Both the position numbers and the translations under genes were made by a program. Positions 1-64,000 of a stretch of DNA of 64,000 nucleotides are shown here, piece by piece. The stretch is from Limnoperna fortunei (lineage: Eukaryota > Mollusca > Bivalvia > Mytilida > Modiolidae). The number at the start of each line of letters is the position of its first letter. The first letter of the stretch is position 1. The notes beneath the pieces were generated by a model. The model saw nothing but the letters and a program-made list of their open reading frames with translations, made no database searches and had not been told where the DNA came from. Where the stretch lies: contig OX104118.1 in assembly GCA_944474755.1 (NCBI GenBank), positions 88,581,860-88,645,859 of the forward strand. The letters run 5' to 3'.

Positions 1-196
1 GGAAGACAATGTTATAATACTGGAACCCAGTCCAAACTCAAAGTCCTCAGGAAGACAATGTTATAATACTGGAACCCAGTCCAAACTCAAAGTCCTCAGG
101 AAGACAATGTTATAATACTGGAACCCAGTCCAAACTCAAAGTCCTCAGGAAGACAATGTTATAATACTGGAACCCAGTCCAAATTAAAAGTCCTCG
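1..196 (+). repeat. 49-bp tandem repeat, 4 copies, cut by window start
   Basis: Copies start at 1, 50, 99 and 148 with GGAAGACAATGTTATAATAC. The last copy diverges and runs directly into a SINE-like sequence, and the unit contains SINE-like words (CCTCAGGAAG). It lies in the intron upstream of exon 1. Confidence 0.9.
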
Positions 197-350
197 ACTT
201 CAATCTTAATTAACAAGGATTTCCTGTTTTCCTACGGAAGGTCAGGTTTTTTCTGACTGTCTTCCTCCTCCAATAAAAACTCGAGGCTATGATATTGATA
301 TGAAAAATTACAGAAAGTGGTGTTAAACATCTTTAAAACAAACAATATAG
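190..350 (+). mobile_element. SINE fragment, 3' part
   Basis: It shares order and wording with the fuller SINE at 14085-14348: CAATCTTAATTAACAAGGAT, the TTTTCCTAC word, CCAATAAAAACT, and GTGGTGTTAAACATC with an AAACAAACAA tail. The tRNA-like head is missing. Confidence 0.7.
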
Positions 351-506
351 TTCTGCAGTCAAAAGGGTACAAAGTATATTTCCAATTCAGGGTCTATGCA
401 GTACAGCAGAAAAATTACAAATATGTTCAAAAACAATAGATAAATGATGTTAACGATACAGAATTATAATGTACCAGTTTGTTCACTGAACACAACCTGT
501 CATTTA

Positions 507-673
507 GGAGATAACCGTAATGTATTTGAAGATTTGCGGGCATCAATTGGTGATTTGATGGTCGGAAATTGAGTTTACTGGCGGCGCGTTAGCGGAGCCA
601 GTAAACGGATATTTCAGACCATCAAATCACCAATTGATGCCGGCAAATCTTCAAATACATTACGGTTATCTCC
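507..673. mobile_element. foldback element, about 57-bp inverted arms
   Basis: GGAGATAACCGTAATGTATT at 507 is mirrored by its complement ending at 673. The arms match over about 57 bp with one mismatch (TGCGGGC versus TGCCGGC), and an inner stem GTTTACTGGC/GCCAGTAAAC closes a short loop. No coding content; probably a MITE or foldback remnant. Confidence 0.85.
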
Positions 674-1049
674 ATTCTAATGCAACACCATAAAAACACT
701 AAAATAAATGATTAAAATGGGAATTTTTATTTACTGGAAATAACGTCTGCGCTTGCGTTAAATTTTGACGGCATCAATCGTGGAATTGATGCCATGAAAA
801 TGTGAACGTTGTCCAATCAGAATTGACATTACATCAAGAACTGCATTAGAATTCTAGTAGCCTGCCACTGCACTAAGTGTGTATGTTTAGTTTTCTAATT
901 CAAAAATTGGTAAACTATAAGATGAACAAAAATAACATAGCATAAAACAAAGTCAAAGAATAACATTCAAATTGATGGAATGTTCACACAAAAGGTGTTG
1001 CACAAGTCCAGTCTCACCTCTCCAATTCAGAGAAGTATCACATCCATGC
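674..1049. other. intron sequence, no feature recognised
   Basis: AT-rich. It holds a small imperfect inverted word (GGCATCAATCGTGGAATTGATGCC) that resembles the arms of the preceding foldback, so it may be more of that family. Confidence 0.4.
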
Positions 1050-1325
1050 TATGTTAATTTTACCCCCCACAAATTTGTTTAGTAGGGTATATAGGAATCA
1101 CCCTGTTTGTCCACATGTCCATCTGTCCACATCCCTTGTAAGCGCAACTCCTCCTAAACCACTTGATGAAATTTAATGAAACTTAGCTTGAAGGAAGTAC
1201 ATTATATGTAGATGTGCATGAAGGATTTTTATCGACCTCGGATATCATAAAGGGGAGATAATTGGACTTGAAAGTGAAGCGGGGGTATCCCTTTGTGAGT
1301 GTGCTCACAGTCCACACTTGTTTAA
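1050..1325. mobile_element. MITE-like interspersed repeat
   Basis: The piece is bounded by TTACCCCCCAC and GCGGGGGTATCC, weak inverted ends. Its inside has TCCACATGTCCATCTGTCCA and CTCCTCCTAAACCACTTGAT, wording of a type that recurs in bivalve repeats. Boundaries are approximate. Confidence 0.45.
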
Positions 1326-1406
1326 CTAGGTTTTTTCATGTTTTGCTAGGTGTAAATAAGTGCATTCTGTAGATTGTATTAATGAGCAATATATGACTTT
1401 CCTCAG

Positions 1407-1640
1407 AGAAACCAAGATTTAGAGAAACACTTACGAGAGGCAGAACAGACAATAATAGCCAGAGATAAACTTATTGCTGAGTTACGTTTGAGGATGCCAG
1501 CAACAGCAGATCGAGATGAGATCATTGTCAGTGCTACAGCTAAAGTTACTGAAGCCATGCAACAAAAATCCTTCAAGGATAAAGAATACAAGTCTGAACA
1601 TTCCATCAAAATAGCTCAGTCAACTATTGCTAGTCTACAG
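1407..1640 (+). CDS. CEP290: CEP290 exon 1 of window
   Basis: The acceptor is TTTCCTCAG and the donor CAG|GTAAAT. It has 78 codons in phase 0 at both ends. The readable core is LIAELRLRMPATADRD, followed by the KIAQSTIASLQ end; vertebrate CEP290 has LISELRIRLPATAERD and KIAHQTIANMQ at the same spacing. It is coiled coil. This is the first exon visible, so upstream coding sequence must lie before base 1. Confidence 0.95.
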
Positions 1641-4600
1641 GTAAATATTCACTACTGTACAGGTAGCATGGGTCTAAAGGAATTTGTAAAAATTAAGTTC
1701 CAATTTTTGTGTTTTAATAAATTAGTTAATTTTTATTTGAAATAGGTGTCATAGAGGTCAAAAGTACATTGAGGGGTTTTGTATCCCTAATAATATTACA
1801 GTATAACAGTGACCACACCTATACTGCATCAAAGTTTGATACAAATCACATAGATCTCAACCATCTGGTGAGTTAGAGGTCCTATTTTTACAGCTGGCTT
1901 GGTTTAGATACATGTTGAGTTAGAGGTCCTATTTTTACAGCTGGCTTGGTTTAGATACAGGTTGAATTAGAGGTCCTATTTTTACAGCTGGCTTGGTTTA
2001 GGTGCAGGTTGAGTTAGAGGTCCTATTTTTACAGCTGGCTTGGTTTAGATACATGTTGAGTTAGAGGTCATATTTTTACAGCTGGCTTGGTTTAGATACA
2101 TGTTGAGTTAGAGGTCCTATTTTTACAGCTGGCTTGGTTTAGGTGCAGGTTGAGTTAAAGGTCCTATTTTTACAGCTGGCTTGGTTTATGTACTGGTTGA
2201 ATTAGAGGTCCTATTTTTACAGCTGGCTTGGTTTAGATACAGGTTGAGTTAGAGGTCCTATTTTTACAGCTGGCTTGGTTTAGGTGCAGTTTGAGTTAGA
2301 GGTCCTATTTTTACAGCTGGCTTGGTTTATGTACAGGTTGAGTTAGAGGTCCTATTTTTACAGCTGGCTTGGTTTAGGTGCAGGTTGAGTTAGAGGTCCT
2401 ATTTTTATAGCTGGCTTGGTTTAGGTGCAGGTTGAGTTAGAGGTCCTATTTTTACAGCTGGCTTGGGTTAGGTACAGGTTGAGTTAGAGGTCCTATTTTT
2501 ACAGCTGGCTTGATTTAGGTGAAGGTTGAATTAGAGGTCCTATTTTTAACAGCTGGCTTGGTTTAGATACAGGTTGAGTTAGAGGTCCTATTTTTACAGC
2601 TGGCTTGGTTTAGGTGCAGGTTGAGTTAGAGGTCCTATTTTTACAGCTGGCTTGGTTTAGATACAGGTTGAGTTAGAGCTCCTATTTTTACAGTTGGCTT
2701 GGTTTATGTACAGGTTGAATTAGAGGTCCTATTTTTACAGTTGGCTTGGTTTAGGTGCAGGTTGAGTTAAAGGTCCTATTTTTACAGCTGGCTTGGTTTA
2801 GGTGCAGGTTGAGTTAAAGGTCCTATTTTTACAGCTGGCTTGGTTTAGGTGCAGTTTGAGTTAGAGGTCCTATTTTTACAGCTGGCTTGGTTTAGGTGCA
2901 GGTTGAGTTAAAGGTCCTATTTTTACAGCTGGCTTGGTTTAGGTGCAGGTTGAGTTAAAGGTCCTATTTTTACAGCTGGCTTGGTTTAGGTGCAGGTTGA
3001 GTTAGAGGTCCTATTTTTACAGCTGGCTTGGTTTAGGTGCAGGTTGAGTTAAAGGTCCTATTTTTACAGCTGGCTTGGTTTAGGTACAGGTTGAATTAGA
3101 GGTCCTATTTTTACATCCTCACAAGTCATGGTTTCTGTGTCCACATGTGTCCACGAAACTCTGACAAACTTAGCTAGGAAATTCCCGGGCTAGAAGATTT
3201 TCATATGATGTCAAACCTTCAAAATATCAACAAATGAAATTGCTTGAAAGAACCAGGTGTTTTTCAGTAGTCATTCTTACTGATTATTGAGTAGGAAGAA
3301 AACGTAAAGCAACTAATAAATGCGGTAATAACAACACTACTGTACAAAATAAACTGATTTTCACATGGTCTATGGAACACATCCATTTGGTTTTTTTACA
3401 ATCGACATCGGGATATCCCCTAACCAAGTCATGAATGAAAGCAAGATTTTGATTGGCTACATTCATGTTTGATGTAGCCAATCAAAATAGTGACTTCTAG
3501 CCCGGGAATTTCCTAGCTAAGTTTGTCAGGGTTTCGTGGACACAGAAACCCTGACTTGTGAGGATGCTATTTTTACAGCTGGCTTGGTTTAGGTGCAAGT
3601 TGAGTTAGAGGTCATATTTTTACAGCTGGCTTGGTTTAGATACAGATTGAGTTAGAGGTCCTATTTTTACAGGTGGCTTGGTTTAGATACAGGTTGAGTT
3701 AGAGGTCCTATTTTTAACAGCCGCCTTGGTTTAGGTGCAGGTTGAGTTAGAGGTCCTATTTTTACAGCTGTCTTGGTTTAGTTACAGGTTGAATTAGAGG
3801 TCCTATTTTTACAGCCGCCTTGGTTTAGATACAGGTTGAATTAGAGGTCCTATTTTTACAGCCGCCTTGGTTTAGATACAGGTTGAGTTAGAGGTCCTAT
3901 TTTTACAGCTTGGTTTAGGTACAGGTTGAGTTAGGGGTCCTATTTTTATAGCTGGCTTGGTTTAGGTGCAGGTTGAGTTGAGGTCCTATTTTTACAGCTG
4001 GCTTGGTTTAGATACAGGTTGAGTTAGAGGTCCTATTTTTACAGCTGGCTTGGTTTAGATACAGGTTGAGTTAGAGGTCCTATTTTTATAGCTGGCTTGG
4101 TTTAGATACAGGTTGAGTTAGAGGTCCTATTTATACAGCTGGCTTGGTGTAGGTACAGATTGAGTTAGAGGTCCTATTTTTACAGCTGGCTTGGTTTAGA
4201 TACAGGTTGAGTTAGAGGTCCTATTTTTACAGCTGGCTTGGTTTAGATACAGGTTGAGTTAGAGGTCCTATTTTTACAGCTGGCTTGGTTTAGATACAGG
4301 TTGAGTTAGAGGTCCTATTTATACAGCTGGCTTGGTGTAGGTACAGATTGAGTTAGAGGTCCTATTTTTACAGCTTGGTTTAGGTACAGATTGAGTTAGA
4401 GGTCCTATTTTTACAGCTAGCTTGGTTTAGATACAGGTTGAGTTGAGGTCCTATTTTTAAAAGCCGGCTTGGCTTAGATACAGGTTGAGTTAGGGGTCCT
4501 ATTTTTACAGCTGGCTTGGTTTAGGTACAGCTTGAGTTAGGGGTCCTATTTTTACAGCTGGCTTGGTTTAGGTACAGGTTGAATTAGAGATCCTATTTAT

Positions 4601-7600
4601 ACAGCTGGCTTGGTTTAGGTGCAGGTTGAGTTAGAGGTCATATTTTTACAGCTGGCTTGGTTTAGGTGCAGGTTGAATTAGAGGTCCTATTTTTACAGCT
4701 GGCTGGTTTAGGTACAGGTTGAATTAGAGATCCTATTTTTACAGCTGGCTTGGTTTAGATACAGGTTGAGTAAGAGGTCCTATTTTTACAGCTGGCTTGG
4801 TTTAGGTACAGGATAGGTTTGATGTCCTATTTTTACAGCTGGCTTGGTTTAGATACAGGTTGAGTTAGAGGTCCTATTTTTACAGCTGGCTTGGTTTATG
4901 TACAGGTTGAATTAGAGGTCCTATTTATACAGCTGGCTTGGTTTATGTACAGGTTGAATTAGAGGTCCTATTTTTACAGCTGGCTTGGTTTAGATACAGG
5001 TTGAATAAGAGGTCCTATTTTTATAGCTGGCTTGGTTTAGGTGCAGGTTGTATAAGAGGTCCTATTGTTACAGCTGGGTTGGTTTAGATACAGGTTGAGT
5101 TAGAGGTCCTAATTTTACAGCTGGCTTGGTTTAGGTACAGGTTGAATTAGAGGTCCTATTTTTAAAGCTGACTTGGTTTAGATACAGGTTGAGTTAGAGG
5201 TCCTATTTTTACAGCTGGCTTGGTTTAGGTACAGGTTGAATTAGAGGTCCTATTTTTACAGCTGACTTGGTTTAGATACAGGTTGAGTTAGAGGTCCTAT
5301 TTTTATAGCTGGCTTGGTTTATGTACAGGTTGAATTAGAGATCCTATTTATACAGCTGGCTTGGTTTAGGTGCAGGTTGAATTAGAGGTCCTATTTTTAC
5401 AGCTGGCTTGGTTTAGATACAGGTTGAGTTAGAGGTCCTATTTTTACAGCTGGCTTGGTTTAGATACAGGTTGAGTTAGAGGTCCTATTTTTACAGCTGG
5501 CTTGGTTTAGATACAGGTTGAGTTAGAGGTCCTATTTTTACAGCTGGCTTGGTTTAGATACAGGTTGAGTTAGAGGTCCTATTTTTATAGCTGGCTTGGT
5601 TTATGTACAGGTTGAATTAGAGGTCCTATTTATACAGCTGGCTTGGTTTATATACAGGTTGAATTAGAGGTCCTATTTGTACAGCTGGCTTGGTTTATGT
5701 ACAGGTTGAATTAGAGGTCCTATTTTTACAGCTGGCTTGGTTTATGTACAGGTTGAGTTAGAGGTCCTATTTGTACAGCTGGCTTGGTTTAGGTACAGGT
5801 TGAATTAGAGGTCCTATTTTTACAGCTGGCTTGGTTTAGGTGCAGGTTGAGTTAGAGGTCATATTTTTACAGCTGGCTTGGTTTAGGTGCAGGTTGAGTT
5901 AGAGGTCATATTTTACAGCTGGCTTGGTTTAGGTGCAGGTTGAATTAGAGGTCATATTTTACAGCTGGCTTGGTTTAGGTGCAGGTTGAATTAGAGGTCA
6001 TATTTTACAGCTGGCTTGGTTTAGGTGCAGGTTGAATTAGAGATCCTATTTTTATAGCTGGCTTGGTGTAGGTGCAGAGTGAATTAGAGGTCCTATTTTT
6101 ACAGCTGCCTTGGATTAGGTGCAGGTTGAATTAGAGGTCCTATTTTTATAGCTGGCTTGGTTTAGATACAGGTTGAATTAGAGGTCCTATTTTTACAGCT
6201 GGCTTGGTTTATGTACAGGTTGAATTAGAGTTCCTATTTTTATAGCTGGCTTGGTTTAGATACAGGTTGAATTAGAGGTCCTATTTTTATAGCTGGCTTG
6301 GTTTAGATACAGGTTGAATTAGAGGTCCTATTTTTACAGCTGGCTTGGTTTAGGTGCAGGTTGAGTTAGAGGTCCTATTTTTACAGCTGGCTTGGTTTAG
6401 ATACAGGTTGAATTAGAGGTCCTATTTTTACAGCTGGCTTGGTTTAGATACAGGTTGAGTTAGAGGTCCTATTTTTACAGCCGCCTTGGTTTAGATACAG
6501 GTTGAGTTAGAGGTCCTATTTTTACAGCTTGGTTTAGGTACAGGTTGAGTTAGAGGTCCTATTTTTACAGCTGGCTTGGTTTAGGTGCAGGTTGAGTTAG
6601 AGGTCCTATTTTTACAGCTGGCTTGGTTTAGATACAGATTGAGTTAGAGGTCCTATTTTTACAGCTGGCTTGGTTTAGGTACATGTTGAATTAGAGGTCC
6701 TATTTTTTACAGCTGGCTTGGTTGAGGTACATGTTGAGTTAGAGGTCCTATTTTTACAGCTGGCTTGGCTTAGATACAGGTTGAGTTAGAGGTCCTATTT
6801 TTACAGCTGGCTTGGTTTAGGTGCAGGTTGAGTTAAAGGTCCTATTTTTACAGCTGGCTTGGTTTATGTACAGGTTGAATTAGAGGTCCTATTTTTACAT
6901 CCTCACAAGTCATGGTTTCTGTGTCCACATGTGTCCACGAAACCCTGACAAACTTAGCTAGGAAATTCCCGGGCTAGAAGATTTTCATATGACGTCAAAC
7001 CTTCAAAATATCAACTAATGAAATTGCTTGAAAGAACCAGGTGTTTTTCAGTAGTCATTCTTACTGATTATTGAGTGGGAAGAAAACGTAAAGCAACTAA
7101 TAAAATGCGGTAATAACAACACTACTGTACAAAATACACTGATTTTCACATGGTCTATGGAACACATCCATTTGGTTTATTTACAATCGACATCGGGATA
7201 TCCCCTAACCAAGTCATGAATGAAAGCAAGATTTTGATTGGCTACATTCATGTATGATGTAGCCAATCAAACAGTGACTTCTAGCCCGGGAATTTCCTAG
7301 CAAAGTTTGTCAGGGTTTCGTGGACACATGTGGACACAGAAACCCTGACTTGTGAGGATGCTATTTTTACAGCTGGCTTGGTTTAGGTGCAGGTTGAGTT
7401 AGAGGTCATATTTTTACAGCTGGCTTGGCTTAGATACAGGTTGAGTTAGAGGTCATATTTTTACAGCTGGCTTGGTTTAGATACAGGTTGAGTTAGAAGT
7501 CCTATTTTTACAGCTGGCTTGGTTTAGGTGCAGGTTGAGTTAGAGGTCCTATTTGTACAGCTGGCTTGGTTTAGGTACAGGTTGAATTAGAGGTCCTATT

Positions 7601-10600
7601 TTTACAGCTGGCTTGGTTTAGGTGCAGGTTGAGTTAGAGGTCCTATTTTTACAGCTGGCTTGGTTTAGGTGCAGGTTGAGTTAGAGGTCCTATTTTTACA
7701 GCTGGCTTGGTTTAGGTACAGGTTGAATTAGAGGTCCTATTTTTACAGCCAGCTTGGTTTAGGTACAGATTGAGTTAGAGCTCCTATTTTTACATCTGGC
7801 TTGGTTTATGTACAGGTTGAATTAGAGGTCCTATTTTTACAGCTGGCTTGGTATAGGTACAGGTTGAATTAGAGGTCCTATTTTTACAGCTGGCTTGGTT
7901 TAGATACAGGTTGAGTTAGAGGTCCTATTTTTACAGCTGGCTTGGTTTAGGTACAGGTTGAATTAGAGGTCCTATTTTTACAGCTGGCTTGGTTTAGATA
8001 CAGGTTGAGTTAGAGGTCATATTTTTACAGCTGGCTTGGTTTAGATACAGGTTGAGTTAGAGGTCCTTTTTTTACAGCTGGCTTGGTTTAGATACAGGTT
8101 GAGTTAGAGGTCCTATTTTTACAGCTGGCTTGGTTTAGGTACAGATTGAGTTAGAGGTCATATTTTTACAGCTGGCTTGGTTTAGATACAGGTTGAGTTA
8201 GAGGTCCTATTTTTACAGCTGGCTTGGTTTCGATACATGTGAATGCATTAGTAAAGCTAAGAACATTTAATAAGACTTTATGTTATAATTACATATGTTT
8301 TCAGGCACGAATAAACCAGAAAGAGGAAACCATTGCCAAGTATCAGGAGTTACTGAACCAGGCACGCGAGGACATGATGGAAATGAACAAACGGCACGAA
8401 CAAGATTTGAAAAATATGCAGGAGAAGATTCATATGAACACAGATGCTGCATTTAACAAGTTCAAGGATGCAGCTAGAGAACTGATAACCAGGCAACATG
8501 TTCAGTCTGCTAGCAGTAAACAGGTTAGTTACCATGGTTACTAGAGAACTGATAACCAGGCAACATGTTCAGTCTGCTAGCAGTAAACAGGTTAGTTACC
8601 ATGGTTACTAGAGAACTGATAACCATGCAACATGTTCAGTCTGCTAGCAGTAAATAGGTTAGTTACCATGGTTACTAGAGAAATAATCACCCGGCGACAT
8701 GTTCAGCCTGCTAATAGTATGAGGTTAGTTAGCCCGGTTAATGTGTGAGAACAATTTCTTCTTTATATAGTCTAATAATACATCATTGTTATTATAAATA
8801 GAATGCTTTATTTAAGATTCCAATAAAGCCTATTGTTAAATCCTATATACCCACATATATTGATGATGTCATCGTGTAGTTTTTTAACAAAAACATGTGT
8901 CATACGAAGTCATTAAATAGTGTAGTCAAATAAAGTCAATTATGATTTCAATCAAGTATAATTGTAGAATCACTGAATTTTATTTTACAACGGTTGCAAA
9001 TTGTAGCCATAAATTTTATATCTCGCTGTTGCCTAGATGGATTTAACTCTGGCTACCTTCCCCAATAATACTTGGATACCATGATAAAGCTGAAAAATCG
9101 TTAAAATTGACACCAAACCCCAAAAACAACAAAACAGAACCTGTGGTCATAAATCTAATAACCCAAACAAATAGAACAGAACCTGTGGTCATAAATGTAA
9201 TAACCCAAACAAACAAAACAGAACCTGTGGTCATAAATGTAATAACCCAAACAAACAAAACAGAACCTGTGGTCATAAATGTAATAACCCAAACAAACAA
9301 AACAGAACCTGTGGTCATAAATCTAATAACCCAAACAAACAAAACAGAACCTGTGGTCATAAATCTAATAACCGAAACAAACAAAACAGAACCTGTGGTC
9401 ATAAATGTAATAACCCAAACAAACAAAACAGAACCTGTGGTCATAAATGTAATAACCCAAACAAACAAAACAGAACCTGTGATTATAAATGTAATAACCC
9501 AAACAAACAAAACAGAACCTGTGGTCATAAATGTTATAACCCAAACAAACAAAACAGAACTTGTGATCATAAATGTAATAACCCAAACAAACAAAACAGA
9601 ACCTGTGGTAATAAATCTAATAACCCAAACAAACAAAACAGAACCTGTGGTCATAAATGTAATAACCCAAACAAACAAAACAGAACCTGTGGTCATAAAT
9701 CTAATAACCCAAACAAACAAAACAGAACCTGTGGTCATAAATCTAATAACCGAAACAAACAAAACAGAACCTGTGGTCATAAATGTAATAACCCAAACAA
9801 ACAAAACAGAACCTGTGATCATAAATGTAATAACCCAAACAAATAGAACAGAACCTGTGGTCATAAATGTAATAACCCAAACAAACAAAACAGAACCTGT
9901 GGTCATAAATGTAATAACCCAAACAAAAAAACCAGAACCTGTGATCATAAATGTAATAACCCAAACAAACAAAACAGAACCTGTGGTCATAAATGTAATA
10001 ACCCAAACAAACAAAACAGAACCTGTGGTCATAAATGTAATAACCCAAACAAACAAAACAGAACCTGTGGTCATAAATGTAATAACCCAAACAAACAAAA
10101 CAGAACCTGTGATCATAAATGTAATAACCCAAACAAACAAAACAGAACCTGTGGTCATAAATGTAATAACCCAAACAAACAAAACAGAACCTGTGGTCAT
10201 AAATGTAATAACCCAAACAAACAAAACAGAACCTGTGGTCATAAATCTAATAACCCAAACAAATAGAACAGAACCTGTGGTCATAAATGTAATAACCCAA
10301 ACAAACAAAACAGAACCTGTGGTCATAAATCTAATAACCCAAACAAATAGAACAGAACCTGTGGTCATAAATGTAATAACCCAAACAAACAAAACAGAAC
10401 CTGTGGTCATAAATCTAATAACCCAAACAAACAAAACAGAACCTGTGGTCATAAATCTAATAACCCAAACAAACAAAACAGAACCTGTGATCATAAATCT
10501 AATAACCCAAACAAACAAAACAGAACCTGTGGTCATAAATGTAATAACCCAAACAAACAAAACAGAACCTGTGATCATAAATGTAATAACCCAAACAAAC

Positions 10601-13600
10601 AAAACAGAACCTGTGGTCATAAATGTAATAACCCAAACAAACAAAACAGAACCTGTGATCATAAATCTAATAACCCAAACAAACAAAACAGAACCTGTGG
10701 TCATAAATCTAATAATCCAAACAAATAGAACAGAACCTGTGGTCATAAATCTAATAACCCAAACAAATAGAACAGAACCTGTGGTCATAAATGTAATAAC
10801 CCAAACAAACAAAACAGAACCTGTGGTCATAAATCTAATAACCGAAACAAACAAAACAGAACCTGTGGTCATAAATGTAATAACCCAAACAAACAAAACA
10901 GAACCTGTGGTCATAAATGTAATAACCCAAACAAACAAAACAGAACCTGTGATCATAAATGTAATAACCCAAACAAACAAAACAGAACCTGTGGTCATAA
11001 ATCTAATAACCCAAACAAATAGAACAGAGCCTGTGGTCATAAATCTAATAACCCAAACAAACAAAACAGAACCTGTGGTCATAAATCTAATAACCGAAAC
11101 AAACAAAACAGAACCTGTGGTCATAAATGTAATAACCCAAACAAACAAAACAGAACCTGTGGTCATAAATGTAATAACCCAAACAAACAAAACAGAACCT
11201 GTGGTCATAAATCTAATAACCCAAACAAACAGAACAGAACCTGTGGTCATAAATGTAATAACCCAAACAAACAAAATAGAACCTGTGGTCATAAATCTAA
11301 TAACCGAAACAAACAAAACAGAACCTGTGGTCATAAATGTAATAACCCAAACAAACAAAACAGAACCTGTGATCATAAATGTAATAACCCAAACAAACAA
11401 AACAGAACCTGTGATCATAAATGTAATAACCCAAACAAACAAAACAGAACCTGTGGTCATAAATGTAATAACCCAAACAAACAAAACAGAACCTGTGATC
11501 ATAAATCTAATAACCCAAACAAACAAAACAGAACCTGTGGTCATAAATCTAATAACCCAAACAAACAAAACAGAACCTGTGGTCATAAATGTAATAACCC
11601 AAACAAACAAAACAGAACCTGTGATCATAAATGTAATAACCCAAACAAACAAAACAGAACCTGTGGTCATAAATGTAATAACCCAAACAAACAAAACAGA
11701 ACCTGTGGTCATAAATGTAATAACCCAAACAAACAAAACAGAACCTGTGGTCATAAATCTGATAACCCAAACAAATAGAACAGAACCTGTGATCATAAAT
11801 CTAATAACCTAAACAAACAAAACAGAACCTGTGGTCATAAATCTAATAACCCAAACAAACAACAGAACCTGTGGTCATAAATGTAATAACCCAAACAAAC
11901 AAAACAGAACCTGTGATCATAAATCTAATAACCCAAACAAACAAAACAGAACCTGTGGTCATAAATGTAATAACCCAAGCAAACAAAACAGAACCTGTGG
12001 TCATAAATCTAATAACCCAAACAAATAGAACAGAACCTGTGGTCATAAATGTAATAACCCAAACAAACAAAACCGAACCTGTGGTCATAAATCTAATAAC
12101 CCAAACAAACAAAACAGAACCTGTGGTCATAAATGTAATAACCCAAACAAACAAAACAGAACCTGTGGTCATAAATCTAATAACCCAAACAAACAAAACA
12201 GAACCTGTGGTCATAAATCTAATAACCCAAACAAATAGAACAGAACCTGTGGTCATAAATGTAATAACCCAAACAAATAGAACAGAACCTGTGGTCATAA
12301 ATGTAATAACCCTAACAAACAACAGAACCTGTGGTCATAAATCTAATAACCCAAACAAATAGAACAGAACCTGTGGTCATAAATCTAATAACCCAAACAA
12401 ACAAAACAGAACCTGTGGTCATAAATGTAATAACCCAAACAAATAGAACAGAACCTGTGGTCATAAATGTAATAACCCAAACAAACAAAACAGAACCTGT
12501 GGTCATAAATGTAATAACCCAAACAAACAAAACAGAACCTGTGGTCATAAATCTGATAACCCAAACAAACAAAACAGAACCTGTGATCATAAATGTAATA
12601 ACCCAAACAAACAAAACAGAACCTGTGGTCATAAATGTAATAACCCAAACAAACAAAACAGAATATAATGTAATATAATGTAATAAATCTTAGTTTTTAT
12701 CAATTATTCTTCAATAATTTTAAATATTTTTAATGTGTCAATACTTTACCACATGTTAATCCTCTGTTACAGTTAGGACGGCTGAGCGAGTTGGAGGATA
12801 CTGTAGCTGAGCAAGACAATGCAATGGCAGCTATGAGTGCTAAAATTAAACAGAAAGATGATGAAATAACAAATCTGAGACTGAAACTACAACAAGTAAC
12901 ACACCAACATGCCTCTGATAAAGACAAGTAAGTCTACAACACACCTACATGCTTCTGATAAAGACAAGTAAGTCTACAATACACCAACATGCTTCTGATA
13001 AAGACAAGTAAGTCTACAACACACCAACATGCCTCTGATAAAGACAAGTAAGTCTACAACACACCAACATGCCTCTGATAAAGACAAGTAAGTCTACAAC
13101 CCACCAACATGCCTCTGATAAAGACAAGTAAGTCTGTAACACACCAACATGCCTCTGATAAAGACAAGTAAGTCTACAACACACCAACATGCCTCTGATA
13201 AAGACAAGTAAGTCTACAACACACCAACATGCCTCTGATAAAGACAAGTAAGTCTACAACACACCAACATGCCTCTGATAAAGACAAGTAAGTCTACAAC
13301 ACACCAACATGCCTCTGATAAAGACAAGTAAGTCTGTAACACACCAACATGCCTCTGATTAAGACAAGTAAGTCTACAACACACCAACATGCCTCTGATA
13401 AAGACAAGTAAGTCTACAACACACAAACATGCCTCTGATAAAGACAAGTAAGTCTGTAGTATTTTGGATTCATGTCAAGTTAATTGTTCAATTGTTAGAA
13501 GTTGATGGGTATTTTTACTTGTTTAATACTTACTTTGTAACTTGCTATAGAGCTTTAGATTTTTGTGGTACAATTAAAAATTATAAAATCTGTATCTACT

Positions 13601-16600
13601 GAGATGAACTAAACACAGATCTGTATAATACTGTGGTTTCATTTTAATTCATGGGATACTAATTTTCATAGTTATCTTGGGAAAGGACAAACCACGATAA
13701 GAAAGGTTCACTAATGCCGTTGTCATCATGTACTGAGTTTATTATTTTATTGTCATATGAGCACTTATTTATGTAAGAACTATTTTATCAAAAATAATCA
13801 AATAAACCTTATCTGTTGCATTTGCCAAATGTTATACAAATCCTGATATCTTTATATTCATACAAGTTTGCATTGAAGCCAGAAACAAAGAATGACTGGC
13901 AAAACAAGTCATTTACTTTTTAATTATCCTTAATTGTTTATATAAAGTCAATTAAAACATGTGAAAAAATGAAGGTTTTTTTAATCCAAATCACCATCTG
14001 TCTCTTGGCAGCAGTAAATCAATCAGCTGGTCATTTGTTTCACCTTTACATAAATATACTGGCACCCCATATTATAAATTCCCGAGGCCTCCTCCCCAAG
14101 TGTTTAAGGTAGTTTGTCTACTATTGATCACGTGGTCTGTCAACACTGAGATTGCGGGTTCAATTCTCTCTGCAGGCAGGGTGTACTCAACTCCAATCTT
14201 AATTGACAAGGATTGCCAGTTTTCCTACCGCAGGTCTGGGGTTCTCTCCGGGTACTCCAACTTCCTCCCCCAGTAAAAACTGGACGCCATGATATAGCTG
14301 CAAAATTGATGAAAGTGGCGTTAAAACACCATTCAAACAAACAATATTATAAATTCCCTAATTTACATACAAAACATTGATGCAGAATTGTACTAACTTT
14401 CATCAGGGAGTTTTTAAACAACTGAAACAAAATGAAGATACAGTATCTACAGAGTGGACAAAATTTTTCTGAAAAGTTTAAATTCTTTCGTTTTTCAAAG
14501 ACAATGTCAATACAGAAATAAAACAACAATAACCAATTCACAAACCACACAATTTAGAGCTCCACAAAATGTCTATTTTCCTCAAATCAAGAAAATTGAT
14601 ACACACGAAAATAAATGAGACCACAGTAAAACATCTATCTGACTGAGATCTAACACAAACAATACAATTATCTGTCTGCTGCAGCTTAAGTGGAGAACTG
14701 AAGTCACATGTGGAAAAGAAGGACAAAGAAGCGGATGATTATAAACGACAGATTGAACATATGAGGAAAGAAATTGAACTTTTGACCCAGGAAGTGGATA
14801 CACTGAAGGACCAAAACAATAGGGCTCCTACAACAACAATGAAGAACTTGGTAGAGAGACTCAAGAACCAACTTGCTTTGAAGGAAAAACAGCATCAGGT
14901 AAACATCATATTAAACCATTAGAACAAATAATCTTACCCTAGCGATTTTCTTCTTTTTGTTTTTGGCGAGGGTACGAATATAGTCCCATTACTCATAATG
15001 TAGCAGAGCTGGAGTGAATCACTCCCTGCACTTTGATGTCCAAAAGAAGTTGCATATACAATCAGACGTGGTCGATCTTGATATCTTTCGACAGTGTCAC
15101 CATTTTTTTATCAGTTTCGTGTTTAAAATCTATCATTATTGATACCTGATAATAGTTATTGCCGTTTTTAATAACCCGCTTTGCGTTGTGTATTAATTGA
15201 CATTCGTGTCTTGTTTAAATTACGTATACTACAGGAAAAACATTGAGAAACCCGAAAATGAATGGCATGTTGCATCTTGGGTAATACATATGTAAATTAT
15301 TGGATTCTTACTACGGAATGGTTGTTATAGTGTGCAAATGAGCACGATTATAATAAAATTAGGTCACATTATCCATATATGGAAAAGTGATCAACATAGC
15401 ATTTTCCACGTGCATCTTCAAGATGAAAAAAGAAATTTCTTTAATAAAGATTGTTTCCCGTTAGTTTCCCAATGTCTAAAACTTTAATAACGTAAAGAAG
15501 ATGAATATTATGTTTGAAGTTAGTAAAATAGACCGAAGTTAGAATTTTTTATTTGCTACATTACTAGCAATAGGACTGAATTCTGCCATTAATCCGACAA
15601 ATCACAAAACTAACTACGGATTATAACGGCAGTAAAATTCGGCCTAATTAAACCATCTGTTGAATGTTGCCTAAGTGGAGATGATACATATAGACTGTGC
15701 CTGATATCCAATCCATTTTAGATTTATTCCTTGATAATATATGTTTAGATCAAAACAAACATCACAATGTAATATGAACTAAAAAAATACATGTAAGAGT
15801 TCACACAGGAATTCACACCTTTATTTGAATCTTTGACAGCACTTCAGAGCAAATAAGGTCCACCAAGCTCATGAATAATCTTTATTTCTATGCATATTAC
15901 AGACCGAGTTAAGCTTTAACAGAACTTGGAGCAAATATCACCCATCATCTTTATTTCTATCTTTATGACAGGCTCTGAGTAAAGCTTTGACAGAACTTAG
16001 AGCAGATATGATCCAGCAGGCTCAAGATCAAGTGAAGCACACATCAGATGAATCAGAACAACAAATAAATGTACAGAAAATAATTGATAAACAAACAAAA
16101 GAGCTGACAGTAAGTAAGATCAGATGTTTACACTTGATGGTACTGTACAGAGCTAACAGTAAGTAAGATCAGATGTTTACACTTGATGGTACTATACAGA
16201 GCTGACAGTAAGTAAGATCAGATGTCTACACTTGATGGTACTATACAGAGCTGACAGTAAGTAAGATCAGATGTCTACACTTGATGGTACTGTACAGAGC
16301 TGACAGTAAGTAAGATCAGATGTTTACACTTGATGGTACTATACAGAGCTGACAGTAAGTAAGATCAGATGTTTACACTTGATGGTACTATACAGAGCTA
16401 ACAGTAAGTAAGATCAGATGTTTACACTTGATGGTACTATACAGAGCTGACAGTAAGTAAGATCAGATGTTTACACTTGATGGTACTATACAGAGCTGAC
16501 AGTAAGTAAGAACAGATGTTTACACTTGATGGTACTATACAGAGCTGACAGTAAGTAAGATCAGATGTTTACACTTGATGGTACTATACAGAGCTGACAG

Positions 16601-19600
16601 TAAGTAAGATCAGATGTTTACACTTGATGGTACTGTACAGAGCTAACAGTAAGTAAGATCAGATGTTTACACTTGATGGTACTATACAGAGCTGACAGTA
16701 AGTAAGATCAGATGTTTACACTTGATGGTACTGTACAGAGCTAACAGTAAGTAAGATCAGATGTTTACACTTGATGGTACTGTACAGAGCTGACAGTAAG
16801 TAAGATCAGATGTTTACACTTGATGGTACTGTACAGAGCTGACAGTAAGTAAGATCAGATGTTTACACTTGATGGTACTGTACAGAGCTGACAGTAAGTA
16901 AGATCAGATGTTTACACTTGATGGTACTGTACAGAGCTGACAGTAAGTAAGATCAGATGTTTACACTTGATGGTACTGTACAGAGCTAACAGTAAGTAAG
17001 ATCAGATGTTTACACTTGATGGTACTGTACAGAGCTAACAGTAAGTAAGATCAGATGTTTACACTTGATGGTACTATACAGAGCTGACAGTAAGTAAGAT
17101 CAGATGTTTACACTTGATGGTACTGTACAGAGCTAACAGTAAGTAAGATCAGATGTTTACACTTGATGGTACTGTACAGAGCTAACAGTAAGTAAGATCA
17201 GATGTTTACACTTGATGGTACTGTACAGAGCTAACAGTAAGTAAGATCAGATGTTTACACTTGATGGTACTATACAGAGCTGACAGTAAGTAAGATCAGA
17301 TGTTTACACTTGATGGTACTGTACAGAGCTGACAGTAAGTAAGATCAGATGTTTACACTTGATGGTACTGTACAGAGCTAACAGTAAGTAAGATCAGATG
17401 TTTACACTTGATGGTACTGTACAGAGCTAACAGTAAGTAAGATCAGATGTTTACACTTGATGGTACTGTACAGAGCTGACAGTAAGTAAGATCAGATGTT
17501 TACACTTGATGGTACTATACAGAGCTGACAGTAAGTAAGATCAGATGTTTACACTTGATGGTACTGTACAGAGCTGACAGTAAGTAAGATCAGATGTTTA
17601 CACTTGATGGTACTGTACAGAGCTGACAGTAAGTAAGATCAGATGTTTACACTTGATGGTACTGTACAGAGCTAACAGTAAGTAAGATCAGATGTTTACA
17701 CTTGATGGTACTGTACAGAGCTGACAGTAAGTAAGATCAGATGTCTACACTTGATGGTACTATACAGAGCTGACAGTAAGTAAGATCAGATGTTTACACT
17801 TGATGGTACTGTACAGAGCTGACAGTAAGTAAGATCAGATGTTTACACTTGATGGTACTGTACAGAGCTGACAGTAAGTAAGATCAGATGTTTACACTTG
17901 ATGGTACTGTACAGAGCTGACAGTAAGTAAGATCAGATGTTTACACTTGATGGTACTATACAGAGCTGACAGTAAGTAAGATCAGATGTTTACACTTGAT
18001 GGTACTGTACAGAGCTAACAGTAAGTAAGATCAGATGTTTACACTTGATGGTACTGTACAGAGCTAACAGTAAGTAAGATCAGATGTTTACACTTGATGG
18101 TACTATACAGAGCTGACAGTAAGTAAGATCAGATGTTTACACTTGATGGTACTGTACAGAGCTGACAGTAAGTAAGATCAGATGTTTACACTTGATGGTA
18201 CTATACAGAGCTGACAGTAAGTAAGATCAGATGTTTACACTTGATGGTACTATACAGAGCTGACAGTAAGTAAGATCAGATGTTTACACTTGATGGTACT
18301 GTACAGAGCTGACAGTAAGTAAGATCAGATGTTTACACTTGATGGTACTGGAGTAAAGAGCTGACAGTAAGTAAGATCAGATGTTTACACTTGATGGTAC
18401 TGGAGTAAAGAGCTGACAGTAAGTAAGATCAGATGTCTACACTTGATGGTACTGTACAGAGCTAACAGTAAGTAAGATCAGATGTTTACACTTGATGGTA
18501 GTATACAGAGCTAACAGTAAGTAAGATCAGATGTTTACACTTGATGGTACTGTACAGAGCTAACAGTAAGTAAGATCAGATGTTTACACTTGATGGTACT
18601 GTACAGAGCTGACAGTAAGTAAGATCAGATGTTTACACTTGATGGTACTGTACAGAGCTAACAGTAAGTAAGATCAGATGTTTACACTTGATGGTACTGG
18701 AGTAAAGAGCTGACAGTAAGTAAGATCAGATGTATACACTTGATGGTACTGGAGTAAAGAGCTGACAGTAAGTAAGATCAGATGTCTACACTTGATGGTA
18801 CTGGAGTAAAGACATGTTAAAAGAAGTCTTACAAGATACAGTTTACAGATGACTCTTATTGTCAGTCAATGTAAGCTGATCATGGACCACCATAACTCTT
18901 AATCTCCATCTACCATGATATACTTCCTGTGAAGTTCATTTGCTGATGAGAACATGAAAAAAAACCACAAATTTTAATTTAAGTTTGTTCTCTATTTAGT
19001 TGGTTAAAGATCTGTAAAGAGTGGGCTGTGTAAAGAGTTACTACTGTGGCTAAGTGGGCTTTGTAGTTAGACATCTACTAATGATCAATGGTTTGTCAAC
19101 ACTGGGGGTGCGAGTTCGGGCAAGCTAGACTACAGCCTTAATTAAGGCCCCGTCACTTTGTGGCGGATGCCCTATAGTGATCCGTCCGTCCGTCCGTCCG
19201 AACTAATCGTGTCCGGCCTGTCACATTCCCAAATTGCAGAATAAAACAAATTTATGCTAAAATATTTTTTATTTGAGGAATAACTTACAACTTTGTTTTT
19301 ACCATTTGAATGTAAGTTAATTAATAATCATGTAATTATATCTATTTTAAATTACAGTTACTAATAACATATAGTTTAGCTTTTCATTGTCTGCAATTTG
19401 GGAATCGGCTAACTGGATTCGGCAATATGTGATTGGGCAGTTTGGGAATCGGCAATCTGGGATGCTATCAGTATTACTTAACATCTGTGATTTTGTTTAG
19501 GACCAGAAAGAAGATACGTAATGTATTCTATAGTATTACTTAACATCTGTGATTTTGTTTTGGACCAGAAAGAAGATACGTAATGTATTCTATAGTATTA

Positions 19601-22600
19601 CTTAACATCTGTGATTTTGTTTAGGACCAGAAAGAAGATACGTAATGTATTCTATAGTATTACTTAACATCTGTGATTTTGTTTAGGACCAGATAGAAGA
19701 GCTGCAATCACAGGTGGATAAACTGAGGAAGGAACTGAAAAAACGGAAAGAGACTGAATCTACAATACAGACAGAATTAGATGATCTGAAGGAAGAAATG
19801 GGTACAGATTGTAATAACTTCTGTCAATCATCAACTAAGTTAGACAGTTATTCCCCTTTATTAAAAAACATGGTGCAAATAAACATGATTGTATGACAAA
19901 AATTTCTGATGATAAATTGAAAGGCGACATAGGGTGACTTCAACTTGGCTACAAGGCATAGTGGGACCACAATAAGGCGAGTTTTTACTGGAGTCATCAT
20001 CCAACGTGAGCCCAATCTCAAACATTAATTATAGCATGCTTGATTGAATGTATACATAGTAATAAATTGATTCATTATCAATCCATGTTCTTTGACATGA
20101 TAATTACTTTGATTGGCTTCGTACCTAAGGTAACATTTGGGAATTTTCCTGCGATGATTTTGATTGGCTTCGTACCTAAGGGAAGATTTGTGAATTTTCC
20201 TTGGCTGATTTGACAAAAATGTTTGATTTTGGAAATTTTAAGTGGCTAATTAAGTTCAGATATATCCATCATTAAAATGATTTGCCAATTGTGAAAGTGT
20301 CAAGGGCTAGCAAAATCACTGAAACTGTGGTCAGGGTGTGCACAACTCTAACATACATTAACCAGACTTGATCCCGCCGGAGATGGGTGTTTTCAACAGT
20401 CACTTTGCCTTCCTCCTGCAAATAAAACTTGACACGGTGCTATTGCAGAAAAATTGCTAAAAGTATCATTAATACCTCATTCAAATTAACATAATATATA
20501 ATCAATGTTTGATGGTACTGGTATTATCAATGTTGATGTTTTTAAGTTACACTGTTTTTATGTGTTATAGGGCGGAAAGAGAAAAATCTACAACGTTTTA
20601 AGTCAGATAAACATAGACTTGAAGGAGAGGTGGACGAGCTGGAGAAAAAAGTGGAAAGAATGAGTACAATGAAAACACAGAAGATGGGTGATGATGCCAG
20701 ACAACAGGAAACAGAAGAATTACGTCGCAGAGTGCGTCTGTTAGAAGACGAACTGAAACGAAAGCAACAACAACCAGAGAAACCATATGAACATCCTCGA
20801 GATCCGGAACCTGCTCCACCAAAGAAAGAAAAGGTAATGTATCATGATCATATGTATGTTACAGACAAATAGTCCTGTTAACAGCATGGTTAAATGATCA
20901 TATGTATGTTGTAGACAAACAATCCTGATAACAGTGTGGTTAAATGATCTCATATGTACAGTAGAACTTCGATAACTCGAACTCGCTGGGGTCGCCAAAA
21001 ATAGTTCGAGTTATCGGTTGTTCGAGCCACCGAAGTTGGACAACCTCCGGAAATGTATCTGTTCCGTACCGTGACCGATTTTGTTTATTTTCCTACACGC
21101 GGTATGGTTGTTTTTGAGAACTAAAATTCGTTTTGAATGTATATAGATGTTTATTTCATGAATTTTGACACGAATAAAGTTATTTTAGGTGTAATAGTTT
21201 GTGAAATTTAAAATTTCTACATTGCTTACTATTTACTACCGTTATTGCGCAAAAACCCGTTTCTACTCGGTATATCTATCGCAGTTAAATTAAGTAAATA
21301 ATTTCCACAATTTTTATTGCTGACACATTTTTCATAATTATTTTAGCTTTAATATTTGGTTTTTAATATCAATTTAACCACAGTTGTCAACAAAAGTTGT
21401 AAATAATTTTTAATTGGAATATTTTCGTTGATTTGATAATCCACTTGGTACATTTCATATTTTCTATTAAAGAAACAATTAATGTCTATTTGCCTGTTCA
21501 AACTAATCACCAGTCATGACATAATTATTATCTATTATTTTTTAATTGACATACTTGTGTTAATTGTTATGGCTTCTGTTATCCACGTCCTTTGTACCTG
21601 AAATACATTGCTTCGCACTGACGCTTTATAATTTTAGTTCGAGTTATTGATGGTGACTTACATGAGTTTACTATCAAAGGGACCTATAAATGAGTTCGAG
21701 TTTTCGAGAAATCGGTGTTCGAAAAAGGGGGTTTTTTGTACAAACATATATAGAAATAAATGTCGGGACTTTAAAGACAGTTCGAGAAATCGGTGGTGTT
21801 CGAGCCATCCGAGTTCGAGGTACCGAAGTTTTACTGTATGTTATAGACAAACAGTCCTATTAACAGCATGGTTAAATGATCATATATATGTTGTAGACAA
21901 ACGATCCTGATAACAGTGTGGTTAAATGATAATATGTATGTTATAGACAAACAGTCCTGTTAACAGCGTAGTTAAATGATCATATGTATGTTATAGACAA
22001 TGCAAACACTCCTATTAACAGTGTGGTTAAATGATAATATGCATGTTATAGACAAACAATCCTGTTAACAGCATGGTTAAATGATCATATGTATGTTATA
22101 GACAAATAGTCCTGTTACCAGCATGTTTAAATGATCATATGTATGTTATAGACAAACAGTCCTGTTAACAGCGTGTTTAAATGATCATATGTATGTTATA
22201 GACAAACAGTCCTGTTAACAGCGTGTTTAAATGATCGTATGTATGTTATAGACAAACAGTCCTGTTAACAGCATGGTTAAATGATCATATGTATATTATA
22301 GACAAACAGTCCTGTTAACAACGTGTTTAAATGATCATATGTATGTTATAGATAAACTGTCCTGTTAACAGCATGGTTAAATGATCATATGTATGTTATA
22401 GACAAACAGTCCTGTTAACAGCATGTTTAAATGATTATATGTTTGTTATAGACAAACAGTCCTGTTAACGGCATGGTTAAATGATCATATGTATGTTATA
22501 GACAAACAGTCCTGTTAACAGCATGGTTAAATGATCATATGTATGTTATAGACAAACAGTACTGTTAACCGAATGGTTAAATGATTCATATGTATGTTAT

Positions 22601-25600
22601 AGACAAACAGTCCTGTTAACAGCATGGTTAAATGATCATATGTATGTTATAGACAAACAGTACTGTTAACCGAATGGTTAAATGATTCATATGTATGTTA
22701 TAGACACTCAGTCCTATTAGCAGCGTGGTTAAATGATCATATGTATGTTATAGACAACAGTCCTGTTAACAGCATGGTTAATTGATCATATGTATGTTAA
22801 AAACAAACAGTCCTGTTAACAGCGTGGTTAAATGCATAATGGTTGTTATGAGTTAGTAAAATGGAATAAAGTACAATATCATGTTAAAATCCAATGTTTT
22901 CTCCTGCAGCATAAGACTGAGCCCTTGAATGCTGTGACATTAACAGAAACTCAAAGCCTCACTTTGATACATTAAATATGTAACTATAGACATTTATTGT
23001 TAGTGTTTAGTGAATATATTGAACATTATGATCACATTATTATTTTTAGTAATGTCTATTTTGCATTTTATTATTTCAACAATTTGCAGGCTGATGACAT
23101 GATCAGATGGGAGGAGAGTAAAAAATGGCAGAAAACCGTGGAGAAAATGAAGCTTAGATTGAAAGACAAGGAGGAAGAAAATGATAGAATATTAAAAGCC
23201 AACAAAGTATTTAAAGATCAGCTTGATAGGTAGGTATAGGTCAAAGGTCAAACATCTACATTTGTTAGGTAGGATAGGTCAAAGGTCAAACATCTACACT
23301 TGATAGGTAGTATAGGTCAAACATCTACACTTGATAGGTAGTATAGGTCAAAGGTCAAACATCTACACTTGATAGGTTGGTATGAGTCAAGGTAAAACAT
23401 TTAAACTTGATAGGTAGTATAGGTCAAAGGTCAAACATCTACACTTAATAGGTTGGTATGGGTCAAAGGTCAAACATTTACACTTGATAGGTAGTATAGG
23501 TCAAAGGTCAAACATCTACACTTGATAGGTTGGTATGGGTCAAAGGTCAAACATTTACACTTGATAGGTAGTATAGGTCAAAGGTCAAACATCTACACTT
23601 GATAGGTAGTATAGGTCAAAGGTCAAACATCTACACTTGATAGGTAGTATAGGTCAAAGGTCAAACATCTACACTTGATAGGTAGTATAGGTCAAAGGCC
23701 AAACATCTACACTTGATAGGTAGTATAGGTCAAAGGTCAAACATCTACACTTGATAGGTAGGTATAGGTCAAAGGTCAAGCATCTACACTTGATAGGTTG
23801 GTATGGGTCAAAGGTCAAACATTTACACTTGATAGGTAGTATAGGTCAAAGGTCAAACGTCTACACGTGATAGGTTGGTATAGGTCAAATGGTCAAGCAT
23901 CTACACTTGATAGGTATAGATCAAAGGTCAAACATCTGCACTTGATAGATGGGTATAGGTCAAAGATCAAACATCTACACTTGATAGGTTGGTATAGGTC
24001 AAAAGGTCAAAAATCTACACTTGATAGGTAGGTATAGGTCAGAGATCAAACATCGACACTTGATAGGTTGGTATAGGTATCTACACTTGATAGGTATAGG
24101 TCAAAGGTCAAACATCTACACTTGATAGGTAGTATAGGTCAAACATCTGCACACACTTATACATGTTATTTTTACATGAAAATTTGACAATATTTGTTTT
24201 ATTCATATCATTCATATTTAATCTGAACAATTGTATAATAGAAGATATTTAGGAAATTATTAACTTTTAAATTAAAGTTTTTATACAAAACGTGTGTGTA
24301 TAACTTGTTCACCAACATGAAGTCTTGTGTATACCTGTTGATGTTAGATGTGTATAACTTGTTCACCAACATAAAGTCTTGTGTATACTGTTGATGTTAG
24401 ATGTGTATAACTTGTTCACCAACATGAAGTCTTGTGTATACCTGTTGATGTTACATGTGTATAACTTGTTCACCAACATGAAGACATGAAGTCTTGTGTA
24501 TACCTGTTGATGTTAGATGTGTATAACTTGTTCACCAACATAAAGTCTTGTGTATACCTGTTGATGTTAGATGTGTATAACTTGTTCACCAACATGAAGT
24601 CTTGTGTATACCTGTTGATGTTACATGTGTATAACTTGTTCACCAACATAAAGTCTTGTGTATAACTGTTGATGTTAGATGTGTATAACTTGTTCACCAA
24701 CATGAAGTCTAGTGTATGGCTGTACCAAGGATGCCATAAAAACTGCACATAGAATTATAAGTTCAGACCAATATTGCTGAATGAAAGCTTATAATGACAG
24801 TGTGAATGATTTATGATCCTGATGTATCAAGACAGAAAGTTTCTTTATTCTGTGTTTTTACTTTTCTATCTTTCCATCTGTCAATCATTTGATATTTTAT
24901 TGCAGGGCAAACAAAGACAAGGAGACACTAGAAAGAAAAATGAGTGCTATGCAAAGAACAGGGGGACCAGCTGTTGGACCAGTTACTGGACCTTCTGGGA
25001 AACCAGACCACCAGATAGAAGCTCTGAAAACTAACAATTATCAGCTCCAGGAAGAGGTACATTACCTCACTGTTCTCATATCCTTCATTGCTGTACCATT
25101 CAGTGTTTTCATTGTTTCATGGCTGTTTTTGTCTCGCCTGCGATGAAAGTCGCTGGAGGCGAGACATATGTATGGGAATCCGGCGGCGGCGGCGGCGTAA
25201 ACACTTGACATCTTGCTTCATATCTTTGTAAGCCCAAGCCCTAGGTCCATCAAATTTGGTCCAGAGGTAGCTTATGATGAGTACTTGCCAGTCAGTCACC
25301 TGTCACCTGACCTTGACCTCAATTTCACGGTCCAGCGACTACGTTAAAGTTTTTGGGTTACGACAGTTCCTCTGTAACTACGCATGGTAGGATGACAATA
25401 TTTGGTGTATAGGTTGCTGATGACTAGTACATGACTGTCTGGTAGGTGTCACCTGACCTTGACCTCAATTTCACGGTCCAGCGACTACGTTAAAGTTTTT
25501 GGGTTACGACAGTTCCTCTGTAACTACGCATGATAGGATGACAATATTTGGTGTATAGGTTGCTGATGACTAGTACATGACTGTCTGGTAGGTGTCACCT

Positions 25601-28600
25601 GATCTTGACCTCAATTTCACGGTCCAGCGACTACGTTAAAGTTTTTGGGTTACGACAGTTCCTCTGTAACTACGCATGGTAGGATGACAATATTTGGTGT
25701 GTAGGTTGCTGATGACTAGTACATGACTGTCTGATAGGTGTCACCTGACCTTGACCTCAATTTCACGGTCCAGCGACTACGTTAAAGTTTTTGGGTTACG
25801 ATAGTTCCTCTGTAACTACGCATGGTAGGATGACAATATTTGGTATATAGGTTGCTGATGAATAGTACATGACTGTCTGGTAGGTTCCACCTGACCGTGA
25901 CCTCAATTTCACGGTCCAGCGACTATGTTAAAGTTTTTGGGTTACGGCTGTTCCCCTGTAACTATGCAGGGTATGGTGACAATATTTTGTATACAGGCCG
26001 CTGCTGATATTTAATGCTATTTACGTAATGCTTATGACGAAATTTATTTTCGTTACTGATGCGGAATGCAGGCGAGACGTTTTTCTGTGTCCACACTTGT
26101 TATTCTTTTTGGCTGTACTAATCATTGTTTTTATTCTTTATGGCTATGCCAATCATTGTTTTCATTCCTCATGACTGTACCAGCAGTGAATTTTTTAGCG
26201 CTCGCCACTTTCGTCATTGACGAAATCATTTGAAAATTGACGATAGATTTCTAAATCAATTTCGTCACCTGATTTCCAACAAGTACTAAAATTTTTCGTT
26301 ACAAATTCATTCTACCAAGTGTAAAACGACATATTTATGACCCCAAAGCCAATTCAGGAAATTTAATTATTTCACCTTGATAGTTTTAAACAGCAGGTGT
26401 CAATCATCGAATAGATGTTTTAACAGGTAATCCGATTAACATGATTATAAGTGGTGCTCCTGGTCATGTACGCAAACAAAAGTGTCGTAGATCGTACTGA
26501 TGCGCACAGACTTCCACCTTTTGATTAAATATGTAATGCAAATAAAAATTGCAAAGATTTTGCGTATTTAACTCATTTTTCGTATGTTTTGCTGGTTTCA
26601 AATGGATTACGCGCCATTTGTTTACATCCGAGATACGTCTAATTACCGATGGTTACCACTTAAAAAACGAAGAGTACAACGGCCCTTAATGAAAAATTGT
26701 AACCGATTGATAGACAAACACTTTTTAAATAAGTTTTAAAATTAAAATTCTTTGAAAATTTATTAACGTTTTGTTATAATCATTTTTTTAAACAAATTTA
26801 TACACTGCAATTGAAAGAATATAGTTGTTTATACTGTGCAATTATATTTCACCAGTACAATGAATGCATGCTTCTGAGCAGATGCTTATACGGCTCATCC
26901 GCTAAAGTGACTAATGTCTTTTTTATACTTCATGGCTGTACCAATCTCTGTTTTCATTCTTCATGGCTTTACCAATCATTGTTTTTTTCATTCTTCATGG
27001 ATGTAATAATATCTGTTTTTATTCTTCAAAGCTGTACCAATCATTGTTTTTTTTCATTCTTCATGGATGTAATAATATCTGTTTTTATTCTTCATGGCTG
27101 TACCAATCACTGTTTTCATTCTTAATGGCTGTACCAATCACTGTTTTCATTCTTCATGGCTGAACTAAGAATTGTTTTTTCATTCTTCATGGATGTAGTA
27201 ATATCTGTTTTTATTCTTCATGGCTGTACCAATCACTGTTTTCATTCTTCATGGCTGTACCAAGAATTGTTTTTTCATTCTTCATGGATGAAATAATATC
27301 TGTTTATATTCTTTATGGCTGTGTGTTGGTCATTGTTTTTATTTACTTCATGCTAGATAATGATGCCACCTTTTTAGGAATTCATCCATTTGTATTATAT
27401 AGGTATCTAACTTAAGAAGACAACTTGCCATGGATAAGGATGCCGCCTTCCAGGAATTACAAACAAAGAATCAATACTTACAACAACAACTAGAACAACT
27501 GGAGCAGAGAGAACAAGTTATAGCACAGAAAGCTGTGACTACATCAGCTGTAAGTATAGTTAATGGCTCTGGAGCAGAGAGAACAAGTTATAGCACAGAA
27601 AGCTGTGACTACATCAGCTGTAAGTATAGTTAATGGCTCTGGAGCAGGGAGAACAAGTTATAGCACAGAAAGCTGTGACTACATCAGCTGTAAGTATAGT
27701 TAATGGCTCTGGAGCAGAGAGAACAAGTTTTAGCACAGAAAGCTGTGACTACATCAGCTGTAAGTATAGTTAATGGCTCTGGAGCAGGGAGAACAAGTTA
27801 TAGCACAGAAAGCTGTGACTACATCAGCTGTAAGTATAGTTAATGGCTCTGGAGCAGAGAGAACAAGTTTTAGCACAGAAAGCTGTGACTACATCAGCTG
27901 TAAGTATAGTTAATGGCTCTGGAGCAGAGAGAACAAGTTATAGCACAGAAAGCTGTGACTACATCAGCTGTAAGTATAGTTAATGGCTCTGGAGCAGGGA
28001 GAACAAGTTATAGCACAGAAAGCTGTGACTACATCAGCTGTAAGTATAGTTAATGGCTCTGGAGCTGAGAGAACAAGTTATAGCACAGAAAGCTGTGACT
28101 ACATCAGCTGTAAGTATAGTTAATGGGTCTGGAGCAGAGAGAACAAGTTATAGCACAGAAAGCTGTGACTACATCAGCTGTAAGTATAGTTAATGGCTCT
28201 GGAGCAGAGAGAACAAGTTATAGCACAGAAAGCTGTGACTACATCAGCTGTTAGTATAGTTAATGGCTCTGGAGCAGAGAGAACAAGTTATAGCACAGAA
28301 AGCTGTGACTACATCAGATGTTAGTATAGTTAATGGCTCTGGAGCAGAGAGAACAAGTTATAGCACAGAAAGCTGTGACTACATCAGCTGTTAGTATAGT
28401 TAATGGCTCTTGAGCAAATAAAGTCTAGTTAATGGCAGACTGGGGCAAAGAAAGTGTAGTTAAAGGCAGACTGGGGCAAAGAAAGTCATCATATCACATT
28501 ATTCATGCAAAAGAATGTGTTGTCATTAGTTTCATTCTAATCTTAATTATTTGGTCATAATTATAATTTGGACTAAACAAACATGTTTACATTTCCAATA

Positions 28601-31600
28601 ATGTTATGTTTGATGACAGTTATGGACAATATGTGATGTTTATTGACAGTTATGGACAATATGTGATGTTTATTGACAGTTATGGACAATATGTGAGCCT
28701 CTGGTTTTATTTACAGGAGTTTGGATCAGCAGGAACTGTAGCTGCCAGGGAATACCAGGAACTATTTGAGAAGAATCAGTCACTACAGAGGCAGATGTTG
28801 GCCTTGTCTGAGGAAAACATCGAATTTAAGTTTGAAAATGAACAGTTCAGGAAAGATGTTCCCAGATTAAAGGTATGATGTAGAAGTCTTCAGTTCAGTT
28901 GCCATGATGAAATATTTACATAAACTACCCAAGATGGGAAACATTATCAAATTAAAATTTTTATGGCATGCATCGTTTTACAAAAACTTAATCTGCCTTG
29001 AAAAAAAGTTTCATGCAATTAAGTGCATTGCTAAATATTGGCAGCCATCTTGTCTTCCAAATGGCTACAGAGACAGTCAACATATATGTCATATTGTCCA
29101 GTATAACATACTTCATTTATTTACTAATTTTCATTAAAATCCATAAACTTTTTGAGTTTTTAGAATTAATTTTTATTATTTTCCATTTTCAAAATTGGAC
29201 ACATTTTAAAAACTTATTCGACAACTTCAGGTCAACATACAGTCTCCAAGAAAACTTCCAGGCAAAATTTTGGCAGAAAGTGGAAGAATAATGACAAGAT
29301 TGTCAAAATATATGTTTATGGAAAAAATAAGCTAGTAATTTTCATAACTTTTCAATTTGACCCATTTAAAATTTGGTTTTGAAGAATCGCCTGTCACCTT
29401 CTATCTTACCAACACAGATATGGATATTTAAACTGTGATTGGAATTTTGATTTTCTAAATGAATTTTTTCAGGCAAGAGTGAAAGATTTACAAAAGTATG
29501 TAGAAGCTCTTAAAATAGAAAACACGCAACTTGGTGGACACAACACAACTCGATCTGGTGGATCACAAGATTCCTCGGTGTCCAGTGGAGTCAGAAGGGT
29601 AAGTTTGATTCCTCAGTGTCCAGAGGAGTTATAAGAATCAGTTTGATTCCTCAGTATAAAGTGGATTTAGATGGGTCAGTTGTATTTCCTTAGCGTCCAG
29701 TGGATTTAGATGGGTCAGTTGTATTTCCTTAGCGTCCAGTGGATTTAGATGTGTCAATTTTATTCCCCAGTGTCCTGTAGAGTTAAATGGGCTAGTTTGA
29801 TTTCTTCAGTGTCCTGTAGTGTTATAGGGTCAGTTTTGTTCCTCAGTGTCCTGTAGTGTTATAGGGTCAGTTTTGTTCCTCAGTGTCCTGTAGTGTTATA
29901 GGGTCAGTTTTGTTCCTCAGTGTCCTGTAGTGTTATAGGGTCAGTTTTGTTCCTCAGTGTCCTGTAGTGTTATAGGGTCAGTTTTGTTCCTCAGTGTCCT
30001 GTAGTGTTATAGGGTCAGTTTTGTTCCTCAGTGTCCTGTAGTGTTATAGGGTCAGTTTTGTTCCTCAGTGTCCTGTAGTGTTATAGGGTCAGTTTTGTTC
30101 CTCAGTGTCCTGTAGTGTTATAGGGTCAGTTTTGTTCCTCAGTGTCCTGTAGTGTTATAGGGTTAGTTTTGTTCCTCAGTGTCCTGTAGTGTTATAGGGT
30201 CAGTTTTGTTCCTCAGTGTCCTGTAGTGTTATAGGGTCAGTTTTGTTCCTCAGTGTCCTGTAGTGTTATAGGGTCAGTTTTGTTCCTCAGTGTCCTGTAG
30301 TGTTATAGGGTCAGTTTTGTTCCTCAGTGTCCTGTAGTGTTATAGGGTCAGTTTTGTTCCTCAATGTCCTGTAGTGTTATAGGGTCAGTTTTGTTCCTCA
30401 GTGTCCTGTAGTGTTATAGGGTCAGTTTTGTTCCTCAGTGTCCTGTAGTGTTATAGGGTCAGTTTTGTTCCTCAGTGTCCTGTAGTGTTATAGGGTCAGT
30501 TTTGTTCCTCAATGTCCTGTAGTGTTATAGGGTCAGTTTTGTTCCTCAGTGTCCTGTAGTGTTATAGGGTCAGTTTTGTTCCTCAGTGTCCTGTAGTGTT
30601 ATAGGGTCAGTTTTGTTCCTCAGTGTCCTGTAGTGTTATAGGGTCAGTTTTGTTCCTCAATGTCCTGTAGTGTTATAGGGTCAGTTTTGTTCCTCAGTGT
30701 CCTGTAGTGTTATAGGGTCAGTTTTGTTCCTCAGTGTCGTGTAGAGTTAGATGGGTCAGTATGATGTCTTCAGTGTCCTGTAGAGTTAGATGGGTCAGTT
30801 TGATTCCTCAGTGTCCATTGGAGTTAGATGGGTCATTTGATTCCTCTGTTTCCATTGAAGTTAGATGGGTCAGTTTGATTTCTCAGCGTCCAGTGGATTT
30901 AGATAGGTCAGTTTCATTCCTCAGCGTCCAGTGGAGTTAGATGAGTAAATTTGATTCCTCTGTATCAAGTGGGATTGAGATGGGTCAGTTGTATTCCTCA
31001 GTGTCTTTTAGAGTTAGATGGATATGTTTTGACAGGTTTTACAAACCTGAATTGTATTACAAAATTCTTAGTAGAATTAATTGTAGAAAATAATACATTT
31101 GTCTATAAATACATGTCCTTGATGTTGGTCAGTTGGTTTGTTAATGTTCGTTATTTTCAATATTTACTTAAAACATTAAATATTGTCTCACGTTTGATTT
31201 TTTAGGGGAACTTCTTGGGGAGTAAACACAATTTATTATATTTTGTCTGGAAATAAATCGAGTTTAATTTATCAAAAGATATTAAAATGGTTAGGATCAG
31301 GTTAAATGCAATGAACCACTCAAAGCCCATACTTAATGTGGATAACATGGTGGTGTTACAGATAGGAGAAAGTGGGAAGAGTACGAGAGAATTGGAGAAG
31401 ACGGTGGCTTTACTGAAGAAAGTAGTGGAGAGAGTTCAGGCTGAGAACGAGGTGTTGAAGAAGACTGCTGCAGGAGAGGCCAATATACGTATACAGACGC
31501 TACAGATAGAAAATGAAGGACTTAAGGTATCATTTACTTTGACCAGAACTGCAGTATACCACTATGAAACAAAATGGAATGATCTGCCAAATAATTTTAG

Positions 31601-34600
31601 GGAGAAAATGGGTTTTAACCAGTTTGAATGGGAAGGGGAGGGTTGTTTTTGTGCTTTCTGCAGGTAAATACACTGCAGCATACCCTATATACATTAACTG
31701 AAATGCAAGGCTCTCTGTGCTTAAGTTTTAGGCTGAATTAGTGCTAATGGTTTTTACTGTTTAGCTCACCTGACCCAAAGGGTCTGTTGTCGTCGGTACG
31801 TGGCATTGTCTGTAAACTTTTTACATTTAAATCTTCTCTGAAACCACTTGGCCATAATGTTCATTGGATGAACCTTTACAAAGTATGTGTTTTTTATTTC
31901 GATTGGAAAACTAATAGGGCTGCTACCGCAGTACTTAGTTTAACATAGGACCCTATGAGAAAAAAGTATAAAAAGGCTTCTTCTCTGAAACTGGTTAACT
32001 AATCAAAAGAAAACTGATTAGCAATATTTTTATGTTTTCTCTGCCGATCGGAAGTTCAAAATGGCCACCACAGCAGGACTTAGTTTAACATTATATATAA
32101 GGACCCGCTATGGGAAAAAGTTTAGAGGCTTCTTCTTGTCTGAAACCGATTAACCAATCAAACAAAACTTACTACCAATGATGCTTGGATGGTCCTCTAT
32201 AACGGTTATGTTTTTTATGCCAAACGGAAAATCAAAATGGCCACCACCACAGGACTTGGTTTAACATAGGATCCTATGGGGAAAAGTTTTAAAAGTCTTC
32301 TTCTCTGAAACCGGTTAACCAGTGGAAACTTGCTAGCAATATTGTTTGGATGGTCCCCTATAAAGTTTATGTTTTTTATGCCAATTGGAAATTCAAAATG
32401 GCTGCCACCCCAGGACTTATTTTTAACATTGGACCCTATGGGAAAAAGTTTTAAATGGCTTCTTCACTAAACCGGTTAACCAACAGACACAAAACTTACC
32501 GGCAATATTGTTTGGATGGTCCTCTTTGAAGTTTATGTTTTTTATACCACTAAGAAAATCAAAATGGCTGCCACTGCATGACTTAGTTTAACATAGGTCC
32601 CTATAGGGAAATTTTAAAAAAATCTTCTTTGAAACTAGTTAAACATGGAAACAAAACTTACTAGCAATATTGTTTGGATGGTCCTCTTATTGAAAATTAC
32701 AGAACCTAGTTTAACTTCAGGGAAATGCCGTCTTCATTGCCTATAAAATAAACTGCTTTATGTCATGTATCTGTAATGTCTGTGCCAACGCTTTCTTTTA
32801 TTGCTTTGTAACTTTTAGCTTAGTTTTTAGCCTGCCAGTTACATCATATTCTTATACATAACTTTCTTGCTCCACCTTTTTAACATGAGTTGCCTGCATG
32901 ATCAGCAATTGTCTTATGTGTTTTTGATTGTATTTTTAACTTAGAATGCATGTCTTGTACCTATGTCTGTGTCAGTTTATGTTTTTGTATTGTACTGTAT
33001 GTTTATTAAGTCTGTTGTTATTTCTGTCTCTACAGAGCTTATGGTTGTTGTCATATATTTCACTGACTTTAAATAAAATTTACTTGACTTGAGTTGACAA
33101 TACAAACATAAACTCCAACAATTGTTTACCTTTAAACAACTAAATATACAGAGTTATTGTACAGTGAATAATCACACTTTGTTCTTCTGTTATTGTGTCA
33201 AAGATAAAACCTGTTTCTAGACAGTGTACTGGTAACTGTTTAGACATTTCTGGGCAGTGTACTGGTACCAGTTTTGACATTTCTGGGCAGTGTACTGGTA
33301 CCAATTTTGACATTTCTGGGAAGTGTACTGGTACCAGTTGAGACATTTATGGGCACTAGTTTGAGTAACACTTAAGGATGTATTTTTCACCTGGATTCAT
33401 GCTATATATATTATAAACAGGGTCAACTTGAAGATTTAAGAAACAAGATGGGAGCAACATTGTCTGAGAGGTATACCAGTCAACAGAAAGGCACAGCTAA
33501 AATGATGACTGATTATGAAAAAATGAGAAAAGATTTGATGAAGGTAAAGGAGTATTAAGGTTAAGGTTGTACAGAATCCTGAGATAAGACATTTGTGTAT
33601 GATCAATTAGGTTTTACAGAATCCTGAGATTAGACATTTGTTCATGATTAAACTATTTCAAAACACTAGCTTGCAACTGTCATTAGTTTAGAAATCATTT
33701 TCCAAGACATGTACTAGATGCATACATTTATATTGATCTTTACCAATTATGTCTCCCCCCATTTGGTGGGGAGACATATTGTTTTTGTCCTGTCCGTCCG
33801 TCTGTCCATCACAAAGTTATTCCATAGCAAGTACACCATATGTGGTTGTGCATATTACCAGGAAATTGTTATCCTTAAAATTTTGGGGGAGTTATGGCCC
33901 TTTGAACTTAGAATTTTCCAACAATTTCTTGTAAATCATGGTTTCCACTCAACTCCTCTGAAACTACTGCATCAAATTTTACGAAACTTGGTGTGTAGCA
34001 AATATTTAGTTGTGCATATTACAAGGTAATTTTTATTCTCTGGGTCAAATCTGGGGAATGGGGGGAGACATCGTTTTTGTATGCAAAAACAAACTTTAAT
34101 TATTTTTATTTGACCCCGCTTCCAAGAATAGGGGATATACTGTTTTACCCTTGTCCATCCGTTCGTTCGTCCCTCCGTAACAAAAATTTCTGTCACAGTT
34201 TTTTAAGCAACTATAGGAAGCATATGGCTGCTGATATTTTGCATACTGATTTAGTACCATATGGTGTATTGTGATTTTATGCTCTTTGGTCATTCTACTT
34301 TCTGTTGACTGAATACTTTTTTTTTAAATCATGGGGTATCACTAGGAGTTCACAGATTTACCTTGTTTTTAAATCATGGGGTATCACTAGGAGTTCACAG
34401 ATTTACCTTGTTTTTAAATCATGGGGTATCACTAGGAGTTCACAGATTTACCTTGTTTTTAAATCATGGGGTATCACTAGGAGTTCACAGATTTACCTTG
34501 TTTTTAAATCATGGGGTATCACTAACAGCTCACAGATTTACCTTGTTTTTAAATCATGGGGTATCACTAGGAGTTCACAGATTTACCTTGTTTTTAAATC

Positions 34601-37600
34601 ATGGGGTATCACTAGGAGTTCACAGATTTACCTTGTTTTTAAATCATGGGGTATCACTAGGAGTTCACAGATTTACCTTGTTTTTAAATCATGGGGTATC
34701 ACTAGGAGCTCACAGATTTACCTTGTTTTTAAATCATGGGGTATCACTAGGAGCTCACAGATTTACCTTGTTTTTAAATCATGGGGTATCACTAGGAGTT
34801 CACAGATTTACCTTGTTTTTAAATCATGGGGTATCACTAGGAGTTCACAGATTTACCTTGTTTTTAAATCATGGGGTATCACTAGGAGTTCACAGATTTA
34901 CCTTGTTTTTCAAAATAAAGGTAATACTAATACTAACATCACTCAATAATCCATTATCCATTTACCACTAATGCAGAAATTCCTCAATAATTCATTATCT
35001 GTTAACAGTTAATGCAGGTCTTCCCCAATAATCCATTATGTGATATCTGTTGGCAGGAAATTGAGACAAATGAGAAGTTAAGGACAGAAATAAGAAATAT
35101 AGAATTCCAGAAAGAGCAACTCAATGCACAACTACAGGAATCAAAGTCCTTGTCAACACTAGACAGACCTACACAACAGTCTATGGAAACCAAAGGATGG
35201 AAAGCTTCTGTAGCTACAAGAATGTACGAGGGAAAGCTGAAAGATCTGGAGACGGACTTAGCTAAAAAGGTAACAGTTTGTCTGCTTGTAACATATCATG
35301 TACGAGGGAAAGCTGAAAGATCTAGAGACGGACTTAGCTAAAAAGGTAACAGTTTGTCTGCTTGTAACATATCATGTACGAGGGAAAGCTGAAAGAACTT
35401 GAGACAGACTTAGCTAAAAGGTAACAGTTTGTCTTTGTATAACATATCATGTACGAGGGAAAGCTGAAAGATATGGTGACGGACTTAGCTAAAAAGGTCA
35501 CAGTTTATCTTGTATAACATATCATGTATGAGGGAAAGCTGAAAGATCTGGAGACGGACTTAGCTTATAATTATACCAGTTTGTCTTTGTATAATATATC
35601 ATATACAGGTGAAAGCTGAAAGATCTCGAGACAGATTTACCTAAAAAAGGTAACAGTTTGTCTTAGTTTTAAGTATCATTTACGAAAGGAAGCTGTAAGA
35701 CCTGGACAGAGAATTAGCTTTTGTCTCGCCTGCGACGATAGTCACTGGAAGCGAGACACTTAAAACTTTGCTTTATATCTTTGTAAGCTGAAGCCCTAGG
35801 TCAATCAAATTGGTCCAGTGGTAGCTTATGATGAGTACCGGTACTTGCAGTCAGTCACCTGTCACCTGACCTTGACCTCAATTTTATGGTCCAGTGGCTA
35901 CGTTAAAGTTTTTGAATTAGGGCAGTTCCTCTGTAACCATTCATGGTAGGATGACAATATTTGGTATATAGTTTGCTGATGAATAGTACATGACTGTCCG
36001 TTATGTTGACCTCAGAGTCTATGTTAAAGTTTTTGGATTTGGTTAGTTTCTCTGTAACCATGCATTTTATTTTTTAAATGATAACAATTTAATGCTATTT
36101 ACGTGGTGCTCATGACATAATATTTACTGATGTGGAATGCAGGCAAGACATTTTTCTGTGTCCACAGATTTTAATGGAAATCTATGAGATCAGACATTTT
36201 TAGGGTTTTTCCTGAATATGACTTTTCCATGAACATGATGATTAGTAATATCAGTCACTGCTTACATGTCCAGAGCTTTTATTGGGTTACTCGCTGGTGT
36301 TTTTCATTGTGTCATGTGTTGTCCTGATTTTGTCATTGTCCTTTATTGACTGATCAGTTTTCCTACCTTTGTCCTGATTTTGTCATTGTCCTTTATTGAC
36401 TGATAGGTTTTCCTACCTTTGTCCTGATTTTGTCATAGTCCTTTATTGACTGATCAGTTTTCCTACCTTTGTCCTGATTTTGTCATTGTCCTTTGTGGAC
36501 TGATCGGTTTTCCTACCTTTGTCCTGATTTTGTCATTGTCCTTTTGTTGACTGATCGGTTTTCCTACCTTTGTCCTGATTTTGTCATTGTCCTTTTGTTG
36601 ACTGATCGGTTTTCCTACCTTTGTCCTGATTTTGTCATTGTCCTTTTGTTGACTGATAGGTTTTCCTACCTTCCTACCCTCCAACAATATGACTTTAATA
36701 ACTGACAGATGTTCTGGATAGATTATTTACAGCTAATGTGTAAAAATATAGTTATTCCTGCAGATACCCCATTGTAGATGTAGATATGTAGATGTAAAAT
36801 TGAGGAAATTATAGAAACATTTGATATGATAGATCCATGGCGTACATGCCACCCAGATGAAAGAAAGTACACTTGGCGCCAGTCCTCACCAATAAAACAA
36901 AGTCGTCTCGACTATTTTTTGGTTACACAAGATTTATTTTCACTTATGAGAAATCCAACTATAAATCCAGGTTATAAAACTGACCACTCAGCAATAACCT
37001 TTACATTCTCTGCTAACGTAGAAAAAAGAGGGAAAGGTTATTGGAAATTTAACTCCCAACTATTAAAAGAGTCAGATTATGTAGAAAAAGTTAAAATTTG
37101 TATAAGAGATACTGTTGCTGAATATCATACATCAGGTGATGTAGAAGACTTCTTAAATGTTAAACTCTCTTGCAATGATCAATTATTTTTTGAAATTTTA
37201 AAAATGAAAATACGGTCATTGTCAATAGAATACAGTATCTCAAAATCTAGAAAAGAGAAAAATATGATAGGCAAATTAGAAGAAGATATAGAAAAGTTAG
37301 AAAATATTATGAATGAGACTCCAAATGATTTTATCCTTAAGTCTTTACAAGACAGAAAATTTGAATTAGAAAATATGAGAGCAAAAAAAATTGAAGGTTT
37401 GATACTACAAGAGCCAACTGGCATGACAATGGTGAAAAGTGCTCTCAATACTTTTGTAAATTAGAAAAAACGAATTTTATTAAAAAAACAATTACCGAGC
37501 TCATTGACAATGAAGGCAATAAACTATCAAAACAGTCAGACATTCTGCTTGAACAACAAAATTTCTACAATAATTTGTACCTAAGCAGAAATGCTGACTG

Positions 37601-40600
37601 TGATGACAGTTCTTTTTTTCAACATAATGTTAAACTTACAGATGTACAAAAAGACTCTTGTGAGGGAAATATTACTTATAAAGAATGTGGAAAAGCACTC
37701 ATGTTAATGGAAAAAGCCCAGGTTCAGATGGCTTTACCTATACAAAAACAACAATTGAGGATATTCTATCATTAGATATTTTAAATTTTTCACCATTGTC
37801 AGAATTTCCTTTATATATCACTTGGAAATCAAAGGATTGCAATTCTTGAAAGATATTTTTAACCAGCATAGTGAAGATTTTAGTACTTTTGCTGAATTGA
37901 AACAGAAGCTACGGACCAGTAACTTCTTAAAATATTACAATCTTATTGCCAACATCCCGAAAGATATTAAAAATTTCGTTAAAAAAAACTGTAAAGCAGA
38001 GAGTATAAACTCGATTAATGGAGATAAATTTATAAACAAAATTGTTAATGATAAAAAGCCAAAATTTATTTATGATGAGTTTATTAATCAAATTGTGCAA
38101 ATGCCAGTGCAAAGGTTTTTGAAGTGGGAAGAAACTTTACAAATAGAAACAACAAACTGGTCAAAATATTTTGTAACTAAAAAAAAGTCATGTAAGAATG
38201 CATATTTATATAATTTTCAGTATAAATTTTTACATAGAATCATCCCAACAAACATTTTTTTGTACAAAATAAAACTGAAAGACTCACAACTGTGCTGCTT
38301 TGGTAAAAATAATGAAGAAACAATTGAACACTTATTTTATGAATGTACTATAACTAATCAGATTTGGGAATCAGTTATTAGTAAACTTAGATCATACTTT
38401 TGCAATGTAGCTTTTGACAAAGAAGGCTTATTTCTTGGTTTTGTTAATGGCACACCCCTATTTACTTATAATTATTACTAAAAGATACATTTACAAATGC
38501 AAACTAAATGAAGCACTACCAAATATCATTGAACTGCAGTGTAAAATACAACAATATAAACAGATTGAACGTTATATTGCAGAGAAAAATAACACAATGT
38601 CCAAGTATGAAAAATTCTGGGCTCCCTTACATCTTATTTTCTCATGATTTCAAATCGATTGTCAAGTTTGATATACATGTTGATGTACATGTTAATATAG
38701 TTTTATGTTATTGTAACGCAAGCTACAAAGATCACTTTAGATTATAAATAGGTGTTGGTTGAATGAGGTTGTGTGAGAGAGTGTGATCAACTTCTTTTTT
38801 AATTTTTACAGGCTCTTTAAGTATTTAGTCAAAATGTATTATATACCAAAATTAATTAGTCAGATTCTAAAGACTTATTTATAATCCCTGAAAACCCTAG
38901 TCAGGTGGTATTGTACAGGGAATTGTTAAATCCTGACTGCTGAAAAAAAAAAAAAAAAAAAAATGATTAGGCTCGTAGCTACTTCAAAGGCTAAATTTTT
39001 CCTCTCCTAACTAACCTCCCTATTTTTACAGCAGTATTCAAATGTATCTGAGCACACTCTTTGTCTTTCTATATCTCTGTTGGTTTATTGTTTGTAAACT
39101 TGTTCTCATCCTGAATACTGCTCACTGGACAGCAATTATCCAGTCAGTCAACTCCTGCTGACCATTACATTGTATTTATGAAAAAATTAAAAAAATGTAT
39201 GTATAAATTCTAGTATTATAATATTTTTCTATTTTTATTGGTGTCTTTTGACTCTCCTCTCATCTCAAATACATTGGTGTAGCAGCCGGTAAGGCAGGTA
39301 CAGCTTCCGCTGTACCAATATCAAATGCAGGTACGGCTTCCGCCGTACCAATATCAAATGCGATGCTATGCCTCTGTAGACATTTGCATGTGTCTCTGTT
39401 TTGCAGAACAAGATGTTGTCAGACACTAAGATATTGTTAAAGGAAGCAGCAGAGAGGGAGCAGTTATTGTTACAGGAGAGGGAAGATCTCAGACAAAAGG
39501 TATGTATTTTACTTAAGAAATCAGCAGAGAGGGAGCAGTTATCAATACAGGAGAGATAATATATCAGACAATAGGTGGGAGCAGTTATTGTTATACATAT
39601 ATGAAAGATAAGATCTCCAACAAAATCTAAGGCTTTACTAAAGGAAGTTTTAGAGAGGGAGCAGTTATTGTTACAGGAGATATCTCAGACTGAAGGAAGT
39701 TGCAGGATCTGATTCTAAAAAAAATAACTACATTTAGGTTCGAATAATTCTATTCATGCTGTATTTTATTTATATTAAGTGCTTTGATTGGATAAAAACA
39801 CTTAAATCGCGATATCTCAGATAATTTATAAAATGGATATTTCCTCTGAGCGGACTACTTTCAGTATCCAATGTAAACAAGATGGCGTCCTCCTAGCGTA
39901 TCATCAGGGAGAGGGGACAATGTTTTCTCTGCCACAATGATTTCCAATTAAATTGACTGAGATTTCTAATAAAACATAATATATAAACAATTTAGTGTTT
40001 AATTTTGCTTTTTTTCATATTAATATCTACAGAACCGTGATTCCTTTGGTACTATGTTTTGCATATCCCTATGCTTTCCGGCCTAGGTACGTTTTAAGGT
40101 CTAGATGGGTTTCGGTAACTGTTTTTGCTGTTTTAAAAATCACAACGATTATTTCACAGAATTATAAGGTGTAAACACAGAATTATAAGGAGTAAACACT
40201 CGGTTTTAGGAAATTATCAATGTGTAAACTCCGGCGACTCCCTCACAAACTTGACATAAAGTCCTTCGAACTTTATTTGGTTTGTGAGTGAGTCGCCGGA
40301 GTTTACACATTTATAATTTCCTAAAACCCAGTGTTTAATTCTATTGTGTTTCACATGACAAACTGGCTTCAGTTTGAGTTCAAACAAAAGAAGTCAAAGT
40401 TGTAACTTATGTTTCTTTTTAGAAATCCAGGTCAGGAAATAAATCATTACATCTCATGAAGTCATACCAATTCTGACAAAATTTAAGATTTTATACATTG
40501 AGGATCAGACAAAATTAAGTAATGAAATATTTATTCACAAAACAACTGAAGGAAATTCCACAAACACACACTTTTCGATGTTGAAGGAGACTTGCTCTTG

Positions 40601-43600
40601 AAGTTTATTTAAGATATGAAACATTTGTGGGTTTTTTTGCAAATTGAATATACAAGTTATAGAATTCAATCAACTTTCAGGTATCAGTTTTAGAGAGGTT
40701 TCCTAAGGGCCAGAAAGGTGATATGAGTAGAGATTTACAGCAGGCAAGGTCAGTCATCAATCTCTTAATTTTTTCTGTTATACAGAAACTGTTCACACTT
40801 TTATTTTATTCGGTTATTGCTTTCTGTAATATATTGAGGAACTTTGCATATATTACCACTGTTACTAAGCCAAGACTGGAGAAAAGTTATACTTTTGATG
40901 GGTGGTGTCCCTTTGTTACTAAGCCAAGACTGGAGAAAAGTTATACTTTTGATGGGTGGTGTCCCTTTGTTACTAAGCCAAGACTGGAGAAAAGTTATAC
41001 TTTTGATGGGTGGTGTCCCTTTGTTACTAAGCCAAGACTGGAGAAAAGTTATACTTTTGATGGGTAGTGTCCCTTTGTTACCAAGCCAAGACTGGAGAAA
41101 AGTTATACTTTTGATGGGTGGTGTCCCTTTGTTACTAAGCCAAGACTGGAGAAAAGTTATACTTTTGATGGGTGGTGACCCTTTGTTACTAAGCCAAGAC
41201 TGGAGAAAAGTTATACTTTTGATGGGTGGTGTCCCTTTTTAGCTCACCTGACCCGAAGGGTCATGTGAGCTATTGCCATCACTTGGCGTCCGTCGTCGTC
41301 GTCGTCGTTAACTTTTCTTCAAAAATCTTCTCCTCCAAAACCACTGAAGGGATTGCTTTGAAACTTTGCATACATCATCAGTAAGATGCCCTCTACCAAG
41401 TTTGCCCAAATCATGGCCTCAGACCAACCAACATGGCCACCATTACTAAAAATAGAACAGAGGGGTCAAAATACAGTTTTTTGCTTATAGTTCAAAAAGT
41501 ATAACAGATACAGGAAAACCGAAGAGACCCTCCTTCTTCAGCATCTAAAGCTCTACAAAACACTCTATTGGGTCAAAGTTGTATGATGACTCCTTGAGGA
41601 GTTATTGCCCTTTAATTGTCAAAATTGATGATTTTTGCCATTTTTGCCTCAAAATCTTGAAAATTATTAGAACTAGAGAAAAAGTTAGCATTGCTTAATT
41701 GTTCTGCTCTATGAGGGCTACAAAAATGACTTAAGGGTCAAGATTGTCTGATTAACCGTTTAAGAGTTATTCCCCTTGAACTGTTTTTTTAATCGGTTTT
41801 AATTGATTTTTTAAAATCTTCTCCTCTGAAACAACTGAAAGTACTGCTTTGAAACTTTGTACACATCATCTGTCAAATGTCCTCAACCAAGTTTGCACCA
41901 ACCATGGCTGCAGATTAACCAACATGGCCACCATGGCTAAAAATAGGATGGGGGGGGGGCGGTAAAATACAGTTTTTGGCTTATATTTAAAAAAGTGTAA
42001 CAGATACTGGAAAACCAAAGAGACATGATTTCATCTGCATCAAAAGCTCTACGAAACACTCCATTGGGTTGAAGTTGTATGATGACTCCTTATAGGAGTT
42101 ATTGCCCTTTAATTGTCAAAATTGATTATTTTTGACATTTTTGCCTCAAAATCTTGAAAATTATTAGAACTAGAGAAAAAGTTAGCATTGCTTAATTGTT
42201 CTGCTCTATGAGGGCTACAAAAATGACTTTAGGGTCAAGATTGTCTGATGAACCGTTTAGGAATTATTCTCCTTGAACATTTTTTTAATCAAATTTACTT
42301 GATTTTAACAAATCTTCTCCTCTTAAACCAATGAAAGGAATGCTTTGAAACATTGCATACATCATCTTTAGGATGTCCTCTACCAAAATTGTCTAAATCA
42401 TGACACCTGACTACCTACATAGCTACGTTGGATTAAAATAGAAAAAATGATAAAAGGGGGGGGGGGGGTGGGGGTGGGGTCAAGAGAGTTTTCGACTGAT
42501 AGTTAAAAAAGTATAACAGGTATAGAAAATTTGAAGTGAACCTCCCTTCTCCCTCTAACCATCAAAAGATCCTCTTTTTGCAGAAGTATTGGGCAATTCC
42601 TTATAGCAAATAAAAGCTGGATAAAAAAGGGTTGTTTGGTTTCAGGTTCAGGTGAGCGATACAGGCTCCTGGGAGCCTCTAGTCTACTAAGCCAAGACTG
42701 GAGTAGATATATTATTAATAAGTGCTGCCTTTTTTGTAACTATGCATAGAGATGTATAGGGTATAATCATTTCAATGCTTTTGATTTGTGGTTAAAAAAT
42801 TTTACATAAAAATAATAGTGGCTTCCTCATCCAAATACATGTATGTCGTATTACTAATGGTGTCTTGTTTCATGATATTGGTCAAAATAACTTACAAGTA
42901 ATGATTCATATGAAGCCTTTTCTTACCAGTATAATTCTGTATTTATTAATATTTTAGGTATTTTTCTAAAACTAATACTTGATTTAAAATTACAGTTCTT
43001 GTTTCATTTTCCTATCACAACAGTGTTAATCATGTGACCAGCATTGATGTATCACTCCAATGTTAATCATGTGACCAGCATTGATGTATCACACCAGTGT
43101 TAATCATGTGACCAGCATTGATGTATCACACCAGTGTTAATCATGTGACCAGCATTGATGTATCACTCCAATGTTAATCATGTGACCAGCATTGATGTAT
43201 CACACCAGTGTTAATCATGTGACCAGCATTGATGTATCATACCAGTGTTTATCATGTGACCAGCATTGATGTATCTCACCAATGTTAATCATGTGACCAG
43301 CATTGATGTATCATACCAATGTTAATCATGTGACCAGCATTGATGTATCACACCAGTGTTAATCATGTGACCAGCATTGATGTATCACACCAGTGTTAAT
43401 CATGGGACCAGCATTGATGTATCACACCAGTGTTAATCATGTGACCAGCATTGATGTATCATACCAGTGTTTATCATGTGACCAGCATTGATGTATCTCA
43501 CCAATGTTAATCTTGTGACCAGCATTGATGTATCATACCAATGTTGATCATGAGACCAGCATTGATGTATCACACCAATGTTAATCATGGGACCAGCATT

Positions 43601-46600
43601 GATGTATCACACCAGTGTTAATCATGTGACCAGCATTGATGTATCACACCAGTGTTAATCATGTGACCAGCATTGATGTATCACACCAGTGTTAATCATG
43701 TGACCAGCATTGATGTATCACACCAGTGTTAATCATGTGACCAGCATTGATGTATCACACCAATGTTAATCATGTGACCAGCATTGATGTATCACACCAG
43801 TGTTAATCGTGTGACCAGCATTGATGTATCACACCAATGTTAATCATGTGACCAGACCTGAGCATTGATGTATCACAGCAATGTTAATCATGTGACCAGC
43901 ATTGCTGTATCACACCAGTGTTAATCATGTGACCAGACCAGCATTGATGTATCACACCAATGTTAATCATGTGACCAGCATTGATGTATCATACCAATGT
44001 TAATCATGTGACCAGCATTGATGTATCACACCAGTGTTAATCATGTGACCAGCATTGATGTATCACACCAATGTTAATCATGTGACCAGCATTGATGTAT
44101 CATACCAGTGTTAATCATGTGACCAGCATTGATGTATCACACCAGTGTTAATCATGTGACCAGCATTGATGTATCACACCAGTGTTAATCATGTGACCAG
44201 CATTGATGTATCACACCAGTGTTAATCATGTGACCAGCATTGATGTATCACACCAGTATTAATCATGTGACCAGCATTGATGTATCACACCAGTGTTAAT
44301 CGTGTGACCAGCATTGATGTATCACACCAATGTTAATCATGTGACCAGACCTGAGCATTGATGTATCACAGCAATGTTAATCATGGGACCAGCATTGATG
44401 TATCATACCATGTTAATCATGTGACCAGCATTGATGTATCACACCAGTGTTAATCATGTGACCAGCATTGATGTATCATACCAATGTTAATCATGTGACC
44501 AGCATTGATGTATCTCACCAATGTTAATCATGTGACCAGCATTGATGTATCACGCAATGTTAATCATGTGACCAGACCTGAGCATTGATGTATTACTGCA
44601 ATGTAAATCATGTGACCAGCATTGATGTATCTCACCAATGTTAATCTAATCATGTGACCAGCATTGATGTATCACACCAATGTTAATCATGTGACCAGCA
44701 TTGATGTATCTCACCAATGTTAATCATGTGACCAGCATTGATGTATCTCACCAATGTTAATCATGTGACCAGCATTGATGTATCACACCAGTGTTAATCA
44801 TGTGACCAGCATTGATGTATCTCACCAATGTTAATCATGTGACCAGCATTGATGTATCACACCAATGTTAATCATGTGACCAGCATTGATGTATCATACC
44901 AATGTTAATCATGTGACCAGCATTGATGTATCACACCAATGTTAATCATGTGACCAGCATTGATGTATCACACCAGTGTTAATCATGTGACCAGCATTGA
45001 TGTATCTCACCAATGTTAATCATGTGACCAGCATTGATGTATCACACCAATGTTAATCATGTGACCAGCATTGATGTATCATACCAATGTTAATCATGTG
45101 ACCAGCATTGATTTATCATACCAATGTTAATCATGTGACCAGCATTGATGTATAATACCTATGTTAATCATGGGACCAGCATTGATGTATCATACCATGT
45201 TAATCATGTGACCAGCATTGATGTATCATACCAATGTTAATCATGTGACCAGCATTGATGTATCACACCAGTGTTAATCATATGACCTTCATTGATGTAT
45301 CATACCATGTTAATCATGTGACCAGCATTGATGTATCATACCATGTTAATCATGTGACCAGCATTGATGTATCACACCAATGTTAATCATGTGACCTTCA
45401 TTGATGTATCATACCATGTTAATCATGTGACCAGCATTGATGTATCATACCAATGTTAATCATATGACCAGACCAGCATTGATGTATCACACCAATGTTA
45501 ATCATGTGACCTTCATTGATGTATCATACCAATGTTAATCATGTGACCAGCATGGATGTATCATACCAATGTTAATCATGTGACCAGCATTGATGTATCT
45601 CACCAATGTTAATCATGTGACCAGCATTGATGTATCACACCTATGTTAATCATGGGACCAGCATTGATGTATCATACCATGTTAATCGTATGACCAGCAT
45701 TGATGTATCATACCAATGTTAATCATATGACCAGCATTGATGTATCATACCAATGTTAATCATGTGACCAGCATTGATGTATCTCACCAATGTTAATCAT
45801 GTGACCAGCATTGATGTATCACACCTATGTTAATCATGGGACCAGCATTGATGTATCTCACCAATGTTAATCATGTGACCAGCATTGATGTATCATACCA
45901 ATGTTAATCATGTGACCAGCATTGATGTATCTCACCAATGTTAATCATGTGACCAGCATTGATGTATCACACCAGTGTTAATCATGTGACCAGCATTGAT
46001 GTATCATACCAATGTTAATCATGTGACCAGACCAGCATTGATGTATCACACCAATGTTAATCATGTGACCAGCATTGATGTATCACACCTATGTTAATCA
46101 TGTGACCAGCATTGATGTATCATACCATGTTAATCATATGACCAGCATTGATGTATAATACCAATGTTAATCATGTGACCAGCATTGATGTATCATACCA
46201 ATGTTAATCATGTGACCAGCATTGATGTATCACACCAATGTTAATCATGTGACCAGCATTGATGTATCTCACCAATGTTAATCATGTGACCAGCATTGAT
46301 GTATCACACCTATGTTAATCATGGGACCAGCATTGATGTATCATACCAATGTTAATCATGTGACCAGCATTGATGTATCACTGCAATGTTAATCATGTGA
46401 CCAGCATTGATGTATCACACCAGTGTTAATCATGTGACCAGACCAGCATTGATGTATCACACCAATGTTAATCATGTGACCAGCATTGATGTATCACACC
46501 AGTGTTAATCATGTGACCAGCATTGATGTATCATACCATGTTAATCGTATGACCAGCATTGATGTATCACACCAGTGTTAATCATGTGACCAGCATTGCT

Positions 46601-49600
46601 GTATCACACCAGTGTTAATCATGTGACCAGCATTGATGTATCACACCAGTGTTAATCATGTGACCAGCATTGATGTATCACACCAGTGTTAATCATGTGA
46701 CCAGACCAGCATTGATGTATCACACCAATGTTAATCATGTGACCAGCATTGATGTATCACACCAGTGTTAATCATGTGACCAGCATTGATGTATCACACC
46801 AATGTTAATCATGTGACCAGCATTGATGTATCATACCAATGTTAATCATGTGACCTGACCAGCATTGATGTATCACACCAATGTTAATCATGTGACCAGC
46901 ATTGATGTATCATACCAATGTTAATCATGTGACCAGCATTGATGTATCACACCAATGTTTATCATGTGACCAGCATTGATGTATCACACCAGTGTTAATC
47001 ATGTGACCAGCATTGATGTATCACACCAATGTTAATCATGTGACCAGCATTGATGTATCACACCAATGTTAATCATGTGACCAGCATTGATGTATCATAC
47101 CAATGTTAATCATGTGACCAGCATTGATGTATCACACCAGTGTTAATCATGTGACCAGCATTGATGTATCATACCAGTGTTGATCATGAGACCAGCATTG
47201 ATGTATCATACCAATGTTAATCATGTGACCAGCATTGATGTATCACACCAATGTTAATCATGTGACCAGCATTGATGTATCATACCAATGTTAATCATGG
47301 GACCAGCATTGATGTATCATACCAATGTTAATCATGTGACCAGCATTGATGTATCACACCAATGTTAATCATGTGACCAGCATTGATGTATCATACCAAT
47401 GTTAATCATGGGACCAGCATTGATGTATCACACCAGTGTTAATCATATGACCAGCATTGATGTATCACACCAATGTTAATCATGTGACCAGCATTGATGT
47501 ATCATACCAATGTTAATCATGGGACCAGCATTGATGTATCATACCATGTTAATCATGTGACCAGCATTGATGTATCATACCAATGTTAATCATGTGACCA
47601 GCATTGATGTATCATACCAATGTTAATCATGGGACCAGCATTGATGTATCATACCAATGTTAATCATGGGACCAGCATTGATGTATCATACCAATGTTAA
47701 TCATGTGACCAGCATTGATGTATCATACCATGTTAATCATGTGACCAGCATTGATGTATCATACCATGTTAATCATGTGACCAGCATTGATGTATCATAC
47801 CAATGTTAATCATGTGACCAGCATTGATGTATCATACCAATGTTAATCATGGGACCAGCATTGATGTATCACACCAGTGTTAATCATGGGACCAGCATTG
47901 ATGTATCACACCAATGTTAATCATGTGACCAGCATTGATGTATCACACCAATGTTAATCATGTGACCAGCATTGATGTATCACACCAATGTTAATCATGT
48001 GACCAGCATTGATGTATCATACCAATGTTAATCATGGGACCAGCATTGATGTATCATACCATGTTAATCATGTGACCAGCATTGATGTATCATACCAATG
48101 TTAATCATGTGACCAGCATTGATGTATCACACCAGTGTTAATCATATGACCAGCATTGATGTATCACACCAATGTTAATCATGTGACCAGCATTGATGTA
48201 TCTCACCAATGTTAATCATGTGACCAGCATTGATGTATCACACCTATGTTAATCATGTGACCAGCAATGATGTATCATACCAATGTTAATCATGTGACCA
48301 GCATTGATGTATCACAACAGTGTTAATCATGTGACCAGCATTGATGTATCATACCAATGTTAATCATGTGACCAGCATTGATGTATCACACCTATGTTAA
48401 TCATATGACCAGCATTGATGTATCATACCAATGTTAATCATGTGACCAGCATTGATGTATCATACCAATGTTAATCATGTGACCAGCATTGATGTATCAC
48501 ACCAATGTAAATCATGTGACCAGCATTGATGTATCATACCAATGTTAATCATGTGACCAGCATTGATGTATCACACCTATGTTAATCATATGACCAGCAT
48601 TGATGTATCATACCAATGTTAATCATGTGACCAGCATTGATGTATCATACCAATGTTAATCATATGACCAGCATTGATGTATCACACCTATGTTAATCAT
48701 ATGACCAGCATTGATGTATCATACCAATGTTAATCATGTGACCAGCATTGATGTATCATACCAATGTTAATCATGTGACCAGCATTGATGTATCACACCA
48801 GTGTTAATCATGTGACCAGCATTGATGTATCACACCAATGTTAATCATGGGACCAGCATTGATGTATCATACCAATGTTAATCATGTGACCAGCATTGAT
48901 GTATCATACCAATGTTAATCATGTGACCAGCATTGATGTATCATACCATGTTAATCATGTGACCAGCATTGATGTATCATACCAATGTTAATCATGTGAC
49001 CAGCATTGATGTATCACACCAGTGTTAATCATGTGACCAGCATTGATGTATCATACCAATGTTAATCATGTGACCAGCATTGATGTATCACACCAATGTT
49101 AATCATGTGACCAGCATTGATGTATCATACCAATGTTAATCATGTGACCAGCATTGATGTATCACACCAATGTTAATCATGGGACCAGCATTGATGTATC
49201 ACACCAATGTTAATCATGTGACCAGCATTGATGTATCTCACCAATGTTAATCATGTGACCAGCATTGATGTATCATACTTTTGTTAATCATGTGACCAGC
49301 ATTGATGTATCTCACCAATGTTAATCATGTGACCAGCATTGATGTATCATACCTTTGTTAATCATGTGACCAGCATTGATGTATCATACCAGTGTTAATC
49401 ATGTGACCAGCATTGATGTATCATACCAATGTTAATCATGTGACCAGCATTGATGTATCACACCAGTGTTAATCATGTGACCAGCATTGATGTATCACAC
49501 CAGTGTTAATCATGTGACCAGCATTGATGTATCATACCAATGTTAATCATGTGACCAGCATTGATGTATCACACCAGTGTTAATCATGTGACCAGCATTG

Positions 49601-52059
49601 ATGTATCACACCAGTGTTTATCATGTGACCAGCATTGATGTATCTCACCAATGTTAATCTTGTGACCAGCATTGATGTATCATACCAATGTTAATCATGT
49701 GACCAGACCAGCATTGATGTATCATACCATGTTAATCATGTGACCAGCATTGATGTATCATACCAGTGTTAATCATGGGACCAGCATTGATGTATCATAC
49801 CAATGTTAATCATGTGACCAGCATTGATGTATCACACCAATGTTAATCATGTGACCAGCATTGATGTATCACACCAGTGTTAATCATATGACCAGCATTG
49901 ATGTATCATACCAATGTTAATCATGTGACCAGCATTGATGTATCATACCAATGTTAATCATGTGACCAGCATTGATGTATCATACCAATGTAAATCATGT
50001 GACCAGCATTGATGTATCATACCAATGTTAATCATGTGACCAGCATTGATGTATCATACCATGTTAATCATGTGACCAGCATTGATGTATCATACCATGT
50101 TAATCATATGACCAGCATTGATGTATCACTTACAGAATGATAAGATTATTTTACAAAGACTTGTTATTTATTCAAATTATGTGACAAAAATTTGGTACTG
50201 TGTCTTTATTTTTTTCAGTTTGCAGATAGAAAGATTAGAAAATGAAAAAAAAGAGTTACTACATAAAATATCGGTGTTAAAACAGCAGACGGGCCCAGGT
50301 GCTGCTGAAGTAAGTTTACCATGCCTATTTATCAGCTCCAATTTTCTCAGAATTAACATTATCCATGTCTTTTTAAATTAGCAATCTTCAAATGGCTCAG
50401 ATACAACATTCACCATGTCTATTTATAGTAGCAATCTCCTGTCATCTAAGAAATTACATTAATCATGTCTATTTATAGTAGCAATCTCCATTTGTCTCAG
50501 TTTTAACATTAAACATGACTGTTTTTTTAGTAGCAATCTCCATTTTAACATTAAACATGACTGTTTATAGTAGCAATCTCCATTTGTCTCAGTTTTAACA
50601 TTAAACATGACTGTTTATAGTAGCAATCTCCATTTGTCTCAGTTTTAACATTAAACATGACTGTTTATAGTAGCAGTCTCCATTTGTCTCAGTTTTAACA
50701 TTAAACTGTTTATAGTAGCAGTCTCCATTTGTCTCAGTTTTAACATTAAACATGACTGTTTATAGTAGCAATCTCCAGTTGTCACAGATATATCATTTAA
50801 CAAGTTTATTTATAGTAGGAATCTCCTTTGGCTCAGATTGGACATTAACTATGTATAATTATTTTGGCAGTCTTAATTGGCTCATATTTGAAATTAACAT
50901 GTCTATTAATTTTTAGTTTGATGCTGAAGCTCAGAATAAAATTACAGCATATGACAGACTGATGGACGAAAATGTAGAAATAAAAATGGAGCTCAAATCA
51001 GCCACTACAGAAAAGGATAAAATGAGATTAGAGGTAGAAAGGGTAAGTGTCTGTAAAAATAATTTATTACATACATTTCAGCATACAGTACTCCATATGT
51101 TGTTGTCACCATTTGTCCCCCATACATATATATGGAAATCCGGTGGCAGCGACGTCGTTAACATTTGACATTTTGCTTAATATCTTTATGTAAGCTTAAG
51201 CCCTAGGTCCATCAAATTTGGTCCAATGATAGCTTATGATGAATACTTGCCAGTCAGTCACCATGCATGGTAGGATGATAATATTTGATATATGGTTGCT
51301 GATGAATAGTACATGACTGTCTGGTAGGTGTCACCTAACCTTGACCTCTATTTCACTGTCCAGCGACTGTGTTAAAATTTTTGGATTAGAGCAGTTTCTA
51401 TGGTAACCATGCATTTTGTATAGTATAAATGATAACAATTGGATGCTCACTACATAAGTTTTTTCATTACTGATGCAGAAAACAGGCGAGACATTTTTCT
51501 GTGTCTACACTTGTCTTAAAATAATTTTGTTCTGGTCCATGTCTGATATGAGGATGTAGATGACCACCCCACCAACTATGATCAAAATAGTCTCTCCAAT
51601 TGACAAGTTTTATTTTTTGGGGGTATTAAAGTTGCAACACAAACTTCAGTGATATTTTCACAATTTGTAGTAGATATGGGCCAGTTAAAACCAACTGTTA
51701 CTAAATTAAAGAGAAAAGAAATAAACTTTTAAATTGTGAAAAAAATGACACTTGAATTCTTGTCTGTATATTTATGTCAGATGTTTTTATATTGAGTGCT
51801 CCAGGTTAGAAGAAAAACATTATGTCAATTCTAGTTAAAGATCACTTCAGATTCCATGTTATTATGTTATGTAATAAACCATGGTAATATTTGACTTTAA
51901 TTTTAGGTGAAGAAAGAACTACACAATTTTGGTCCAGACTTCTTCGAGGAAATAGAGGACTTAAAATTCAACTACAAACAGGCATTAGAGAAAAATATTT
52001 TATATGAAGAAAAAATGGCTCAGTTTGGTTTAACAATTGATTTACCAGGAGGGCATTAA
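1407..52059 (+). CDS. CEP290: CEP290, 3' part (20 exons, C-terminal 1029 residues)
   Basis: Joined exons: 1407-1640, 8305-8523, 12773-12927, 14685-14898, 15972-16109, 19687-19801, 20571-20833, 23090-23229, 24906-25056, 27403-27549, 28717-28872, 29473-29598, 31362-31526, 33421-33543, 35057-35269, 39407-39499, 40681-40748, 50219-50309, 50917-51042, 51907-52059. All introns are GT-AG, and 15 of 19 are phase 0. The product is almost entirely coiled coil (E/K/Q/L-rich heptads) and aligns end to end with the C-terminal part of vertebrate CEP290 (2479 residues in human), often with no gaps. In known biology CEP290 bridges membrane and microtubules at the ciliary transition zone, and the C-terminal half carries microtubule-binding and self-inhibiting segments. 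The 5' exons are outside the window. The gene call is near certain; exact use of each splice site is my reading, supported by the frame closing over all 19 junctions. Confidence 0.96.
3114..3566. mobile_element. long-TIR nonautonomous DNA transposon, copy 1 (MULE-like)
   Basis: The terminal inverted repeats start CATCCTCACAAGTCA and extend about 80 bp through CTAGGAAATTCCCGGGCTAG. It is flanked by the 9-bp direct repeat CTATTTTTA (3105-3113, 3567-3575), and removing it restores the array unit exactly. Long TIRs with a 9-bp duplication fit Mutator-like elements. No transposase is encoded. Confidence 0.85.
6898..7360. mobile_element. long-TIR nonautonomous DNA transposon, copy 2
   Basis: Same element and same 9-bp CTATTTTTA flanks (6889-6897, 7361-7369) as copy 1. 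It is 10 bp longer because its right arm keeps a CATGTGGACA block lost from copy 1. The identical insertion position in the unit means either one insertion duplicated with its flanks or two insertions at the same unit site. Confidence 0.85.
8305..8523 (+). CDS. CEP290: CEP290 exon 2 of window
   Basis: The acceptor is ATGTTTTCAG and the donor CAG|GTTAGT. It has 73 codons, phase 0 at both ends. It opens ARINQKEETIAKYQELL, matching vertebrate ARLNQKEEVLKKYQRLL, and continues through KRHEQDLKNMQEKI and AAFNKFKDAARELI. The last 48 nt and the donor are the first copy of a 67-bp tandem repeat that runs into the intron. Confidence 0.95.
8476..8741 (+). repeat. 67-bp repeat of exon 2 end plus 5' splice site, 4 copies
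   Basis: Copies start at 8476 (inside the exon), 8543, 8610 and 8677. Each carries the last 48 nt of exon 2 (AGAGAACTGATAACCAGGCA through GCAGTAAACAG) and the donor GTTAGTTACC. The fourth is decayed but keeps GAGGTTAGTT. Confidence 0.95.
9030..9128 (+). mobile_element. SINE 3' fragment
   Basis: CTACCTTCCCCAATAATACT, CCATGATAAAGCTGAAAAAT and GTTAAAATTGACACCAAACC track the 3' half of the SINE at 14085-14348. It runs directly into the 42-bp array, whose unit ends with the SINE-tail-like CCAAACAAACAA. Confidence 0.6.
9129..12665 (+). repeat. 42-bp minisatellite, about 84 copies
   Basis: The unit is AACAGAACCTGTGGTCATAA followed by ATGTAATAACCCAAACAAAC and AA. Variants include GTGATC for GTGGTC, CTAATAAC for GTAATAAC, and AAATAG for AAACAA. 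The unit is 14 codons long and free of stops in several frames, so both strands show ORFs of about 900 codons that are only repeat artefacts. It lies in the intron before exon 3. Confidence 0.97.
12773..12927 (+). CDS. CEP290: CEP290 exon 3 of window
   Basis: The acceptor is CTCTGTTACAG and the donor GACAA|GTAAGT. It is 155 nt, phase 0 in and phase 2 out. It encodes LGRLSELEDTVAEQDNAM, matching vertebrate RLAEMEQTVAEQDDSL, then charged coiled coil ending in QHASDKD. The last 29 nt plus the donor form the seed of a 40-bp array of 14 copies. Confidence 0.93.
12899..13458 (+). repeat. 40-bp repeat of exon 3 end plus 5' splice site, 14 copies
   Basis: The unit, ACACCAACATGCCTCTGATA then AAGACAAGTAAGTCTACAAC, spans the exon 3 end and its donor GACAA|GTAAGT. 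The period is an exact 40 bp with no indels, and GTAAGT is kept in every copy. Confidence 0.97.
13459..14084. other. intron sequence, no feature recognised
   Basis: AT-rich unique sequence with no ORF, exon match or repeat that I can see. Confidence 0.5.
14085..14348 (+). mobile_element. tRNA-derived SINE, nearly full length
   Basis: The head has a Pol III box B-like word, GCGGGTTCAATTC (14154-14166), downstream of a box A-like GGTAGTTTGTCTACTATTGA. The body reads CCAATCTTAATTGACAAGGA, TTTTCCTACCGCAGG and CTTCCTCCCCCAGTAAAAAC, and the tail is GTGGCGTTAAAACACC followed by an AAACAAACAA run. This arrangement is typical of molluscan SINEs. Confidence 0.8.
14685..14898 (+). CDS. CEP290: CEP290 exon 4 of window
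   Basis: The acceptor is CTGCTGCAG and the donor CAG|GTAAAC. It is 214 nt: one nucleotide completes the split codon, then 71 codons. It carries the most conserved block of the region, RAPTTTMKNLVERLKNQLAL followed by KEKQHQ, nearly identical to vertebrate CEP290. Coiled coil precedes it (KEIELLTQEVDTLKDQNN). Confidence 0.97.
14899..15820. other. intron sequence, no feature recognised
   Basis: AT-rich unique sequence. I see no exon match, array or clear transposon ends. Confidence 0.5.
15821..15971 (+). repeat. decayed copies of exon 5 acceptor and 5' end
   Basis: Two units of about 60-70 bp precede the true acceptor. The second (AGTTAAGCTTTAACAGAACT, then TGGAGCAAATAT) closely follows exon 5 (AGTAAAGCTTTGACAGAACT, then TAGAGCAGATAT) after its own TTACAG. 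The first is more diverged after TTTGACAG. They look like old tandem duplicates of the exon's 5' end. Confidence 0.75.
15972..16109 (+). CDS. CEP290: CEP290 exon 5 of window
   Basis: The acceptor is TTTATGACAG and the donor ACA|GTAAGT. It has 46 codons in phase 0. ALSKALTELRADM and QKIIDKQTKELT match vertebrate ALSRALLELRAEM and QQIVDRHTRELK. There is no long ORF because it is short and lacks flanking open sequence. Two decayed copies of its acceptor and 5' end lie just upstream (15821-15949). Its last 9 nt and donor seed the 49-bp array that follows. Confidence 0.94.
16101..18812 (+). repeat. 49-bp minisatellite built on exon 5 end plus 5' splice site, about 55 copies
   Basis: The unit is GAGCTGACAGTAAGTAAGAT followed by CAGATGTTTACACTTGATGG and TACTATACA. 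The first 9 nt are the exon 5 end and GTAAGTAAG is its donor. The units are very uniform (GCTGACA/GCTAACA, TATAC/TGTAC, and a GGAGTAAAG variant near the 3' end). Every unit also has TACAG just before AGCTGACA|GTAAGT, framing an 8-nt mini-exon-like piece. Confidence 0.97.
19040..19146 (+). mobile_element. SINE head fragment
   Basis: AAGTGGGCTTTGTAGTTAGA and CTACTAATGATCAATGGTTT, then GTCAACACTGGGGGTGCGAG, resemble the tRNA-like head of the SINE at 14085-14348. The box B-like word reads GCGAGTTCGGGC. It is cut off where another repeat begins. Confidence 0.6.
19147..19462. mobile_element. interspersed repeat with inverted words
   Basis: It opens with CCCCGTCACTTTGTGGCGGA and a GTCC run (19183-19199). 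It then has ATTCCCAAATTGCAGA matched in reverse by TCTGCAATTTGGGAAT near 19390, followed by more GGGAATCGGC words. Probably a MITE remnant; ends uncertain. Confidence 0.5.
19471..19700 (+). repeat. 62-bp repeat of exon 6 acceptor and 5' end, 3 copies plus the real site
   Basis: Units start at 19471, 19533, 19595 and 19657. Each has GTGATTTTGTTTAGGACCAG, the acceptor plus first exon bases; the second copy reads TTTTGG and so has lost its AG. The extra copies continue AAAGAAGATAC|GTAATG, ending in a donor-like word after 17 nt. The real exon reads GATAGAAGAGCTG instead. Confidence 0.93.
19687..19801 (+). CDS. CEP290: CEP290 exon 6 of window
   Basis: The acceptor is ATTTTGTTTAG and the donor ATGG|GTACAG. 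It is 115 nt, phase 0 in and phase 1 out. DQIEELQSQVDKLRKELKK continues the preceding exon without a gap relative to vertebrate RELKTQVEDL. The donor is weaker than most, but the one extra base joins exactly to the next exon. The acceptor and first nucleotides are copied upstream three times. Confidence 0.9.
19802..20329. other. intron sequence with one short duplication
   Basis: Mostly unique and AT-rich. TTTGATTGGCTTCGTACCTA occurs twice (near 20109 and 20159) in a tandem duplication of about 50 bp. No exon match is seen. Confidence 0.5.
20330..20490 (+). mobile_element. SINE 3' fragment, diverged
   Basis: It follows the SINE body order: GGTCAGGGTGTGCACAACTC, a TTAACCAGACTTGATC word, CCTTCCTCCTGCAAATAAAA, CTTGACACGGTGCTATTGCA, then an ATTCAAATTAACA tail. 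More diverged than the copy at 14085. Confidence 0.55.
20571..20833 (+). CDS. CEP290: CEP290 exon 7 of window
   Basis: The acceptor is TGTGTTATAG and the donor AAG|GTAATG. It is 263 nt: two bases complete a Gly codon, then 87 codons. It encodes coiled coil (EVDELEKKVERM, RVRLLEDELKRKQQQPEKP) and ends in a Pro-rich stretch, DPEPAPPKKEK. It matches the loosely conserved vertebrate segment before the IRWEE block and is less conserved than its neighbours. Confidence 0.9.
20844..22835 (+). repeat. 50-bp minisatellite after exon 7, about 22 copies, interrupted by a transposon
   Basis: The unit is GTATGTTATAGACAAACAGT followed by CCTGTTAACAGCATGGTTAA and ATGATCATAT. It starts about 10 nt inside the intron, right after the exon 7 donor. 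Copies vary more than in the neighbouring arrays. A pogo-like element splits one unit at 20959-21836. Confidence 0.95.
20959..21836. mobile_element. pogo/Tigger-like nonautonomous DNA transposon
   Basis: The ends are CAGTAGAACTTCGATAACTC and, in reverse complement at the right, CAGTAAAACTTCGGTACCTC. Both continue into GAACTCG, with many TTCGAG words near the ends. It is flanked by TA on both sides (20957-20958, 21837-21838), and removing it restores the array word CATATGTATGTTATAGAC. At 878 bp with no transposase ORF it is a MITE-type derivative. Confidence 0.85.
23090..23229 (+). CDS. CEP290: CEP290 exon 8 of window
   Basis: The acceptor is CAATTTGCAG and the donor GATAG|GTAGGT. It is 140 nt, phase 0 in and phase 2 out. 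ADDMIRWEESKKWQKTVEKM matches the conserved vertebrate ELIRWEEGKKWQAKIE. The last 8 nt and the donor begin the 39-bp tandem array downstream. Confidence 0.95.
23222..24150 (+). repeat. 39-bp array built on exon 8 end plus 5' splice site, about 23 copies
   Basis: The unit, CTTGATAGGTAGGTATAGGT followed by CAAAGGTCAAACATCTACA, begins with the last 8 nt of exon 8 (CTTGATAG) and its donor GTAGGTATAG. Many copies have lost a few bases at the donor (GATAGGTAGTATAGG, GATAGGTTGGTATGGG). Copies are uneven in length. Confidence 0.93.
24292..24714 (+). repeat. 54-bp tandem repeat, about 8 copies
   Basis: The unit is TGTGTATAACTTGTTCACCA followed by ACATGAAGTCTTGTGTATAC and CTGTTGATGTTAGA. One copy has a short internal duplication (ATGAAGACATGAAG). 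It lies in the intron before exon 9 and is not linked to a splice site. Confidence 0.93.
24906..25056 (+). CDS. CEP290: CEP290 exon 9 of window
   Basis: The acceptor is TTTATTGCAG and the donor GAG|GTACAT (weak). It is 151 nt: one base completes Arg, then 50 codons. ANKDKETLERKM matches vertebrate ADKEKLTLQRKL. It then runs through a Gly/Pro linker (GGPAVGPVTGPSGKP) into coiled coil ending in NNYQLQEE. Confidence 0.93.
25131..26100. mobile_element. interspersed repeat, copy 1, with internal 146-bp amplification
   Basis: Ends GTCTCGCCTGC and GCAGGCGAGAC are inverted, and a tail TTTTTCTGTGTCCACACTTG is shared with the copy at 51110. Internal units start at 25305, 25451, 25597, 25743 and 25889 with ACCTGACCTTGACCTCAATT, an exact 146-bp spacing. 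A GGC run (25183-25196) sits near the left end. No ORF. Confidence 0.8.
26101..26904. other. intron sequence, repeat remnants
   Basis: The first 90 bp hold diverged copies of the repeat at 26905-27335. From about 26190 there is unique AT-rich sequence starting TTTTTTAGCGCTCGCCACTT with CGTCATTGACGAAATC, possibly an unidentified transposon remnant. No exon match. Confidence 0.45.
26905..27335 (+). repeat. tandem repeat after exon 9, about 31-36-bp unit
   Basis: Units such as CATTCTTCATGGCTGTACCA followed by ATCACTGTTTT repeat about 12 times with length variation. The same words occur at 25087-25125, right after the exon 9 donor, and at 26100-26190. The repeat therefore began next to the splice site and was split by the element at 25131. 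Confidence 0.85.
27403..27549 (+). CDS. CEP290: CEP290 exon 10 of window
   Basis: The acceptor is GTATTATATAG and the donor GCT|GTAAGT. It has 49 codons in phase 0. VSNLRRQLAMDKDAAFQEL and QTKNQYLQQQLEQLEQ align gap-free with the vertebrate segment ending LHLQNRYLQEKLHALEK. Its last 51 nt and donor are the first of thirteen 70-bp copies. Confidence 0.94.
27499..28408 (+). repeat. 70-bp repeat of exon 10 end plus 5' splice site, 13 copies
   Basis: Period is exactly 70 bp over 910 bp with no indels. Each unit holds the last 51 nt of exon 10 (CTGGAGCAGAGAGAACAAGT through ACATCAGCT), the donor GTAAGTATAG and TTAATGGCT. The last three copies have GTTAGT instead of GTAAGT. Reading on past the true donor meets a stop at 27631. 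Confidence 0.98.
28603..28697 (+). repeat. 30-bp tandem repeat, 3 copies, before exon 11
   Basis: TGATGTTTATTGACAGTTAT followed by GGACAATATG, three times, just upstream of the exon 11 acceptor. Each holds TTGACAG, a weak acceptor-like word. Confidence 0.9.
28717..28872 (+). CDS. CEP290: CEP290 exon 11 of window
   Basis: The acceptor is TTTTATTTACAG and the donor AAG|GTATGA. It has 52 codons in phase 0. LSEENIEFKFENEQFRKDVP followed by RLK matches vertebrate LSSENIELKFQLEQANKDLP with RLK. Confidence 0.96.
28873..29472. other. intron sequence, no feature recognised
   Basis: A compact 600-bp intron of unique AT-rich sequence between exons 11 and 12. It is one of the few introns here without an array; short ORFs in it are open by chance. 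Confidence 0.6.
29473..29598 (+). CDS. CEP290: CEP290 exon 12 of window
   Basis: The acceptor is GAATTTTTTCAG and the donor AGG|GTAAGT. It has 42 codons in phase 0. ARVKDLQKYVEALKIEN matches vertebrate NQVRDLKEMCEFLKKEK. It then runs into a Ser/Gly-rich linker (RSGGSQDSSVSSGVRR) longer than the vertebrate one. The last 30 nt and the donor seed the 37-bp array downstream. Confidence 0.94.
29560..31030 (+). repeat. 37-bp array derived from exon 12 end plus 5' splice site, about 38 copies
   Basis: The exon end GATTCCTCGGTGTCCAGTGG with AGTCAGAAGG|GTAAGTTT is followed by diverged copies, then by a uniform core unit GTCAGTTTTGTTCCTCAGTG followed by TCCTGTAGTGTTATAGG (29820-30735). Past the core, copies again look more like the exon (CCAGTGGAGTTAGATG). 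The donor in most copies has become GTCAGT. Confidence 0.93.
31031..31361. other. intron sequence, no feature recognised
   Basis: Unique AT-rich sequence before exon 13. Confidence 0.5.
31362..31526 (+). CDS. CEP290: CEP290 exon 13 of window
   Basis: The acceptor is TGGTGTTACAG and the donor AAG|GTATCA. It has 55 codons in phase 0. IGESGKSTRELEKTVALLKK and VVERVQAENEVLKK match the vertebrate block with SGRSGKTIPELEKTIGLMKK and VVEKVQRENEQLKK. The GESGKST at its start corresponds to the P-loop-like motif reported in vertebrate CEP290. Confidence 0.96.
31762..32710. mobile_element. AGCTCACCTGACCC-type repeat, copy 1, internally repeated
   Basis: It opens TTAGCTCACCTGACCCAAAG, the same start as the element at 41239. 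The inside has about five units of 160-180 bp with CTTCTTCTCTGAAACCGGTT, TATTGTTTGGATGGTCC and AGGACTTAGTTTAACATAGG. The right end (GGTGAGCG type) is missing. Confidence 0.75.
32711..33200. other. intron sequence, possible retroelement 3' end
   Basis: No exon match. CTTTAAATAAAATTTACTTG followed by ACTTGAGTTGAC near 33070-33098 resembles the 3' end of some non-LTR retrotransposons, a poly-A signal followed by short tandem words. The assignment is weak. Confidence 0.35.
33217..33350 (+). repeat. 33-bp tandem repeat, 4 copies
   Basis: ACATTTCTGGGCAGTGTACT followed by GGTACCAGTTTTG, in the intron before exon 14. Confidence 0.88.
33421..33543 (+). CDS. CEP290: CEP290 exon 14 of window
   Basis: The acceptor is TATAAACAG and the donor AAG|GTAAAG. 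It has 41 codons in phase 0. GQLEDLRNKMGATLSERYTS and KGTAKMMTDYEKMRKDLMK align with vertebrate AELEKLKAHLGHQLSMHYES and KGTEKIIAENERLRKELKK. It is too short to show as a long ORF; I found it from the alignment. Confidence 0.92.
33544..33749 (+). other. intron start with a 2-copy duplication near the exon 14 donor
   Basis: GTTGTACAGAATCCTGAGAT and GTTTTACAGAATCCTGAGAT (near 33566 and 33610) head two copies of about 45 bp. The remainder is unique. Confidence 0.5.
33750..34070. mobile_element. MITE with TGTCTCCCCCC / GGGGGGAGACA ends
   Basis: The ends TGTCTCCCCCCATTTGGTGG and GGGGAATGGGGGGAGACA are inverted. The inside has GTCCTGTCCGTCCGTCTGTC and GTGTGTAGCAAATATTTAG, of a kind common in bivalve genomes. 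No coding capacity. Confidence 0.7.
34095..34300. mobile_element. second MITE-like fragment
   Basis: GACCCCGCTTCCAAGAATAG, GGGATATACTGTTTTACCCT and TCCATCCGTTCGTTCGTCCC show the same layout as the preceding element, but the family differs. The right end is unclear. Confidence 0.4.
34312..34912 (+). repeat. 45-bp minisatellite, 13 copies
   Basis: The unit is TTGTTTTTAAATCATGGGGT followed by ATCACTAGGAGTTCACAGAT and TTACC, very uniform. Its length is a multiple of three, so it opens two 200-codon frames that are not genes. Confidence 0.97.
35057..35269 (+). CDS. CEP290: CEP290 exon 15 of window
   Basis: The acceptor is TGTTGGCAG and the donor AAG|GTAACA. It has 71 codons in phase 0. KGWKASVATRMYEGKLKDLE followed by TDLAKK is nearly the same as vertebrate KSWKSIVVTRMYETKLKELE with TDIAKK. 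The last 48 nt and the donor are repeated about six times in the intron. Confidence 0.97.
35222..35716 (+). repeat. 76-bp repeat of exon 15 end plus 5' splice site, about 6 copies
   Basis: ATGTACGAGGGAAAGCTGAA, AGATCTGGAGACGGACTTAG, CTAAAAAG|GTAACAGTTT and GTCTGCTTGTAACATATC repeat with growing divergence away from the exon. The first intronic copy still reads as exon 15 with one or two changes. The later copies have lost GT at the donor. Confidence 0.93.
35720..36165. mobile_element. GTCTCGCCTGC repeat, copy 2
   Basis: It opens TTGTCTCGCCTGCGACGATA and ends AGGCAAGACATTTTTCTGTG. The body (AGCCCTAGGTCAATCAAATT, GTCACCTGACCTTGACCTCA) matches the copy at 25131 but has a single internal unit. 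It sits at the end of the exon 15 array. Confidence 0.8.
36295..36670 (+). repeat. 50-bp tandem repeat, 7 copies
   Basis: TTTTCCTACCTTTGTCCTGA followed by TTTTGTCATTGTCCTTTATT and GACTGATCGG, with a one-base length change in later copies. Confidence 0.93.
36770..38964 (+). mobile_element. non-LTR retrotransposon (LINE), 5'-truncated and lacking the RT core
   Basis: 36784-37431 encodes the end of an apurinic endonuclease domain: FDMIDPWR, YTWRQSSPIKQSRLDYFLV, then the catalytic-His motif GYKTDHS and GYWKFNSQLL. A frameshift near 37431 leads to FYNNLY and, after another shift, KSPGSDGFT, the opening motif of a reverse transcriptase. The next sequence (37800-38481) is already the C-terminal region (YKFLHRIIPTNIFLYKIKL, EETIEHLFYEC, a CCHC-like knuckle). 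The RT palm including its catalytic Asp motif is deleted. A 22-A run at 38943-38964 may be its tail. Probably of the L1/Tx1 group. It is dead and lies in sense orientation in the intron before exon 16. Confidence 0.85.
38965..39406. other. intron sequence with a small duplication
   Basis: Mostly unique. GCAGGTACAGCTTCCGCTGT and GCAGGTACGGCTTCCGCCGT (39293-39350) are a two-copy repeat about 70 bp before exon 16. Confidence 0.5.
39407..39499 (+). CDS. CEP290: CEP290 exon 16 of window
   Basis: The acceptor is CTGTTTTGCAG and the donor AAG|GTATGT. It has 31 codons in phase 0. NKMLSDTKILLKEAAEREQ and EREDLRQK match vertebrate NQSITDLKQLVKEATEREQ and YNEDLEQQ. Decayed copies of its second half follow in the intron. 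Confidence 0.93.
39430..39710 (+). repeat. decayed copies of exon 16 end and donor region
   Basis: Exon 16 text (GCAGAGAGGGAGCAGTTATT, GTTACAGGAGAGGGAAGATC) recurs near 39523 (TCAGCAGAGAGGGAGCAGTT), 39577 and 39650 (TTAGAGAGGGAGCAGTTATT) with indels. The units are irregular, about 55-80 bp, and none keeps an intact donor. Confidence 0.85.
39711..40193. other. intron sequence, no feature recognised
   Basis: Unique AT-rich sequence, with a short duplication (CACAGAATTATAAGGTGTAA) at its right end that leads into the foldback element. Confidence 0.45.
40194..40336. mobile_element. foldback element, about 56-bp inverted arms
   Basis: AAACACTCGGTTTTAGGAAA at the left is mirrored by the complement ending at 40336 (AAACACTGGGTTTTAGGAAA). 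The arms match over about 56 bp with three or four mismatches up to CTCACAAAC. The loop has its own small stem (ATAAAGT/ACTTTAT). Confidence 0.85.
40337..40680. other. intron sequence, no feature recognised
   Basis: Unique AT-rich sequence leading to the exon 17 acceptor. Confidence 0.5.
40681..40748 (+). CDS. CEP290: CEP290 exon 17 of window
   Basis: The acceptor is CAACTTTCAG and the donor CAAG|GTCAGT (less usual GTC). It is 68 nt, phase 0 in and phase 2 out. VSVLERFPKGQKGDMSRDLQ aligns with vertebrate IKILKHVPEGAETEQGLKRE. The join to exon 18 across a 9.5-kb intron gives a gap-free alignment over the junction, which supports both ends. Confidence 0.88.
40857..41238 (+). repeat. 54-bp tandem repeat, 7 copies
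   Basis: The unit is GTTACTAAGCCAAGACTGGA followed by GAAAAGTTATACTTTTGATG and GGTGGTGTCCCTTT. The array is cut by the element at 41239; a further partial unit (CTACTAAGCCAAGACTGGAG) follows that element at 42684. Confidence 0.95.
41239..42682. mobile_element. AGCTCACCTGACCC-type interspersed repeat, copy 2
   Basis: It opens TTAGCTCACCTGACCCGAAG with a hairpin (TCACCTGACCC/GGGTCATGTGA) and a GTC run (41287-41307). It closes with TCAGGTGAGCGATACAGGCT and GGAGCCTCTAGT. The inside is about three units of 400-450 bp (AAATCTTCTCCTCCAAAACC, GTTATTGCCCTTTAATTGTC). No ORF. It inserted into the 54-bp array. Confidence 0.85.
42683..43014. other. intron sequence, no feature recognised
   Basis: Apart from the partial 54-bp unit at its start it is unique AT-rich sequence. 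Confidence 0.5.
43015..50132 (+). repeat. 37-bp minisatellite, about 190 copies (7.1 kb)
   Basis: The unit is CATGTGACCAGCATTGATGT followed by ATCACACCAGTGTTAAT. It is the largest array of the window and fills most of the intron between exons 17 and 18. Variants are ATCATACC, ATCTCACC, CAATG/CAGTG/CTATG, CATGGGACC and CATATGACC, a 36-bp form (CATACCATGTT), and inserted forms with GACCAGACCAGC or GACCAGACCTGAGC that recur at intervals. Confidence 0.98.
50219..50309 (+). CDS. CEP290: CEP290 exon 18 of window
   Basis: The acceptor is ATTTTTTTCAG and the donor GAA|GTAAGT. It is 91 nt: one base completes the split codon, then 30 codons. LQIERLENEKKELLHKI aligns gap-free with vertebrate RLANHQLDKEKAELIHQI. 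It ends in a Gly/Pro linker, QQTGPGAAE. Confidence 0.93.
50312..50915 (+). repeat. about 50-bp array filling the intron after exon 18
   Basis: The unit is AGTAGCAATCTCCATTTGTC followed by TCAGTTTTAACATTAAACAT and GACTGTTTAT, with about 10 copies of uneven length. It begins within a few bases of the exon 18 donor (ACCATGCCTATTTATCAGCT is the first, diverged unit) and reaches the exon 19 acceptor. Confidence 0.88.
50917..51042 (+). CDS. CEP290: CEP290 exon 19 of window
   Basis: The acceptor is TTAATTTTTAG and the donor AGG|GTAAGT. It has 42 codons in phase 0. It is coiled coil (NKITAYDRLMDENVEIKMEL, EKDKMRLEVER) corresponding to the vertebrate segment just before the FFEEIEDLK block. Confidence 0.9.
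51110..51515. mobile_element. GTCTCGCCTGC repeat, copy 3, left end lost
   Basis: CATATATATGGAAATCCGGT, AAGCCCTAGGTCCATCAAAT and CAGGCGAGACATTTTTCTGT match copies 1 and 2. It has one internal unit and is truncated at the left. Confidence 0.75.
51516..51906. other. intron sequence, no feature recognised
   Basis: Unique AT-rich sequence before the last exon. Confidence 0.5.
51907..52059 (+). CDS. CEP290: CEP290 last coding exon, stop TAA 52057-52059
   Basis: The acceptor is TTTAATTTTAG. It has 50 codons then TAA. VKKELHNFGPDFFEEIEDLK and FNYKQALEKNILYEEKM match the vertebrate end (LKKELENFDPSFFEEIEDLK, YNYKEEVKKNILLEEKV). The protein stops at IDLPGGH and lacks the acidic tail that ends vertebrate CEP290. 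Confidence 0.97.
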   Translation: MKKELHNFGPDFFEEIEDLKFNYKQALEKNILYEEKMAQFGLTIDLPGGH

Positions 52060-52224
52060 TGGCTGCTGTAATTAACCTTGACCTCCCAGAGGTTGACTGT
52101 TGTTATAACCTTTGATAAATGTTTATCTCAGATTAACACTGCCTTGTTGTGCTAAGACCAGATTATTATTCTTTTATGTAAACGATTTAGTTGTTACAAC
52201 ATTTATATTGTAGTCTAGGTTACC

Positions 52225-52530
52225 AATTATAAACAGTAAGAAGGTCAAGGCCAAGGTATAACATACATAGTAAGAAGGTCAAGGTCTTTCATCAAGACAT
52301 AACATACAAATTGTAAATAGTAAGAAGGTCAAGGTCTTTCATCAAGACATAACATACAAATTGTAGATAGTAAGAAGGTCATCAAGACATACAAATTGTA
52401 GACAGTTAGAAGGTCAAGGTCTTTCATCAAGACATACAAATTGTAGACAGTTAGAAGGTCAAGGTCTTTCATCAAGACATACAAATTGTAGACAGTTAGA
52501 AGGTCAAGGTCTTTCATCAAGACATAACAT
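52225..52530 (+). repeat. tandem repeat in the CEP290 3' UTR
   Basis: About six imperfect copies of a 45-60-bp unit containing AAGAAGGTCAAGGTCTTTCA and ACATACAAATTGTAGACAGT. If transcribed they would put a short repeat in the mRNA 3' UTR. Confidence 0.8.
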
Positions 52531-52756
52531 TCTAATTACAATGAGTCCCATGTCTCCTAAAACTATTTACTTGTTATTCCAATATTGTATGCCAAATATT
52601 ATGTTAAATTGGGTGTCAAATTAGAAAAATGTAATATTGATGTTTTTTATATGATAAATCTGTGATAGTGTTATATTATGTAAACAAAGTAGGTATTTAT
52701 TAATTCATTCCATCCAGACTTGTATTTTTCCGTCCATTATGTAGATTTCTGTTCTT

Positions 52757-52762
52757 AATAAA
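52757..52762 (+). other. CEP290: candidate polyadenylation signal AATAAA
   Basis: AATAAATAAG lies about 700 nt after the stop. It is the first canonical hexamer downstream of the coding end. Another occurs at 53047-53052. Confidence 0.5.
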
Positions 52763-52785
52763 TAAGAATTCACAAATGAACATAT

Positions 52786-53230
52786 GTCATTTTTCTGGAT
52801 ATTAATGGCTTGTATGGAGTTGTGTACAAGTCCAAGTCCTATCAATTCTAATATTATGAATATAGGCTCGTCCTAAATGCAAGCATCACACATTTTATGG
52901 TTCATGACGTTTCTTCTGAGCACACTAACAGTGCTTCATTCCTGTGGTGACATGATGTCTTTCTCTTATGCATTTGTGACATCACATAAATGTCAGCATT
53001 TCAAGAATGCAAAAATGTTGTCTGACATTTTTGTTGCAATTTAAAAAATAAACACTTACATTTATCAATTTCAAATTTATTTTTTCAGTCTTCTTTTAAT
53101 TAATAGTGCTAAACTTCAAAATTTTCTTCTGATTGTTCAGCTACCATTTGGAATGGGTTTGTTCATATGGATCACATGACTTTGTTTTCACACACACATG
53201 TAATCATATAGCTTGCATCTGCTATGCTCG
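52786..53230. other. intergenic sequence, no feature recognised
   Basis: AT-rich sequence after the inferred poly-A site. It has an alternative AATAAA at 53047-53052 and no gene. Confidence 0.5.
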
Positions 53231-55190
53231 CTATTGTGACTAAAAATATCATTTCCTATTAAACTGATCACAATAAAAATGTCACTTCCTATTAAACTGA
53301 TCACAATTAAAATGTCACTTCCTTTTGAACTGATCACAATAAAAATGTCACTTCCTACTAAACTGATCACAATAAAAATATCACTTCCTATTAAACTGAT
53401 CACAATAAAAATGTCATTTCCTATTAAACTGATCACAAAAAAATATCACTTCCTATTAAACTGATCACAATAAAAATGTCACTTCCTATTAAACTGATCA
53501 CAATAAAAATGTCGCTTCCTATTAAACTGATCACAATAAAAATGTCATTTCCTATTAAACTGATCACAAAAAATATCACTTCCTATTAAACTGATCACAA
53601 TAAAAATGTCACTTCCTATTAAACTGATCACAATAAAAATGTCGCTTCCTATTAAACTGATCACAATAAAAATGTCACTTCCTATTAAACTGATCACAAT
53701 AAAAATGTCACTTCCTATTAAACTGATCACAATAAAAATATCACTTCTTATTAAACTGATCACAATAAAAATGTCACTTCCTATTAAACTGATCACAATA
53801 AAAATGTCGCTTCCTATTAAACTGATCACAATAAAAATGTCACTTCCTATTAAACTGATCACAATAAAAATGTCACTTCCTATTAAACTGATCACAATTA
53901 AAATGTCACTTACTATTAAACTGATCACAATAAAAATGTCACTTCCTATTAAACTGATCACAATTAAAATGTCACTTACTATTAAACTGATCACAATTAA
54001 AATGTCACTTCCCACTAAACTGATCACAATAAAAATGTCACTTCCTATTAAACTGATCACAATAAAAATGTCACTTACTACAAAACTGATCACAATAAAA
54101 ATGTCACTTACTACTAAACTGATCACAATTAAAATGTCACTTCCCACTAAACTGATCACAATAAAAATGTCACTTCCTATTAAACTGATCACAATAAAAA
54201 TGTCACTTACTACAAAACTGATCACAATAAAAATGTCACTTCCTATTAAACTGATCACAATAAAAATGTCACTTCCTATTAAACTGATCACAATAAAAAT
54301 GTCACTTCCTATTAAACTGATCACAATAAAAATGTCACTTCCTATTAAACTGATCACAATTAAAATGTCACTATTAAACTGATAACAATAAAAATGTCAC
54401 TTCCTATTAAACTGATCACAATAAAAATGTCACTTACTACAAAACTGATCACAATAAAAATGTCACTTACTACTAAACTGATCACAATTAAAATGTCACT
54501 TCCCACTAAACTGATCACAATAAAAATGTCACTTACTACTAAACTGATCACAATAAAAATGTCACTTCCTACTAAACTGATCACAATAAAAATGTCACTT
54601 CCTATTAAACTGATCACAATAAAAATGTCACTTCCTATTAAACTGATCACAATAAAAATGTCACTTCCTATTAAACTGATCACAATAAAAATGTCACTTC
54701 CTATTAAACTGATCACAATTAAAATGTCACTATTAAACTGATAACAATAAAAATGTCACTTCCTATTAAACTGATCACAATAAAAATGTCACTTCCTATT
54801 AAACTGATCACAATTAAAATGTCACTTCCTATTAAACTGATCACAATAAAAATGTCACTTCCTATTAAACTGATCACAATCAAAATGTCACTTCCTATTA
54901 AACTGATCACAATTAAAATGTCACTTACTATTAAACTGATCACAATAAAAATGTCACTTCCTATTAAACTGATCACAATAAAAATGTCACTTACTATTAA
55001 ACTGATCACAATTAAAATGTCACTATTAAACTGATCACAATAAAAATGTCACTTCCTATTAAACTGATCACAATAAAAATGTCACTTCCTATTAAACTGA
55101 TCACAATTAAAATGTCACTTCCTATTAAACTGATCACAATTAAAATGTCACTTCCTATTAAACTGATCACAATTAAAATGTCACTTCCAC
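53231..55190 (+). repeat. 33-bp minisatellite, about 59 copies
   Basis: The unit is GTCACTTCCTATTAAACTGA followed by TCACAATAAAAAT. Variants include TTACTACAAAAC, CCCACTAAAC and CAATTAAAAT. Short units (CACTATTAAACTG) at about 54368, 54727 and 55022 repeat every 295-360 bp, a sign of higher-order duplication. Long ORFs on both strands are due to the 11-codon period. Confidence 0.97.
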
Positions 55191-55567
55191 AGAAATGTTA
55201 TAGCAGTTTTTTTTTATAAATATATGGTTGTATACCTTCTGCAGCAGCCTGGATTGTTTTCAGAAAAAAAACCCATTAACATCTTCCCTTGTGAAAATGA
55301 TTGTATAAAACCTTGATGACATTTCATATGTCTGCTACCTAACTTTGAATTTGATGGCCTTCCCCACTAACAGATAGCTTGACCCACTAACAAAGATAGC
55401 TTGACCCACTAACAAAGATAGCTTGACCCACTGACCCACTAACAGAGATAGCTTGACCCACCAATCCACATGTCATTCACACATAAAGCGAACAAATTTT
55501 AAGCTAGAATTATGAATATGTATTCTATATTATATACACAATAATGCTCAGATATAGATTGTTGATG
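55191..55567. other. spacer between arrays, short repeat inside
   Basis: Unique AT-rich sequence with about four copies of TTGACCCACTAACAAAGATA (55378-55455). Confidence 0.6.
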
Positions 55568-58500
55568 AAGTTACAATTGAACCAATGTGGTCTTTCTATC
55601 ACATATTAAATAAGATCATTGTACTCCCAACTGGCAAGAGCCGAAAGTGAAGGAACAAAAACAAATCTGGATTCAGACAATGTGGTCTTACTATCACATA
55701 TTAAATAAGCTCATTGTACTCCCAACTGGCAAGAGACGAAAGTCAAGGAACAAAAACAAATCTGGATTCAGACAATGTGGTCTTACTATCACATATTAAA
55801 TAAGCTCATTGTACTCCCAACTGGTAAGAGCCGAAAGTCAAGGAATAAAAACAAATCTGGATTCAGACAATGTGGTCTTACCATTACATAATAAGCTCAT
55901 TGTACTCCCAACTGGCAAGAGCCGAAAGTCAAGGAACAAAAACAAATCTGGATTCAGACAATGTGGTATTACTATCACATATTAAATAAGCTCATTGTAC
56001 TCCCAACTGGCAAGAGCAGAAAGTCAAGGAACAAAAACAAATCTGGATTCAGACAATGTGGTCTTACTATCACATATTAAATAAGCTCATTGTACTCCCA
56101 ACTGCCAAGAGACGAAAGTCAAGGAGCAAAAACAAATCTGGATTCAGACAATGTGGTCTTACTATCACATATTAAATCAGCTAATTGTACTCCCAACTGG
56201 CAAGAGCAGAAAGTGAAGGGACAAAAACAAATCTGGATTCAGACAAAGTGGTCTTACTATCACATATTAAATAAACTCACTGTACTCCCAACTGGCAAGA
56301 GCCGAAAGTCAATGAACAAAAACAAATCTGGATTCAGACAATGTGGTCTTACTATCACATATTAAATAAGCTCGTTGTACTCCCAACTGACAAGAGCCGA
56401 AAGTCAAGGAACAAAAACAAAAGTGGTCTTACTATCACATATTAAATAAGATCACTGTACTTCCAACTGACAAGAGCAGAAAGTCAAGAAACAAAAACAA
56501 ATCTGGATTCAGACAATATGGTCTTACTATCACATATTAAATCAGCTCATTGTACTTCCAACTGGCAAGAGCCGAAAGTCAAGGAACGAAAACAAATCTG
56601 GATTCAGACAATGTGGTCTTACTATCACATATTAAATAAGCTCATTGTACTTCCAACTGGCAAGAGCAGAAAGTGAAGGGACAAAAACAAATCTGGATTC
56701 AGACAATGTGGTCTTACTATCACATATTAAATCAGCTCATTGTACTCCCAACTGGCAAGAGCCGAAAGTCAAGGAACAAAAACAAATCTGGATTCAGACA
56801 ATGTGGTCTTACTATCACATATTAAATCAGCTCATTGTACTCCCACCTGGCAAGAGCAGAAAGTGAAGGGACAAAAACAAATCTGGATTCAGACAATGTG
56901 GTCTTACTATCACATATTTAATCCGCTCATTGTACTTCCAACTGGCAAGAGCAGAAAGTGAAGAAACAAAAACAAATCTGGATTCAGACAATGTGGTCTT
57001 ACTATCACATATTAAATAAGCTCGTTGTACTTCTAACTGGCAAGAGCCGAAAGTCAAGAAACAAAAACAAATCTGGATTCAGACAATGTGGTCTTACTAT
57101 CACATATTAAATAAGCTCGTTGTACTTCCAACTGGCAAGAGCCGAAAGTCAAGAAACAAAAACAAATTTGGATTCAGACAATATGGTCTTACTATCACAT
57201 ATTAAATAAGCTCGTTGTACTCCCAGCTGGCAAGAGCCGAAAGTGAAGGGACAAAAACAAATCTGGGTTCAGACAATGTGGTCTTACTATCACATATTAA
57301 ATCAGCTCATTGTACTCCCAACTGGCAAGAGCCGAAAGTCAAGAAACAAAAACAAATCTGGATTCAGACAATGTGGTATTACTATCACATATTAAATAAG
57401 CTCGTTGTACTCCCAACTGACAAGAGACGAAAGTCAAGGAACAAAAACAAATCTGGATTCAGACAATGTGGTCTTACTATCACATATTAAATAAGCTCAT
57501 TGTACTCCCAACTGGCAAGAGCCGAAAGTGAAGGAACAAAAACAAATCTGGATTCAGACAATGTGGTCTTACTATCACATATTAAATAAGCTCGTTGTAC
57601 TCTCAACTGGCAAGAGCCGAAAGTCAAGAAACAAAAACGCACAAATTTGGATTCAGACAATATGGTCTTACTATCACATATTAAATAAGCTCGTTGTACC
57701 CAAACTGGCAAGAGCCGAAAGTGAAGGGACAAAAACAAATCTGGATTCAGACAATGTGGTCTTACTATCACATATTAAATCAGCTCATTGTACTCCCAAC
57801 TGGCAAGAGCCGAAAGTTAAGAAACAAAAACAAATCTGGATTCAGACAATATGGTCTTACTATCACATATTAAATCAGCTCATTGTACTCCCAACTGGCA
57901 AGAGCCGAAAGTCAAGAACAAAAACAAATCTGGATTCAGACAACATGGTCTTACTATCACGTATTAAATTAGCTCATTGTACTCCCAACTGGCAAGAGCC
58001 GAAAGTCAAGAACCAAAAACAAATCTGGATTCAGACAATGTGGTATTACTATCACATATTAAATAAGCTCGTTGTACTCCCAACTGACAAGAGACGAAAG
58101 TCAAGGAACAAAAACAAATCTGGATTCAGACAATGTGGTCTTACTATCACATATTAAATAAGCTCATTGTACTCCCAACTGGCAAGAGCCAAAAGTCAAC
58201 GGACAATTACAAATCTGGATTCAGACAATGTGGTCTTACTATCACATATTAAATAAGCTCATTGTACTCCCAAATGGCAAGAGCCGAAAGTGAACGGACA
58301 ATTACAAATCTGGATTCAGACAATGTGGTCTTACTATCACATATTAAATCAGCTCATTGTACTTCCAACTGGCAAAAGCCGAAAGTGAAGGAACAAAAAC
58401 AAATCTGGATTCAGACAACGTGGTCTTACTATCACAATATTAAATAAGCTCATTGTACTCCCAACTGGCAAGAACCAAGGGACAAAACAAATCTGGATTC

Positions 58501-60115
58501 AGACAACGTGGTCTTACTATCACAATATTAATTAAGCTCATTGTACTCCCAACTGGCAAGAACCAAGGGACAAAACAAATCTGGATTCAGACAATGTGGT
58601 CTTACTATCACATATTAAATCAGCTCATTGTACTCCCAACTGGCAAGAGCCAAAAGTCAAGGGACAAAAACAAATCTGGATTCAGACAACGTGGTCTTAC
58701 TATCACAATATTAAATCAGCTCATTGTACTCCCAACTGGCAAGAGCCGAAAGTCAAGGAACAAAAATAAATCTGGATTCAGACAATGTGGTCCTACTATC
58801 ACAATATTAAATAAGCTCATTGTACTCCCAACTGGCAAGAGCCGAAAGTCAAGGAACAAAAATAAATCTGGATTCAGAAAATGTGGTCTTACTATCACAA
58901 TATTAAATAAGCTCATTGTACTCCCAACTGGCAAGAGCCGAAAGTCAAGAACCAAAAACAAATCTGGATTCAGACAATGTGGTATTACTATCACATATTA
59001 AATAAGCTCGTTGTACTCCCAACTGACAAGAGACGAAAGTCAAGGAACAAAAACAAATCTGGATTCAGACAATGTGGTCTTACTATCACATATTAAATAA
59101 GCTCATTGTACTCCCAACTGGCAAGAGCCAAAAGTCAACGGACAATTACAAATCTGGATTCAGACAATGTGGTCTTACTATCACATATTAAATAAGCTCA
59201 TTGTACTCCCAAATGGCAAGAGCCGAAAGTGAACGGACAATTACAAATCTGGATTCAGACAATGTGGTCTTACTATCACATATTAAATCAGCTCATTGTA
59301 CTCCCAACTGGCAAGAGCCAAAAGTCAAGGGACAAAAACAAATCTGGATTCAGACAACGTGGTCTTACTATCACAATATTAAATCAGCTCATTGTACTCC
59401 CAACTGGCAAGAGCCGAAAGTCAAGGAACAAAAATAAATCTGGATTCAGAAAATGTGGTCTTACTATCACAATATTAAATAAGCTCATTGTACTCCCAAC
59501 TGGCAAGAGCCAAAAGTCAAGGGACAAAATCAAATCTGGACTCAGACAATGTGGTCTTACTATCACATATTAAATCAGCTCATTGTACTCCCAACTGGCA
59601 AGAGCCAAAAGTCAAGGGACAAAATCAAATCTGGACTCAGACAATGTGGTCTTACTATCACATATTAAATCAGCTCATTGTACTCCCAACTGGCAAGAGC
59701 CGAAAGTTAAGAAACAAAAACAAATCTGGATTCAGACAATATGGTCTTACTATCACATATTAAATCATCTCATTGTACTCCCAACTGGCAAGAGCCGAAA
59801 GTGAAGGGACAAAAACAAATCTGGATTCAGACAATGTGGTCTTACTATCACATATTAAATAAGCTCGTTGTACTTCCAACTGGCAAGAGCCGAAAGTGAA
59901 GAAACAAAAACAAATCTGGATTCAGACAACATGGTATTACTATCACATATTAAATAAGCTCGTTGTACTCCCAACTGACAAGAGACGAAAGTCAAGGAAC
60001 AAAAACAAATCTGGATTCAGACAATGTGGTCTTACTATCACATATTAAATCAGCTCACTGTACTTCTAACTGGCAAGAGCCGAAAGTGAAGGGACAAAAA
60101 CAAATCTGGGTTCAG
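55568..60115 (+). repeat. 95-bp minisatellite, about 48 copies
   Basis: The unit is GTGGTCTTACTATCACATAT, TAAATAAGCTCATTGTACTC, CCAACTGGCAAGAGCCGAAA, GTCAAGGAACAAAAACAAAT, CTGGATTCAGACAAT. Blocks of several units recur, for example 58040-58330 and 58977-59270, showing higher-order duplication. Confidence 0.97.
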
Positions 60116-60154
60116 ACAAACAACACAACAAGAAACAAAAACACAAAAACATAA

Positions 60155-62195
60155 GAGAGTACCACGTACCCAATAACAGCCATGGGTGCACTCCATGTAT
60201 ACTCCAGAGTACCACGTACCCAATAACAGCCATGGGTGCACTCCATGTATACTCCAGAGTACCACGTACCCAATAACAGCCATGTGTGCACTCCATGTAT
60301 ACTCCAGAGTACCACGTACCCAATAACAGCCATGGGTGCTCTCCATGTATACTCCAGAGTACCACGTACCCAATAACAGCCATGAGTGCACTCCATATAT
60401 ACTCCAGAGTACCACGTACCCAATAACAGCCATGAGTGCACTCCATGTATACTCCAGAGTACCACGTACCCAATAACAGCCATGGGTGCACTCCATGTAT
60501 ACTCCAGAGTACCACGTACCCAATAACAGTCATGGGTGCACTCCATGTTTGCTCCAGAGTACCACGTACCCAATAACAGCCATGAGTGCACTCCATATAT
60601 ACTCCAGAGTACCACGTACCCAATAACAGCCATGTGTGAACTCCATGTATACTCCAGAGTACCACGTACCCAATAACAGCCATGGGTGCACTCCATGTAT
60701 ACTCCAGAGTACCACGTACCCAATAACAGCCATGGGTGCACTTCATGTATACTCCAGAGTACCACGTACCCAATAACAGCCATGGGTACACTCCATGTAT
60801 ACTCCAGAGTACCAGGTACCCAATAACAGCCATGGGTGCACTCCATGTATACTCCAGAGTACCACGTACCCAATAACAGCCATGGGTGCACTCCCTGTAT
60901 ACTCCAGAGTACCACGTACCCAATAACAGCCATGTGTGCACTCCATGTATACTCCAGAGTACCACGTACCCAATAACAGCCATGGGTGCACTCCATGTAT
61001 ACTCCAGAGTACCACGTACCCAATAACAGCCATGGGTGCACTCCATGTATACTCCAGAGTATCACGTACCCCATAACAGCCATGGGTGCACTCCATGTAT
61101 ACTCCAGAGTACCACGTACCCAATAACAGCCATGGGTGCACTCCATGTATACTCCAGAGTACCACGTACCCAATAACAGCCATGAGTGCACTCCATGTAT
61201 ACTCCAGAGTACCACGTACCCAATAACAGCCATGGGTGCACTCCAAGTATACTCCAGAGTACCACGTACCCAATAACACCCATGGGTGCACTCCATGTAT
61301 ACTCCAGAGTACCACGTACCAAATAACAGCCATGGGTGCACTCCATGTATACTCCAGAGTACCACGTACCCAATAACAGCCATGGGTGCACTCCATGTAT
61401 ACTCCAGAGTACCACGTACCCAATAACAGCCATGGACGCACTCCATGTATACTCCAGAGTACCACGTATCCAATAACAGCCATGAGTGCACTCCATATAT
61501 ACTCCAGAGTACCACGTACCCAATAACAGCCATGAGTGCACTCCATATATACTCCAGAGTACCACGTACCCAATAACAGCCATGGGTGCACTCCATGTAT
61601 ACTCCAGAGTACCACGTACCCAATAACAGCCATGGGTGCACTCCATGTTTGCTCCAGAGTACCACGTACCCAATAACAGCCATGAGTGCACTCCATGTAT
61701 ACTCCAGAGTACCACGTACCCAATAACAGCCATGTGTGCACTCCATGTATACTCCAGAGTACCACGTACCCAATAACAGCCATGGGTGCACTCCATGTAT
61801 ACTCCAGAGTACCACGTACCCAATAACAGCCATGGGTGCACTTCATGTATACTCCAGAGTACCACGTACCCAATAACAGCCATGGGTGCACTCCATGTAT
61901 ACTCCAGAGTACCACGTACCCAATAACAGCCATGGGTGCACTCCATGTATACTCCAGAGTACCACGTACCCAATAACAGCCATGGGTGCACTCCATGTAT
62001 ACTCCAGAGTACCACGTACTCAATAACAGCCATGGGTGCACTCCATGTATACTCCAGAGTACCACGTACCCAATAACAGCCATGGGTGCACTCCATGTAT
62101 ACTCCAGAGTACCAGGTACCCAATAACAGCCATGGGTGCACTCCATGTATACTCCAGAGTACCACGTACCCAATAAAAGCCATGGGTGCACTCAG
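60155..62195 (+). repeat. 50-bp minisatellite, about 41 copies
   Basis: The unit is GAGTACCACGTACCCAATAA followed by CAGCCATGGGTGCACTCCAT and GTATACTCCA. The spacing is almost invariant, so 50-bp steps hold across 2 kb with substitutions only. It abuts the 95-bp array through a 40-bp A/C-rich joint. The minus strand is open in three frames by chance. Confidence 0.98.
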
Positions 62196-62496
62196 GTGCA
62201 TGTATACTCTATGAAGTGTAAATATAATGGGATAGTTCATCGACTGTAAACATATTTATGGTTCTGAAACCAAAGATATACATGTAAGTAAAACATACAC
62301 AAGTAAATATGAATAGATACAGTAATAAGGCAGAAGTCATAGATTATCTGATGATGACAGGGGACCAGTAATAAGGTAGAAGTCACAGAGTGTCTGATTA
62401 TGACAGGGAACCAGTAATAAGGTAGAAGTCATAGATTGTCTGATTATGACAGGGAACAGATGAATGTTTTATGCTTAAGTGTAACTAAATAAGCAA

Positions 62497-62497
<1 letters not shown>
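62196..62497. repeat. spacer with a three-copy 45-bp repeat
   Basis: CAGTAATAAGGTAGAAGTCA followed by TAGATTGTCTGATTATGACA and GGGAAC occurs three times (62320-62460). The rest is unique. Confidence 0.75.

Positions 62498-62544
<47 letters not shown>
62498..62544 (+). repeat. (ATT)n microsatellite
   Basis: About 15 uninterrupted ATT units. Confidence 0.97.
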
Positions 62545-62667
62545 TACAGCATTTATTTAGCGCATATCTAATAACATAACTCTATGCGCTTTACAAAAAA
62601 AAATCAAAATCATACAAAGACAGATCAATTATATGAAAATAGAATAAAAATCTTAAGAATAAACAAC
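62545..62667. mobile_element. left part of an interspersed repeat (TATGCGCTTTACA)
   Basis: TTACAGCATTTATTTAGCGC and TCTATGCGCTTTACAAAAAA are words I associate with a dispersed repeat of marine invertebrates. What looks like its other half resumes at 63706, so the two arrays between may lie inside it. Confidence 0.45.
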
Positions 62668-63080
62668 ACATTATCACAGTATACACACATTATCACAGTA
62701 TATACACATTATCACAGTATACACACATTATCACAGTATACACACATTATCACAGTATACACACATTATCACAGTATACACACATTATCACAGTATACAC
62801 ACATTATCACAGTATACACACATTATCACAGTATACACACATTATCACAGTATACACACATTATCACAGTATACACACATTATCACAGTATACACACATT
62901 ATCACAGTATACACACATTATCACAGTATACACACATTATCACAGTATACACACATTATCACAGTATACACACATTATCACAGTATACACACATTATCAC
63001 AGTATACACACATTATCACAGTATACACACATTATCACAGTATACACATTATCACAGTATACACACATTATCACAGTATA
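62668..63080 (+). repeat. 19-bp tandem repeat, about 21 copies
   Basis: CACATTATCACAGTATACA repeated almost perfectly. It opens a 173-codon frame that is not a gene. Confidence 0.97.
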
Positions 63081-63705
63081 TACATATTATCTTATTACAA
63101 TGTAGGAAAACTCATAATAGTAACTAATCACAGTATATACATATTATCTAACTACAATGTAGGAAAACTCATAATAGTAACTAATCACAGTATATACACA
63201 TTATCTTATTACAATGTAGGAAAACTCATAATAGTAACTAATCACAGTATATACATATTATCTTACTACAATGTAGGAAAACTCATAATAGTAACTAATC
63301 ACAGTATACACACATTATCTTATTACAATGTAGGAAAACTCATAATAGTAACTAATCACAGTATACACACATTATCTTATTACAATGTAGGAAAACTCAT
63401 AATAGTAACTAATCACAGTATATACATATTATCTTATTACAATGTAGGAAAACTCATAATAGTAACTAATCACAGTATACACACATTATCTTATTACAAT
63501 GTAGGAAAACTCATAATAGTAACTAATCACAGTATATACATATTATCTTATTACAATGTAGGAAAACTCATAATAGTAACTAATCACAGTATACACACAT
63601 TATCTTATTACAATGTAGGAAAACTCATAATAGTAACTAATCACAGTATATACATATTATCTTATTACAATGTAGGAAAACTCATAATAGTAACTAATCA
63701 CAGTA
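63081..63705 (+). repeat. 57-bp tandem repeat containing the 19-bp unit, about 11 copies
   Basis: CACAGTATATACATATTATC followed by TTATTACAATGTAGGAAAAC and TCATAATAGTAACTAAT. The first 19 bp is the unit of the preceding array (with TATACACACATTAT variants); the other 38 bp are diverged. Confidence 0.95.
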
Positions 63706-64000
63706 TATTGAATTTAATCACAGTATGCTAGTTTAAAAAGATAGGTTTTGAGATGTTTTTTAAAGGCTGGTAAGGAGTGTTCATTTCTCAGGTGTGTTGG
63801 TAGTCCATTCCACAAGCTGCCTGCAGCTTTGTCGAAACGACGCCCTCCGTAAGTGTTTGTGCTCACCTTCGGTATAACCAGGAGGTTTTCATTCTCGGCA
63901 CGTTACAGGACTGTCACCAAATCACCATATATCAGAGAAATATTTCCAAAGACATGTAACAGAAATGTCCCCAATGAACCCCAAAGAGGCACATATCACA
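63706..64000. mobile_element. right part of an interspersed repeat, runs off the window
   Basis: AAAAGATAGGTTTTGAGATG, TTTTTTAAAGGCTGGTAAGG and TTGGTAGTCCATTCCACAAG have the wording of a repeat I have seen dispersed in marine invertebrate DNA with a GCGCTTTACA partner. No ORF; assignment is from memory of the motif only. Confidence 0.4.

Follow-up and report, generated by a model that had tools for sequence, protein, structure and literature searches.

The window, a stretch of 64,000 nucleotides from the mussel Limnoperna fortunei (GCA_944474755.1, contig OX104118.1, positions 88,581,860 to 88,645,859), contains the gene for CEP290. Sixteen exons (numbers 2 to 17) with AG/GT edges were located in it. 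Joined at their first donors, they form a single open reading frame of 828 codons; keeping it open took a one-base shift of the edges at exons 6 and 12 between two runs. The best relative of the translation is CEP290 of Mytilus coruscus (85% identity, 99% of the query covered), and the alignment is gap-free at the junctions of exons 2, 5, 8, 10 and 15. About 4.6 kb before the start of the window there is a match to CEP209_CC5. Altogether 29 exons of the gene were placed, two of them without a donor (one was not called and one is the last exon found). De novo exon finding in about 110 kb beyond CEP290 gave no candidates, but since the finder recovered only about 10 of the CEP290 exons, genes are still possible in this region.

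The introns of CEP290 harbor minisatellites whose first unit spans the end of an exon and the 5' splice site (Table 1). The initial annotation had described arrays seeded at splice junctions of this gene, and TRF rows, the sequence and unit alignments showed them at the places it named. The six arrays of the window that were aligned by unit start 8-51 nt upstream of the exon end, where 8-55 nt had been given. Exon 8 is followed by an array that crosses the donor as described, with slightly different dimensions from the 39 bp x23 claimed. Behind exon 12, where an array of 37 bp x38 had been claimed, decayed copies begin at the donor and run into 37 bp x28.6 (TRF row 29753-30816); their start was taken from local alignment. 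Eight of the 19 donors in the window had been listed as crossed. By the fixed rule given below seven are; exon 16 falls short, as its donor reached a score of 29 with a slightly different segment and the rule needs 30. Arrays starting close to a donor without overlapping the exon had been reported for exons 7, 9 and 18. For exons 7 and 18 they begin 11 and 27 nt beyond the donor, respectively. At exon 9 no TRF row has its start close to the donor, and a decayed motif was seen by eye only. Upstream copies of the acceptors of exons 5 and 6, also noted before, were recovered by the fixed rule, and one of the copies at exon 6 has lost its AG.

Table 1. Exons and junction repeats of CEP290 in the window. 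The unit column gives exonic + intronic nucleotides, for exon 2 those of the first unit.
Feature	Position	Strand	Unit (nt)	Units with GT	Basis
Exon 2	8305..8523	+			Open frame, AG/GT edges, M. coruscus CEP290 match
67 bp x3.9 array, donor of exon 2	8474..8731	+	50 + 17	4/4	TRF, unit alignment
Exon 3	12773..12927	+			Open frame, AG/GT edges, M. coruscus CEP290 match
40 bp x13.9 array, donor of exon 3	12898..13455	+	30 + 10	14/14	TRF, unit alignment
71 bp x1.9 duplication, acceptor of exon 5 (exon 15972-16109)	15878..16009	+			TRF, fixed crossing rule
49 bp x55 array (TRF x54.9), donor of exon 5	16100..18803	+	10 + 39	55/55	TRF, unit alignment
62 bp x3.8 array, acceptor of exon 6 (exon 19687-19801)	19465..19700	+			TRF, fixed crossing rule
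50 bp array beyond donor of exon 7, donor not crossed	20844..20958	+			TRF
38 bp array, about 24 copies, donor of exon 8 (exon 23090-23229)	23222..24143	+	8 + 30	21/24	TRF, unit alignment
70 bp x13.1 array, donor of exon 10 (exon 27403-27549)	27499..28416	+	51 + 19	13/13	TRF, unit alignment
Decayed copies at donor of exon 12 (exon 29473-29598), into 37 bp x28.6	29577..30816	+
76 bp x6.4 array, donor of exon 15 (exon 35057-35269)	35222..35706	+	48 + 28	5/7	TRF, unit alignment
Exon 16 (39407-39499) and decayed downstream copies of its end	39407..39720	+			Not counted as crossed

Four further CEP290 donors are crossed upstream of the window, at window-relative positions -7224, -4600, -3183 and -2648, and likewise one acceptor at -5821. 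TRF arrays cover the donors at -7224 (38 bp x28.7), -3183 (43 bp x3.3) and -2648 (37 bp x62.5), and a few copies follow the donor at -4600. Of the CEP290 intron sequence covered by the analysis (58,898 bases), donor arrays take up 10,416 bases or about 18%. When the frame was read on beyond the first donor, a stop was encountered within 1-81 nt in each of the six CEP290 arrays checked, none of which has a unit length that is a multiple of three. Among 13 arrays one unit length is a multiple of three (P=0.039), a number too small to build on.

Donors and acceptors against the intronic background

A splice site was regarded as crossed if the 40-nt segment around it had a local copy at most 300 bases away that covers both sides (score threshold 30), located downstream for donors and upstream for acceptors. 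Random intronic points without a copy on the other side served as the null, and therefore every array collapses to one unit. In CEP290, taken as a whole as far as it was placed, 11/27 donors were crossed against a background of 0.076 (P=2e-6, a value that is not unbiased because the gene was chosen for its striking look), whereas acceptors (3/29) did not differ from their background of 0.109 (P=0.63). Of the intronic points tested in CEP290, 26,208/54,698 (about half) lie within arrays, and a genome this dense in repeats could have placed some of them on donors by chance. We consider this quite improbable, as the collapsed background was exceeded at donors and not at acceptors.

The initial annotation had suggested that the structure recurs, and it was found outside CEP290 in kinesin and myosin genes. 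For the kinesins, 55 of 126 matches were analyzed. The set keeps one representative each for the C15 cluster and its near-identical paralogues, and omits matches of the C10 gene (846-residue open frame) as well as those that were not retrieved. In this set 42 donors and 50 acceptors were called, of which 41 and 49 were testable. Four donors were crossed against a background of 0.0155 (P=0.004), compared to one acceptor against 0.0108 (P=0.41). The four arrays have units of 94 bp (at least 16.8 copies, reaching the end of the piece), 72 bp (x3), 56 bp (about 3 copies) and 56 bp (x11.9). Two of the four cases share one gene (C5:99.49 Mb). The myosins were represented by 20 of 89 matches, which were picked before sequence inspection and consist of open frames without stops, mostly short; the test region was likewise set before the sequence was looked at. 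Fifteen donors were called automatically and five by hand, one with just 15 nt of exon. Two of the 20 were crossed (P=0.038, with the background of 0.0155 taken from the kinesin loci), and copies more than about 250 bp away would be missed because the pieces were 320 bp long. Kinesin and myosin donors together were crossed in 6/61 cases against 0.0155 (P=0.0004; 95% interval 4 to 20%). The repeated segment of the kinesins is part of the motor domain, and that of the myosins includes the coding end of the exon. Since the copies repeat motor-domain coding sequence, the polarity runs from exon to intron: as judged from the sequence, the exon is the source and the intron the recipient.

Long arrays are difficult to assemble and the copy numbers may be wrong, but it is extremely unlikely that the arrays as such are assembly artefacts. 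Their units differ from array to array and vary by ordinary substitutions, the genes concerned are independent and sit on separate contigs of 51-115 Mb (total assembly 1.34 Gb), and a related event is seen in M. coruscus.

With CEP290 and kinesins pooled, donors were crossed more often than acceptors (P=0.0024). Outside CEP290 the difference between donors (6/61) and acceptors (1/49, kinesin acceptors only) was not significant (P=0.10), so the contrast leans on CEP290. A measure based on 20-mers gave 7/22 donors and 2/23 acceptors in CEP290 and 4/42 and 1/50, respectively, in the kinesins (pooled donor versus acceptor, P=0.021). Its rate was highest around the donor and was down by about 60 nt into the intron. 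A post hoc comparison of 15 donor with 4 acceptor arrays gave the donors the higher copy numbers (P=0.005), although a few donor counts are rough, that of exon -8 having been entered as 15 where the actual count is 28.7. The excess that the initial annotation had proposed for exon-intron borders was found at donors, while acceptors stayed at background.

One reading of these results is that donors are mutational hotspots, with some process linked to transcription or to the composition of exon and intron triggering tandem duplication at the 3' ends of exons far more frequently than at other places. It fits the finding that donors of CEP290 and the kinesins exceed intronic points 5- to 6-fold and acceptors do not, the peak of the 20-mer rate at the donor, and the M. 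coruscus model, in which the exon 3 junction of CEP290 also has a duplication, of another size. However, purging could equally produce the acceptor deficit, and the rate of duplication in exons is hidden because selection would mostly remove duplications there. We hold this reading as a tentative one.

State of the copies and persistence of the arrays

Of the 247 units, 239 retain the GT. This, and a donor-column divergence of at most 0.009 in 7 of 12 arrays, would be expected if donor-bearing copies were selected, for example because they draw more U1 snRNP to where long introns begin. Substitutions per site amount to 0.030 in exonic, 0.031 in donor and 0.037 in intronic columns (P=0.15; exon -8 array excluded), and 20/115 donor columns (17%) are variable compared to 84/447 (19%) in the rest of the exonic part. 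The donor is more variable than the exonic part in 5 of the 12 arrays, including the one with 63 units. With all arrays taken together, the donor motif is no better conserved than the remaining exonic part of the unit. Selection on the copies therefore seems unlikely, and of the two options in the initial annotation, that copies with a donor are tolerated or favored, the first fits the data and the second found no support across the arrays as a whole.

The intronic part has a larger share of variable columns (62/174), perhaps owing to alignment at the ends of arrays. Variable columns are spread fairly evenly over the three codon positions (29/160, 28/163 and 34/163). Counted by cell, substitutions climb with codon position (51/2053, 59/2052 and 82/2099), although these cells are non-independent and include the first, coding units. 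The rise by cell and the excess of variable intronic columns speak against fully neutral copies. On balance the copies look mostly like neutral, untranslated intron in which the donor is given no special care and many intact donors are tolerated downstream of the first.

The interpretation we prefer, and regard as probable, is that a unit of about 37-94 bp is duplicated over the exon end and the 5' splice site, and that the arrays survive through use of the first donor. A duplication that crosses a donor would leave the original donor intact upstream, and further copies would become intron and be spliced out. As the first donor is probably the one used, judging indirectly from the reading frame and the homologue alignment, the intron could lengthen without change to the protein. 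The first tandem duplication may then be multiplied by slippage or unequal exchange, like other minisatellites, with the intron growing accordingly. At an acceptor, the splicing machinery would reach an upstream copy before the original site and extra sequence would enter the message, so that arrays there would be purged or kept short.

Such tolerance alone would explain the difference between donors and acceptors or the exon interior, but not that between donors and presumably neutral intron. The remaining excess at donors could reflect a raised rate of duplication at exon ends, or a longer persistence of copies beside a constrained exon. As a guess, a constrained first copy would remain detectable longer than two neutral copies, which might contribute up to about twofold compared to the 5- to 6-fold observed. 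The donor excess may reflect either a mutational hotspot or survivorship, and the data do not separate the two.

Relation to known boundary duplications

The CEP290 model of M. coruscus has, at the exon 3 junction, a second copy of 23 exon-3 residues, separated from the first by ten residues that have no counterpart in the translation of L. fortunei. The M. coruscus unit would measure 99 bp and that of L. fortunei is 40 bp, so the two duplications likely arose independently. The resulting 33-residue duplication in the predicted M. coruscus protein may be either a model error or the real use of a second donor.

A structure of this kind is already known in amphioxus, where such repeats are called mirages; the original paper on the amphioxus Adh gene is reportedly Canestro 2002. 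As far as the parts of these sources consulted describe them, mirages occur in the globins BflGb6 and BflGb9 and in Adh3 (PMC3087553) and in PGBD5, with Adh and TnC cited too (PMC3902484). They are described there as minisatellite-like duplications of 5' or 3' exon-intron boundaries whose copies often carry splice signals, which are reported to leave regular splicing unaffected and have been suggested as a source of introns (PMC3087553, PMC3902484). The arrays of CEP290 resemble them as tandem duplications with a unit over the exon-intron boundary (11/27 donors and 3/29 acceptors), and the copies similarly carry splice signals, as the count of intact GT shows. Published mirage units, in the part of the source consulted, measure 10-72 bp (Adh3) or 150-160 bp (globins) (PMC3087553), and within the 37-94 bp of the aligned donor arrays the units of 76 and 94 bp fall between these ranges. 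Whereas mirages concern a few genes of a cephalochordate, the present arrays belong to a mollusc, reach up to 63 units, and affect 11/27 CEP290 donors and 6/61 sampled kinesin and myosin donors, with an excess measured against the local background. Mirages are also characterized by a length that is unstable in the soma or differs among haplotypes, while the arrays described here are known from one assembly.

The AGGT model likewise involves tandem duplication over or near splice signals. It yields a new intron, whereas here an existing intron enlarges and none new was seen; at five arrayed junctions, the exons on either side of the enlarged intron show a gap-free alignment with CEP290 of M. 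coruscus. In molluscs, a TSSK1-like gene of abalone has an intronic 27 bp repeat that varies in number between individuals (PMC6905558). It resembles the present arrays in its intronic position and short units, and differs in that an overlap with the exon edge is not described in the portion of that source consulted (PMC6905558). No report of junction minisatellites in molluscs was found among the matches listed in the CC-licensed PMC literature, which was covered by titles and the starts of abstracts. As far as this literature search shows, what is new is the occurrence in this phylum, how frequent the arrays are, and that donors exceed the local background.

A broader possibility, to which we give limited credence, is that 5' splice sites are duplication hotspots throughout the genome in this mussel lineage, with about one donor in ten arrayed, donor arrays as a main route of intron growth, and an asymmetry between donors and acceptors that reflects first-come choice of donors by the spliceosome. 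Junction minisatellites can also mislead gene models, as the M. coruscus CEP290 model may illustrate. With up to about 60 near-identical donors to choose from, each array offers a natural test of how the cell settles on one. Intron growth is usually attributed to transposons. Junction minisatellites would add to this a second route, one that propagates itself and starts exactly at the edge of the exon.

Long intronic arrays and a LINE-like stretch

Two very long minisatellites lie within CEP290 introns and have no contact with an exon edge (37 and 47 bp units). In the intron after exon 15, reading frames interrupted by stops look, on inspection by eye, like the remnant of a LINE-type endonuclease and reverse transcriptase.

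Coordinates of repeats and related features (window positions unless a contig is named)
Feature	Position	Unit (bp)	Copies
Intronic array	1869-8237	47	135
Intronic array, Tandem Repeats Finder	25301-25987	146	
Putative LINE-type remnant	36784-38481		
Intronic array	43013-50129	37	191
Kinesin-exon cluster	G000:C15:10215763-10313772		34 among matches listed

A kinesin-exon cluster on contig C15

The clustered matches to one kinesin exon are oriented on the minus strand below ~10.27 Mb and on the plus strand above, and many are spaced by ~1.93 kb. Acceptor- and donor-like edges were present on all 20 fetched copies (pieces L022, L024-L037 and L039-L043), and the 18 copies compared had identical translations, with two third-position variants. 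Piece L027 harbors a 146-bp spaced repeat in addition to its 1,928-bp spacing; a 146-bp unit also occurs in a CEP290 intron.

Donor-crossing arrays and the reading frame

Where exon 3 ends, the predicted CEP290 model of Mytilus coruscus (P0001) carries a tandem duplication of 33 residues (positions ~480-513), which is either a gene-model error or genuine use of a second donor. Among the donor-crossing arrays of CEP290 and the kinesins, whose first unit straddles the exon end and 5' splice site, the unit length is a multiple of three in only one of 13 (P=0.039), as if in-frame lengths were disfavoured in these genes.
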